From Pirellula sp. (GTDB lineage: Bacteria > Planctomycetota > Planctomycetia > Pirellulales > Pirellulaceae), in the NCBI GenBank assembly GCA_021736575.1, contig JAIPFP010000017.1, positions 1-46,203 on the forward strand: a stretch of 46,203 nt of DNA, in the 5' to 3' direction. Below, one piece after another: positions 1-46,203 of this stretch. Every line of letters begins with the position of its first letter. The stretch's first letter is position 1. The notes below the pieces were generated by a model that saw only the letters and a list, made by a program, of their open reading frames with translations, did not search any database and was not told the origin of the DNA. Both the position numbers and the translations under genes were made by a program.

Positions 1-575
1 AATGGACCGGGGGTGAAGGGTGGATCGTAGCCAGCGGTTTCCACGCTGCTCCCTTCCGCTGAATCATCTGCAACAAGACCTTTGGTTTCCATCCATGCAC
101 GTAACTTGGCTTCGGAGTCCTTTGCCTGCTTGGATGTAAGCTGGCCAGAGAACCGTACCACTGCAAAGCGTCCTCCGACTCGTTTCCGAACATCAACTTG
201 CTCGCCCGTGGGTTTGGGGACGCCTTTGATTGCGATATCTTTGGGCATCACGAATCCCATTTGAACGCTGGTATCCTTGTCATTCCCCATGAACACGGGA
301 GTTGTCATCGAGATCTTCTGCTTGGTTTCATTCGCACCGCTGATGTAGCTGAACAGTTTCATGAAACTGCCGTCGCGGCCTTGTGCGTCCAGCTTGGTCG
401 TCGTTGAGACCAGCATGAGGTCGGGATACTCGCGGACTTCGAACTTGCCATCGGATTCGATGACCTTGTATTCCGCCGATTCGTAGGCAGCCCGAGCCAT
501 CATGTTCCAGGCGAACATACCGGCTAAAGCGAACAATGCAATTGTCCCGATGTAGATCATTCGTTTGCGATTCAT
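1..575 (-). CDS. SOUL-family heme-binding protein (3' end cut by window edge)
   Basis: The reading frame opens at an ATG (575-573) and runs off the left edge. It encodes an N-terminal membrane anchor or signal segment (MNRKRMIYIGTIALFALAGM), then a SOUL domain: YKVIESDGKFEVREYPDLML, a KQKISMTTPV segment, GFVMPKDI, FAVVRFSG and the family's C-terminal YDPPFTPGP. The family is about 180-200 residues and ends shortly after this motif, so only a few residues are missing. SOUL proteins bind heme or related tetrapyrroles. The N-terminal hydrophobic helix suggests the domain is exported or membrane-tethered. The exact ligand cannot be told from sequence. Confidence 0.88.
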   Translation of the reverse strand, partial: MNRKRMIYIGTIALFALAGMFAWNMMARAAYESAEYKVIESDGKFEVREYPDLMLVSTTTKLDAQGRDGSFMKLFSYISGANETKQKISMTTPVFMGNDKDTSVQMGFVMPKDIAIKGVPKPTGEQVDVRKRVGGRFAVVRFSGQLTSKQAKDSEAKLRAWMETKGLVADDSAEGSSVETAGYDPPFTPGP

Positions 576-924
576 TAGGTTGTCAGCGATAAAAGATTGC
601 GAGGAGATTGAAAAACGAGAGTCTTTAAAACCATTATAAAAGTCGGACAATGCTGGCCGATTCTATGGAGGCTGCCGATCAGCCGGTAAGATCTTACCAC
701 GGTTGTCGTTGACGTCCGCCAGAATTCGGCCAATGTTGTGGGAACTCTCGGATTGTGTCGAACGAGTAGCACTGGATTTGAAATAACGGGTCGGCGTTCG
801 GTGTCAAGCGAGATCGAACAACATTACTTCTGCGCGATCATACGCACTAAGCGACAGAAAGCCCTCTTCACTCAAGGCAATCGCGTCGCTTGTTTGTAGT
901 AATTGCTTGCGCTTGCTTTGATTG
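576..924. other. intergenic region with a short perfect palindrome
   Basis: No convincing gene is seen here. Positions 685-698 form a perfect 14-base palindrome (GGTAAGATCTTACC), 110-123 bases upstream of the SOUL gene start on the minus strand. It could be an operator or a chance site. The short minus frame at 575-772 has protein-unlike composition and was not called. Confidence 0.4.
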
Positions 925-1413
925 TCAATTCAGAACGAAGCCGCAATTTTCTCCGCTGCTTGGACTTCGCGTCAACGAATTCTTTTCCGTTGAATCGCTC
1001 GGCTTCTTCTCGACGATGGAAATCTGGTCAGGGTCGTCGACTTCAATGCGTGGAACGCCTTGAACTTCCGTGACCAATCCCTTGACTCTTATTTCTTTGT
1101 CTTCAAAGTGCTTAGCGAGATCTTTGATCCCTTTCTCCTTCAATCGATTGGCTCCCTTCTCCGTGATCACAACTGCGAAATTCTTTTCGTCCCGAAAGTC
1201 CTTTTCACTATCCATGTAGATCTCGCCGCGCTTCTCCAATCGATCTTTGATAACGGCTGGTTTCATTTGCACCTCGACTTTCTTGCCGACTTGCTTTCGA
1301 GCTTCGACAGGTGTCAATGGCTTGTCTTCGCTTGCCCCGCTTGAATCGCTCAGCACACCAAGTAAGCAAATCAAGAGCAAGGATACCATAACCACACTTT
1401 TTTTAACTGTCAT
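925..1413 (-). CDS. small exported OB-fold-like protein
   Basis: This encodes 162 residues when started at the ATG at 1413, which has AGGAACG shortly upstream and gives a clean signal peptide (MTVKKSVVMVSLLLICLLGV, cleavage near SGA-SE). An upstream ATG at 1461 would add 16 residues that spoil the signal sequence. The mature part alternates basic helices and strands: a segment beginning VGKKVEVQMK, then NFAVVITEKGANRL, then KEIRVKGLVTEVQGVPRIEVDDPDQISIV. The last is the usual ending of single-domain OB-fold proteins that follow signal peptides in planctomycetes. The function is unknown; OB-folds often bind nucleic acid or oligosaccharide. The tail after about residue 140 is low complexity. 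Confidence 0.72.
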   Translation of the reverse strand: MTVKKSVVMVSLLLICLLGVLSDSSGASEDKPLTPVEARKQVGKKVEVQMKPAVIKDRLEKRGEIYMDSEKDFRDEKNFAVVITEKGANRLKEKGIKDLAKHFEDKEIRVKGLVTEVQGVPRIEVDDPDQISIVEKKPSDSTEKNSLTRSPSSGENCGFVLN

Positions 1414-1518
1414 TCGAGGCGTTCCTGTAGTGTTAAAGTGGCTGCTGAAGGAAAACGGCAACCAAATCCGAGCGGTGGCACGATCCTGCCACGAATGGCT
1501 TAAGTATATCCGATGAGA

Positions 1519-1638
1519 TTACTTCGCCTTTTTCGGGCGTGCTTTTTTAGGCAAGGGTTCTGGTAGTTCGCTTGAAACGTCACCAGCGGCGCGAATCTGA
1601 TCCAGTATGAAATCAACTGTACTTTGTTTTGATGCCAT
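1519..1638 (-). pseudogene. internally deleted TfoX/Sxy-like gene remnant (39 codons)
   Basis: The ATG at 1638 begins MASKQSTVDFILDQIRAAGD, which is the typical start of stand-alone TfoX N-terminal-domain proteins. The frame continues directly into ELPEPLPKKARPKKAK and stop, which resembles the typical basic C-terminus of the same family. The roughly 70 residues normally between them, including the conserved KMFGEYG-type segment, are absent. The frame is intact across the junction at VS-SEL. An in-frame internal deletion explains this best. The product could still be made as a 39-residue peptide (an ATG at 1653 would add five residues). It lies just downstream of the AlkD-like gene on the same strand. 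Confidence 0.6.
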
Positions 1639-1705
1639 TGCTTCGTACCTCATGTCAGTGAACCAGTTCGGCGATGCTCAGAAGGGGCCCGTGCGCTCGT
1701 GCGCT

Positions 1706-2665
1706 TTAGCAGCGGCGGCGCATCGACTTCATCGAGCGCTCGTGCGCAGATGGCGATTCGAACTTCGCCCCGGAGCGAGCCCACATTTTCTCAACGGTTT
1801 GGGCAATGTCCGGTGTCTTGCAGGCGGTGTCGCCGTTGTCGACGGTCACTTCGCCGATTCTCTTCGCCACAGTGAGCACGGACTTCCGCATCGCGGTACT
1901 CCGTCCGCCAATCGTGATCAGCGCCCGGTTCATGTCATTCTTCACGTCGTTCGGCGCGGAGTGGATCGACTTCTCGATCTCTTCGACGCCACGGAGAAGT
2001 TGGTCCTCCGGGAACGATTCGTCGAGGTCGGAGAGACGCCCAAGAAGCGTCCACCCCGTCGCGCGCAGCCGCTCGTTCGACGAGCTCAGCCACTCGTGCA
2101 CCTTGTTGTGCGCGTGTGGGCCTTCGGCGGCGAGCGTCGCGACGTATAGGCTGCACATGCGCATCGGATTCTCGATCGCCCAGCGGTCGAGTTCGTCGGG
2201 CGTCATCACGAGCGGATCGGCAATCTTCATCGCAAGGTTCTGCGCGTCGACGTTGCCGGTCGCCCACAACTCTCGCGCGAGTTCGTGATCTACGTCGATC
2301 CGCTTCATCAACTTGAAGAGTTCGCCGAAGAGGACGCCGAACATCGGCCCCTTCGCGCCGTGCCGCGCCCACGTCTTGCGGGTCTGCTCCGTGCCAAGCT
2401 TCTCGAGGATGGCCATGACTTCCGAGAGCGACATGCCCGGTGCTGCGGCTTTTGCTACCGGGGCTTTCGCTGCTGTGGACTTCGCGGCCGACGGCTTCGG
2501 CTGCGCTTTCTTTAGCGTTGCGGCCTTCAACGCGGACGTCTTCTCAGCCGCCGACTTCGCAGCCTTGGCGGGCTTCGCAGCCTTGGCGGGCTTCGCAGTG
2601 GATTGTGCGGCCGCCTTTTTCACGGGCTTTTTCATGGGCGTTTTCATGGTCTTTTTCCTGGACAT
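1706..2665 (-). CDS. AlkD-like DNA alkylation repair protein with histone-H1-like N-terminal tail
   Basis: Started at the ATG at 2665 it gives 319 residues; the frame extends upstream to 2737 but those residues (MACILCPDCGK...) look non-coding. Residues 1-75 are almost only K, A, P, S and T (for example KKPVKKAAAQSTAKPAKAAK), like a histone-H1-type DNA-binding tail. They include an 18-base tandem duplication near 2569-2604. The rest is a HEAT-like helical protein with MAILEKLGTEQTRKTWARHG, ARELWATGNVDAQNLAMKIA and ELDRWAIENPM. These match the DNA alkylation repair family (PF08713), glycosylases that remove alkylated bases. It sits between the esterase and the TfoX remnant, all on the minus strand. 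The block is visibly richer in G+C at third positions than its flanks. Confidence 0.85.
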   Translation of the reverse strand: MSRKKTMKTPMKKPVKKAAAQSTAKPAKAAKPAKAAKSAAEKTSALKAATLKKAQPKPSAAKSTAAKAPVAKAAAPGMSLSEVMAILEKLGTEQTRKTWARHGAKGPMFGVLFGELFKLMKRIDVDHELARELWATGNVDAQNLAMKIADPLVMTPDELDRWAIENPMRMCSLYVATLAAEGPHAHNKVHEWLSSSNERLRATGWTLLGRLSDLDESFPEDQLLRGVEEIEKSIHSAPNDVKNDMNRALITIGGRSTAMRKSVLTVAKRIGEVTVDNGDTACKTPDIAQTVEKMWARSGAKFESPSAHERSMKSMRRRC

Positions 2666-2742
2666 GTGATTGTCCCAAACAACGGGCTTCGGGAGGTACT
2701 CCATTTTGCCGCAATCTGGGCAGAGAATGCAAGCCACTTTTT

Positions 2743-3813
2743 CTATGGCTTGTTCTGCAGTAGTTCCATCATAGCCTTGCCCATGGCTTCGCCGACGTCC
2801 ATGTAGACCTTGGCATTGCCGCCGTAATGACCATTCCCGCTGCCGCCACGGGCCATGTCGTGGGTGTAAACGGTTGCCACATTGCCTTTGAACTCGGGGT
2901 ACTTTCCGTTCTTACCGTCAACCGCCATGTGGGCGTTCATCACGGTTTCGGTGTTGCCGCCGCAACCCTTGGTCGCTTCGCCCAGCGTCGCAATGACGAA
3001 CTTCGCATGGGGGGCGTTGAAATCCTTGCGCAGAGACTTGATGAGGTTGACGAGGTTCTGCTCGTAGCGGCTGGAAAGCCCCTCGCTCCCGCAATCCCGC
3101 TCGCCCTGCCACCACAGGAACCCGGCCACCTCGTAACCCTTGGTGCCGGGGAAATACTTGTCGAGTTCGGACAGGACCTTCTTTGCATTGGCGATGTCGT
3201 CGTCGTACTGCTTGCCGGCATACCACGTGATCGGTTGCGGCTGGGTTCCCTTTTCCCAACGCTCGGGCGACCCCTTGTAACCGGGGTGAACGTACGTGAC
3301 ATCCTTGCCCGTCTTCTTGTCCGTGGTTGTGAACTCGAAGCCCTCGCTGCCGGGCGGCAGGAGGTCCCAGCCGAGCGCACGGTTGCCGATGCAGCTCTTC
3401 AGGGTCATCACGGGCTCATCCATAAAATTGCCGATCGTATGACCGAAGCCAAACTCCACGCCGATCTTGCCCTTCTCGACCTTCAGCCACTCGTTGTGAA
3501 GGATATTCATGCCGCCCCCCCGTCCCACCATCACCTGCACATTCCGAACGTCCTTGCGCTCCGCCCAGTCGCCGGAAGCATCGAGTAGGTACGGATAGAG
3601 CTTCTCCGTCTTGACGGCCTTCTCCAGGGTTTCGCCCTTGTCGCCGACGACATTCCCCATGCCCACCATGTTGGACTGCCCCATCAGAATGAACACCTTG
3701 ACCGGTTTCGACATATCCGCCGGGGACCCGCCGTCGGCCGCCCGTCCCGCAGTAGCCAGCGGCACCAGCGCCACCACTGCAATCATCGCGATACTGCTGA
3801 AAAGTCTTTTCAT
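2743..3813 (-). CDS. secreted SASA-type SGNH carbohydrate esterase
   Basis: The product is 356 residues with a signal peptide (MKRLFSSIAMIAVVALVPLATAGRAA). The domain opens with VKVFILMGQSNMVGMGN, carrying the catalytic-Ser block GQSN. It has FLWWQGERDCG in the middle and GNGHYGGNAKVYMDVGEAMG near the end, where the catalytic His (with a partner Asp) is expected. These are hallmarks of the SASA/DUF303 family (PF03629) of sialic-acid-O-acetylesterase-like or acetyl-xylan-esterase-like enzymes, which deacetylate carbohydrates outside the cell. The length is normal for a one-domain member. The substrate cannot be assigned. It is the first gene of a minus-strand run with the AlkD-like gene 77 bases downstream. 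Confidence 0.9.
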   Translation of the reverse strand: MKRLFSSIAMIAVVALVPLATAGRAADGGSPADMSKPVKVFILMGQSNMVGMGNVVGDKGETLEKAVKTEKLYPYLLDASGDWAERKDVRNVQVMVGRGGGMNILHNEWLKVEKGKIGVEFGFGHTIGNFMDEPVMTLKSCIGNRALGWDLLPPGSEGFEFTTTDKKTGKDVTYVHPGYKGSPERWEKGTQPQPITWYAGKQYDDDIANAKKVLSELDKYFPGTKGYEVAGFLWWQGERDCGSEGLSSRYEQNLVNLIKSLRKDFNAPHAKFVIATLGEATKGCGGNTETVMNAHMAVDGKNGKYPEFKGNVATVYTHDMARGGSGNGHYGGNAKVYMDVGEAMGKAMMELLQNKP

Positions 3814-4457
3814 TGTGCTGTGTCTCCTGGAAACAAATGTTCATGCGCGCGACTCCAGAAGTTGGCCACCAGTTGTCGACTACCCAGCGGTCCTGGAGTG
3901 ATACTGAGCGTTGCATATGTCCGTGCAGTTTCCCAAACACTAGTCTAGATGTCTACATGGCTTGAGGCAATCGGACGCTTGCAACCAAGAACACCATTGC
4001 TCGCATCCCCGCGTCAATCCATCATTGGCTGATCTGAAATCGAAACGTCATCCACAAAGAGAATTGCAGATTTACCTTGTTCGTTGTAAGCGCTGATGCC
4101 GATCTCGGAATCTAGCTAACCGGACCAACACAGTTACCACGAGATCGCATATCAGGTTGGAAAGCCACGATTCATGAGAAGTTGCCACTACCACTGACCA
4201 TGTGCAGACGGATTTGGGCGTTCAGAGAAAGATGGGGGCGATGATTAAGTCCGTTCAGAAAATCGGCTTCCCCGATGGTTTGGATAGATCGTCCAAGCGT
4301 TCTGCATGCAAAATTTCCGAGCCGATGGGTCCAAACCAGACGTGAGCCAGTAAACTGGTGCAACGTCTCGAGCTGGGCAGCATGCGATTAGCTTCGGAAC
4401 CCGATCCGTTTGAATTTGAGTTTAAGATGTTGTTGAAAGATAAATGAAGTAACCACG
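3814..4457. other. intergenic region upstream of two diverging genes
   Basis: This 644-base region separates the esterase start from the receiver-protein start. It holds a degraded minus-strand gene (4014-4360, listed separately) and must contain the promoters of both diverging genes. I could not identify promoters with confidence. Confidence 0.5.
4014..4360 (-). pseudogene. degraded remnant of a secreted beta-sandwich protein gene
   Basis: On the minus strand, 4014-4115 is an open 33-residue frame that reads like a protein C-terminus (EIGISAYNEQGKSAILFVDD, then VSISDQPMMD and stop). It has no start and a stop lies directly upstream. Further upstream in other frames are protein-like pieces: LNGLNHRPHLSLNAQIRLHM (about 4190-4260) and ERLDDLSKPSGKPIF (about 4260-4310). 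Together they resemble one frameshifted jelly-roll or LamG-type extracellular protein. The family cannot be named with certainty. Confidence 0.3.
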
Positions 4458-5129
4458 ATGAATGTAGATTCGGACCAAGCGTCGAACCTGGATGATCGGT
4501 CAAGACATGAAATTGGCTTGAACTTCGAACATGACTTGCGAAACATATGTTCCGCAATGCAAAGCGCGGTCGATGTGATTCGATTGGATCGGGACCTCTC
4601 GAAGGACTCTCTCGAGATGCTCGCAATTCTCGATCGCCAGTTACTGCGCTTGACCGGGACTTTCACGGGACTTTCAGATCAAACTGGCGACCGCAGCAGT
4701 TCAACCGCAACGATTGAACCGCAGCCGTCGGCGCCGGCAGAGCACCTCTCCCTCAGTCGAAAGCTCGACGTTTTGGTCGTGGATGATACACGACTTGTTT
4801 CCTACACACTTCAGAAGATTCTGGAGAAGCTTGGACATAGCGTACGCACGGCGTCAAACGGGGTTTCTGCGATCGAAACGATTCGCCAAAAGTTGCCCGA
4901 CATCGTCTTCTCGGACATTGGAATGGTCGAAATGGATGGATATGAACTGGCAAAACAAATTCGCGCCATGCCAAACGGTTGCGATATTTTGCTGATCGCC
5001 TTGACTGGACATCGCACGCAAGACAGTGAGCGCAAGTCAATCGAGGCTGGTTTCGATGAACATTTTGTGAAACCGATATCCTACGAAACGATAGTCAATG
5101 TGCTCATTCGAGCAAGCGCGAAGTCTTGA
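4458..5129 (+). CDS. DHp-like segment fused to a receiver domain (response regulator without ATPase)
   Basis: The product is 223 residues. Residues 22-75 (NFEHDLRNICSAMQSAVDVI then LEMLAILDRQLLRLTGTF) parallel the HisKA dimerisation helices of the hybrid kinases in this window, with H25 where the phospho-His would be. No HATPase domain follows. Residues 104-220 form a full receiver domain: D109/D110 acid pocket, D153 phospho-site in FSDIGM, T183 in ALTGH and K205 in FVKPI. The receiver is most like the C-terminal receivers of the local hybrid kinases. It may be a hybrid kinase that lost its PAS and ATPase parts, or a phosphotransfer adaptor. No DNA-binding output domain is present. Confidence 0.85.
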   Translation: MNVDSDQASNLDDRSRHEIGLNFEHDLRNICSAMQSAVDVIRLDRDLSKDSLEMLAILDRQLLRLTGTFTGLSDQTGDRSSSTATIEPQPSAPAEHLSLSRKLDVLVVDDTRLVSYTLQKILEKLGHSVRTASNGVSAIETIRQKLPDIVFSDIGMVEMDGYELAKQIRAMPNGCDILLIALTGHRTQDSERKSIEAGFDEHFVKPISYETIVNVLIRASAKS

Positions 5130-5215
5130 GTCCGAGGCACGAACCCTTTTTGGCATTCGACTTGAGCCTCAGTTCCGTTCCAGCCAGCGGCCTGCACCTC
5201 TCACGGTAAGTCAAG

Positions 5216-5392
5216 CTAGCGAAACGGCTTGACCTGAGAGTGCTCGGGATGCTGACTCATGTCTTGGAAGGCCTTGATCGAAATCACGGTGGCTACTAGG
5301 ACAAGGATCAGATAAGCGAATCCGCCAATCGAGTAGGATGCAATAATTCCTAACGATAGGAAAATCACCGAAGAAAAAGTTGTCCAAATCAT
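5216..5392 (-). CDS. tiny two-helix membrane protein, lmo0937-like
   Basis: The product is 58 residues from the ATG at 5392, which has GAGGA five bases upstream; an upstream in-frame TTG at 5404 is less likely. Residues are mostly hydrophobic: IWTTFSSVIFLSLGIIASY and IGGFAYLILVLVATVISI, then a short polar tail. The second half resembles the lmo0937-type small membrane proteins. It is the last of three tiny membrane-protein genes in the same direction (5857 to 5216). Such genes often accompany envelope or general stress responses, but no function is shown here. Confidence 0.65.
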   Translation of the reverse strand: MIWTTFSSVIFLSLGIIASYSIGGFAYLILVLVATVISIKAFQDMSQHPEHSQVKPFR

Positions 5393-5419
5393 GGTCGTCC
5401 TCAAGCATTAGGTTTTTGA

Positions 5420-5647
5420 TTATTGCGGAGAGAGGCGGTCGTCTTTGTCTGTACCCAAAAGGGCTTTCGTCTTTTCCTCGACTTTGTTCGCATCCTGCTG
5501 CATCTTGCTTTTGTCCACTTGAAAGTGGATGTCTAATTTTTCGCTCAAATTTTCCCTGCTCGTCGTCATGCTGAACCAGCCTCGGAAGAATCCCACACAG
5601 ACGGTGAGAACAATCAAAACGAAAATGAGCGTGAAAAATCGATTCAT
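5420..5647 (-). CDS. small single-pass membrane protein with coiled-coil tail
   Basis: The product is 75 residues from the ATG at 5647, with AAGG upstream. It has one membrane helix (RFFTLIFVLIVLTVCVGFFR), the motif GWFSMTTSRENLSEKLDIHF, and a charged helical tail. Short proteins of this form recur in planctomycetes next to DUF3309 and lmo0937-like genes. It lies 27 bases ahead of the next small gene and 42 bases after the DUF3309 gene, consistent with one transcript. The function is unknown. Confidence 0.7.
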   Translation of the reverse strand: MNRFFTLIFVLIVLTVCVGFFRGWFSMTTSRENLSEKLDIHFQVDKSKMQQDANKVEEKTKALLGTDKDDRLSPQ

Positions 5648-5689
5648 GGCAAAGGTACCTTACGTTAGAGAGCTAACTCTTTGTGTCAC

Positions 5690-5857
5690 TTACAAACCGA
5701 TTGGCACGCGCCCGACCAAAACCAAAATGACGAGGATCAGTAGAATCAAACCCAGTCCGCCGCTTGGGTAGAAACCCCAATTTCGACTATGGGGCCACGT
5801 CGGAACGCTTCCAACAAACATCAGAAGCAAAAGCACCAACAGAATCGTACCTAGCAT
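5690..5857 (-). CDS. DUF3309-family small membrane protein
   Basis: The product is 55 residues (ATG at 5857, TAA at 5690-5692). It begins MLGTILLVLLLLMFVGSVPT, has WPHSRNWGFYPSGGLG in the middle and ends with a second hydrophobic helix and VGRVPIGL. The P-W-W-G-Y-PSGG-L pattern between two helices is diagnostic of DUF3309. It is the promoter-proximal gene of three tiny membrane-protein genes on the minus strand. The role of the family is not established. Confidence 0.82.
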   Translation of the reverse strand: MLGTILLVLLLLMFVGSVPTWPHSRNWGFYPSGGLGLILLILVILVLVGRVPIGL

Positions 5858-6128
5858 GGTCGTTATCTCTTTCGATCAAAAAGTTTTCGGGATTCATGTT
5901 TGCGGATGGTTCAGGTTGAGTGGAAACGCGCGAGTTCCATAAGGCTTTCGTGTGCTTCCGAGTTCAACAAAGCATGTAAAGCAAAAGGCGTACCACAAGA
6001 CTCGGACCATCCACAGACATGGTTCGGCGACGACAATTCAAGTGTAAAAACCAAGTCGCGAGTGCTCTCAAACCAAATTGAAAGAAGTCGAATCAACGCG
6101 GCTGGTCGATTAGCGACCAAATGCATTT
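5858..6128. other. intergenic region upstream of the small membrane-protein genes
   Basis: No convincing gene is present. The region should hold the promoter of the small membrane-protein operon. A minus frame at 5911-6126 (71 codons) lacks recognisable features and was not called. Confidence 0.4.
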
Positions 6129-6195
6129 CGTTTAACAGTCAGCCGTAGGCGTACTGTCAAAGCCGCAAAGTTCGCCTTCGGCTGACTGTTAAACG
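6129..6195. repeat. long imperfect inverted repeat (23-bp arms)
   Basis: The arms at 6129-6151 and 6173-6195 pair over 23 bases with a single mismatch around a 21-base spacer. The core reads TTTAACAGTCAGCCG on the left and its complement on the right. The element resembles the REP-like palindromes scattered through planctomycete genomes. It could also form a hairpin in RNA. Confidence 0.75.
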
Positions 6196-6206
6196 ACTAA
6201 AGCAAC

Positions 6207-6260
6207 AAGCCGTTACGCTTCGGGTTGGGATACTGCAATCTGCCGCTCGCCTAACGGCTT
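6207..6260. repeat. second palindromic repeat (9-bp arms, AAGCCGTTA/TAACGGCTT)
   Basis: The arms at 6207-6215 and 6252-6260 are exact complements. The right side carries CCGCTCGCCTAACGGC, a sequence style common in planctomycete intergenic repeats. It lies immediately after the larger inverted repeat, so the two may form one composite cassette. Confidence 0.5.
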
Positions 6261-6419
6261 CGATGAGCATCCATGGACCATGGCAAATGGCAGCAACAGG
6301 TTTATGAGCGTCAACAAACGAAGTGCCAATTGTGCAGTGATTCACCCGCACCGTAGCCCAGGGCAGCGCGAATCGCCGCCCCTGGTAGGCTTCAAGGATC
6401 AAGCACAACGACCACGATA

Positions 6420-7400
6420 CTACGGGTGGAGCTTGACCACGTTCCACTTATCGCCAACCTCAACTCCCCATTTTCGTTCGTCGGTTTTTAGAAATATGGG
6501 TGCCGCTGCAAAATAGGCCGAGAACCAAATCGGAGCTTTGCTAAAATTGAGTGCGGACATTGGTCGGTTTGCGATCAGGTTGTCATTGCGTCGCAACCAG
6601 ACTTCAATCGATTGGCCGATTGCCGCGCGGCGCTCGTTGTCCTCCTCCGAACCTCTTGGCGAATGACCTAACGCAATCTCCACCCCATCCTTGCCGCTAC
6701 AGAGATGCATGCGGCTTTGCGAGTCGGGCATGTACTTGAGAATCGATAGTTTGCTTGCGAATTGACTGTTTAGATCGGCAATCCTGGCTTCAAAATCGGC
6801 CTCGATTCTTTGGCACAGTTCAGCCTCGGTCTGTGCCTTGACGATCGCCTCGACTTGCGGGAGGGACTCTTGTGCTCGTTTGGCAGCAATCCGCGTTACC
6901 AGACGACCTCGCAACCCCGGCAGGCTGCTGCCAACTCCAGTAATGGTGATTTGAGTGCATGAGGAAAGTGAGGCAGGGTTCGATGCGAACCGCTTTCCGT
7001 CGAAAGTGAGGTTCTTCGTGGAATGGTAAAGTGTTACCGATTCGGAGCTGATAATAGCAGGTCCGTTCGCGCCGCAAGTGACAGAGTTCACTGTTCCGTC
7101 GATACTGCAGAGAATTGAAACGCCTGTAGGATTGTCTATGACTGAGCAGGTCACTTGCCCTTTGGAGTGGGTGTTTCCGCTCGATGTTGTTCCGAGGATA
7201 ACTTGATTAACCGGCGCCTTGTGCTCAAAGTCGCGATTCACGGACTTTGCGATCCAAGTGGCAGGGATCCTTAACAGCAACGGCACTCCGTTGTCATTCG
7301 GACTTGGCCCTGCCAGACCATTTGGAGGCGTCAACCCTTGAGGTAACGCAGTCGATGGAACAGAGAACAGGATCATGAGGCTTAAAGCGGGTCGGATCAT
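6420..7400 (-). CDS. secreted protein of unknown function
   Basis: The product is 326 residues with a probable signal peptide (MIRPALSLMILFSVPSTALP). The mature part starts with a P/G/N-rich linker. Around residues 45-175 is a beta-rich, Cys-containing region (VNQVILGTTSSG, GQVTCSVIDN, SILCSIDGTVNSVTCG, SCTQITITGVG). A helical stretch follows (LVTRIAAKRAQESLPQVEAI then AELCQRIEADFEARIADLNS), then a C-terminal beta region. No family was recognised. A short open frame ends 11 bases upstream (7412), so this may be the second gene of a pair. Confidence 0.7.
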   Translation of the reverse strand: MIRPALSLMILFSVPSTALPQGLTPPNGLAGPSPNDNGVPLLLRIPATWIAKSVNRDFEHKAPVNQVILGTTSSGNTHSKGQVTCSVIDNPTGVSILCSIDGTVNSVTCGANGPAIISSESVTLYHSTKNLTFDGKRFASNPASLSSCTQITITGVGSSLPGLRGRLVTRIAAKRAQESLPQVEAIVKAQTEAELCQRIEADFEARIADLNSQFASKLSILKYMPDSQSRMHLCSGKDGVEIALGHSPRGSEEDNERRAAIGQSIEVWLRRNDNLIANRPMSALNFSKAPIWFSAYFAAAPIFLKTDERKWGVEVGDKWNVVKLHP

Positions 7401-7411
7401 GGTCGATCGGT

Positions 7412-7561
7412 TCAGAGAGAAAACGTTTGCAAAGTAAAGGTTGCTTGGTGGCCTGGGGCGAAAGTCAAGTTGCCATCACGTTTGCAGAGCGGTGCTCCGC
7501 TAACGAGAAAGGCCTTCTGCTCGGTGCTTTCCGAAGAACAGAAATGCAATTGCCATTCCAT
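7412..7561 (-). CDS. possible short CDS or 3' gene remnant
   Basis: From an ATG at 7561 the frame encodes 49 residues (MEWQLHFCSSESTEQKAFLV, then SGAPLCKRDGNLTFAPGH, then QATFTLQTFSL). The same frame is open without a start codon for a further 27 codons upstream, up to the end of the amylase remnant. The sequence is protein-like, with alternating strands. It may be the surviving 3' end of a larger gene rather than a complete gene. Confidence 0.3.
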   Translation of the reverse strand: MEWQLHFCSSESTEQKAFLVSGAPLCKRDGNLTFAPGHQATFTLQTFSL

Positions 7562-7637
7562 AACCGTCTGTTTTTCGGGATTTTGAATGAAAACACGCAG
7601 CGTTGACCCGAGTCTTATGGACCAGAGAGAGCCAGCA

Positions 7638-7984
7638 CTACGTTAAGGCCAAAATCTGAACGCTATAGGGAGCGATGTCGAATAGCGCAATCTGCCCGAC
7701 CGACTTGCACTCGACGAACGGTTCAGATGAGTAGTCACCAAAATCTTCGCTGTATCCTTTCCAATCCGAATTGAATTGCAATAGCCAAGTGCCTACCTGT
7801 GGCATCGCAATAGGAACATCCACTCCTTTTTCGGAACTAAGATTCATTAGCACAAGTACATTATCACCGATACCTCCACTGTGCCACCGTTGAAAGGCGA
7901 TGATTCTATTGGCGTCGCTCATCCACGGGGGCCAGCTAAAGCCAAATCGAATCCAGGAAGTTTTTGAATTAGTTGCATGCTAGT
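7638..7984 (-). pseudogene. 3' remnant of a GH13 alpha-amylase/branching-type gene
   Basis: The last 94 residues (DANRIIAFQRW, VLVLMNLSS, GTWLLQFNSDWKGYSEDFGD, IAPYSVQIL) match the C-terminal beta-domain of GlgB-like GH13 alpha-amylases. In a different frame just upstream, 7919-7984 reads TSMQLIQKLPGFDLALAGP, which fits the end of the preceding amylase helix region. A frameshift near 7920 joins the two. Upstream of about 7985 the similarity stops next to a palindromic repeat cassette, and the catalytic barrel is missing. An ATG at 7922 could express the beta-domain alone, but that is unlikely to be functional. Confidence 0.6.
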
Positions 7985-8022
7985 GTCACTGATTGGAATT
8001 AACGTCGCATAGGAGACTGCTC

Positions 8023-8148
8023 GTTCCGAGGCTCTGCCTGGGAACGCATTGGTGTGAAGGCTCCTGCCTCCCGAGTTCACAAATAAAGGATGCATTTCCG
8101 AGAGGCGGAGCCTCGCTTGCATTGAGTTACCAGGCAGAGCCTGGTAAC
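8023..8148. repeat. palindromic repeat cassette (three hairpins)
   Basis: Three hairpins are arranged in tandem: 8023-8045 (GTTCC...GGAAC ends around AGGC/GCCT), 8099-8115 (around AGGC/GCCT again), and 8126-8148. The last is a perfect palindrome with 10-base arms GTTACCAGGC and a 3-base loop. All share the AGGC-xxx-GCCT core. This is the dispersed repeat style seen throughout planctomycete and related genomes. It abuts the point where the amylase remnant loses similarity. Confidence 0.75.
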
Positions 8149-8210
8149 TAGACTGCACGGTGCAACAAAATTTGCAATCCGTGCCACTAGTAAGAGATTA
8201 AGGACGACCT

Positions 8211-9734
8211 CTAACTTTGAATCGTAACAGCGCGGTCTAATTGAATCCCAAAATACGCTATTCGGTCGCGAACCTTACCGCGAGTGATCCCCAAAATCTC
8301 CGCCGCCTTGGATTGATTCCCGTTTGTATCTCTAAGCGTTCGCGCAAAAAGATAACGCTCGATTTCTTCCATGGTTTCGTTGTAGAGATCGTTCGAACCC
8401 GCGGCGAGTCGATCGTCAATGAAAGATACGATATCCGGTTGAACAGCCGATTCAACACCGATCCGAATAATTCCAGCATGGTTTGCCGAGTGCTTCTGGA
8501 TGGTGCCATCTAGCTCCACCGGTTCCGCGATGACGGGTAGGATTTCAGAAGCTTTGTTATCTCTCCCTTCAAAAACGACGGTCGGCAAACATTCCTTCGA
8601 CAGAACGGTTCCTGTCGTGTGAAGCAATGCGTGACGAATCACCGATTGCAGTTGGCGTACATTTCCGGGCCAGTCGTATTGAATGAGGGCGTCCAATGCA
8701 GCAGGCGACAGCCCCTCCAGCGACATTTTTCCCATTTCGCGGCGCTCTCGCTTTAGAAAATACTCGAGCAATTGCGGTATATCTTCACGCCGCTCACGTA
8801 AAGGCGGCAATTCGATCGTGTATCCGTTAAGCCGATACAGCAGATCTTCACGGAATGTCCCCTTCGCTACCATCTCCTCTAGATTGCGATTCGTGGCTGC
8901 GATGACACGTACATCGGTCACAATTTCATCGTTCGAGCCAACGCGCTGGAATCGTTGATCTTGGATCAGCCTCAACACTTTCCCTTGGATGAGCAGTGAC
9001 ATGTCGCCTACTTCATCGAGGAAGATCGTACCGCCATGACATTGCTCGAACTTACCTTTGCGGCGTTGATCGGCGCCGGTAAATGCACCTTTTTCGTGTC
9101 CAAAGAGTTCACTTTCAAGCAACTGATCTGGAATCGCAGCACAATTCACTGCCGTGTACGGTTTGCTGTTACGCTCACTGTGTTGAAGGATGGCTCGGGC
9201 AACCAATTCCTTGCCGCAGCCGCTTTCTCCACGAATGAGAACGGTCACATTCGAACCCGAAACGCGTCCGATCGACTTAAAGACCTCGAGCATGAGGGCA
9301 CTGCGGCCAATGAATTGATCCCCTTTTGCGCCTTCACCAGACAGGGGCATAACAACAGGCTGCTCCATCAACCGCCTAGCAGCGATAGCGCTCACAGTCA
9401 TCTTACGGAGTTGGTCGAGATTAATGGGTTTTGCGAGATAGTCAAAAGCCCCCAATCGCATGGCTTCAATGGTGGTTTCACTGCTGATATCCGATGTAAC
9501 GAAGATCATGGGAATCTTCGAATCGAGGGCTCGAATCTTGCGAAAGAGTTCGAAACCGTTCATTTCCGGAAGGCAAACATCCACCAGGGCCGCATCGGGT
9601 TGCTCTGTCTCGACTAAGCGAAGGCCATCCATTGCCAACGAAGCGGCAATGACCTGAATGCCGAGGTTTTCAAGGCCTTTCTCGACCATCAATCGGACGG
9701 TTCGGTCATCGTCAATGACAATTACTTTGCTCAA
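8211..9734 (-). CDS. sigma-54-dependent response regulator (NtrC family)
   Basis: Order: receiver, AAA+ sigma-54 activator, long linker, Fis-type helix-turn-helix. Numbered from a TTG at 9746 (511 residues), the receiver has D12-D14, phospho-site D56 (VDVCLPEMNG), T84 and K106. The AAA+ part has Walker A GESGCGKE (173-180), the sigma-54 contact loop GAFTGA (220-225), Walker B IFLDEVGD, and RNLEEMVAKGTFREDLLYRL. The HTH is NGNQSKAAEILGITRGKVRD. No ATG lies near the receiver start: TTG codons at 9746 and 9734 are candidates, and the second, used here, has GGGTG just upstream. It is divergent from the HPt gene. The target promoters are unknown. Confidence 0.92.
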   Translation of the reverse strand: MSKVIVIDDDRTVRLMVEKGLENLGIQVIAASLAMDGLRLVETEQPDAALVDVCLPEMNGFELFRKIRALDSKIPMIFVTSDISSETTIEAMRLGAFDYLAKPINLDQLRKMTVSAIAARRLMEQPVVMPLSGEGAKGDQFIGRSALMLEVFKSIGRVSGSNVTVLIRGESGCGKELVARAILQHSERNSKPYTAVNCAAIPDQLLESELFGHEKGAFTGADQRRKGKFEQCHGGTIFLDEVGDMSLLIQGKVLRLIQDQRFQRVGSNDEIVTDVRVIAATNRNLEEMVAKGTFREDLLYRLNGYTIELPPLRERREDIPQLLEYFLKRERREMGKMSLEGLSPAALDALIQYDWPGNVRQLQSVIRHALLHTTGTVLSKECLPTVVFEGRDNKASEILPVIAEPVELDGTIQKHSANHAGIIRIGVESAVQPDIVSFIDDRLAAGSNDLYNETMEEIERYLFARTLRDTNGNQSKAAEILGITRGKVRDRIAYFGIQLDRAVTIQS

Positions 9735-9790
9735 TGGGACACCCAATTAAGACCGTTGCGGATACAACTTGAATCGAAAGCGAAACATAG

Positions 9791-9806
9791 TTGGCATGCC
9801 ATGTGC
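9791..9806 (+). promoter_or_regulatory. possible sigma-54 promoter ahead of the HPt gene
   Basis: TTGGCATGCCATGTGC has the GG at 9793-9794 and the GC at 9805-9806, exactly ten bases apart as in -24/-12 elements. The -12 half is poor (TGTGC rather than TTGC). It lies between the divergent sigma-54 activator and the preferred HPt start at 9871. It also coincides with a short palindrome, so it may be chance. Confidence 0.2.
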
Positions 9807-9870
9807 AGTTCATGGTAGCAGATCTGACGTTGAAAAGCTTCGAAAAATTAAATTCGTAGACAATGAACCC

Positions 9871-10236
9871 ATGAGCCTCGACGCATTTAGTCCTACCACC
9901 CAGCTCGACCTGAATGCGACACTCGCCAACCTCAATGGTGATGCTGAGCTATTGCAGGCTATAGCTCAGATCTTCTGCGAAGACGTGCCACCCATCGTTC
10001 ATGCTTTGAAACACGCGTTCGCAACGGGTAGCGGCGTCGGAGCTGTGCTGCACGCGCACACCATCAAGGGAATGGCGTTGAACTTTCGTGCAGAGCCGTT
10101 GACTACGTTATCACGGAGACTTGAAATGGATTATGCAAAACTTTCGAATTGCGAACGCGAAGTATTGATGTTGCAGATTGAATCAGCATGCAATGAGACC
10201 ATCGCGGCACTGAAGCGAGAAATCGGTTTGAATTGA
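9871..10236 (+). CDS. HPt-domain phosphotransfer protein
   Basis: The product is 121 residues from the ATG at 9871. The frame is open back to a TTG at 9769 with an internal ATG at 9796, but those upstream residues are not family-like. The domain opens LDLNATLANLNGDAELLQAI and has AVLHAHTIKGMALNFRAEPL with the phospho-accepting His in AHTIKG, followed by LSRRLEMDYAKL. HPt proteins pass phosphate from a hybrid kinase's receiver to another receiver. Being next to two hybrid kinases and several receiver proteins, this is the likely shuttle of a local phosphorelay. No other domain is present. Confidence 0.86.
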   Translation: MSLDAFSPTTQLDLNATLANLNGDAELLQAIAQIFCEDVPPIVHALKHAFATGSGVGAVLHAHTIKGMALNFRAEPLTTLSRRLEMDYAKLSNCEREVLMLQIESACNETIAALKREIGLN

Positions 10237-10299
10237 TTTCGCCCCGAATGAGGCATGAACAGCATAGCCCACTTATTCCGTCCAAAATCGCAACAATTC

Positions 10300-10330
10300 T
10301 TGACCTTTCACACCCCTCGGGTGCTATCCT
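10300..10330 (+). promoter_or_regulatory. probable sigma-70 promoter of structured RNA A
   Basis: A -35-like TTGACC (10300-10305) and a -10-like GCTATCCT (10323-10330) are spaced 17-19 bases depending on the -10 register. Transcription would start near 10336 and run through a strong terminator at 10441-10494. Confidence 0.5.
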
Positions 10331-10335
10331 GAGTG

Positions 10336-10494
10336 CGGATGTACGACAAAGGAATAGTCCTGCGCAGTGCATCAATGCATCAACTTCGGATGACTCAGAT
10401 AAAAGTGGCTCGGCGTTTGCTGAGAAACTGGTAAATAAGTAAGCCGACGAAGCAAGCCTCCACCCAGGGGGCTCTCTCTTCGTCGGCTTTTTTT
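10336..10494 (+). ncRNA. candidate structured RNA A (leader or small RNA), upstream of hybrid kinase 1
   Basis: About 160 bases lie between a plausible promoter and a Rho-independent terminator, 88 bases before the kinase start. It contains a helix CTCAG/CTGAG (about 10395-10424) followed by TTTGCTGAGAAACTGGTAA and then the AAGCCGACG terminator stem. The start (TATCCTGAG) resembles TATTCTGAGG in candidate RNA B. The 3' part resembles both B (TTGCTAGTCAGCAGGTAAGC) and C (TTTGCCTAAGAAAACTAACC). No known riboswitch class was recognised. Whether it is a terminating leader of the kinase operon or an independent RNA is open. Confidence 0.5.
10441..10494 (+). terminator. strong Rho-independent terminator of RNA A
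   Basis: Perfect 12-base arms AAGCCGACGAAG (10441-10452) and CTTCGTCGGCTT (10478-10489) enclose a smaller AGCC/GGCT hairpin and are followed by seven T residues (10488-10494). Confidence 0.88.
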
Positions 10495-10582
10495 ATGCCT
10501 GTGACGTTTTCGAATCAACATTGCCGGTGAGCTGAATCGAAGCTGTTCGCCGTCGAAAATCGAGATACAGACTACTAAAACC

Positions 10583-13030
10583 ATGCCGAATTCAGCTCCA
10601 CCACCGTTGGTCGAAGACATTGAGAACTATGCTCAAAACATCGTCGATACGATTCGCGAGCCACTTCTAATCCTTAACGCGACCCTTCGTGTTCAGTGGG
10701 CAAATCGGGCTTTTTATCAGACATTTCAAGTGTCAGCATCGGAAACTGAGGGGCGACTCATTTACGAATTGGGCAATGGCCAATGGGATATTCCCGATCT
10801 ACGAACATTGCTCGAAGACATCGTCCCTAAGAGCTCGATGTTCGATGATTTCGAACTTGAGCATTCGTTTCCAGAAATCGGTCGTCGTTTCATGCTGCTC
10901 AATGCACGCAAACTTCAAGCCGGTCAACACGGTGAACTGCTCGTTCTTGCGATGGAGGATGTCACTGCGAGAAAGAAGGCCGAAGAGGATCTGATCAATG
11001 CTGGCGCGCTGCAGAATGCAATCTTCAATTCTGCCAACTTCTCGAGTATCGCTACCGACGAGAGGGGGGTCATCCAAATCTTTAATGTCGGCGCTGAACG
11101 CATGCTTGGCTACGAGGCCGCCGAGGTTATGAACAAAATCACGCCCGCCGATATCTCGGATCCGCTGGAAGTCATCGCACGCGCCAAAGCCCTAAGCTCC
11201 GAACTTCAAACCACCATCACACCTGGTTTCGAAGCCCTGGTTTTCAAAGCCTCGCGAGGAATCGAAGATATCTACGAATTGAGCTACATTCGAAAAGATG
11301 GCACGCGTTTCCCCGCTATCGTATCGGTGACTGCGCTTCGCGACGCTCACGAAAACATCATCGGCTACCTGCTTATCGGAACCGACAATACAGCTCGGAA
11401 ACAAGTCGAAGCGGAACGCATGCTGCTCGATCAACGTGTTCGCGACCAACAGTTTTACACTCGCTCGCTCATTGAATCCAACATCGATGCGTTGATTACA
11501 ACCGACCCGCGAGGAATCATTAGCGATGTCAACAAGCAGATGGAGGAGCTCACTGGTTGTACCCGAGACGAGCTGATCGGAGCTCCCTTCAAAGACTACT
11601 TTACTAACTCAGAGTTTGGCGAAGCAGGGATCAAATTAGTTCTAGCCGAAGGCAAAGTTACGGACTATGAGCTGACCGCACGAGCCAGAGACGGAACTCA
11701 AACGATCGTCTCCTACAATGCAACGACGTTCTATGATCGCGACAGGAAACTACAAGGTGTCTTTGCCGCAGCCCGCGATGTAACCGAACGAAGTCGACTT
11801 GAAAAGCAAATGCAACTCCAAGCGGCCGAACTATCCGATTTGCATCGGCGCAAAGACGAGTTCCTTGCGATGCTTTCCCACGAACTTCGTAGTCCTCTGG
11901 CCCCCATTTCGAACGCCGTTCAAATGCTTGGCATGCAGAGAAACAATGAGAGCTCGCTTCAGAAGGAAGCCAGAGGCATCATTGAACGTCAAACCGACCA
12001 ACTGCAACACCTTGTCGATGATCTTCTCGAAGTGTCGCGAATCACAACCGGCATGGTGCAACTTCGTAAAGTCTCGGTCGCAGTCGGAGACATTATTCGA
12101 TCGGCCGTAGAAACCGTTAGCCCACTGATTCTGCAACGTGGCCACAAAATGAACGTGACGATCCCAACGGAACTGATTTGGCTACATGCCGACGCGGCAA
12201 GGCTTGAACAGGTTTTGGTCAACTTGCTCACCAATGCCGCAAAATACACAGACCCTAATGGAACGATTTGGCTGAGCGCTGAGCGGTCTGGCGCTGAGTG
12301 CATTTTGCGAGTGAAAGATACCGGCGTTGGGATTACGCCCGAGTTGCTTCCTTGCATCTTCGATCTGTTCACCCAAGCTGAACGTTCGCTCGATCGTTCT
12401 CAAGGAGGCCTAGGCATCGGGCTAGCACTGGTTCAGCAGCTGACGGAATTGCATGGCGGTAAAGTCGAAGTCTTCAGTACGCTAAGGCAAGGAAGTGAGT
12501 TTGTCGTTCGGCTACCTGCGGAGTCGCCCAAGAGTATGGAGACCGTGCAAGTCGCAGTGGCTGTCCCCAACAAGCAAAGTATCCCCTTGCGGATACTCAT
12601 CGTCGATGACAATGTCGATACGGTATTGAGCTTTTCCATGTTGCTCAAAGAAACAGGAAATGAAGTGCAAACTGCACATGACGGTCCGACTGCGGTCAAG
12701 ATCGCGTTGGAAACCATCCCCGATGTTGTCTTGCTCGATATCGGACTACCAGGTCTTAACGGATACGAGGTTGCAAAGCAGATTCGAAATCAGCCGAGTC
12801 TCAAGAATGTAGTCCTGGTGGCTCTAACCGGTTATGGTCTGGAGTCAGACCGTCAAGCTTCGATGGAGGCAGGATTCAATCATCATTTGATTAAACCGGC
12901 AAAGCTAGAGCAAGTGCGAAAGATTCTTGCGAACGTCGCAGCACAATGTAGTGCAAACATACTTCGGACGGAAACGTCACAGAATCATTCGGCCATTGAG
13001 TCGAATTTTGAGGGCATCGATCGATCATGA
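10583..13030 (+). CDS. PAS-rich hybrid sensor histidine kinase (PAS x3, HisKA, HATPase, receiver)
   Basis: The product is 815 residues with no membrane segment. PAS domains lie at about 18-135, 142-275 and 290-405. HisKA is at 418-490 with H433 in SHELRSPLAP. The ATPase domain has NLLTNAAKY (N box), DTGVGI and GLGIGLALV, and a receiver sits at about 668-785 with D675/D676, D719 (LLDIGLPGLNG), T749 and K771. The PAS domains sense a small ligand, redox state or light in the cytoplasm; the signal is unknown. The receiver suggests a relay through the nearby HPt protein. Its stop overlaps the next start (ATGA), so both kinases are translated together. Candidate RNA A and its terminator lie just upstream. 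Confidence 0.93.
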   Translation: MPNSAPPPLVEDIENYAQNIVDTIREPLLILNATLRVQWANRAFYQTFQVSASETEGRLIYELGNGQWDIPDLRTLLEDIVPKSSMFDDFELEHSFPEIGRRFMLLNARKLQAGQHGELLVLAMEDVTARKKAEEDLINAGALQNAIFNSANFSSIATDERGVIQIFNVGAERMLGYEAAEVMNKITPADISDPLEVIARAKALSSELQTTITPGFEALVFKASRGIEDIYELSYIRKDGTRFPAIVSVTALRDAHENIIGYLLIGTDNTARKQVEAERMLLDQRVRDQQFYTRSLIESNIDALITTDPRGIISDVNKQMEELTGCTRDELIGAPFKDYFTNSEFGEAGIKLVLAEGKVTDYELTARARDGTQTIVSYNATTFYDRDRKLQGVFAAARDVTERSRLEKQMQLQAAELSDLHRRKDEFLAMLSHELRSPLAPISNAVQMLGMQRNNESSLQKEARGIIERQTDQLQHLVDDLLEVSRITTGMVQLRKVSVAVGDIIRSAVETVSPLILQRGHKMNVTIPTELIWLHADAARLEQVLVNLLTNAAKYTDPNGTIWLSAERSGAECILRVKDTGVGITPELLPCIFDLFTQAERSLDRSQGGLGIGLALVQQLTELHGGKVEVFSTLRQGSEFVVRLPAESPKSMETVQVAVAVPNKQSIPLRILIVDDNVDTVLSFSMLLKETGNEVQTAHDGPTAVKIALETIPDVVLLDIGLPGLNGYEVAKQIRNQPSLKNVVLVALTGYGLESDRQASMEAGFNHHLIKPAKLEQVRKILANVAAQCSANILRTETSQNHSAIESNFEGIDRS

Positions 13031-16000
13031 CCAGCAACCCTCGCAGAATTCTCATTATCGAAGATGATCCCGACGGCCGTGCAGACTTGCGGAAAATGAT
13101 CTTGAGCGGATCGGATCGGCGGTACGAATTTTCGGAGGCTGAGCTGGGCGCGACCGCTCTAAAACAAGTGCAGGAGAATGCCAACACGCCCTTCGACTGC
13201 ATACTGCTGGAATACCAATTGCCAGATCTAGACGCGCAGGAGATGCTGGCAGCGATTTGCGATGGCCGAGACTTACCGCCTTCCCCAATTGTCGTGCTGA
13301 CTGGCTCTGACCGCGAAGTTGGAAGGGAATTGTTGCGAGGAGGAGCACAGGATTACCTAGGGAAAGGTTGGATCACTCCCGAGAGCCTGACCCGCGCAAT
13401 CGAAAACGCCATCGATCGCTTTGCGATGCTGACTAAGCAAAGAAAAAACGAAGTGGCGTTGAGGGAAAGCGACGAGAAGTTTCGATCGCTTCTAGAATCG
13501 GCACCCGATGCAATGGTCATCGCCGATCCCTCAGGCCAAATTGTATTGGTTAACGCTGCGACGCTGCGTATGTTTGGTTACACGCGAAGCGAATTGATTG
13601 GCGTGAGAGTCGAAATGCTCATTCCGTCAAGTGCTCGTGAACGGCACGTACATCTCCGCATGGATTTCATAGCAAAGCCTCTAACGCGAACTATGGGGAA
13701 AGGGCAACCACTGATTGCTTTGCGCAAAGATGGAAGCGAGTTTCCAGTCGAGATTGCACTGAGTCCAATTGCACTGGAGAGCAGCATGCTGATTTCCAGT
13801 TCGATCCGAGACATTTCGGATCGCATCACCAACGCAAAAGCGATTGAAGAAAGTGAATCGAGGCTAATGTTAGGTGTCGAAGTAGCGGGCTTGGCTCTAG
13901 CTGAGGTTGACTACACGACTGGATTGAATCACTTAACGACAGACGCAGCCAGACTGTTTGGTCTGGCACAAGACGTCTTAGTTGTCCCTCGTGAAACCGT
14001 ACATGCTGCGTTTCACCCCAACGATCGCGACGAGATCCTAGTCCGAATTGACGATTCGCTTTCGCCATCAGGTCGAGGCTGGTTCGCCATGGACCATCGT
14101 GTCATTTGGCCCAATGGCGAGGTGCATTGGCTGCGTGTTCGCGAGCAAGTTTACTTTGAGGGGGATGGTGACAAGCGACATCCCGTACGCGGCGTGCTTG
14201 CATTATTTGACGTTACGGCGGAGAAAAACGCAGCAGAAATTGTGCGAGCAAGCGGCGAGTTCGTACGCGGAGTACTCGATTCGTTGCCTGAACACGTCGT
14301 TGTTCTGGACAACCTGGGCACAGTAATCGCGGTCAATCAACCGTCCGATCGTCATACAATGGAGAATGGAGCTACGCTTAGCACGGCCACTGTGGGAATC
14401 AATTATCTCGACTTGTGTCGTCAATCGATTGCAAAAGGTGGACCCGATGTCCATGGGATGATCGACGGTTTAGCGGAGGTACTCAACGGAACACGATCCG
14501 AGTTCAAAACGGAGTATCCCTGTCTAGCTCCAGGCCGTGAGGAATGGTTTTCGATGCATGCACAACGAATGCGGTCGGAAAACGCGGGGGTCCTCTTGTG
14601 TCATATCAACATCACCGATAGTCGAAACGCTCAGCGAAGGCTCGAGGAATCCGAAACTCGTTTTCGCCGGCTATTCGAAGCAGCCCACGACGGAATACTC
14701 ATCGTGGACGCTTCGACACGTAAGATCACGCATGTCAATCCCTTTCTTACGACCTTGCTCGACTACCCGGCTGAGTATTTTCTGGGCAAAGAACTTTGGG
14801 AGATCGGCTTTCTCAAGGACAAGCAAGCAAGCATACTCGCTATGGAGCAGTTGGACAAAATCGGATCGATGCGATACGAAGGACTACCGCTCGAAGATCG
14901 CCATGGCCAAAAACACCCGGTCGAAATGGTGGCGAACAAATACGAAGAAGGGTTGCATCACGTCATCCAGTGCAATATTCGAGATATCTTCGAGCGACGG
15001 AAAATGGAAAAACAGATGCTTTCTCAGGCAGCAGAGCTATCGGATTTGCATCGCCGCAAGGACGAATTCTTGGCAATGCTAAGTCATGAACTGCGAAGTC
15101 CACTCGCACCGATTGCTAACGCTGTTCAGCTGCTGGGGCTTCCTAATGGCGTTGAAAGTTCGGTTCAAAGGCAAGCACGTGGCATCATCGAGCGTCAAGT
15201 CGGCCAGCTACAGCACTTGGTCGATGATTTGTTAGAGGTATCGAGAATCACAACCGGTCGAGTACAACTCCGGCAAGCGCGGGTCGCGCTTCGCGGAATC
15301 GTTGATGGCGCAGTTGAAACCGCTCGTCCGGTGATCGATCAACGCAAACATGAACTAAGCATATCCCTACCGCAAGAGACACTTTGGCTTAATGCTGACG
15401 CTGCTAGACTGGAACAAGTGGTCGTCAATCTTCTCACCAATGCGGCAAAGTATACCGAAGAAAAAGGCCATATCTGGTTGAGTGTTCAGGTGGAGGATGA
15501 CGAATGCGTTCTTCGAGTTCGCGACACAGGGGTTGGGATTGCACCAGCTCTATTGCCCAAGATCTTTGATCTGTTTACTCAAGCGGAGCGGTCACTCGAT
15601 CGATCCCAAGGTGGACTCGGGATTGGACTTGCTCTGGTTCAACGATTGACAGAACTGCATGGCGGTCGAGTGGAGGTACACAGCTCGGTCGGGCAAGGAA
15701 GCGAGTTTGTAGTTCGACTACCATTGATGGCTATCGAGTTAACCGATACGCCTCCCCATTCCGCGGTTGAGGATCCGGCGGTGGTTCGGCCCTTACGCGT
15801 CTTGGTGGTCGACGACAATGTCGATACGGTTCTCAGCTTTTCCATTTTGCTGCGAGCATCTGGGCATGATGTTTTCACCGCAAATGATGGCCTATTAGCG
15901 GTGCAAGTGGCCAATGAGCAACACCCCGATGTTGTTCTTCTCGACATCGGGCTACCAGGGCTTAACGGGTACGACGTCGCCAAACGTATTCGCAAGCAAA

Positions 16001-16182
16001 AGGGGGGGAACGAGATTGTTCTGATTGCGTTGACCGGATATGGCCAGGACACAGATCGCGAGTTGTCTGCCCAAGCGGGCTTTAATCACCATTTAGTCAA
16101 GCCAGCCCGTCTCGATCAGGTAAAAGAGATCCTGGCAGCAGCGGCTGAACAACGTATCCATAATGTGACTAAGGAAAGGTAA
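13027..16182 (+). CDS. second hybrid histidine kinase with N-terminal degenerate receiver
   Basis: The product is 1051 residues, coupled to the first kinase by an ATGA overlap. Order: N-terminal receiver (6-130), PAS domains at about 146-270, 275-400, 405-535 and 540-660, HisKA with H687 (SHELRSPLAP), ATPase with NLLTNAAKY, DTGVGI and GLGIGLALV, and a C-terminal receiver (922-1040) with D973. In the N-terminal receiver the phospho-site is Glu62 (ILLEYQLPDLD; codon GAA) instead of Asp, while the acid pocket (E12-D13-D14), T92 and K113 remain. It may therefore mimic the phosphorylated state or be unphosphorylatable. The HisKA-ATPase-receiver half is closely similar to that of the first kinase, indicating tandem duplication. 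Confidence 0.93.
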   Translation: MTSNPRRILIIEDDPDGRADLRKMILSGSDRRYEFSEAELGATALKQVQENANTPFDCILLEYQLPDLDAQEMLAAICDGRDLPPSPIVVLTGSDREVGRELLRGGAQDYLGKGWITPESLTRAIENAIDRFAMLTKQRKNEVALRESDEKFRSLLESAPDAMVIADPSGQIVLVNAATLRMFGYTRSELIGVRVEMLIPSSARERHVHLRMDFIAKPLTRTMGKGQPLIALRKDGSEFPVEIALSPIALESSMLISSSIRDISDRITNAKAIEESESRLMLGVEVAGLALAEVDYTTGLNHLTTDAARLFGLAQDVLVVPRETVHAAFHPNDRDEILVRIDDSLSPSGRGWFAMDHRVIWPNGEVHWLRVREQVYFEGDGDKRHPVRGVLALFDVTAEKNAAEIVRASGEFVRGVLDSLPEHVVVLDNLGTVIAVNQPSDRHTMENGATLSTATVGINYLDLCRQSIAKGGPDVHGMIDGLAEVLNGTRSEFKTEYPCLAPGREEWFSMHAQRMRSENAGVLLCHINITDSRNAQRRLEESETRFRRLFEAAHDGILIVDASTRKITHVNPFLTTLLDYPAEYFLGKELWEIGFLKDKQASILAMEQLDKIGSMRYEGLPLEDRHGQKHPVEMVANKYEEGLHHVIQCNIRDIFERRKMEKQMLSQAAELSDLHRRKDEFLAMLSHELRSPLAPIANAVQLLGLPNGVESSVQRQARGIIERQVGQLQHLVDDLLEVSRITTGRVQLRQARVALRGIVDGAVETARPVIDQRKHELSISLPQETLWLNADAARLEQVVVNLLTNAAKYTEEKGHIWLSVQVEDDECVLRVRDTGVGIAPALLPKIFDLFTQAERSLDRSQGGLGIGLALVQRLTELHGGRVEVHSSVGQGSEFVVRLPLMAIELTDTPPHSAVEDPAVVRPLRVLVVDDNVDTVLSFSILLRASGHDVFTANDGLLAVQVANEQHPDVVLLDIGLPGLNGYDVAKRIRKQKGGNEIVLIALTGYGQDTDRELSAQAGFNHHLVKPARLDQVKEILAAAAEQRIHNVTKER

Positions 16183-16320
16183 GCATCCGAGTGCGTTTGC
16201 AAGTGGCGGGCATGGTTCCGCCTCGAATCGTGCATGCATTCGCCCCGAATGAGGCTAAAAAACCAAATCCAACATCCACCATCATTCAAACTTCCAACTT
16301 CCAACTTCAAACTCCCAACC

Positions 16321-17190
16321 ATGTCGACCATAGAAAAATCGCTTCGTGTGCTTATTGTCGACGACAATCGCGACGGAGCAGACGCACTTGGGTTGCTCGT
16401 AGAAGCATTGGGGAATCAGGTACATGTGACGTACGGTGGAATCCAAGCGCTCGATGTCGCATCCGCTTTCCAACCCGACTTGATGCTCATTGACCTAGTG
16501 ATGCCTGACATTGACGGTTGCGACCTGACGTCCCAGTTGCGTCGCATGCCAGCTTTCAAACAAATCAAGATCGTAGCCATTACCGGACTCAAGGACGAGA
16601 AACACCAAGTTTTGGCCATGAAGGCCGGATGCGATTTGGTTTTGACCAAGCCTGCTGCTTTGGATGACATCAAAGCCGTACTGGCCAATGTCGATCCCTC
16701 ATTATCTACAAGTATTCGCCCTCGAAAAAATTCCAAAGAACGATCGAGCCTATCGCCGGAGAAACGACTCCCAATTGACGAGGCCCGCAAGATTCGAAAC
16801 GACCGAAAATCGAAATCCTTAACTCAAACCGAAAGCGAAGCGGCAATCTGCGATGGAATCATCCGATTTCAAGAAGAGTATCTTGGTTGGCGATCGGACC
16901 AGGTGCAGATTCACTTCATCAAGGACATGCTGGTGGTTCGCATTCGGAGCGTTCTGACTTTGGCTGAGCGACAACTTGGCAAAACAGCCTCTCCAGAAAA
17001 GGGACGCGATCTGATCAAGCAAACACGTAAACAGTTGCTCGAATTAGCACGCCCGATGTTGGAATCCATTGTTTATGAAGCCATAGGTGTCAAAGTGCGA
17101 AGCATGCATCACGATATTAGTACTATTACTGGCGAGGAAGTGATTGTTTTTTCGCTCGAAGAAATTCCTCGTTTCGAGTTCGATCGGTGA
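16321..17190 (+). CDS. receiver domain fused to an MpsC (DUF2294) domain
   Basis: The product is 289 residues from the ATG at 16321; the frame is open back to 16234 but that part is AAC/TTC-rich intergenic sequence. The receiver (about 7-125) has D14/D15, phospho-site D58 (LIDLVMPDIDG), T88 (AITG) and K110. After a basic linker (RPRKNSKERSSLSPEKR), residues 171-280 match MpsC/DUF2294 (PF10057): IIRFQEEYLGW, VRSVLTLAERQLGKT-like segments, GRDLIKQTRKQLLELARPML and MHHDISTITGEEVIVFSL. MpsC is named for a sodium-translocating, membrane-potential-generating system, but its biochemistry is poorly known. A stand-alone MpsC lies at 28767-29132. Placement after two hybrid kinases suggests phosphorelay control of the MpsC part. 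Confidence 0.88.
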   Translation: MSTIEKSLRVLIVDDNRDGADALGLLVEALGNQVHVTYGGIQALDVASAFQPDLMLIDLVMPDIDGCDLTSQLRRMPAFKQIKIVAITGLKDEKHQVLAMKAGCDLVLTKPAALDDIKAVLANVDPSLSTSIRPRKNSKERSSLSPEKRLPIDEARKIRNDRKSKSLTQTESEAAICDGIIRFQEEYLGWRSDQVQIHFIKDMLVVRIRSVLTLAERQLGKTASPEKGRDLIKQTRKQLLELARPMLESIVYEAIGVKVRSMHHDISTITGEEVIVFSLEEIPRFEFDR

Positions 17191-17406
17191 TCGATCATCG
17201 ACCAATGCGACACACAGAATGCCAGCTCCTCGCTATTGTGGCATAGGCTTCCAGCCTGTGTTGAGTGCTCTTTCACAAGCTATTCACAATTCCAAGTCGT
17301 AGTGGTCCAAGAAATGCGTTAGCAAATCTACTCATCGAGCGAACTGTACTCAATCACGACGTCGCGCTCGAAGTTGCTACTTGGTTAAACGGAGAGTAAG
17401 AACATT
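17191..17406. other. intergenic region with a dispersed repeat
   Basis: This holds a 23-base repeat at 17238-17260 that recurs exactly at 19333-19355. No gene is seen. A good ribosome-binding site for the small gene at 17407 (GGAGAG) lies at its right end. Confidence 0.5.
17238..17260. repeat. dispersed repeat, copy 1 (core AGGCTTCCAGCCTGTG)
   Basis: This 23-base sequence is identical to 19333-19355. Its core AGGCTTCCAGCCT is a short hairpin related to the CAGGCTGxxAGCCTG palindromes at 37581-37643. Confidence 0.7.
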
Positions 17407-17526
17407 ATGAAGATTTCGAAAACATGGCTTGCCGCAGCAATGGCGATCACTTGTGCAGGTCCTTTAAGCGCTCAGAGTCCATCCTCAACACTGCCAAAGG
17501 ATTCGGCGACTCAGAATTTGCAGTAA
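17407..17526 (+). CDS. tiny secreted peptide (39 residues), possibly frameshifted at its end
   Basis: The ATG at 17407 has GGAGAG ten bases upstream. It encodes MKISKTWLAAAMAITCAGPL then SAQSPSSTLPKDSATQNLQ, a clear signal peptide with cleavage near LSA-QS and a short polar mature part. In another frame the DNA just after ACTCA reads EFAVNVDDPKK and stop (to about 17549). That looks like a natural C-terminus, so a small indel may have altered the last residues. The function is unknown. Confidence 0.6.
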   Translation: MKISKTWLAAAMAITCAGPLSAQSPSSTLPKDSATQNLQ

Positions 17527-17579
17527 ACGTCGATGACCCCAAAAAGTAAGATTAAGGCTTGCATCAGATTAAACAACCA

Positions 17580-19298
17580 ATGAAGAACTCGCTTGCACGT
17601 ATTTTCCTGGTTCGACACGGAGAAACAGAATGGTCCCTTTCTGGCCAACACACCGGACGGGCCGACATTTCGCTGACGACCCATGGCGAAATAGAGGCCC
17701 GTTGGTTGGGCGATCGGATTGGCGACATTTCATTTCAACATGTCTTAGTAAGCCCGCTCCAACGGGCGAAACAGACATGCTGTTTCGCGGGATTGGCTGA
17801 ACAAGCCGAGGAAGAGCCAGACTTGATCGAATGGGACAATGGCGATTACGAAGGTCGCACACACATTGAGATTGAAACGATGCGTCCTGGTTGGAATCTG
17901 TTTCGCGACGGATGCCCAAACGGCGAGTCTCCTCAGCAGATTTCCGACCGCGCAGATCAACTCATTTTGAAACTCCGCAAACTCGATGGCAATGTAGCCT
18001 TGTTCACACACGGACATTTTGGACGCGCGCTCGCAGTTCGATGGATAGGGCTGTCCGTGGAGTATGCGGAGCGTTTCCTGTTGGAAACTGCTTCTCTCAG
18101 CATCCTAAGTTACCAGCACAGCAACTTGGCTCAACCGGCGATTTCGCTTTGGAACTCCCGATCCTTTGAGGCCAATGCAACTCCAAACCGATCAAGCTGG
18201 GACGCAGCCACAACAGCGCGTGATACATCGAAGCGGAGAGCGATTGAACGCTGGGAGAATGAAGGAGGAGAACTAGATGCACGACACTCGCAAAAAGGAC
18301 TCAAAATGAACTCTGATACGCTAAATGCAAAAAGCACCCATTCCACACCGCTCGGTCTAACGATGCGTGCGATCGAATACAACGAGTACGGTGACGCCAG
18401 CGTTCTCCATGTTGCTGATCACCCGATCCCTCAATTGCTACCAGACCAGTTGTTCATCGAAGTGTTAGCTTCGAGTGTGAACCCAATCGATTATCGCTTT
18501 CGGCGTGGGGACATGATGGGCTTGATTCCGTTCGGCTTCCCGAGGATTCCCGGATACGATGTGGCGGGGATCGTGGTTGATACCAACACCGATTGTTCGT
18601 TTGCCAAGGGTGATCGCGTTATGGCGTTTCTCGATCATGCTCGGGGTGGTGCGTTGGCTGACTACGCAGTCTGCTCGGTCGCATCAGCAGCCAAGATCCC
18701 CGATTCGATGTCGATGGAAGTAGCTGCGGCCATTCCGTTAGCAGGAACGACTGCACTTCAGTCGCTTAGGGACCATGGGAAGATTAAAAGTGGACAATCC
18801 GTACTCATCAATGGAGCAAGCGGTGGTGTTGGGATGTTTGCTGTCCAGATAGCGAAGTCCTATGGTTGTCATGTCGACGCGATCGCGAGTGGTCCAAATC
18901 GCGAGTTCTGTCTGTCCCTTGGAGCGGACCACTTTTACGACTATGAAAAAGAAGACTTCACGAAGTCCGATGAACGTTGGGATATTATTTTTGATGTCTC
19001 TGGGAAAGCCCACTACATGGGATCGCGAGCCGTTCTGAAGGAAGGCGGACACTTTATTTCCACTGAGCCGAGCATCAAGGGACTATTGATGACAATCCTT
19101 ACGTGGCCGCTATCGAAGTCAGGGCAAATCATGCTGGCCGTTCCATCGGGCGACGATCTTCGCGAGCTTATCCGACTCTATGAAGCTGGCAAACTAAAAG
19201 TTACGATCGATAGCACGTTTCCCTTCGAACAAGCTGCCCAAGCCCACCGCCGAGTGGAATCGGGAGTCGATCACGGAAAAGTCGTGTTGGTCAACTAA
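17580..19298 (+). CDS. fusion of a histidine phosphatase and an MDR-type NAD(P)H oxidoreductase
   Basis: Started at the ATG at 17580 it gives 572 residues; a TTG at 17559 would add seven. Residues 1-200 form a phosphoglycerate-mutase-like phosphatase: FLVRHGETEWS with the catalytic His, LVSPLQRAKQT, and the second His in ALFTHGHFGRAL. Residues about 255-572 form a zinc-free medium-chain dehydrogenase/quinone reductase: RAIEYNEYGDASVLHVADHP, VNPIDYRFRRGD, GYDVAGIV and the nucleotide-binding NGASGGVGMFAVQIAKSYG. The linker (RRAIERWENEGGELDARHSQ) resembles an unrelated small protein. An internal ATG at 18306 has AAGGA at ideal distance, so the reductase may also be made alone. Substrates of both parts are unknown. 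Confidence 0.82.
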   Translation: MKNSLARIFLVRHGETEWSLSGQHTGRADISLTTHGEIEARWLGDRIGDISFQHVLVSPLQRAKQTCCFAGLAEQAEEEPDLIEWDNGDYEGRTHIEIETMRPGWNLFRDGCPNGESPQQISDRADQLILKLRKLDGNVALFTHGHFGRALAVRWIGLSVEYAERFLLETASLSILSYQHSNLAQPAISLWNSRSFEANATPNRSSWDAATTARDTSKRRAIERWENEGGELDARHSQKGLKMNSDTLNAKSTHSTPLGLTMRAIEYNEYGDASVLHVADHPIPQLLPDQLFIEVLASSVNPIDYRFRRGDMMGLIPFGFPRIPGYDVAGIVVDTNTDCSFAKGDRVMAFLDHARGGALADYAVCSVASAAKIPDSMSMEVAAAIPLAGTTALQSLRDHGKIKSGQSVLINGASGGVGMFAVQIAKSYGCHVDAIASGPNREFCLSLGADHFYDYEKEDFTKSDERWDIIFDVSGKAHYMGSRAVLKEGGHFISTEPSIKGLLMTILTWPLSKSGQIMLAVPSGDDLRELIRLYEAGKLKVTIDSTFPFEQAAQAHRRVESGVDHGKVVLVN

Positions 19299-19612
19299 CG
19301 CAAGTAGGCGTGCGGCAAGTAGGGTCGTGCAAGTGGCATAGGCTTCCAGCCTGTGAGTAACCTCGCCGCATGAGTTCGACGTTGTCAATGTTAGGGCAAT
19401 CCAACTCGAAGACAATGAGCAAAGCGATAACGTTTTAATAATGGTTTTTGGTAATGCGTGCTGCGCATTGCGCATTGCGCATTCCGCATTCGGGCTTTCG
19501 GACTTTCGGACGAAAGGGCAATTTCCTCCTGTTCTAGGTTCATGATGTCGCCCCTAGCTTTGGGAACAGTTAGGCCAACAATGCGATTGCTCCTTGCTTT
19601 TTCGCGTCCAGA
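19299..19612. other. intergenic region with repeats
   Basis: It holds the second exact copy of the 23-base dispersed repeat (19333-19355) and a short low-complexity run with three near-copies of GCGCATT (about 19460-19490) followed by GGGCTTTCGGACTTTCGGAC. No gene is seen. Confidence 0.5.
19333..19355. repeat. dispersed repeat, copy 2 (core AGGCTTCCAGCCTGTG)
   Basis: This copy is identical over 23 bases to 17238-17260. The two copies flank the small peptide and phosphatase/reductase genes, so that segment could be deleted or duplicated by recombination. Confidence 0.7.
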
Positions 19613-19621
19613 GCCTATTCT
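19594..19621 (+). promoter_or_regulatory. probable sigma-70 promoter of structured RNA B
   Basis: TTGCTT (19594-19599) and TATTCT (19616-19621) are separated by 16 bases. The discriminator reads GAGG, as in candidate RNA A (TATCCTGAG). This lies 166 bases before the glucan synthase start. Confidence 0.6.
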
Positions 19622-19627
19622 GAGGTC

Positions 19628-19747
19628 TGATACAAAACGGATCGGAAGACTAGACGAAGAGCAATTCGGCAAGACCGGATTGCTAGTCAGCAGGTAAGCC
19701 GGCGCGGCGGTGGGCCTTAGGGCACATCAGGCCACGTCGGCTTTTTT
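19628..19747 (+). ncRNA. candidate structured RNA B, leader of the cyclic glucan synthase gene
   Basis: About 120 bases lie between a good promoter and a terminator that ends 39 bases before the synthase start. A long helix is visible: GACTA (19648-19652) with TAGTC (19684-19688), continued by GCAAT (19661-19665) with ATTGC (19679-19683) and CGG/CCG around CAAGA. The 3' side runs TTGCTAGTCAGCAGGTAAGC into the terminator stem, parallel to RNA A. Its position directly in front of the synthase would suit an attenuator or riboswitch; an independent small RNA is the alternative. No known class was recognised. Confidence 0.55.
19696..19747 (+). terminator. Rho-independent terminator of RNA B
   Basis: AAGCCGGCG (19696-19704) pairs with CGTCGGCTT (19735-19743) with one G-U pair. 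Inside it lies a GTGG-GCCT/AGGC-CAC helix. Six T residues follow (19742-19747). Confidence 0.82.
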
Positions 19748-19786
19748 CGTTAAATAGTCGCTAAACCCAAGGGAACGTGCGCGGCA

Positions 19787-22700
19787 ATGGCTATGGCTGA
19801 AACACTAAGTTCAAACACCGATGATCGCAGTTGCGTGATTCCGCGCACGTCGAACGATTCTGCTAGTTTAGAACCACCATTCCGGGATGAGCTGCTAAGC
19901 GCGGACCAACTCGAACGGCACGCTCAGCATTTGGCAGCAACGCACGAACTAGCCTCAGGACGCGTCGCGGACAAACTCATCACTAGGTTGGCAGAAAACG
20001 AAAAGATCCTTCAATCAACCTATGACGAAGTTGCAGCAGCTGTCGTGAGGAACCGTAGGATCGCTCCGGCAGCGGAATGGTTGCTCGACAACTTTTACCT
20101 TTTAGAAGAGCAGATTCACTCGACTCGACGACTTTTGCCACGTTCGTACAGCCAAGAGCTACCGCAACTCACCAACGGATCAGCCGCAGAGTATCCTCGC
20201 GTCTATGGAATCGCTTTGGAGCTGATTTCTCACACGGATGGTCGTGTTGATGCACAAGCACTAGAAGGTTTCATTGCTGCTTACCAGTCTGTGGTGCCAC
20301 TGCAACTCGGCGAGCTTTGGGCGTTGCCATTGATGATCCGTTTAGCATTGATTGAAAACCTGAGGAGAGTTGCAGCAAGAATTGCAATCGCAAGACGGGA
20401 TCGAGATCTCGCTGCGGATTGGGCAGAACAGATGATTAGCACGGTTGAGAAGTGTCCGTCGGATTTGATACTGGTGCTTGCGGACATGGCTCGATCGAAC
20501 CCGACGCTATCAGGTGCCTTTTTAGCAGATTTGACGCGTTATTTGCAAGGACAAAATCCCAATTTTGCACTCGTGCACGGTTGGCTGGAGCATCGACTGA
20601 CCGACTCGGGCCACTCCACCGAACAGCTCGTTCTCGACGAAGGACAGCTTCAAGCGGCGGAACAAATTTCGGTAGGCAACAGTATCACCAGTTTGCGGTT
20701 TCTAAGCGTTCATGACTGGCCGAAATTTGTCGCGAAGCATAGTCTCGTCGAGCAAACACTCAATCGCGATCCATCAGGAGTCTACGAACTCATGGATTTC
20801 CAGACGCGAAATCGTTATCGACATGCCGTCGAAGCGATCGCAAAACGGTCCCATGTTTCTGAGTTCGACGTTGCCTTTCGGGCGATTCAACTCGCTGAAA
20901 ACGAACCTGCCAGCAAATTGAACTCACCCAAGCGACACGTTGGCTATTTTCTGATCGATCAGGGGCGACCAATTCTTGAGCGACTTGTTCAAATGCGTCT
21001 CACCGCGTCAGTCGTGATTGACAAACTGCGTCGGACGTTTCCATTATCGATCTATTTCGTTGCGGTTTTCGTCTTCGCTTGGTTAGGTATCGAGGGTCTA
21101 ATCCGGCTCGGCGACTGGTCTGCCAGCTCGATCGCACTTGGTTGCATTGTTTTCGTTCCCGTTGTTATGTGCGGGGTCCAATTTGCTTTAGGAATGGTCA
21201 ACTGGCTTGCAACCATCCTCGTGCGACCGAACGCTTTGCCGCGCATGGATTTTCGTGCCGGTATTCCAGAAGAACATCGCACCCTCGTTGTCGTTCCAAC
21301 GATGTTGACCCACGTTGATTCCATCGAACGCTTGTTGGAGGGTTTAGAAACCCGATTCCTAGCCAATCGCGATGCATCACTTCAGTTTGCATTGTTGACC
21401 GATTTCCAAGATGCCGATACAGAGACATTACCGAAAGACGCGGAAATGGTCGGACATGCTAAACGCGGCATCGAGCGGCTCAATCAAATGTACAGCCTGG
21501 CGGGACGCGACACTTTTTTTTTGCTGAACCGACATCGGAAATGGAACGAGTGTGAAGGGACTTGGATGGGTTTCGAGCGCAAGCGGGGTAAACTCGCAGA
21601 CCTCAACGCGACCTTACGCGGTGCGACAGATCGATTCTCGGATACGTCCGGTAATTTGAGTGACCTCACTCATATCAACTATGTGATTACGCTCGATACG
21701 GACACCCAACTCCCCCGCGACTCAGCCCGCAAGTTGGTTGAGTCCATGGCTCATCCGCTTAATCGTCCTCAGTTCGATACCAAGAGCGGCGTCGTGACGA
21801 CTGGATATTCCATCCTACAACCCCGTGTTGCTATCAGCATGGCTAGCTCACGCCGATCTTGGTTTGTTCGTCTAATCGGTTCCGATCCTAGCATTGATCC
21901 GTACACTCGGGTTGTCTCCGATGTTTATCAAGATCTTTTTGGCGAAGGCTCTTTTATTGGTAAGGGAATTTACGATGTGGATGCCTTTGAAAAGTGTTGC
22001 GGAAATTTCCCGGTCAACGCGATATTGAGCCACGATTTACTCGAGAGCTGTTTCTGTCGATCGGCATTGATTAGTGATGTGACATTGTACGAGGACCACC
22101 CATCCAGCTACGCGGCCGACGTGAGTCGACGTCATCGCTGGATTCGAGGTGATTGGCAAATCGCCGCTTGGCTATTACCTCGCGTTCGAGGCCACTCACA
22201 GCACATTGGCAATCCCATTTCCTCTCTGTCGAGGTGGAAGATCTTCGACAACCTTCGTCGCAGCCTAATGCCGATAGCGATGTTCACACTTTTGCTAGCC
22301 ACTTGGCTGATGGGGAGCCAAAGCATTGCTCTTGCCGCGACTTGGTTCGTGGTACTGGTCGTCGCGGCGCCCAGGATCATGTCGGCATTGATTGATTTCG
22401 CTTTCAAGCCAACGGACCTTTCGGTAGCAACGCACCTTCAATCGGCTTTGCAGGCGTTGGTTCGTCCAATCGCACAGTGCTTGTTTACGCTTATCTTCTT
22501 GCCGTACGACGTATGGATAAATGCGGACGCAGTCGTTCGGACGTTGGTCCGTGTGCATTGGACGAGAAGGCGATTGCTCGAATGGCGAACTTCGAGCGAT
22601 TCGGAACGGAGTGCAAGCTCAGATTTGGTTGGTTTCTGCCGAACCATGAGCGTCGCTCCCTTGACTGCGGCGCTCTCACTAGTAACCATCGCCGTCGTAA

Positions 22701-25700
22701 ATCCTCAGACGCTTGCGATTGCAAGTCCATTCTTAATCGTATGGGGTGCATCACCGGCTATCGCGTGGTGGTTGAGCCGCCTCATTCCGTTGCCAGTCGT
22801 CCGACTAAACGATCCTCAGCGTCAATTCCTCCGAAAAATGGCTCGGCGAACATGGCGTTATTTCGAGGTGTTTGTCACTGCCGAAGACAACTGGTTGCCA
22901 CCGGATAATGTGCACGTCAACCCAAGGGAAGTGATCGCTTCTCGAACCAGTCCCACCAATATTGGCATGGCACTCCTCGCGGATTTAGCTGCGTTTGATT
23001 TCGGATATTGTTCTGGTACTCGACTGATGAATCGAACGCATAAAACGTTCGGCACGCTCGCCAAGCTGGAAAGGCATCAAGGCCATTTCTTCAATTGGTA
23101 CGACACCAAGACTTTGGCACCTCTTTTGCCTCGCTACGTTTCAACCGTAGACAGCGGAAATCTTGCAGGCCATTTAAGGGTATTAGCAACCGGGTTCGAG
23201 CAAATGATCGATTCCTCGATCGTTCCGTCTCGCGTTTTTGATGGACTGCACGATACGCTAGGTGTACTGCTTCAAGAAATGGCGACAATCTCGCCCCGTA
23301 TCGGCGACGTAGCGACTCGATTGGTAGGAAGCGCAAGCCACCGCCGAATCGAAATGCAAATGGATTCGATTGCCAATCAAGGAGCGAACCTTCGATCCTC
23401 GTTTGATATTTTGTCCAGAATAAAAAACGAAATGTCCGAGTTAGCCATGACTCTGGCACCGAATACGGAATCCAGTTGGTGGTGCAATGCTGTCGCTCAA
23501 ACCTGCGAGGATCAACTTGCCGATTTGAGATCGATGGGGCTTTGGTCGACAATAGCAATGCCAGATGAACAAGCTCGGGGAGAGCAGACACAGGCCGGCC
23601 TAGATCTTTTCAAAGAACTGCAATCCGAGCTTGAACAGTTGGGTACAAATCCAACGCTTCGATCTGTCGCGTCTCTACCGGAGACTCTTTTCCCCATGAT
23701 TGATTCCCTGCGATCGCATGCCATGAAGGCCGGATCGATTGAGCCTGAAACGCTGGCCGAAACAAGTCAATGGAATGAATCGGGCAGTGTCGCAGGATTG
23801 AGTAGATCAGCTAACGCCTTGGGCTCAAATAGTACCTTTGCGCTTTGGTTGGATGCATTGCAAACTGCCATGGCCGAGTCAGCCAAGTATGCAGCCAGTC
23901 GTATTCGCGAGCTTGAACGATTGTGCGTGGAGTGTCGGGAACTTGCCGACATGGATTTCAGCTTCTTAGAAAGCAAGATGCGAGATCTATTCGCGATTGG
24001 GTTCAACGTAACCGACAACCAAGTCGATTCTGGCTGTTATGACTTGTTGGCTTCGGAAGCTCGGCTCGCAACTTATGTGCTCATCGCGCAAGGACAACTC
24101 GGGCAAGAGCACTGGTTTGCATTAGGGCGATTGCTGACGAGTACCGAGGGAGAGCCAGCCCTTCTAAGTTGGAGCGGCTCGATGTTCGAATACTTGATGC
24201 CCTTGCTGGTAATGCCAACTTACGATTACACTTTGCTCGATCAGACTTATCGCGCCGTGGTTGCTAGGCAAATCGAATACGGTCGACAGCGAGGAGTTCC
24301 CTGGGGCGTTTCCGAATCGGGTTACAATGCGTTCGATCTCAATCTGAACTACCAGTATCGTGCGTTTGGCGTTCCCGGCCTTGGCTTGAAACGGGGGCTT
24401 GCAGACGATCTGGTGATTGCACCGTACGCGTCGGCTTTAGCCTTGATGGTGTCCCCTAACCTCGCCTGTCGCAATCTTGAGCGTCTTGCACGCGAGGATC
24501 GTGCGGGCGGTTATGGGTTCTACGAAGCCATCGACTACACTGTTTCTCGACTACCACCTGGAACCAGCAGCGTTACGATTCGTCAGTACATGGCACATCA
24601 TGCAAGCATGAGTTTGCTCTCTTTTGCGTATGTTCTGTTGGACAAGCCGATGCAGCAGCGGTTCAATCTGGACCTCGCGTTTCGATCGAGTGAGCTGTTG
24701 CTCCAAGAACGAGTTCCGAGGAACACGGTGCCACTCTTTCCGCACGCGAACGAGGCGAATGCGACTCGGATCTCCGTTGCCGAAGAGGCTGGAACGATGC
24801 GTGTTCTGTCGGATCCGACGACCGCCGTCCCAGAGGTTCACTTATTGTCCAACGGCCAGTACCACGTTGCCATCACAAGCGCAGGTGGTGGTTACAGTCG
24901 ATGGAGAGGGATATCAGTCACGCGTTGGCGTGAAGATCCAACACGCGATTGCTGGGGCAACTTTTGCTACATCCGAGACCTTGAGAGCGGTACAGTATGG
25001 TCAACCTCCTGGCAACCAACAACGACGCTTGCCAAGAAGTACGAAGCCATATTTACCCAAGCGCGGGCTGAGTTTCGTCGCATTGATGAGCAAATCGAGA
25101 TGCATACCATGATCAGCGTTGCTTCCGAGGATGACTTAGAGGTGCGGAGAACCAGGCTCACGAACAGATCGGATCGCGCTCGTCGCATCGAGATTACCAG
25201 CTATGCCGAAGTGGTCTTAGCACCGCAACCACAGGACGAATCGCATCCCGCATTTAGCAATCTTTTTGTACAAACGGAATTGTTACCCCTGCAAAGCTCC
25301 ATCCTTTGCACACGTCGCCCTCGATCTGCGGAGGAAAAGCCACCTTGGATGGTCCATATGATGACTGCCACGGGTACGCAAGTGGAAGAAACGTCTTACG
25401 AGACCGACCGGATGCGATTCCTTGGCAGGGGCCAAACGACGGCTTCACCTCAATCGCTGAAGAGTCGAAGCCCACTCTCGAACAGTTCTGGGGCGACCCT
25501 CGATCCGATTGTGAGCATCCGCAAAGTCATTCTGCTCCAGCCCAACGAGACCGTGACCGTCGATGTCATCACGGGAGTGGGGGAATCTAGTGCAATCGCA
25601 AAGGCAATGATCGAGAAGTACCTCGACTCGAGCCTGGCGGATCGAGTTTTTGAGCTGGCTTGGACACGGGGGCTCATCATGCTACAGCAACTCAACGCGT

Positions 25701-28660
25701 CGGAATCGGAGGCTTTGACTTATAGTCGGCTAGCTGGATCCATCATTTATTCGTCCGGAATGCGGCGAGCCAAACCAAGTGTGCTCATTCAGAACAGGCG
25801 CGGTCAATCCGGCCTTTGGAGCTACGGGATTTCTGGCGACTTGCCAATTGTGTTGGTTCGAATCCGTGACACCGAAAAGCTTGATTTGGTTCGCGAGTCC
25901 GTGCGGGCGCACGCCTATTGGAGAATGAAAGGCCTCGCGGTGGACTTGGTTATTTGGAACGAAGATGACTCGGTCTATCGTCAGTCGTTGCAGGAGTCCA
26001 TCCTGAACATTGTTTCGGCAAGCCCTGAGGCCGCTCTGGTGGATCGGCCCGGTGGAGTGTTTGTGCGTCGCGGTGAGCTTATGTCGGAAGAGGATCGTGC
26101 ATTGCTTCAAACGGTAGCGCGCGTCGTGCTACTAGACGATGCTGGAAATCTGATCGATCAAGTCAATCGTCGCGTTCGTCCCGAGCTGGCGGTGCCTCGG
26201 TTTAGGCCAAGTAGGACACAACTTGAAATCGACTCAACGGGGGCATTTGAAACGCACGATCTTGAGTTCAATAACGGAATCGGCGGCTTTAGTCGCGATG
26301 GACGAGAGTATGTCATTACTCTCAAGCCCTCGCAAGCGACACCGGCACCATGGGTCAATGTCATTGCCAACGCAAAGATTGGTACCGTCATCTCGGAGAC
26401 GGGTAGCGCCTACACTTGGACTGAAAACAGCCACGAGTTTCGATTGACGACGTGGAGCAACGACCCGGTCTCGGATACGGCTAGCGAAGCGATCTATCTG
26501 CGAGATGAAGAGACGGGTAGGTTTTGGTCACCATCGCCATCGCCAGCTCGCGGGGCTGGAACTTACGTTTCTCGACATGGCTTCGGCTACAGCATGTTCG
26601 ACTATACCGAGGATGGCATTACAACGGAATTGTGCATCTATGTCTCGATCGATGAACCGATCAAGTACGCACGACTGAAGGTCACCAATCGTTCCGGTAG
26701 GCAGCGAAAACTTTCGGCCACGGGATTTTGGGAATGGGTACTGGGCGAAGTTCGAAGCAAGTCGTTAATGCATGTTGTGACCGATGTGGATCCAGTCACG
26801 AATGCGATATTCGCTCGAAATCCTTACAGTCCCGAGTTTGCGGACCGCATCGCTTTCGTCGATTGCAGTGAATCCAATCGAACGATAACGTGCGATCGAA
26901 CCGAGTTTCTTGGTCGAAATGGGAGCCTGACTAATCCAACGGCGATGCGGAGAACGAAGCTTTCGAATCGAGTCGGAGCTGGCTTAGACCCTTGCGCGGC
27001 GATTCAGACGCAACTGACGATTGAAGACGGTCAAGAGAAGACGGTCATGTTTACGCTTGGGGCTGCCAAGAGCGAAGAGGAAGCTCGAACACTGATTCTC
27101 AAAACGCGAGGAGCGGAGAGCAGTTACAAAGCCCTCGAGGACGTATGGCACTACTGGAGCCAAACGCTGGGTACCGTTCACATAGAGACACCGGATCCCT
27201 CGGTCAATTTCTTGGCCAATGGATGGCTCATTTATCAAACGCTTTCTTGTCGCATGTGGGCTCGTTCAGGGTTCTATCAATCGGGCGGAGCATACGGCTT
27301 TCGAGATCAGCTTCAAGATGCCATGGCGCTCATTCATGCCGAACCGAGCTTATTCCGTGAGCAGATTCAACGAGCAGCGTCGCGACAGTTCCTCGAGGGG
27401 GATGTCCAACACTGGTGGCACCCACCGGTTGGTAGAGGCGTTCGGACACAGTTCTCGGATGACCTTTTGTGGCTTCCTCTGTCGCTGTGTCGCTATGTCC
27501 AAATGACAGGTGATACCGGATTGCTTGATGAGCCGATTCCCTATCTGGCATCGAGGCTACTGCATGACGACGAAGAAGCGAACTACGATCTGCCGCAGAT
27601 CTCCGACGACATTGGTTCGGTCTATGATCACGCGTTGCGAGCAATCGATCGATCGATGAAGTTTGGAAGCCATGGGTTGCCGCTGATGGGATGCGGTGAC
27701 TGGAATGACGGCATGAATCTTGTCGGAAAGAACGGAAAAGGGGAGAGCGTTTGGCTGGCGTTCTTTCTCTATGAGGTTTTGAACCAGTTTGCAACTTTAG
27801 CGCGACAACGCGACGATGTCGGGACAGCAGATCGACTCGAGTTAGAGGCGGGGCGATTGCGAGGGAACATCGAACAATCTGCTTGGGATGGCAAATGGTA
27901 TCGACGAGCTTACTTCGACGATGGGACGCCGCTGGGCTCTTCTGAAAATATGGAATGTCAAATCGACTCGATCTCGCAGAGTTGGTCCGTGCTGTCAGGG
28001 GCGGGCACACAAGAAAGGACAACGATCGCTATGGAAAGTCTGTACAAACGCCTTGTGAAGAGCGATGAGCAGTTAATACTGCTGCTCGATCCTCCCTTCG
28101 ACAAATCGGCTCTCGATCCGGGTTACATCAAGGGTTATGTACCAGGAGTTCGCGAGAACGGCGGCCAATATACGCATGGAGCCATCTGGACCGCGATGGC
28201 CTTCGCTGAGATGGGGCAAACGGATCGAGCTTGGGAGCTGTTTTCGATGATCAATCCAATTCATCATGGTTCGACACCGGCGGGAATTGGAAAGTATCGA
28301 GCGGAGCCCTATGTCGTTGCAGCAGATGTCTATGGAGTCGCTCCACACGTAGGCCGAGGCGGCTGGACATGGTATACGGGCTCGGCGGGCTGGATGTATC
28401 GGCTGATCATTGAATCGCTATTGGGGCTGCATTTGGACGTCGACAAGTTACGATTTAATCCCCGGCCACCGCGAGCTTGGCCCTCATTCAAAATGCACTA
28501 TCGTTATCGAGAGACCACTTACCACATCACGGTAAAATGCAACGGCCAAGGGACGACGATTCAATCGCTGTTGGTCGATGGAATTGAGCAAGCAGAGCAT
28601 TTCGTTCGCTTGGTAGACGACAGATCCAATCATCAAGTGGAAATTGGATTAGGCAGTTGA
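19787..28660 (+). CDS. cyclic beta-1,2-glucan synthase (NdvB/Cgs type; GT84 plus GH94)
   Basis: The product is 2957 residues, slightly longer than rhizobial NdvB or Brucella Cgs (about 2830-2870). Residues 1-410 are soluble. Membrane helices lie at about 420-470, 828-870 and 952-1000. The GT84 glycosyltransferase (about 495-800) has LVVVPTMLTHVDSIERLLEG, LDTDTQLP (DxD-like) and RRHRWIRGDWQ. A glycoamylase-like domain follows (about 1017-1620; TWRYFEVFVTAEDNWLPPDN, MAHHASMSLLSF), then two GH94 beta-sandwiches (about 1677 and 2155). The GH94 catalytic barrel (about 2460-2885) has GGAYGFRDQLQD and the catalytic Asp in GCGDWNDGMNLV. Known members polymerise UDP-glucose into beta-1,2-glucan, trim and cyclise it; the product is periplasmic. 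No NdvA-type exporter is nearby. Candidate RNA B precedes it. Confidence 0.93.
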   Translation: MAMAETLSSNTDDRSCVIPRTSNDSASLEPPFRDELLSADQLERHAQHLAATHELASGRVADKLITRLAENEKILQSTYDEVAAAVVRNRRIAPAAEWLLDNFYLLEEQIHSTRRLLPRSYSQELPQLTNGSAAEYPRVYGIALELISHTDGRVDAQALEGFIAAYQSVVPLQLGELWALPLMIRLALIENLRRVAARIAIARRDRDLAADWAEQMISTVEKCPSDLILVLADMARSNPTLSGAFLADLTRYLQGQNPNFALVHGWLEHRLTDSGHSTEQLVLDEGQLQAAEQISVGNSITSLRFLSVHDWPKFVAKHSLVEQTLNRDPSGVYELMDFQTRNRYRHAVEAIAKRSHVSEFDVAFRAIQLAENEPASKLNSPKRHVGYFLIDQGRPILERLVQMRLTASVVIDKLRRTFPLSIYFVAVFVFAWLGIEGLIRLGDWSASSIALGCIVFVPVVMCGVQFALGMVNWLATILVRPNALPRMDFRAGIPEEHRTLVVVPTMLTHVDSIERLLEGLETRFLANRDASLQFALLTDFQDADTETLPKDAEMVGHAKRGIERLNQMYSLAGRDTFFLLNRHRKWNECEGTWMGFERKRGKLADLNATLRGATDRFSDTSGNLSDLTHINYVITLDTDTQLPRDSARKLVESMAHPLNRPQFDTKSGVVTTGYSILQPRVAISMASSRRSWFVRLIGSDPSIDPYTRVVSDVYQDLFGEGSFIGKGIYDVDAFEKCCGNFPVNAILSHDLLESCFCRSALISDVTLYEDHPSSYAADVSRRHRWIRGDWQIAAWLLPRVRGHSQHIGNPISSLSRWKIFDNLRRSLMPIAMFTLLLATWLMGSQSIALAATWFVVLVVAAPRIMSALIDFAFKPTDLSVATHLQSALQALVRPIAQCLFTLIFLPYDVWINADAVVRTLVRVHWTRRRLLEWRTSSDSERSASSDLVGFCRTMSVAPLTAALSLVTIAVVNPQTLAIASPFLIVWGASPAIAWWLSRLIPLPVVRLNDPQRQFLRKMARRTWRYFEVFVTAEDNWLPPDNVHVNPREVIASRTSPTNIGMALLADLAAFDFGYCSGTRLMNRTHKTFGTLAKLERHQGHFFNWYDTKTLAPLLPRYVSTVDSGNLAGHLRVLATGFEQMIDSSIVPSRVFDGLHDTLGVLLQEMATISPRIGDVATRLVGSASHRRIEMQMDSIANQGANLRSSFDILSRIKNEMSELAMTLAPNTESSWWCNAVAQTCEDQLADLRSMGLWSTIAMPDEQARGEQTQAGLDLFKELQSELEQLGTNPTLRSVASLPETLFPMIDSLRSHAMKAGSIEPETLAETSQWNESGSVAGLSRSANALGSNSTFALWLDALQTAMAESAKYAASRIRELERLCVECRELADMDFSFLESKMRDLFAIGFNVTDNQVDSGCYDLLASEARLATYVLIAQGQLGQEHWFALGRLLTSTEGEPALLSWSGSMFEYLMPLLVMPTYDYTLLDQTYRAVVARQIEYGRQRGVPWGVSESGYNAFDLNLNYQYRAFGVPGLGLKRGLADDLVIAPYASALALMVSPNLACRNLERLAREDRAGGYGFYEAIDYTVSRLPPGTSSVTIRQYMAHHASMSLLSFAYVLLDKPMQQRFNLDLAFRSSELLLQERVPRNTVPLFPHANEANATRISVAEEAGTMRVLSDPTTAVPEVHLLSNGQYHVAITSAGGGYSRWRGISVTRWREDPTRDCWGNFCYIRDLESGTVWSTSWQPTTTLAKKYEAIFTQARAEFRRIDEQIEMHTMISVASEDDLEVRRTRLTNRSDRARRIEITSYAEVVLAPQPQDESHPAFSNLFVQTELLPLQSSILCTRRPRSAEEKPPWMVHMMTATGTQVEETSYETDRMRFLGRGQTTASPQSLKSRSPLSNSSGATLDPIVSIRKVILLQPNETVTVDVITGVGESSAIAKAMIEKYLDSSLADRVFELAWTRGLIMLQQLNASESEALTYSRLAGSIIYSSGMRRAKPSVLIQNRRGQSGLWSYGISGDLPIVLVRIRDTEKLDLVRESVRAHAYWRMKGLAVDLVIWNEDDSVYRQSLQESILNIVSASPEAALVDRPGGVFVRRGELMSEEDRALLQTVARVVLLDDAGNLIDQVNRRVRPELAVPRFRPSRTQLEIDSTGAFETHDLEFNNGIGGFSRDGREYVITLKPSQATPAPWVNVIANAKIGTVISETGSAYTWTENSHEFRLTTWSNDPVSDTASEAIYLRDEETGRFWSPSPSPARGAGTYVSRHGFGYSMFDYTEDGITTELCIYVSIDEPIKYARLKVTNRSGRQRKLSATGFWEWVLGEVRSKSLMHVVTDVDPVTNAIFARNPYSPEFADRIAFVDCSESNRTITCDRTEFLGRNGSLTNPTAMRRTKLSNRVGAGLDPCAAIQTQLTIEDGQEKTVMFTLGAAKSEEEARTLILKTRGAESSYKALEDVWHYWSQTLGTVHIETPDPSVNFLANGWLIYQTLSCRMWARSGFYQSGGAYGFRDQLQDAMALIHAEPSLFREQIQRAASRQFLEGDVQHWWHPPVGRGVRTQFSDDLLWLPLSLCRYVQMTGDTGLLDEPIPYLASRLLHDDEEANYDLPQISDDIGSVYDHALRAIDRSMKFGSHGLPLMGCGDWNDGMNLVGKNGKGESVWLAFFLYEVLNQFATLARQRDDVGTADRLELEAGRLRGNIEQSAWDGKWYRRAYFDDGTPLGSSENMECQIDSISQSWSVLSGAGTQERTTIAMESLYKRLVKSDEQLILLLDPPFDKSALDPGYIKGYVPGVRENGGQYTHGAIWTAMAFAEMGQTDRAWELFSMINPIHHGSTPAGIGKYRAEPYVVAADVYGVAPHVGRGGWTWYTGSAGWMYRLIIESLLGLHLDVDKLRFNPRPPRAWPSFKMHYRYRETTYHITVKCNGQGTTIQSLLVDGIEQAEHFVRLVDDRSNHQVEIGLGS

Positions 28661-28671
28661 GCTAGGTGGAC

Positions 28672-28688
28672 GGCACATGGAATGTGCC
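28672..28688. repeat. palindrome GGCACAT-GGA-ATGTGCC after the synthase gene
   Basis: Seven-base arms surround a 3-base loop, starting 12 bases after the synthase stop. The flanking CTACTAC is typical of dispersed planctomycete repeats. It has no T-run, so it is not a classical terminator. Confidence 0.6.
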
Positions 28689-28766
28689 TACTACTTTGAC
28701 TTTTGTCGGTTGTGTCTAAAAAAGGAGCAGCCCAATCCCCAAGGAATCGACGGTCGTCGCGCCGAC

Positions 28767-29132
28767 TCACACCTTCTTTTTCAGTTCGCGGCAGACTGGC
28801 GGGGCCGCCAAGGTAAAGATAACGATTTCTTCCCCGGTTACGGTGCTAATGTCGTGGTGCAAACTGACTGGCTTGACGCCGGTGATATCGCGAATGATCT
28901 CTTCTAGTTTAGGTCGGGCGATCTCGATCAGCTGAGACCGAACCTGTTTGAGCAGGTCCCGGCCCTTGTCCACGGGTAACGTTTGTACCAAATGCTGTTC
29001 TGCGGCGGTCAAAACGCCTTGGAGTCGAACAACCAGCAGATCATCGATCAAATGCGCGTGAATGTCCTTGGGCCCGCGACCCATGAATTCAAGTTCGAAT
29101 CGTGAGATGCACTGGCAAATCAACGCTTCCAT
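28767..29132 (-). CDS. stand-alone MpsC (DUF2294) family protein
   Basis: The product is 121 residues from the ATG at 29132, with AAGG four bases upstream; a TTG at 29234 would add 34 unlikely residues. It covers the full MpsC domain: RFELEFMGRGPKDIHAHLID, LLVVRLQGVLTAAEQHLVQT, KGRDLLKQVRSQLIEIARPK, LEEIIRDITGVKPVSLHHDI and STVTGEEIVIFTL. It is clearly homologous to the C-terminal half of the receiver protein at 16321-17190. It converges on the glucan synthase gene. MpsC is annotated as part of a sodium-translocating membrane-potential-generating system; its direct activity is not established. Confidence 0.88.
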   Translation of the reverse strand: MEALICQCISRFELEFMGRGPKDIHAHLIDDLLVVRLQGVLTAAEQHLVQTLPVDKGRDLLKQVRSQLIEIARPKLEEIIRDITGVKPVSLHHDISTVTGEEIVIFTLAAPPVCRELKKKV

Positions 29133-29280
29133 CTCACCTTGGGTTTTTGGCGGTTCGATAATTTTTCTTATACCTGCTTTTTTGAGGATCCCGCTACACG
29201 GGGCGATGGTACCTTGACTGCATTCAGATAGCAATCAAATTACCGCGACTACTAGGTGGGAAGCGATCAGATCGAGAAAA
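29133..29280. other. upstream region of the MpsC gene
   Basis: This should hold the MpsC promoter (minus) and the start of RNA C (plus). An open extension of the MpsC frame to a TTG at 29234 is present but unconvincing. Confidence 0.4.
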
Positions 29281-29434
29281 ACGGTTCGATTGTGCTATGG
29301 TTGCTCTCTCGTTGGGTGAGCGACAGATTGCAGTATCTTCATCCCGTGTACTGCATTTGCCTAAGAAAACTAACCGCAGTAGGTTGTATTCGGCGACGCC
29401 GACGTTTAGCAGATACGCAATACGTCGGTTTTTT
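29281..29434 (+). ncRNA. candidate structured RNA C, upstream of the sigma-factor operon
   Basis: A segment with helices TGCAGTA/TACTGCA (29329-29335 with 29348-29354) and AACC/GGTT (about 29372-29384) leads into a terminator at 29399-29434. The stretch TTTGCCTAAGAAAACTAACC resembles RNA A's TTTGCTGAGAAACTGGTAA, and AAAAACGGTTCG resembles B's AAAACGGATCGG. The promoter is unclear (possible -10 TATGGT at 29296-29301), so the 5' end is a guess. It ends about 215 bases before the sigma-factor start. Confidence 0.35.
29399..29434 (+). terminator. Rho-independent terminator of RNA C
   Basis: CCGACGT (29399-29405) pairs with ACGTCGG (29422-29428) and is followed by six T residues (29429-29434). 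The stem sequence echoes those of RNA A and RNA B. Confidence 0.8.
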
Positions 29435-29648
29435 GTATTTTCCTGTAATCTTCCGGGTCTTGACCGACGGGTAATGTGACAATCGTCAGTTCGGAGCTTA
29501 AAGACGAGCCCATTCAAACCTTACATTCAGTCGCTCGACGCCTCAATTTTCTGTTTTTCATGTCATGATCATAGGGGCAGGGCTAAGTAACGGTAGACGA
29601 CCGTTTTGATTGGGCGCTTTGATTGGGCTGAGTTGAGGACGCATAACC
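29435..29648. other. leader region of the sigma-factor operon
   Basis: No gene is seen. A short direct repeat, TTTGATTGGGC, occurs twice at about 29606-29627. The operon promoter is expected here but was not identified. Confidence 0.4.
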
Positions 29649-30173
29649 ATGGAAGAACAATATCAACAAGCGATTCGCTACTGGACGCTTGCGCAGCCGG
29701 TCGTCTCAGCCTATGTAGCGGCAGTCGTACGAGACTTTCGGGACCGTGATGATGTGCTGCAGGCGATATCTGTTGCAGTGCTGGAGGCGTTCTCCTCGTA
29801 TGACCCCGCTCGCCCTTTTACGGCCTGGGCGATGGGCATCGCTCGAAATCAAGTTGGTACGTACCTGCGCGAACGTAAACGCAACCGCCTAATCTTCGAT
29901 GCGGAAACGGTTGACTTGCTGGCAGTGGCATTCGAACAGATCGACTCAGTTCAAACTCGAAAAATAGACTTTCTTAAGGAATGCTTGGCAAAGCTCGAGG
30001 GTCGGGCGCGTCAGTTGTGTGAACTGCGGTACCAGAATGACTTGAAACCGGCGGCCATTGGATCTCTTCTTGGTATGACGCCGAATACGGTGGCCAAATC
30101 GCTTCAGCGCATCCGAGATCAATTGCGGCAATGCATCGAGCGATATGCGGCCCTTGAGGGAGGCCAATCGTGA
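29649..30173 (+). CDS. ECF sigma factor, Rhodopirellula/Verrucomicrobium type
   Basis: The product is 174 residues. Sigma region 2 is seen as RDRDDVLQAISVAVLEAFSS and PARPFTAWAMGIARNQVGTY. Region 4 is seen as KLEGRARQLCELRYQNDLKP then IGSLLGMTPNTVAKSLQRIR. This matches the extracytoplasmic sigma subfamily that is expanded in planctomycetes. It directs RNA polymerase to a small regulon, often its own operon. Its stop overlaps the start of the anti-sigma-like gene (GTGA). It heads a six-gene coupled operon ending at 36681. Confidence 0.92.
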   Translation: MEEQYQQAIRYWTLAQPVVSAYVAAVVRDFRDRDDVLQAISVAVLEAFSSYDPARPFTAWAMGIARNQVGTYLRERKRNRLIFDAETVDLLAVAFEQIDSVQTRKIDFLKECLAKLEGRARQLCELRYQNDLKPAAIGSLLGMTPNTVAKSLQRIRDQLRQCIERYAALEGGQS

Positions 30174-31186
30174 TCCCTGATCTTGATCCTTGTGAACTTA
30201 TTGATGGCTATCTGGATGATGCGTTAACGGCCGATCAGCAAGAGGAATTGAGTACCTGGATCAAAGTACATCCAGATCATGCCCGCACTTTTGCCGAGGC
30301 AATGCTGCTTCACGATCGTTTGCGCAACACCCTCGCCGCGTATGAAACTCCCGTCGCCATGCATCGGTCATCCACCATCGAATCACGCCGGGGGGGGCTT
30401 GGGGGCTCATGGTTGATGAGTTCAGTGGCAAGAACAACAGCGGCCGCCGCAGTGCTTATTCTTGGACTCGCTACGCTGTGGTTTAGTATCAGTACGCAAA
30501 CAGCGTCGGCCGCGATTCGTGAGTTAGATCGAATCATTGTCAACAGCATGAGGTCGAAAGATCGGACCTTCGAAATTGTGGTTGAAGACATTACTACCGA
30601 ACGCAGAGGGAAGCGGTCCGCTATGCCAGAATCACAGCGACCGCCGAAGCCACCACTGGATGGAGCCGCATTATACGTTCGTTCGGGTAACCAGTTTGTG
30701 CTCGTACGCAAAACCCAGGAAGGCTTACCGTTTGTCACTGGAAGTAACGGACAGCAGAGCTGGGCGATCAACACACGAGGTCCCGTCAGAGTCAGTGCGG
30801 ACGTTCATTGTTTTGATCATGATCTTCCAGGGCACGAGACGTCTGTCCCGCTCACGAATCTTCATGAAGGTCTCCAGCAGCTAAAGGTTGCCTATGAACT
30901 GACTTTCTCGGCACTCGGTCCAGAGGAGTACGAGACCGGAGATGGTCATGAAGCTCGCCTATTGATTGCTGTGAAAAAACGAAAAGAGCGTGGTCCTCAG
31001 CGTGTAGAAATCGTCTACGACGCGATCTCAGGCGGCATTCTGCGGATGCGTTTCGTTCAGATGCCCTATGGCCCAGACCGCTTGGATCTACGTTTGTCGC
31101 TGGTTAGTCAAGACGAGCTGTCGTCTGACTTCTTCGAGCATACAAGTCATCACGTGCCGGATCGAAAAATAGAAGAGGAGAACTAA
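30170..31186 (+). CDS. anti-sigma-like transmembrane protein
   Basis: The product is 338 residues from a GTG that overlaps the sigma stop. Residues 1-60 form a short cytoplasmic helical domain (LIDGYLDDALTADQQEELST) as in sigma-binding domains of FecR-like planctomycete proteins; no zinc-binding HxxxCxxC motif is present. One membrane helix lies at about 84-110 (TTAAAAVLILGLATLWFSIS). The outer part (about 115-330) is beta-rich (DRTFEIVVEDITTERRG, ALYVRSGNQFVLVRKT, MRFVQMPYGPDRLDLRLSLV) and resembles LolA/RseB-type folds, which sense or bind lipid-like ligands. This last point is only a resemblance. Its likely role is to hold the sigma factor inactive until an envelope signal arrives. Confidence 0.78.
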   Translation: MIPDLDPCELIDGYLDDALTADQQEELSTWIKVHPDHARTFAEAMLLHDRLRNTLAAYETPVAMHRSSTIESRRGGLGGSWLMSSVARTTAAAAVLILGLATLWFSISTQTASAAIRELDRIIVNSMRSKDRTFEIVVEDITTERRGKRSAMPESQRPPKPPLDGAALYVRSGNQFVLVRKTQEGLPFVTGSNGQQSWAINTRGPVRVSADVHCFDHDLPGHETSVPLTNLHEGLQQLKVAYELTFSALGPEEYETGDGHEARLLIAVKKRKERGPQRVEIVYDAISGGILRMRFVQMPYGPDRLDLRLSLVSQDELSSDFFEHTSHHVPDRKIEEEN

Positions 31187-31956
31187 TGATGAAGTGGATG
31201 ATGCAATTGGTGGCATTTATGATGGTGTTGGCGTATCCTGTTGCGGCCAAGTCTCAGACGCCCTCAGCGGCCAAAATCCGTAAGCCGCAAATGAGCGATA
31301 CGATCCGAGCTAATGTCTATGCAGACAATCAATTCATGTTGTACATCAACGGTGATTTGGTCGCAGTGGACTCGATCGCTTTCGTTCCGCATAACGTGAT
31401 TTCAGTCGACATCTTACCGAGCTATCCAATGACAATTGCCGTCATGGCCAAAGACAACTTCGATCCGAAGACAGGCATGGAGTACGCCAATACCAAAATC
31501 GGCGATGGTGGCTTTATCTTGAAGTTTAGCGATGGTACGGTTACCAACGGCGACTGGAAAGCCAAGAAGATCTCATGGGGACCAATAGATCGTGATACGA
31601 AGAGTCCACGCATCGAAAGCATCGAAGTCCCGAACAACTGGTATGCAGTAGACTTTGACGACAGAGGGTGGGGCAAAGCCAAAGAATACACCGAAGAGGA
31701 AGTTGGTCCGAAGCAGCCTTACTTTGACAGCGACTTTCAAGGAGCCAAGTTCATTTGGTCTGACGACATTGCGCTCGACAATGTGGTCCTATTTCGCCAT
31801 GTCGTGAAGGCCCCACCCGATGGCAAGGAGCGAATCGACTTTCGCAATCTCAACAATGTCATCCCTGAGAATCCACCGCGGGGATCAGTCCGACCAAGCG
31901 GGCTAGGTCGGCAAGAACGTGACGGACAACGCGGTAACAATGGAGAAAAGAAATGA
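31186..31956 (+). CDS. exported beta-sandwich protein of the sigma operon
   Basis: The product is 256 residues with a Met-rich signal peptide (MMKWMMQLVAFMMVLAYPVA). The ATG shares one base with the upstream TAA. The mature part reads NVYADNQFMLYINGDLVAVD, MTIAVMAKDNFDPKTGMEYA, FILKFSDGTVTNGDWKAKKI and ENPPRG. This is the pattern of the N-terminal carbohydrate-binding beta-sandwich found in rhamnosidase-like and other extracellular enzymes. No catalytic residues were recognised, so it is probably a binding or accessory protein for the sulfatase or YHYH protein encoded next to it. The C-terminus is low complexity (RQERDGQRGNNGEKK). Confidence 0.7.
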   Translation: MMKWMMQLVAFMMVLAYPVAAKSQTPSAAKIRKPQMSDTIRANVYADNQFMLYINGDLVAVDSIAFVPHNVISVDILPSYPMTIAVMAKDNFDPKTGMEYANTKIGDGGFILKFSDGTVTNGDWKAKKISWGPIDRDTKSPRIESIEVPNNWYAVDFDDRGWGKAKEYTEEEVGPKQPYFDSDFQGAKFIWSDDIALDNVVLFRHVVKAPPDGKERIDFRNLNNVIPENPPRGSVRPSGLGRQERDGQRGNNGEKK

Positions 31957-33365
31957 AGCAACGTTCCTGCTTGTTGTCGATCGCACTGCTCAGCATAATG
32001 TGGTCGAGTGTTTCAGCGGTTCGAGCTGTTGACCAACCCAACTTCATCTTCATGCTATCCGATGACCAAGGCTGGAACGGCCTGTCGGTCCCGATGCATC
32101 CGGACGTCGCAGGCTCGAAAGGTGAAATCTTTCAAACTCCGAATCTGGAAAGGCTTGCGGCGCAAGGCATGCGATTCTCATCAGCGTATGCGCCAGCACC
32201 AGTTTGCTCACCAACGCGGATCAGTATTCAGACTGGGAAGAGCCCTGCACAGCTTCACTGGACCAAAGCGGCACCAGCGGTCCCGGGTCGCAAGCTGATC
32301 GAGCCGCGCTTAATCAAGGACTTGAGCAAAGATGAAGCGACCATCGGCGAACTATTGAAGCGAGCTGGTTACCTTACAGCTCACTACGGTAAGTGGCACA
32401 TCGCTGGAGGAGGGCCAGGCGCTCATGGATACGAAGAACACGATGGCGACACTGGAAACGAAAACGCTTACAAGTTCACGGACCCAAATCCGGTTGACAT
32501 CTTCGGCATGGCTGAGCGTGCGGCCAAGTTCATGGAAAGGAGCAAACGAGCGAACAAACCCTTCTACATTCAACTTTCATGGAATGCCCTTCATGCAGCA
32601 GAACTAGCCAATAAAGCTACCTTGGCCAAGTACGAAAAGCTCGCGACGAACAATGCAAAGCAGGCGGCCACCGCAGCCATTACCGAAGATCTCGACTCGG
32701 GAGTTGGCAAAGTCCTGGAGGCCGTAGAGCAATTGGGGCTGAGCGAGAACACATACATCATTTACATGTCTGACAACGGTGCAGGCGGTGGTGGGCGACG
32801 CGGTGGACTGAGCGGTGGAAAAGGTTCCGTTTGGGAAGGCGGTATTCGAGTACCGCTGATCGTACGAGGGCCAAACGTTGGCGAAAATTCATGGTGCCAT
32901 GTGCCAGTTGTTGGTTACGACTTTCTTCCAACTCTATGCGGCTTGGCCGCTGTTCCTGCGGAGGAATTACCCAAAGGCATTGAAGGCGGAGACATCACAA
33001 GCTTGCTTCAAAATAGCGGCGAAGGTTTTGTTAAACGGCAGCGCGAAGAGCTTGTCTTTCACTTTCCTCACTATCAAAGCGATGATGGGCCACACTCGGC
33101 GATTCGACTTGGGAACCTCAAGCTGATTCACTTCTACGAAGACGATCGGGTCGCTCTGTTTGATCTTGCCAATGATGTTGGAGAACATAACGACTTAGCC
33201 CAGCGGATGCCACAGGACACTCAAATGTTGAAAGGTCGCTTGGACCAATATCTGATTGCCATCAACGCTCAATTGCCTACACCCAATCCAAACTTTGATC
33301 CTTCCCAGCCAGTTGCGCCGCGTAAAGGTGGCAAGAACGGGAAGCAAGGAGCTAACAAGAAATGA
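31953..33365 (+). CDS. secreted formylglycine-dependent sulfatase
   Basis: The product is 470 residues with a signal peptide (MKQRSCLLSIALLSIMWSSV) and an ATGA overlap with the gene upstream. Metal site: D37/D38 in FMLSDDQGWNG. The catalytic Cys85 in the CxPxR motif (VCSPTRISIQTGK) would be converted to formylglycine by a maturase not found in the window. Other family features are HYGKWHIAGG, FYIQLSWNALH, YMSDNGAGGG and GGIRVPLIVRGPN. It belongs to the S1 sulfatases, which remove sulfate esters from polysaccharides or glycolipids and are abundant in marine planctomycetes. The substrate is unknown. Co-expression with a YHYH-PEBP protein and a metallophosphatase points to an extracytoplasmic pathway. 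Confidence 0.93.
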   Translation: MKQRSCLLSIALLSIMWSSVSAVRAVDQPNFIFMLSDDQGWNGLSVPMHPDVAGSKGEIFQTPNLERLAAQGMRFSSAYAPAPVCSPTRISIQTGKSPAQLHWTKAAPAVPGRKLIEPRLIKDLSKDEATIGELLKRAGYLTAHYGKWHIAGGGPGAHGYEEHDGDTGNENAYKFTDPNPVDIFGMAERAAKFMERSKRANKPFYIQLSWNALHAAELANKATLAKYEKLATNNAKQAATAAITEDLDSGVGKVLEAVEQLGLSENTYIIYMSDNGAGGGGRRGGLSGGKGSVWEGGIRVPLIVRGPNVGENSWCHVPVVGYDFLPTLCGLAAVPAEELPKGIEGGDITSLLQNSGEGFVKRQREELVFHFPHYQSDDGPHSAIRLGNLKLIHFYEDDRVALFDLANDVGEHNDLAQRMPQDTQMLKGRLDQYLIAINAQLPTPNPNFDPSQPVAPRKGGKNGKQGANKK

Positions 33366-35134
33366 TGTTACAAAATAACTTGCAATGGCTGACTATTGCG
33401 GCCCTACTAATCGCTGGAATGGTCTCACACGCCCATGAAGGTCACGAACATGGCCCAGCCGATGCCAGTATCCGGGCCTGGACGTTCGCAGATACCGGTG
33501 CCCACATCCACGGTACCCACATCCACGGCGCTTACGTCGCCTCGCGCGACGGCAAGGTGCAAGTGCGGCGCACGGATGGAACGGTTATCTCACTTGAAAT
33601 TGAAAAACTAACAATCTTGGACCAGAGGTGGATTGAGAGAAAGGTTGCGCAGGTGAAGGAGATCAACGAGAATGCGACGCCAACCAATGGCACCATGAAG
33701 CTTATTGCAGCCAATGTTCCCAGCAAACCTGCAATCGCTGAAACGTTCGAGCCCTTCGAAAAACTCAATGCAATCAAGTACCGACAAGATGAAAAGTTCT
33801 TCTATGTAGAATCGAACTCGATGCCAGACCACCGGATGATGGTCGGCATCACCGCGTGGCAACAACAAGTCCCGATTCCACAGCCCTATTTCGGTGATAA
33901 CGCATGGCGAATTCCGCTTGAACCCGTGGTTGCCAAGAATCCTCTTTCGGCCAAGTCGCATTTCTTTCGTGGTGCCATTGCCTTGGCTGCCAACGGGGTC
34001 CCGATTTTCAACCCGATCAAGAATGATGGGCGGACCGATACGCTTTTAGCGGGTGAACTAGACGAGTTCGGAGGCCACTGCGGTCGTGGCGACGACTATC
34101 ACTATCACATTGGTCCGACGCATTTGCAGGAGATCGTCGGCAAGGACAAACCGATTGCCTACGCGCTCGATGGTTATCCCATTTATGGATATACCGAACC
34201 GGATGGCTCCGAAGTCCGAGGGCTCGATGAGTTCAACGGGCATTCTACACCACAGCTTGGCTATCACTACCACGCCACAAAAACGTACCCGTATCTCAAT
34301 GGCGGTTTTCATGGAGAAGTCAAAGAGGTCGATGGTCAAGTAGATCCGCAGCCGCGTGCTGGAGGAGTAAGAGAAGCACTACCTCCGCTGCGAGGAGCTA
34401 AAATCACTGGCTTTGAATCGAAAGACAACAAGAGCTTTAGTATTAAAGTCGAAGTAGGCCGCGAGACTCGCTACGTAAATTATTTTCTGAATCAGGACGG
34501 TTCCGTCAAGTTCGACTTCGTCGATGGCAACGGTAAAGTGAAGAGTGAAACGTACTCGCCACGACAGCGTGGCCCTGGTGGCGGTAATGATCGACCGCCA
34601 CGCAACGAACCACCTCGCAGAGATCCACCGCCGCCTGCACGCAATGCTTCGAAGGGAGATGCAGCGTCCAACAAAGCCAACGAAGGCTTCACCGTATCAA
34701 GTACTGCGATCGGTCGGGACGGACGTATCTCACCGGAATTCACTTGCGATGGCGAAAGCGCATCGCTACCACTGGAATGGCAGGGTGCTCCGACTGGAAC
34801 CAAATCTTTTGCGATCAGTCTTTGGCATACCGCTCCTGATCAAGAAAAGTCTTACTGGCTAGTCTACAACATTCCCGCCACAGTCAATCATCTAGCTAAG
34901 AATGACAAAACCACGGGGACAGTCGGCTTGAACGACAAAAAGAGGGCATCCTATGACCCAATGTGCTCAAAAGGACCAGGTGCCAAGATATACCATATCT
35001 CTGTTTATGCCCTGTCTTCTGAGTTGAAACTCCCTAAGGGCAGCGTCAATCGCGACACATTGCGAAAGACGATCAAAGGCATCACGCTCGCCGAAACGAC
35101 ACTTGATTTTGTTTACGAGAGAGCCAAGAGGTGA
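33362..35134 (+). CDS. three-domain exported protein: SHD1-like, YHYH and PEBP domains
   Basis: The product is 590 residues; its ATG overlaps the sulfatase stop. A signal peptide ends near SHA-HE and is followed by His-rich repeats (HIHGTHIHG). The SHD1-like segment reads GKVQVRRTDGTVISLEIEKL then QRWIERKV. The YHYH domain (PF14240; about 130-330) carries GDDYHYHIGPTHLQ and LGYHYHATKTYPY with LDGYPIYGYTEPDG. A P/R-rich linker (about 400-430) leads to a PEBP/YbhB-like domain (about 435-590; ISPEFTCDGESASLPLEW, YWLVYNIP). YHYH proteins are of unknown function; the His motifs suggest metal binding. PEBP domains bind anionic lipid or ligand headgroups. This domain combination is unusual. Confidence 0.85.
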   Translation: MMLQNNLQWLTIAALLIAGMVSHAHEGHEHGPADASIRAWTFADTGAHIHGTHIHGAYVASRDGKVQVRRTDGTVISLEIEKLTILDQRWIERKVAQVKEINENATPTNGTMKLIAANVPSKPAIAETFEPFEKLNAIKYRQDEKFFYVESNSMPDHRMMVGITAWQQQVPIPQPYFGDNAWRIPLEPVVAKNPLSAKSHFFRGAIALAANGVPIFNPIKNDGRTDTLLAGELDEFGGHCGRGDDYHYHIGPTHLQEIVGKDKPIAYALDGYPIYGYTEPDGSEVRGLDEFNGHSTPQLGYHYHATKTYPYLNGGFHGEVKEVDGQVDPQPRAGGVREALPPLRGAKITGFESKDNKSFSIKVEVGRETRYVNYFLNQDGSVKFDFVDGNGKVKSETYSPRQRGPGGGNDRPPRNEPPRRDPPPPARNASKGDAASNKANEGFTVSSTAIGRDGRISPEFTCDGESASLPLEWQGAPTGTKSFAISLWHTAPDQEKSYWLVYNIPATVNHLAKNDKTTGTVGLNDKKRASYDPMCSKGPGAKIYHISVYALSSELKLPKGSVNRDTLRKTIKGITLAETTLDFVYERAKR

Positions 35135-36681
35135 AGTACGGGAAGGTTAATTCGATTATGAAATCACTTTTCAGCTCAGTCTGCTTAATCCTCTTGTGCA
35201 TACTGATACCAGCAAACCTACTTATTGGTGCAGCGACTTGTTACGGTCAATCGGAACGAAGGGAAGGAGGTGGACAGAACGCAGATCAACGTAAGGGCTC
35301 GGCGGACAAAGGTGGTCGTGGCAAAGGTGGTAGTGGACTCGGAAACTACACTGAGCCGCCTTCTGCGAACAACGTACCCGATCACCTTTACAACATCATC
35401 CTTGGTAGGCCGACCGATAACGGAATATCCATTCGCGCACTGTTTCATCGCGATGCGACCGCTCATGTCGTTTACGGCAGCGAGTCTGGCAAGCTTTCAG
35501 AGCGAACGCCCGCAGTCAAGTTCCAGGCCAAGGAAACGCACGATTTCGTCCTTAGCAAACTTGAGCCAAACAGCCGCTACTTCTACAAGCTTGTTTATCG
35601 AACAGACGCTGGCGCTGAACAGTCGTCCGACGAATACTCCTTTCATACAAAGCGAGACGCGGGTAGTCCATTTGTCTTCACGGTAACTGCCGACTCGCAT
35701 TTGGATGAGAACACCAGTGGTGAAGTCTACCTGCGTACTTTAGCCAATGCGTCGTTAGACTCGCCAGACTTTCATTTTGAACTTGGCGACACGTTCATGA
35801 CCGGAAAATACGTCAAGCCGGAACTGTCCGAGCCTCAATACTTGGCTCAACGCTACTACCTCGGCAGCCTATGCCATTCTGCGTCGCTCTTTTTCGTGTT
35901 GGGAAACCACGACGGTGAATCTGGCAGCCGTGGGTCGACAATTTGGGCCACTCAGACACGTAAGCGACTGTTTCCCAACCCTGAACCTGATGGTTTTTAT
36001 ACGGGCAATGATCAACGCGAGCAAGTCATTGGCTTGCCTCAAAATTTTTATCAGTGGAAATGGGGCAATGCCCAGTTCATCGTGATCGATCCGTTTCGCC
36101 ATACGATGCAGCGCAGTCGCAACGGGAGCAATTGGCCATGGACGCTCGGCGAACACCAGTACCTGTGGCTCAAGGCTTCGCTTGAAAATGTGGACGCCAA
36201 GTATCGATTTGTTTTTATCCATCACCTCGTTGGTGGATCGCCAATGAACAATCGCGGCGGCGTTGAGGTTGCGCGGTTATGGGAATGGGGCGGCAAGAAC
36301 ACGGAGGGGGAAGATGAATTCGCCAAACAACGTCCAGGTTGGGAAATGCCGATTCATGACCTCCTCGTGAAGCATGGTGTGTCCATCGTTTTTCACGGAC
36401 ACGATCACCTATTCATCAAACAGGATCTCGATGGCATAGTCTATCAAGAGGTTCCTCAGCCTGGGCATCCTCGTTCAGGGAACACGAACACGGCCAAAGA
36501 GTATGGCTATCAGAGCGGCGAGATTCAGAGCAGCTCGGGTTACGTTCGCGTGCGAGTCGGACAAGACGAAACTCGGGTCGATTACGTCCGGACCTATTTG
36601 CCCGCAGCAGAATCACAATTCAAAAGAAACGGGGATGTCAGCTACTCGTACATAGTGGATGATGCATCCGTTTCACGCTAA
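35131..36681 (+). CDS. exported purple-acid-phosphatase-like metallophosphatase
   Basis: The product is 516 residues from a GTG overlapping the previous stop (GTGA). An ATG at 35158 gives a tighter signal peptide and is the alternative. After the signal peptide (MKSLFSSVCLILLCILIPAN) and a G/K-rich linker, a fibronectin-III-like N domain precedes the calcineurin-like core. Metal ligands are visible: TADSHLD, ELGDTFM, LGNHDGES, FIHHLVGG and FHGHDHLF. The order and spacing fit purple-acid-phosphatase-like phosphoesterases. The substrate is unknown, probably a phosphate ester outside the cytoplasm. It is the last gene of the sigma-factor operon. Confidence 0.88.
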   Translation: MKYGKVNSIMKSLFSSVCLILLCILIPANLLIGAATCYGQSERREGGGQNADQRKGSADKGGRGKGGSGLGNYTEPPSANNVPDHLYNIILGRPTDNGISIRALFHRDATAHVVYGSESGKLSERTPAVKFQAKETHDFVLSKLEPNSRYFYKLVYRTDAGAEQSSDEYSFHTKRDAGSPFVFTVTADSHLDENTSGEVYLRTLANASLDSPDFHFELGDTFMTGKYVKPELSEPQYLAQRYYLGSLCHSASLFFVLGNHDGESGSRGSTIWATQTRKRLFPNPEPDGFYTGNDQREQVIGLPQNFYQWKWGNAQFIVIDPFRHTMQRSRNGSNWPWTLGEHQYLWLKASLENVDAKYRFVFIHHLVGGSPMNNRGGVEVARLWEWGGKNTEGEDEFAKQRPGWEMPIHDLLVKHGVSIVFHGHDHLFIKQDLDGIVYQEVPQPGHPRSGNTNTAKEYGYQSGEIQSSSGYVRVRVGQDETRVDYVRTYLPAAESQFKRNGDVSYSYIVDDASVSR

Positions 36682-36760
36682 GTTTCCCTGCGGCGTCTCA
36701 AGAGTTACAGAGTACCGCAAACGTTGGCATTTTTGCTACAATGGCAGAGTCGTACTGTTG

Positions 36761-36781
36761 CTTGGGACGGTTTGTCCCAAG
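36761..36781. repeat. palindrome CTTGGGAC-GGTTT-GTCCCAAG
   Basis: Perfect eight-base arms lie ahead of the methyltransferase gene. The related palindrome at 37550-37572 sits on the other side of the same gene. Confidence 0.7.
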
Positions 36782-36857
36782 CTTGCAAAGAACTCGGAAT
36801 GGTCGGGGCATTGTTCCCAGCCTACATCTTTTCGACAACTATGAGAGAAAACTAACA

Positions 36858-37550
36858 GTGCAACGATCGGCAATGGCATCGGCACTTTTGGGCTTTTCAG
36901 TCTTCGCATCCTCTATTCTGGCCCAAGAAAAAAGTGTTCGACCGGGCGTCAACGACTCCTTTCGAGATCCAAAAGTCAGCGAATTCCAAGAGAAATTTGA
37001 AATCGAGAGTCGAGAGGTTTTTGCGAAACGGAAACAGATTGTCGAAGGTTGCAAGGTCGCTCCCGGGATGACGGTGGCTGATATTGGTGCAGGGACCGGA
37101 GTTTTTACTCGATTGTTCTCCGAGGCGGTTGGTCCCAAAGGACAAGTGTTGGCCGTTGATATCGCTGCGAACTTCCTAGATCACATCAACAGCACCAACC
37201 GAGAGGCCGGTCGGAAGAACGTACAAACGGTTCAATGCTCTCCCGACTCAACCAAGCTGGAACCAGCGACGGTGGATGTTGCCTATATCTGCGACACCTA
37301 TCATCACTTTGAGTTTCCCTTGAAGACCATGAGTTCGCTTCACGCGGCGCTCAAACCACGCGGGCGATTGTTCCTTGTCGACTTTAAACGTGTCGAAGGC
37401 GAAAGTACGGATTGGACGATGAAACATGTTCGCGCCGGCCAAGAAGTTTTTGAAGCAGAGATTCTGTCCTGCGGCTTCAAGAAGGTACGTGAACATTCGG
37501 ACTTATTGAAGGAAAACTATTTCATCGAGTTTGAACGAGTTGCACCGTAG
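36858..37550 (+). CDS. exported SAM-dependent methyltransferase-like protein
   Basis: The product is 230 residues from a GTG at 36858 (an ATG at 36873 is the alternative); the frame is open back to 36741 but that region is palindromic repeat. A signal peptide is evident (QRSAMASALLGFSVFASSIL then AQ). The core is a class I methyltransferase: TVADIGAGTGVFTRLFSEAV (SAM motif I), VLAVDIAANFL, VDVAYICDTYHHFE (motif IV region) and PRGRLFLVDF. A signal peptide on a SAM-dependent enzyme is odd because SAM is cytoplasmic, but this pairing recurs in planctomycetes. The substrate is unknown. Confidence 0.82.
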   Translation: MQRSAMASALLGFSVFASSILAQEKSVRPGVNDSFRDPKVSEFQEKFEIESREVFAKRKQIVEGCKVAPGMTVADIGAGTGVFTRLFSEAVGPKGQVLAVDIAANFLDHINSTNREAGRKNVQTVQCSPDSTKLEPATVDVAYICDTYHHFEFPLKTMSSLHAALKPRGRLFLVDFKRVEGESTDWTMKHVRAGQEVFEAEILSCGFKKVREHSDLLKENYFIEFERVAP

Positions 37551-37643
37551 GATGGGACCATCTGTCCCGTCCGAAAGCACACGTAGCACAGGCTGCTAGC
37601 CTGTGCTTTTTGGACTATTACAGGCTGGCAGCCTGTGCTACGT
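37550..37643. repeat. composite palindromic repeat cluster
   Basis: A GGATGGGAC/GTCCCGTCC hairpin (37550-37572) overlaps the last base of the methyltransferase stop. It is followed by AGCACAGGCT-GCT-AGCCTGTGCT (37585-37607). A 15-base perfect inverted repeat, ACGTAGCACAGGCTG (37581-37595) with CAGCCTGTGCTACGT (37629-37643), encloses the second half. The core is related to the repeats at 17238 and 19333. Confidence 0.78.
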
Positions 37644-37683
37644 GGTAGAGCTTGTGAACGTGATGGCAGTACTCTAATTCGGA

Positions 37684-38832
37684 TTATTGGAACCGGTCAT
37701 TGCGTGGCCCGTCATTGCGTGGCCCATCGTTGCGTGGCCCATCGTTGCGTGGACCATCGTTGCGTGGACCATCGTTGCGTGGACCGTCATTGCGTGGACC
37801 GTCATTGCGTGGACCGTCATTGCGTGGACCGTCATTGCGTGGCCCGACATTGCGTGGCCCATCGCTATTTCCTCTACGATTTGGGCCCCCGAATTCCGGT
37901 CTGAAATTGCGAGGTACTTGTCCTGGTTGCATTCTTGGGTTTGGCCTGCCTTGCATTGGATTCATGGGTGGCATGGGTGGCATGGGTGGCATGGGTGGCA
38001 TTTGGCCAAGGTTGGGCCTATTGCGATCGGGTCCGCCGGGACTTCGCTGTCGTTCTGCTCGCTCCATTGCTTTTTCTTCTCGCATCATGGACTCGATCGA
38101 CTGAAGCGATCGATTGATGTTTCTAAGCAACTCCAAACTTTCAGCATTGTTGGCAGATTCTTGAGCCGCGTGATGTAAGTTTGGACCGTGCATCGGTGAA
38201 GGTGTAGGCATGTGCATTGGGGCGCGCATGTGCATTGGGGAAGGTGGAGACATTTGCATTCCCGGCATTTGCATTCCCGGCATTTGCATCGGTGGCATTT
38301 GCATCGGTGGCATTTGAATGTGCATTGTGGAATGTGCTGGCATTTGCATCGGCGCCTTAGGGGATGGCACATTCATTTTCGGCATTTTTCTTGGGGATTT
38401 GGCGTGCTTATCGCTTTTCTTGCGATCTTCGTCTTCGTCTTCATCGCCCTCATCGTCGTCATCGCCCTCGTCTTCATCGTCTTCATCTCGCGACTTTACA
38501 CTCTGCTTTTGGATCTGGGCGATCAATTCATTGACGCGTTGAACGTCTTCCTTTTTCCCCTTGGTGATAACCAACCCCATCTCCGGTACGAACGAAATGT
38601 CGACATCGCCAATGAGGCCACTTTCCGCCGCTAGCGTGTCAGGAGAACGAACGATGGTAGCACTCAAAGTGCCGTTGTTCTGAAGCGCGTCGACGGTTAC
38701 GGTCGTGGTCTTGTCCTGTTCGGTTGGCTCTTGGTAAGTCGCCTTCGCGTTCGTAATCGCTAGCAAACAAGCCACTAGGGGGAAAACAATCAGAAAACAA
38801 TGTTGCATTGTTCTTGGCATGATCTTGTCCAT
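37684..38832 (-). CDS. exported secretin-N-like, Met-rich and GPRND-repeat protein
   Basis: The product is 382 residues from the ATG at 38832 (ATGs at 38820 or 38808 are alternatives; the frame is open to 39111 inside the neighbouring gene). A signal peptide (QHCFLIVFPLVACLLAITNA) is followed by a small domain like the N-domains of secretins: GDVDISFVPEMGLVITKGKK then EDVQRVNELIAQIQKQS. An acidic run of Asp/Glu follows, then a Met-Pro-rich region (repeated MQMPPMQMPGMQMPG-type units, about 38215-38370). A short helix (LELLRNINRSLQSIESMM), a PPM repeat and 11 C-terminal GPRND units complete it. Met-rich repeats can bind copper. The function is unknown. Confidence 0.7.
   Translation of the reverse strand: MDKIMPRTMQHCFLIVFPLVACLLAITNAKATYQEPTEQDKTTTVTVDALQNNGTLSATIVRSPDTLAAESGLIGDVDISFVPEMGLVITKGKKEDVQRVNELIAQIQKQSVKSRDEDDEDEGDDDDEGDEDEDEDRKKSDKHAKSPRKMPKMNVPSPKAPMQMPAHSTMHIQMPPMQMPPMQMPGMQMPGMQMSPPSPMHMRAPMHMPTPSPMHGPNLHHAAQESANNAESLELLRNINRSLQSIESMMREEKAMERAERQRSPGGPDRNRPNLGQMPPMPPMPPMPPMNPMQGRPNPRMQPGQVPRNFRPEFGGPNRRGNSDGPRNVGPRNDGPRNDGPRNDGPRNDGPRNDGPRNDGPRNDGPRNDGPRNDGPRNDRFQ
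37696..37860. repeat. 15-bp tandem repeat, 11 units, coding for GPRND
   Basis: Unit GTCATTGCGTGGCCC (plus strand) varies at a few bases (C/A at one position, GTCAT/ATCGT at another). Being a multiple of three it keeps frame in the C-terminal tail of the minus-strand gene. Copy number is likely to vary between strains. Confidence 0.92.
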
Positions 38833-38899
38833 GGTCAAAGAGAGGATGCGGGTATGGGAGTACCTACGGATATAGGCAACTACATAGTACTCTAGAGAC

Positions 38900-39979
38900 T
38901 CAACCCCGGAACAGGGGAATAGTTTCTCGGTGCAATCGCTCGTAAATTGCTTCCAGCCGATTTGCGAAGTTCTCAGGAGAGCATATTTGTCGAACTCGGG
39001 CTTGAGCTGAGGCTCCGTACGATGCGATCGAGTTGCGGTCGCCGTGGAGTTGGATGATTGAATCGCGGAGAGCAGAAAAATCCTCAGACGGAAAAACGAG
39101 ACCATCGACACCGTGACGAACCATTTCCTTCATGCCGCCGGCATCGCTGACGAGGGGGCAAATCGACTGGTCCATCGCTTCGAGAAGAGCTCGACAAAGT
39201 CCCTCACGCCGCGATGGCATGACGAATACATCGAAAATCGGCATCAACCTTTGAGCGTCATTCAAATGACCCGTCAATATCACTCGATTTCTCAGACGGT
39301 TGTCCCGTGCAAGCTCAGCCACGTGCGGATCTCTCTGTTCGCCAAAAACCAGGAAGTGAATCTTGGGCAGGGCTGCGCACTCGGCTGCGGCCCGCATTAA
39401 GATGTCAATTCCCTTGACCGGGCGAATGCAAGCGGCAGTTCCAACCACAAACGCGTCTGCGGGAATGTCAAATCTCTGCCGTAGATCGGCTCGTTTCTCG
39501 AGCGAAAGGGCTGGAACGACGCAATTGTAAATCACTTCACATTTTTCGTTCGGAACTCGTCCCCGGGTCATCGCCTGTTTCACGGCCTCCGATTCGCAAG
39601 CATGAATCGCTATACTCGGCGAAAGATAAGTGATCCAATCCGCAGGATCAAACGGGGAAGGCACTCGCGTTATCCCACGGAAAGACATGATGATTGGTCT
39701 TGGCTTCAAACCAATACATCCGATCACGGATTGAGCAAGCGAGGCTGGTAAAAATGCGTGAATCAAATCGGGTTTGAAGCGATGAACCGTTTGTCGCAAC
39801 AATCGGATAGCGGCCGAATCGATCTTTTTACTCCCTCGAAATTGCAGGAACTCGCAACGTGGGTGCTTCAGTTCTGCTTCGATATGCGAAACCTCGCCGT
39901 CCGCAATGAGCAAATCATGATCGCGACGACTCATCTCGCGTACAAAACCATGCGGTGCGTTGATCAGAAGTAGTCGCAT
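38900..39979 (-). CDS. GT4-family glycosyltransferase
   Basis: The product is 359 residues from the ATG at 39979 (MRLLLINAPHGFV). The frame is open to an ATG at 40156, but the extra 59 residues are not family-like. A GT-B fold is shown by the N-domain (RFKPDLIHAFLPASLAQSVI), AFVVGTAACIRPVKGIDILM with the nucleotide-sugar loop, VILTGHLND, and the E-x7-E motif in REGLCRALLEAMD followed by VSDAGGMKEMVRHGVDGLVF. Such enzymes transfer a sugar from a nucleotide-sugar onto a lipid or polysaccharide in envelope glycan synthesis. Donor and acceptor are unknown. Confidence 0.87.
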   Translation of the reverse strand: MRLLLINAPHGFVREMSRRDHDLLIADGEVSHIEAELKHPRCEFLQFRGSKKIDSAAIRLLRQTVHRFKPDLIHAFLPASLAQSVIGCIGLKPRPIIMSFRGITRVPSPFDPADWITYLSPSIAIHACESEAVKQAMTRGRVPNEKCEVIYNCVVPALSLEKRADLRQRFDIPADAFVVGTAACIRPVKGIDILMRAAAECAALPKIHFLVFGEQRDPHVAELARDNRLRNRVILTGHLNDAQRLMPIFDVFVMPSRREGLCRALLEAMDQSICPLVSDAGGMKEMVRHGVDGLVFPSEDFSALRDSIIQLHGDRNSIASYGASAQARVRQICSPENFANRLEAIYERLHRETIPLFRG

Positions 39980-40168
39980 ACAGTAGATCGCATACATTAG
40001 GTCGCAACTGCCGGGTGCGACAAGGAAGTCCCCCAAACCTCCCAGCTTTCCAAGCTGAACGGGCGGTAGTTTAAATCTTTGCGCAAGATTCGACAATATC
40101 AACATTGCATCGCAATCCCATTCATCCGACGACGAAACTATTGGATCGCTTGTCAATCTTGCTTCATC

Positions 40169-40197
40169 TTGCTTCGCCCGTTCTAAATTGGTATTAC
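40169..40197 (+). promoter_or_regulatory. probable sigma-70 promoter of the OmpA-type lipoprotein gene
   Basis: TTGCTT (40169-40174) and TATTAC (40192-40197) are separated by exactly 17 bases. The site is about 100 bases before the lipoprotein start. The -35 TTGCTT matches that of RNA B. Confidence 0.55.
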
Positions 40198-40300
40198 GGA
40201 TTCCATGAGTCGCGGCATCCCTTTCTATTCAGACTTTCACCGCAGTATTTTGAGCTCGTTATTGCGAGCCTTTGGGCTTTCGCGTCTTGATAGGTTAGCG

Positions 40301-41149
40301 ATGTGCAACACAATAGCGTTCGTTGCAATCATCTGCCTAGCAACTGGGTGCAATCGCAGCAATCCCTACTTAACAGCGAGCCCATCCGGTTTCTCTGGAA
40401 CCAACGCCTCGGCCAATCTCGCAAACCCGCAGATCACGGCCCAGATCACCGAACTTGAACGAAGGGCGAAATTGTTGGACGACAACAATCGACAGTTGAC
40501 AACGCAACTTGCCCAATCGCAGCAGCAAATGCAACTGTTCAAAGAACGCTCGGAACTGATGCAGCGCCAGGCGCAAGATATGGGCAACCAATTGCAGCAA
40601 TCTAGAATCGCCAACGCGCAGTCGAGTCAACAAATGCGAGGCTTGGCCGACCAAGTGCAAAGCGTTCAGACCAATCAACAACGCCGCGGTGGTGCCAAGC
40701 TGACAGCCAACACGAGCAATCGGTTGGCCAGCGAACCGCTGAGGGATTTAGGGTACACGGTCGAAGATGAAGGGGGAGTGATTCGATTGCGAGTGCCAGC
40801 CGATCAACTTTTTCAGCCCGGCACCGCACAGCTCTCACCCTCTGCGTCTGGGATTCTCGATCGCATTGCAGACGCGATCAAACGAGGCTATCCGCGGCAG
40901 CGCATCGCCATCGAAGGACACACCGACAACGCACCCTTGTACGGAGGCGCATTTGCCACAAATCATCAATTGTGCGCCGCCCAAAGCAATGCGATTCTCG
41001 AGCATTTTACGAAACGAAACCAATTGCCAACCAGTCAACTATTCACGTTGGCACACGGCGAAAACTATCCGATTGGGGACAACCAAAGTCCGGCTAGCAG
41101 ATCCATTAATCGCCGCATCGAGTTTGTTGTCTACCCAGAAACGTTTTAG
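40301..41149 (+). CDS. OmpA-family lipoprotein with coiled coil
   Basis: The product is 282 residues from the ATG at 40301, which gives a lipoprotein signal (MCNTIAFVAIICLATGC, lipobox LATG-C). An upstream ATG at 40205 would bury it. Residues about 45-125 form a Q-rich coiled coil (ELERRAKLLDDNNRQLTTQL). The C-terminal OmpA-like domain has VPADQLFQPGTAQLSPSASG, IAIEGHTDNAP and SRSINRRIEFVV. It is likely an outer-membrane lipoprotein that links the envelope to peptidoglycan or another wall polymer. Confidence 0.9.
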   Translation: MCNTIAFVAIICLATGCNRSNPYLTASPSGFSGTNASANLANPQITAQITELERRAKLLDDNNRQLTTQLAQSQQQMQLFKERSELMQRQAQDMGNQLQQSRIANAQSSQQMRGLADQVQSVQTNQQRRGGAKLTANTSNRLASEPLRDLGYTVEDEGGVIRLRVPADQLFQPGTAQLSPSASGILDRIADAIKRGYPRQRIAIEGHTDNAPLYGGAFATNHQLCAAQSNAILEHFTKRNQLPTSQLFTLAHGENYPIGDNQSPASRSINRRIEFVVYPETF

Positions 41150-41190
41150 GGGCGTTCGATAGTAACTGTCGGATATCGAGTGTGGCGTAC

Positions 41191-41250
41191 AAACGATTTT
41201 TAACCTAGCGATTTCTAACCTAGCGATTTCTAACCTAGCGATTTCTAACC
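41191..41250. repeat. 15-bp tandem repeat overlapping the HIT gene stop
   Basis: There are three exact units of TAGCGATTTCTAACC (41206-41250) and one degenerate unit (41191-41205). On the minus strand each unit carries TAG, and the first one (41245-41247) is the stop codon of the HIT gene. Several further stops follow in the same frame. Confidence 0.88.
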
Positions 41251-41589
41251 TGGCGGCCAGTCCATCGCGCGGCCGCCGAGCAGATGATAGTGGATGTGGC
41301 CGACCGATTGCCCTCCGTCGCGTCCGCAATTCATGACGACTCGATAGCCAGACTCATGAATACCAAGTTGGCGGGCAACTTGCTGGATAACGATTTGCAA
41401 ATGACCCAACAAGCTCGCATCTTCTTCCGATGCATGCTCAAGCGAATCGATTTGACGCTTTGGGATGATCAACACATGCACGGGTGCTTTGGCGTTGAGG
41501 TCGTGGAACGCCAAACTCCATTCATCTTCGAAAACGATTTTTGCAGGTATCTCTTTTCGAACGATTTTGGAAAAAATGGTTTCAGGCAT
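41245..41589 (-). CDS. HIT (histidine-triad) family protein
   Basis: The product is 114 residues, the usual length. The family signature is [17 protein letters not shown] and, at the end, [20 protein letters not shown] with the HxHxH triad in HIHYH. Bacterial members of the HinT branch hydrolyse phosphoramidates of adenosine nucleotides. It is complete; its stop codon lies in the first unit of the downstream tandem repeat. It is divergent from the TrmH-like gene. Confidence 0.93.
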
Positions 41590-41765
41590 ATCGTTGGTCT
41601 CGATAACGCTTCAGCGGGCGGACGCGTGTTTTCGCAGGTCGGATTTCCGTCGAAACCCAATTGTATTCCTTTTCCACCGTTAAGCCACCTACGCCGTCCC
41701 GACTATCCGCGCATTCTTTCAACCTTGTCGCATCGGATCTTTGTTTTTGCGCGTAGAATGAATTC

Positions 41766-42605
41766 ATGGCAAAGCAACACTATGGTAAAAAACCGCGAAA
41801 AAGCGTCTCGGCAGGCAGTCATCAAGCCAACTGGCTTTGGGGACAACAGTCGGTTATCGATACACTCGAGGCAGATCGATGGCGAGTCTATGAACTCTTC
41901 GTGACACAGGAAGTGTTTGAGCAACACGCGGATTTGCTGCAAGCCAAGCAGAAACAAGGAACAGAGCTGGAAATCGTATTAACAGCTCGACTCGATGAAC
42001 TGTCTCGAACGTCGGAGCATCAAGGGATTGTCGCGAGGGTCTCTAAATATCCCTACCAAACAACGGATGAACTCGGAATCCAATTGCATCTGGTTCAGGA
42101 AGATACGAGCACTCCGAAACTCTTACCGCTCGTGGTTATTGTCGACCGCATCCAAGACGCCTTTAACTTCGGTGCGATCCTGCGTTGCTGCGAGAACGCA
42201 GGTGTATGCGCTGTAATTATTGGCGAGCATTGTCAAACGCAAGTTACACCGCAGATTGCTCGTTCATCCTCCGGAGCCGTCAATCACATTTCGATTGTTA
42301 AAACCGACGACTTGGTTAGCGCCGCGAAATTCTTGCAAGAGCTTGGCCTGAAGCTAGTTGCAGTAGAAACAGACGCAAGTCAAATCGTTTGCGATACCCC
42401 TTTGAACACGCCAACTGCGTTGATTATCGGCAGCGACAACCATAGCATTGATCCTCAACTTCTCGAGCTATGCGAGCAACGTGTCAGCGTTCCGATGCAA
42501 GGCAAAATCCGCTCGCTCCCGTCCTCTGTTTTGGCCGGAATCATGCTGTACGAAATTCGACGTCAGCAACGCTCGACGTCAGCAACAAAGACCGCTGCCA
42601 ACTAA
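41766..42605 (+). CDS. SpoU/TrmH-type RNA methyltransferase-like protein with altered motifs
   Basis: The product is 279 residues. An N-terminal L30-like substrate-binding domain (residues 22-100: WLWGQQSVIDTLEADRWRVY, LDELSRTSEHQGIVA) is followed by the SpoU domain. Motif 1 is intact (VDRIQDAFNFGAILRCCENA). Motif 2, usually GSEGxG, is GSDNHSID (222-229). Motif 3, usually SLNVSVAxGI, is SLPSSVLAGI (250-259), so the conserved Asn is Pro. RlmB-type members methylate 2'-OH groups of rRNA. These changes may reduce or alter SAM binding. Confidence 0.83.
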   Translation: MAKQHYGKKPRKSVSAGSHQANWLWGQQSVIDTLEADRWRVYELFVTQEVFEQHADLLQAKQKQGTELEIVLTARLDELSRTSEHQGIVARVSKYPYQTTDELGIQLHLVQEDTSTPKLLPLVVIVDRIQDAFNFGAILRCCENAGVCAVIIGEHCQTQVTPQIARSSSGAVNHISIVKTDDLVSAAKFLQELGLKLVAVETDASQIVCDTPLNTPTALIIGSDNHSIDPQLLELCEQRVSVPMQGKIRSLPSSVLAGIMLYEIRRQQRSTSATKTAAN

Positions 42606-43018
42606 CTTGATTCGCGGAATGCGGATCGCACGATTTCTGGGATCTCCGTTAACTTGAGAGTGGCGAGATCTACGAACACCCAACGGGTTTCTGCCAATGC
42701 GCAGGTTCGGCCGTCCGACTTTCGCACAATTTCGTATTTCCGAAGCGAAGAGACTTTCTCAAGGTCTTCGATCCAGGTTCGAATCTCGATCTGGTCCCCC
42801 AGGATTGCCGGGACTTTGTAAGTAATTTGATGCGATCGAACAATCCAACTTGCACCCAATTCGCGATACCGCTCCGATGGCCAGCCCACTTTGCGAGAGT
42901 GTTCTGACGCAGCTTTGAGCGTCCATCTCAAGTATTGCAGGTTATTAACGTGATTCATTTCGTCCAAATCCTCGTCGTTAACCATTCGTTCCACAATATA
43001 GACTTTGCTGTGAGCCAT
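42602..43018 (-). CDS. hotdog-fold acyl-CoA thioesterase
   Basis: The product is 138 residues from the ATG at 43018, with AAGGA six bases upstream; the frame is open to 43306 but that is antisense to the neighbouring gene. It has the 4-hydroxybenzoyl-CoA thioesterase-like hotdog signature EDLDEMNHVNNLQYLRW, then SHQITYKVPAILGDQIEIRT and ETRWVFVDLATLKLTEIP. It hydrolyses acyl-CoA or acyl-ACP thioesters; the chain specificity is unknown. It lies 14 bases after the PEP carboxylase gene and is probably cotranscribed. Its stop overlaps the last bases of the convergent TrmH-like gene. Confidence 0.88.
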   Translation of the reverse strand: MAHSKVYIVERMVNDEDLDEMNHVNNLQYLRWTLKAASEHSRKVGWPSERYRELGASWIVRSHQITYKVPAILGDQIEIRTWIEDLEKVSSLRKYEIVRKSDGRTCALAETRWVFVDLATLKLTEIPEIVRSAFRESS

Positions 43019-43032
43019 TTTGGTTCCTTTGT

Positions 43033-45825
43033 CTAGCCGGTGGTTCCCAACCCGCTGGCGATCGCGTTCACGGTCAAGAGAAGCTGCGGTACGAGCGACT
43101 CGGCGGATTGGGGTTGGCCCATCTTGTGATAGCTGCGCCACATCTTTAACAAGGAAATTTGCTGACGGTGCAGAACTCGAAGACCGCTGGCTCGAAGTTG
43201 CATCATCCGTTGAATGTTCGGTCGTCTTTCTGCCAGCGAGCCACCGTAAATGCGTTCTATCATCTGCGTGGTGCGATTCAACTCCGCTTCGATTGGATCC
43301 ATGCACGATCGTCGCAGCGCGACATCCTCGACCATTTCGGAATACTCGCGCATGATCTCAAGATCGGTCGCAGCAATCGAGGTTGCTACGTTGCTGATCA
43401 AGTAATGCAAAGGGGCCCATTGCTGCAGTACTTTTGACAATTCGAGAAACTGCTTTTCGTCTTCGTGCAGGAGACGCTCCAAAGCCGAGCCAACGCCGTA
43501 CCAACCCGACAAGAAAAAGCGTGCCTGCCCCCAACTAAAGACCCATGGGATTGCGCGAAGGTCTGAAAGGGATTGCTTGCCGGTCCGTCGCGATGGCCGC
43601 GATCCGATACGGCTCTGTTCGATCGCATCAATCGGAGTTGCCGTGCGAAAGAACGAAACGAATCCGTCTTGATTTAGTAGCCCGGTGTACGAATCGCGAG
43701 CCCAGGTGGCCATGCGATCGAGAGTTGCATCCAGTGGATGGTCATGGACTTCGCTCCCTTGGTCTAAAAGCGTTTTGCGTGTAACACCAGCCAAAAACAA
43801 CTCCAAGTTATACATGGCAGTCGATTGATGTGCGTACTTCTGCGGAATCGTCTCTCCTTGTTCTGTCACTCGCAAGTCACCACGCAATGTCTGGTTCTCA
43901 AGAGACTTGATGAAGCGATGCGTTGGACCTGCACCGCGACTGATTGTTCCACCTCGTCCGTGAAAGAAGCGAACTCGGACCTGATGCCTACGTCCCACCG
44001 TTGCCAGTGCTTTCTGCGCCTGACGAAGAGTGACCAAACTCGCCAGAATGCCTCCGTCTTTGTTGCTGTCGCTGTATCCGATCATGATTTGTCCAACGGC
44101 TTCGCTCGAACCGTCTCGGATTTGGATCGATCGCAGTGTTCGTTGGGTTACTGGGTGCGACAAGAAAGAATCAAAGATCGCCGGGCTCCCCTTCAAATCG
44201 TCGACCGTTTCAAACAACGGTACAACGGGTAGCAAACATTGCAATCCATTGGCTGTCTCCTCCATCAATCCGACTTCTCGGGCGAGCAAGTAGACAACTA
44301 ATAGGTCCGAGGTATTGCGAGTCATGCTGACAATGAGCGAACCGAGCCCATCGGAGCCGTATGCATGATAGTGCTCCTTGACGACACGCAGCGCAGATAA
44401 GACAGCATCTGCCTCTGCCCCCACGGAAACCTCCGGGCGGGCAAATGGACGACGCGATTCAAGCTCTCTCTCCAAAAGTGCCAACCGTTCTTTTTCGCCC
44501 CACTGCGAAAAATTGCTATCTGGGAAACCGGCTGCTGCCAGCAGTTGATCGACTGCTTTGTCATGAAAGGAACTGTTCTGCCGTATGTCCAGGACCGCGA
44601 GATGAAACCCAAATGTTTGAACGACTCGCATCAAGGGTTGCAGCGCGTAGTCGGCCGGTCGACGCATTCCCGCAGCAATGAGCGAATCATACAACAATCG
44701 CAAATCGACTAGCAACTCGGACGAACGTTGATAGGTGGGTGGCGGTTGAAAAACGACACGATCCGAAGGTGCATCCGAAGCTGGCAATCGAACAATCATG
44801 GTATTGATGAACTGCCGCCAAGGTTCGTTTGGATTGCGTTCAATGGCCTTTTTTCCTTCTGGTCCAAGCCTGTCGGCGATACTCGCCAGGGCTTGAAGGA
44901 ACTCAGGTTTGGGCCGTTGCCAGTAAGCCGAAAGGCTCAGCAATCTCGCCAATTGCTGAAGTTGTCGCGTTACCAATCCGAGTGCGCTACGACGCATCTC
45001 GAGCAAACTTGTCCGGGTCACATCTGCGGTCACCAATGGATGCCCATCGCGATCCCCACCCACCCATGTTCCAAACGTTAGTTTTGGGAACACCAACGGA
45101 TCATCAAAAACAGAAGGGTCCAATCCAACTTGGGTCCAAGCGCGACGAAGACGTTGATCGAGTGGACGCAGTACCGACGGAAAAACTTGTGTGAGGTAGT
45201 CGAGTACGTTGCGTCGTTCCGATTGGATATCGGGCTTATCTAGGTAAATTTCTCCCGTCCGCCACAGAATCGCTAATAACGCCCGGACAGCGAAATCGTT
45301 TTCTTCTTGTTGTGGATCGCAATGCCGATGCAATGGTTCCTTGTCAAGCTTTTGGAGCGAATTGGTTTGAAAGCGTTCAAAAAGCCGGCGATGATGAGCC
45401 AGAACGGTTGCGCGTTTGGCTTCGGTTGGGTGGGCGGTTAGCACAAGCTCTACCTGCATGTTTGGCAGTTCTCGCGCGATCTGCTCCGAAGTCCAGCCAG
45501 CATCCTTCAATTGCTTCAGCGAGTCCCCCCAAAGCGCGGGCAGTGCATCCATACCTGAGACTTGCTCGATCGATTTCCGAAATTGATCTGCTGCATTTTG
45601 CTCGGCCATTCCAAGCAATTGAAAGGCGATAGAGTATGCCTGGGTAAGATGTACCGAATCGGCTAATACTTCTCCAGCAACTTGGATATCTCCGCCGGTA
45701 GGCAAGGCAGCGGCCAAATCGGCCGCGCCCGATTCTACAAGCACGTCTTTTAGGCAGCACAGGATCCAATTCCATTGTCCCAACAAACTCGTTTCATCGA
45801 GTGCAAGTACGCTTTCAGCAACCAT
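43033..45825 (-). CDS. ppc: phosphoenolpyruvate carboxylase
   Basis: The product is 930 residues from the ATG at 45825 (a TTG at 45843 would add six). Catalytic motifs are VLTAHPTEAKRATVLAHHRR (the catalytic His at about residue 132), WVGGDRDGHP, MIGYSDSNKDGGI and FFHGRGGTISRGAGP. The C-terminus is NAIASGLGTTG, where most enzymes end in an R/K-NTG-type tail. It carboxylates PEP to oxaloacetate, an anaplerotic reaction that needs bicarbonate and Mg2+. The length is normal for the family. It is probably transcribed with the thioesterase gene. Confidence 0.94.
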   Translation of the reverse strand: MVAESVLALDETSLLGQWNWILCCLKDVLVESGAADLAAALPTGGDIQVAGEVLADSVHLTQAYSIAFQLLGMAEQNAADQFRKSIEQVSGMDALPALWGDSLKQLKDAGWTSEQIARELPNMQVELVLTAHPTEAKRATVLAHHRRLFERFQTNSLQKLDKEPLHRHCDPQQEENDFAVRALLAILWRTGEIYLDKPDIQSERRNVLDYLTQVFPSVLRPLDQRLRRAWTQVGLDPSVFDDPLVFPKLTFGTWVGGDRDGHPLVTADVTRTSLLEMRRSALGLVTRQLQQLARLLSLSAYWQRPKPEFLQALASIADRLGPEGKKAIERNPNEPWRQFINTMIVRLPASDAPSDRVVFQPPPTYQRSSELLVDLRLLYDSLIAAGMRRPADYALQPLMRVVQTFGFHLAVLDIRQNSSFHDKAVDQLLAAAGFPDSNFSQWGEKERLALLERELESRRPFARPEVSVGAEADAVLSALRVVKEHYHAYGSDGLGSLIVSMTRNTSDLLVVYLLAREVGLMEETANGLQCLLPVVPLFETVDDLKGSPAIFDSFLSHPVTQRTLRSIQIRDGSSEAVGQIMIGYSDSNKDGGILASLVTLRQAQKALATVGRRHQVRVRFFHGRGGTISRGAGPTHRFIKSLENQTLRGDLRVTEQGETIPQKYAHQSTAMYNLELFLAGVTRKTLLDQGSEVHDHPLDATLDRMATWARDSYTGLLNQDGFVSFFRTATPIDAIEQSRIGSRPSRRTGKQSLSDLRAIPWVFSWGQARFFLSGWYGVGSALERLLHEDEKQFLELSKVLQQWAPLHYLISNVATSIAATDLEIMREYSEMVEDVALRRSCMDPIEAELNRTTQMIERIYGGSLAERRPNIQRMMQLRASGLRVLHRQQISLLKMWRSYHKMGQPQSAESLVPQLLLTVNAIASGLGTTG

Positions 45826-45971
45826 AAATAATAGAAATGGCAAACAGTGGGTTGATGCGCCCCGAAGAGCTTTTTAGTGTCGCATTCTGCGAGACACGCG
45901 AGAGGAGCAGCATAGCCTAAACTCAATTACCGATTGCCGCTACTTGGTTTGTCAGCTCGCTACGAAACTAT

Positions 45972-46007
45972 TTCACCCTGCTTTCCAACTTCACCCTGCT
46001 TTCCAAC
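45972..46007. repeat. 18-bp direct repeat (two exact units)
   Basis: TTCACCCTGCTTTCCAAC occurs twice head to tail between the ppc start and the next gene. It may be a binding-site pair or a simple duplication. Confidence 0.75.
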
Positions 46008-46027
46008 CACTTGACCGTTACCTTGGT

Positions 46028-46033
46028 TATAAT
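46028..46033 (+). promoter_or_regulatory. consensus -10 element (TATAAT) upstream of the last gene
   Basis: TATAAT lies 50 bases before the start at 46083. The nearby TTGACC is too close (11 bases) to be its -35 and the properly spaced position reads AACCAC. The -10 is therefore strong but the -35 is weak. Confidence 0.35.
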
Positions 46034-46082
46034 GCGGTTTTCTCGCAACTGAACATTCAACCCATTTTTGCAGGGCCCCACC

Positions 46083-46203
46083 ATGTTAAGCCGCAATTCC
46101 AACCGTCGATCGTTCCTTATTCAAAGCGCCAGCGCCGGAGCCATGCTACCTGCAATCGGATTATCCGGAGTATCCAAGGCGTCCGCAATCGATCGATTGC
46201 GAT
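46083..46203 (+). CDS. Tat-exported protein, 5' end only (possibly Gfo/Idh/MocA-type)
   Basis: The frame begins MLSRNSNRRSFLIQSASAGA then MLPAIGLSGVSKASAIDRLR and runs off the right edge. RRSFL is a twin-arginine motif followed by a hydrophobic stretch and an Ala-x-Ala-like cleavage site. The ending AIDRLR is similar to the start of mature planctomycete Gfo/Idh/MocA oxidoreductases, but the domain itself is not in the window. The last bases contain an 18-base palindrome (CGCAATCGATCGATTGCG), which is coding. Confidence 0.65.
   Translation, partial: MLSRNSNRRSFLIQSASAGAMLPAIGLSGVSKASAIDRLR

What the first reader, a model, noticed from the sequence alone, without database searches (positions are those of the whole stretch)
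10300..29434. Three intergenic elements share terminator stems and short internal motifs: a candidate RNA family
Segments A (10300-10494), B (19594-19747) and C (about 29281-29434) each end in a strong terminator with a CCGACG/CGTCGG-type stem (CCGGCG in B's left arm, pairing with CGTCGG) and a T-run. A and B have a promoter and a matching start (TAT-C/T-CTGAG). Upstream of the stems are TTTGCTGAGAAACTGGTAA (A), TTGCTAGTCAGCAGGTAAGC (B) and TTTGCCTAAGAAAACTAACC (C). They stand before the first hybrid kinase, the glucan synthase and the sigma operon. No known riboswitch class was recognised. They could be terminating leaders that sense a common ligand, or small RNAs.
Basis: partly seen in the sequence, partly recalled or inferred. 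Interest (0 to 1): 0.72.

Follow-up and report, generated by a model that had tools for sequence, protein, structure and literature searches.

The report
Stress-gene RNA switch of Planctomycetes
Two of the three elements belong to an unlisted family of RNA switches that sits in front of stress-type genes in many Planctomycetes and can fold either to stop or to allow transcription; the third element is an unrelated tRNA-linked repeat.

Summary
A (10386-10493) and B (19642-19747) are homologous members of a structured cis-regulatory RNA family; C (about 29281-29434) is not. A covariance model from A/B homologues found 179 distinct elements in fetched loci. On a 73-member alignment 95.1% of cells pair and 20 of 25 pairs have changes on both sides (slid controls 8-11). 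Rfam 15 has no match at gathering score. A scan of 84,980 species genomes listed 80 loci, 77 with Planctomycetota names. Behind the elements, same-strand ORFs hit 97 Pfam families, opposite-strand ORFs 2. The conserved 5' CGG pairs with the frozen CCG of the terminator's 5' arm: folding gives this antiterminator in 175 of 176 truncated transcripts and the terminator in 172 of 176 full ones. So it is a terminator/antiterminator leader of a stress-type regulon (DUF2294/'MpsC', NdvB-like glucan synthase, BON, CsbD, YflT, ice-binding, hybrid kinases). The effector is unproven. Best candidate: a DUF2294 paralogue that lies divergently beside elements, is receiver-fused in A-led operons, and occurs in 17 of 21 element-bearing relatives against 1 of 39 others. 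Against it, DUF2294 also occurs in many genomes without the element.

The parts
10300..10330 (+). promoter-like boxes before element A (TTGACC; extended -10 TGCTATCCT, spacing 19)
   Evidence: read; TGNTAYNCT in all five aligned A homologues; not above the scanner's cut-off
10386..10493 (+). element A: leader RNA, antiterminator hairpin overlapping a terminator
   Evidence: R1 95.5 bits, E 7.8e-18 (A is in the training set); homologues in 4 other genomes by plain DNA search
10386..10389 (+). A, P0 5' strand UCGG
   Evidence: positions 2-4 at least 0.90 conserved in 73 and 115 elements
10393..10395 (+). A, P1 5' strand ACU (pairs with AGU 10438-10440)
   Evidence: third pair seen as UA, UG, AU, GC, CG
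10441..10449 (+). A, terminator 5' arm AAGCCGACG; CCGA 10444-10447 is also the P0 3' strand
10481..10494 (+). A, terminator 3' arm CGTCGGCTT and T-run
10583..13030 (+). first gene led by A: PAS hybrid histidine kinase
   Evidence: Pfam
13027..16182 (+). second hybrid histidine kinase of the A-led gene row
   Evidence: Pfam
16234..17190 (+). response-regulator receiver fused to DUF2294 (PF10057 'MpsC'), U clade; candidate trans-acting regulator
   Evidence: Pfam; tree; element, kinase, receiver-DUF2294 order also in L096 and L100
19593..19621 (+). promoter-like boxes before element B (CTTGCT, 17, TATTCT)
   Evidence: kept in same-genus B homologues; not above the scanner's cut-off
19642..19747 (+). 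element B: leader RNA of the same family
   Evidence: R1 103.7 bits, E 1.4e-19 (B is in the training set); plain DNA matches in 9 other genomes incl. other families
19642..19645 (+). B, P0 5' strand UCGG (pairs with CCGG 19699-19702)
19696..19704 (+). B, terminator 5' arm AAGCCGGCG
19735..19747 (+). B, terminator 3' arm CGTCGGCTT and T-run
19787..28660 (+). gene led by B: NdvB-like cyclic beta-glucan synthase (GT2 plus GH94; NdvB likeness recalled)
   Evidence: Pfam; 8 of 65 downstream ORFs form its BLAST cluster
28767..29234 (-). stand-alone DUF2294 protein of the U clade; candidate trans-acting regulator
   Evidence: Pfam; tree; model pLDDT 91.7, no significant PDB match
29281..29434 (+). 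segment C: decayed copy of the tRNA-Met 3' end and its terminator; NOT a member of the A/B family

Best explanation
A and B are 5' leaders that control transcription of the next gene by attenuation. The nascent RNA first folds a long interrupted hairpin (P0 CGG/CCG, a purine-rich 3x3 loop, P1 ACU/AGU, then P1b, P2, P3). P0 ties up the 5' arm of the terminator, so it is an antiterminator. Without help the terminator, about 9 kcal/mol more stable, wins and transcription stops before the gene (inferred default OFF). A factor that recognises the conserved base (P0, 3x3 loop, P1) would hold the antiterminator and switch the gene ON. The same leader stands in front of many stress-type genes across the Planctomycetota, making a post-initiation regulon. 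Shown by computation: family, structure, mutually exclusive folds, cis position. Inferred: default state, factor, signal. The best candidate factor is the U-clade DUF2294 protein, free or as a phosphorelay receiver-DUF2294 fusion that would feed back on its own A-led operon.
For: Covariation: 20 of 25 pairs with changes on both sides, score 0.464 against 0.215 shuffled and 0.047-0.095 slid (alignment fitted to the model). Specificity: with up to 135 candidates scored per genome, 0 of 27 planctomycete genomes picked for lacking earlier hits gave any at E 0.01; CCGAC/CCGGC/CCGAT arms in only 5 of 52 other strong terminators. Cis position: 97 Pfam families among 107 downstream same-strand ORFs, 2 among 99 opposite-strand ORFs; 17 divergent, 4 tandem, 0 convergent pairs. 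Switch: P0 in 175 of 176 truncated folds, terminator in 172 of 176 full folds, median gap 8.8 kcal/mol; the three terminator pairs whose 5' bases P0 also uses hardly vary while pairs 90 and 94-96 of the same stem covary. DUF2294: in 17 of 21 element-bearing and 1 of 39 other relatives (Fisher 2.5e-10); a split of support 1.0 separates 41 U-clade from 33 D-clade domains, 29 of the D clade first behind an element, 27 of the U clade divergently beside one, none the other way; PF10057 is the only recurrent divergent neighbour (14 of 47 scanned, 7 added by hand).
Against: No transcript, termination or binding data. P0 has almost no compensatory change of its own (one A-U case, L115; 8 of 73 members do not pair at position 1), so conservation by sequence-specific recognition without P0 is not excluded. 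DUF2294: no hit in G003, G016, G023 (and G014, whose element hit is weak), G092 and G278 although they carry elements; G040 and G053 show only the D type. In the 294-genome sample 14 of 19 PF10057 genomes have no R1 hit, and a sensitive re-search of 13 of these plus G046 found none. 140 of 188 elements have no DUF2294 gene within the distances tested. D-clade genes are targets, which inflates co-occurrence. The DUF2294 model has no significant PDB match (best Foldseek E 0.05). Relatives are not independent; many genomes are incomplete MAGs.
Confidence: 0.85

Rival explanations
1. Metabolite- or ion-sensing riboswitch: the same terminator/antiterminator leader (so it shares the main reading and differs only in the effector), but the conserved base and internal loops bind a small molecule directly, with DUF2294 only one of the regulated stress genes.
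For: Same anatomy as ON-switch riboswitches (recalled); tandem copies; element-bearing genomes without DUF2294.
Against: Conserved unpaired positions are few: a 3x3 purine loop plus A-rich loops only moderately kept; targets share no single pathway; no Rfam family reaches its gathering score.
Confidence: 0.3
2. Family of independent small RNAs, each with its own promoter and terminator, acting in trans.
For: Promoter-like box and terminator about 120-170 nt apart.
Against: Co-directional placement before the next gene, divergent but no convergent pairs, antiterminator architecture.
Confidence: 0.05
3. Known protein-bound antiterminator (ANTAR or BglG/LicT type) under a new sequence.
For: Same logic: protein-stabilised hairpin exclusive with a terminator.
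Against: ANTAR: 0 hexaloops with A1/G4 and a single hairpin in 175 of 176 folds; PF03861 in 10 of 60 relatives, 5 of which carry elements, so 16 of 21 element-bearing relatives lack it. BglG: PF03123 in 0 of 60.
Confidence: 0.02
4. CsrA-controlled leaders: CsrA binds the conserved GGA and blocks P0.
For: The CGGANGAC core holds a GGA; a csrA gene is behind one element (L104).
Against: CsrA is in 60 of 60 relatives, elements in 21, so the distribution neither supports nor excludes it; the GGA is partly within the predicted helix, not in a hairpin loop.
Confidence: 0.08

Closest known systems
ANTAR-target RNAs with response-regulator antiterminators (EutV, NasR, AmiR)
   Same: Works like it: RNA antiterminator exclusive with an intrinsic terminator; here a receiver domain is fused to the candidate output domain and lies in an operon led by the element (PMC3369931, abstract and passages).
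   Different: No two-hairpin hexaloop motif, and no ANTAR protein in most element-bearing relatives; candidate protein domain is DUF2294.
BglG/SacY/LicT RAT antiterminators
   Same: Single stem-loop overlapping the terminator, bound by a protein (PMC3369931 passages; details recalled).
   Different: No CAT_RBD protein found in 60 relatives; stress-type rather than sugar genes.
Transcription-attenuating ON riboswitches
   Same: Basal helix doubles as antiterminator; some copies in tandem (recalled comparison).
   Different: No known class matched in Rfam 15; small conserved loop core; ligand unknown.
PF10057 / DUF2294 'MpsC' proteins
   Same: Pfam family of the candidate regulator and of 13 of 107 scanned downstream ORFs.
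   Different: The name comes from the S. [quoted passage not shown] My searches for DUF2294/MpsC papers (listings) showed no RNA role.

Membership tests
Terminator/antiterminator leader (attenuator) | Two mutually exclusive folds, one an intrinsic terminator | tested here: met
   antiterminator in 175/176 truncated, terminator in 172/176 full folds (computed only)
Terminator/antiterminator leader (attenuator) | Located in the 5' leader of a co-directional gene | tested here: met
Terminator/antiterminator leader (attenuator) | Condition-dependent read-through | not testable with these tools
   Needs RNA data
Any Rfam 15 family | Match at gathering score | tested here: not met
   Whole window 0 matches; B none at E<=1; A three chance-level rows, best STnc240 22 bits vs 55 needed, E 0.34
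ANTAR-target RNA | Two hairpins with hexanucleotide loops, A at 1 and G at 4 | tested here: not met
   0 such loops in 176 folds, one hairpin in 175
ANTAR-target RNA | ANTAR protein in the same genomes | tested here: not met
   PF03861 in 10/60, absent from G000 and from 16 of 21 element-bearing relatives
BglG-type RAT | CAT_RBD protein in the same genomes | tested here: not met
   0/60
Metabolite riboswitch | Direct ligand binding | not testable with these tools
   Needs in-line probing or calorimetry
DUF2294-bound RNA (proposed) | Element and DUF2294 co-occur | tested here: inconclusive
   17/21 vs 1/39 in relatives; 5/7 in the phylum sample, where 14 of 19 DUF2294 genomes lack the element
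DUF2294-bound RNA (proposed) | Protein binds the RNA | not testable with these tools
   Needs gel shift or CLIP

The most novel reading that the evidence does not exclude
DUF2294 (misleadingly named MpsC) is a new class of RNA-binding antiterminator: stand-alone and receiver-fused forms recognise a purine-mismatch hairpin (CGG-ANG-ACU/AGU-AAG-CCG in the main type; perhaps GGC-AG/AG-GCC in a distant variant beside DUF2294 in other planctomycetes) and switch on a phylum-wide stress regulon by transcription antitermination, with feedback on their own operon.
Probability: 0.4. Interest if true: 0.9.

Novelty: new variant of a known kind. Interest (0 to 1): 0.78.

Why it matters
It would be an RNA-level stress regulon spread over Planctomycetes, with a clear two-state mechanism and a short list of effectors; I met no description of it in Rfam 15 or in my paper searches (listings only, open-access library), which were few and narrow. 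It also gives a testable function to DUF2294, a domain whose family name points to a role (MpsABC) that published work found it does not play.

Tried and rejected
C as a third member: rejected (no R1 hit; tRNA-Met repeat). Small RNA reading: rejected by orientation statistics. ANTAR and BglG factors: rejected. CsrA: untestable by distribution because it is in all 60 genomes. PDB homologue of DUF2294 by sequence (best E 0.21) and by fold (best E 0.05, many top rows chains of ribosome structures): nothing significant. Early degenerate patterns matched too few known members and were replaced.

Rows dropped: 33 of 98 rows had 34.6 bits or less; nearly all are an element's own palindromic terminator seen on the other strand (L098:10272 is an exception) and were left out. 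One such row (L169:3787, 42 bits) was also dropped. One search used 63 of the 65 rows (49 bits or more), 115 of 116 and 10 rows of L106-L115: 188 elements, 179 distinct. In one search, 3 of 179 lacked the landmark and were not folded. For some searches I passed 107 of 110 and 99 of 101 ORFs (repeats and the dropped row's ORF left out); 12 of 116 elements had under 400 nt of downstream DNA.

A distant variant: weak unfiltered R1 hits (E 0.002-0.3 for most) beside DUF2294 genes in genomes without R1 elements. GGCAGA...TAGGCC plus T-run was found in 4 of 14 DUF2294-centred loci and once in 936 kb of other loci. A second model R2 from those four sequences found 8 places in 5 of 26 genomes: its own four plus four new ones, two of the new ones upstream of pyruvate:ferredoxin oxidoreductase (Pfam). 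Three of the four founders are from one family, and hits just 3' of the DUF2294 gene could be its own terminator. I treat it as a lead only.
Full report
WHAT IS THERE. The window is one whole contig of an unnamed planctomycete genome (G000:C250). Segments A and B were read directly. Plain DNA searches of 60 relatives, G000 included, matched A in 5 genomes, B in 10, reaching other families of the order, and C in 12. Aligned in the right orientation, A and B homologues form one family from TCGGA to the T-run. C's matches form a different, multi-copy repeat; three fetched copies stand directly behind tRNA-Met(CAT), and C is identical to its own genome's copy at 87 of 129 aligned columns. C is therefore set aside.

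STRUCTURE. Fifteen homologues gave a consensus of P1 ACU/AGU, P1b, P2, P3 and a terminator, 12 of 25 pairs with both sides changed. Model R1 found hits in 21 of 60 relatives, up to 12 per genome, and two, A and B, in G000. Over the window and 39 fetched neighbourhoods it found 65 hits above 41 bits. On 73 aligned members 95.1% of cells pair against 82.5% in column shuffles, 20 pairs have changes on both sides against 8-11 when partners are slid, and the covariation score is 0.464 against 0.215 shuffled and 0.047-0.095 slid. That alignment was fitted to the model and so leans towards it. The third pair of P1 appears as UA, UG, AU, GC and CG.

THE SWITCH. The most conserved residues are not in the apical part but at the base: CGGANGAC and GUAAGCCG. 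The 5' CGG can pair with the CCG of the terminator's 5' arm. In 73 members the counts are C2-G93 66 CG plus 6 UG and 1 GG; G3-C92 73 of 73; G4-C91 71 GC, 1 A-C, and in L115 A-U. Position 1 pairs in 65 of 73. In the terminator stem the pairs at 91-93 hardly vary while 90 and 94-96 covary; 88 and 89, outside P0, vary little too. This is what two overlapping helices predict, though sequence recognition would also give it. Folding the transcript up to the end of that arm gives P0 in 175 of 176 testable elements and P0 plus P1 in 174. Reversing the first four bases leaves P0 in 0 of 176. The full RNA forms the terminator in 172 of 176, and forcing P0 costs a median 8.8 kcal/mol. This is the anatomy of a terminator with a competing antiterminator. 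Between P0 and P1 lies a 3x3 loop, ANG against AAG; that it forms sheared purine pairs is inference.

WHERE IT SITS. In the 65-hit set the next gene is usually co-directional, often starting 30-120 nt after the terminator; for some hits the ORF choice is uncertain. As a stricter test on the pattern-selected set (115 elements in 80 named loci, a few of them the same DNA as in the first set), I took the longest same-strand ORF and the longest opposite-strand ORF behind each. The 107 same-strand ORFs scanned hit 97 Pfam families, the 99 opposite-strand ORFs two. The number of members with a hit was not reported. There are 17 divergent pairs, 4 tandem pairs and no convergent pair. These are leaders.

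REGULON. Among the 65 downstream ORFs of the first set, BLAST clusters named by Pfam are: glucan synthase 8, PAS kinases and receivers 7, DUF2294 6, BON 6, ADH-type oxidoreductases 5, aldehyde dehydrogenase 2; single cases include YflT, CsbD, CsrA, STAS, baeRF, fatty-acid desaturase and a cation ATPase. In the named set: DUF2294 13, ice-binding 3, P-type ATPase 3, KaiC 2, BON 2, YflT 2. The theme is stress or osmotic adaptation; that reading is mine.

DISTRIBUTION. The pattern CGGAHGACTN{36,46}GTARRCCGRYRN{20,50}CGGYTTTT, which holds 36 of the 73 known members, was scanned exactly over 84,980 species genomes. All 80 listed loci also hit R1. An even sample of 294 genomes of the phylum gave R1 in 7, with only 13 candidates scored per genome. 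No Rfam family fits, and my few paper searches found no description (listings only).

CANDIDATE EFFECTOR. PF10057 (DUF2294, 'MpsC') occurs in 18 of 60 relatives. It is in 17 of the 21 with elements and 1 of the 39 without (Fisher 2.5e-10, ignoring relatedness). CsrA is in 60 of 60, ANTAR in 10 of 60, of which 5 carry elements, CAT_RBD in 0 of 60. Of 188 elements, 30 have a DUF2294 gene divergently upstream within 700 nt, 32 one downstream within 500 nt, 14 both, and 140 neither. A tree of 74 DUF2294 domains near elements has a split with support 1.0. On one side (D), 29 of 33 are first behind an element and none is divergent. On the other (U), 27 of 41 lie divergently beside an element and none is first behind one (overlapping loci make a few duplicates). 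The U clade is strongly conserved (61-70% identical to the window protein for most members). It contains the window's stand-alone protein and the receiver-DUF2294 fusion, the third gene of the A-led row; L096 and L100 show element, hybrid kinase, receiver-DUF2294 in the same order. PF10057 is the only recurrent divergent neighbour (14 of 47 scanned; I had added 7 known ones by hand where the automatic choice took another frame). In S. aureus mpsC was dispensable for MpsAB function and not collocated with mpsAB outside staphylococci (PMC6689103, passages), so the Pfam name is no objection.

AGAINST THAT CANDIDATE. Six element-bearing genomes show no PF10057 hit (G003, G014 with a weak element, G016, G023, G092, G278) and G040 and G053 only the D type. 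In the phylum sample 14 of 19 PF10057 genomes have no R1 hit, and a sensitive re-search of 13 of them plus G046 stayed negative. Weak hits beside their DUF2294 genes and a second model suggest a diverged variant in some, but own-gene terminators are a confounder. The AlphaFold2 model (pLDDT 91.7) has no significant PDB match.

VERDICT. A and B are members of a new family of transcription-attenuating leaders spread over the Planctomycetota, new in sequence and regulon and known in kind.

Noticed in passing
window 29281-29445; L018, L021, L031: C belongs to a multi-copy repeat: tRNA-Met(CAT) 3' end plus its terminator, also found without a recognised tRNA and at contig ends (three in G002), possibly attachment-site remnants of islands.
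   Followed up: partly
window 10583-17190; L096, L100: Element-led row of hybrid kinase(s) ending in a receiver-DUF2294 fusion, kept in two other genomes: looks like a phosphorelay feeding back on its own leader.
   Followed up: partly
L254 3163-3248, L258 4119-4206, L260 2978-3066, L261 3850-3923; L268, L270, L271, L272: Possible distant variant, GGCAGA...TAGGCC plus terminator, next to DUF2294 genes and at four further places (two upstream of pyruvate:ferredoxin oxidoreductase) in planctomycete genomes without the main element.
   Followed up: partly
L069 8689/8810, L137 6196/6321, L150 1317/1437, L171 5923/6140: Tandem copies of the element 17-112 nt apart, each with its own terminator.
   Followed up: no
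L187 7103-7207: Element on a contig titled Chloroflexi MAG; misbinning or horizontal transfer.
   Followed up: no
60 relatives: CsrA is present in every one of the 60 genomes, in 2 to 14 copies.
   Followed up: no
PF10057: The Pfam name MpsC is probably misleading: mpsC was dispensable in S. aureus (PMC6689103, passages) and the domain is fused to receivers here.
   Followed up: partly
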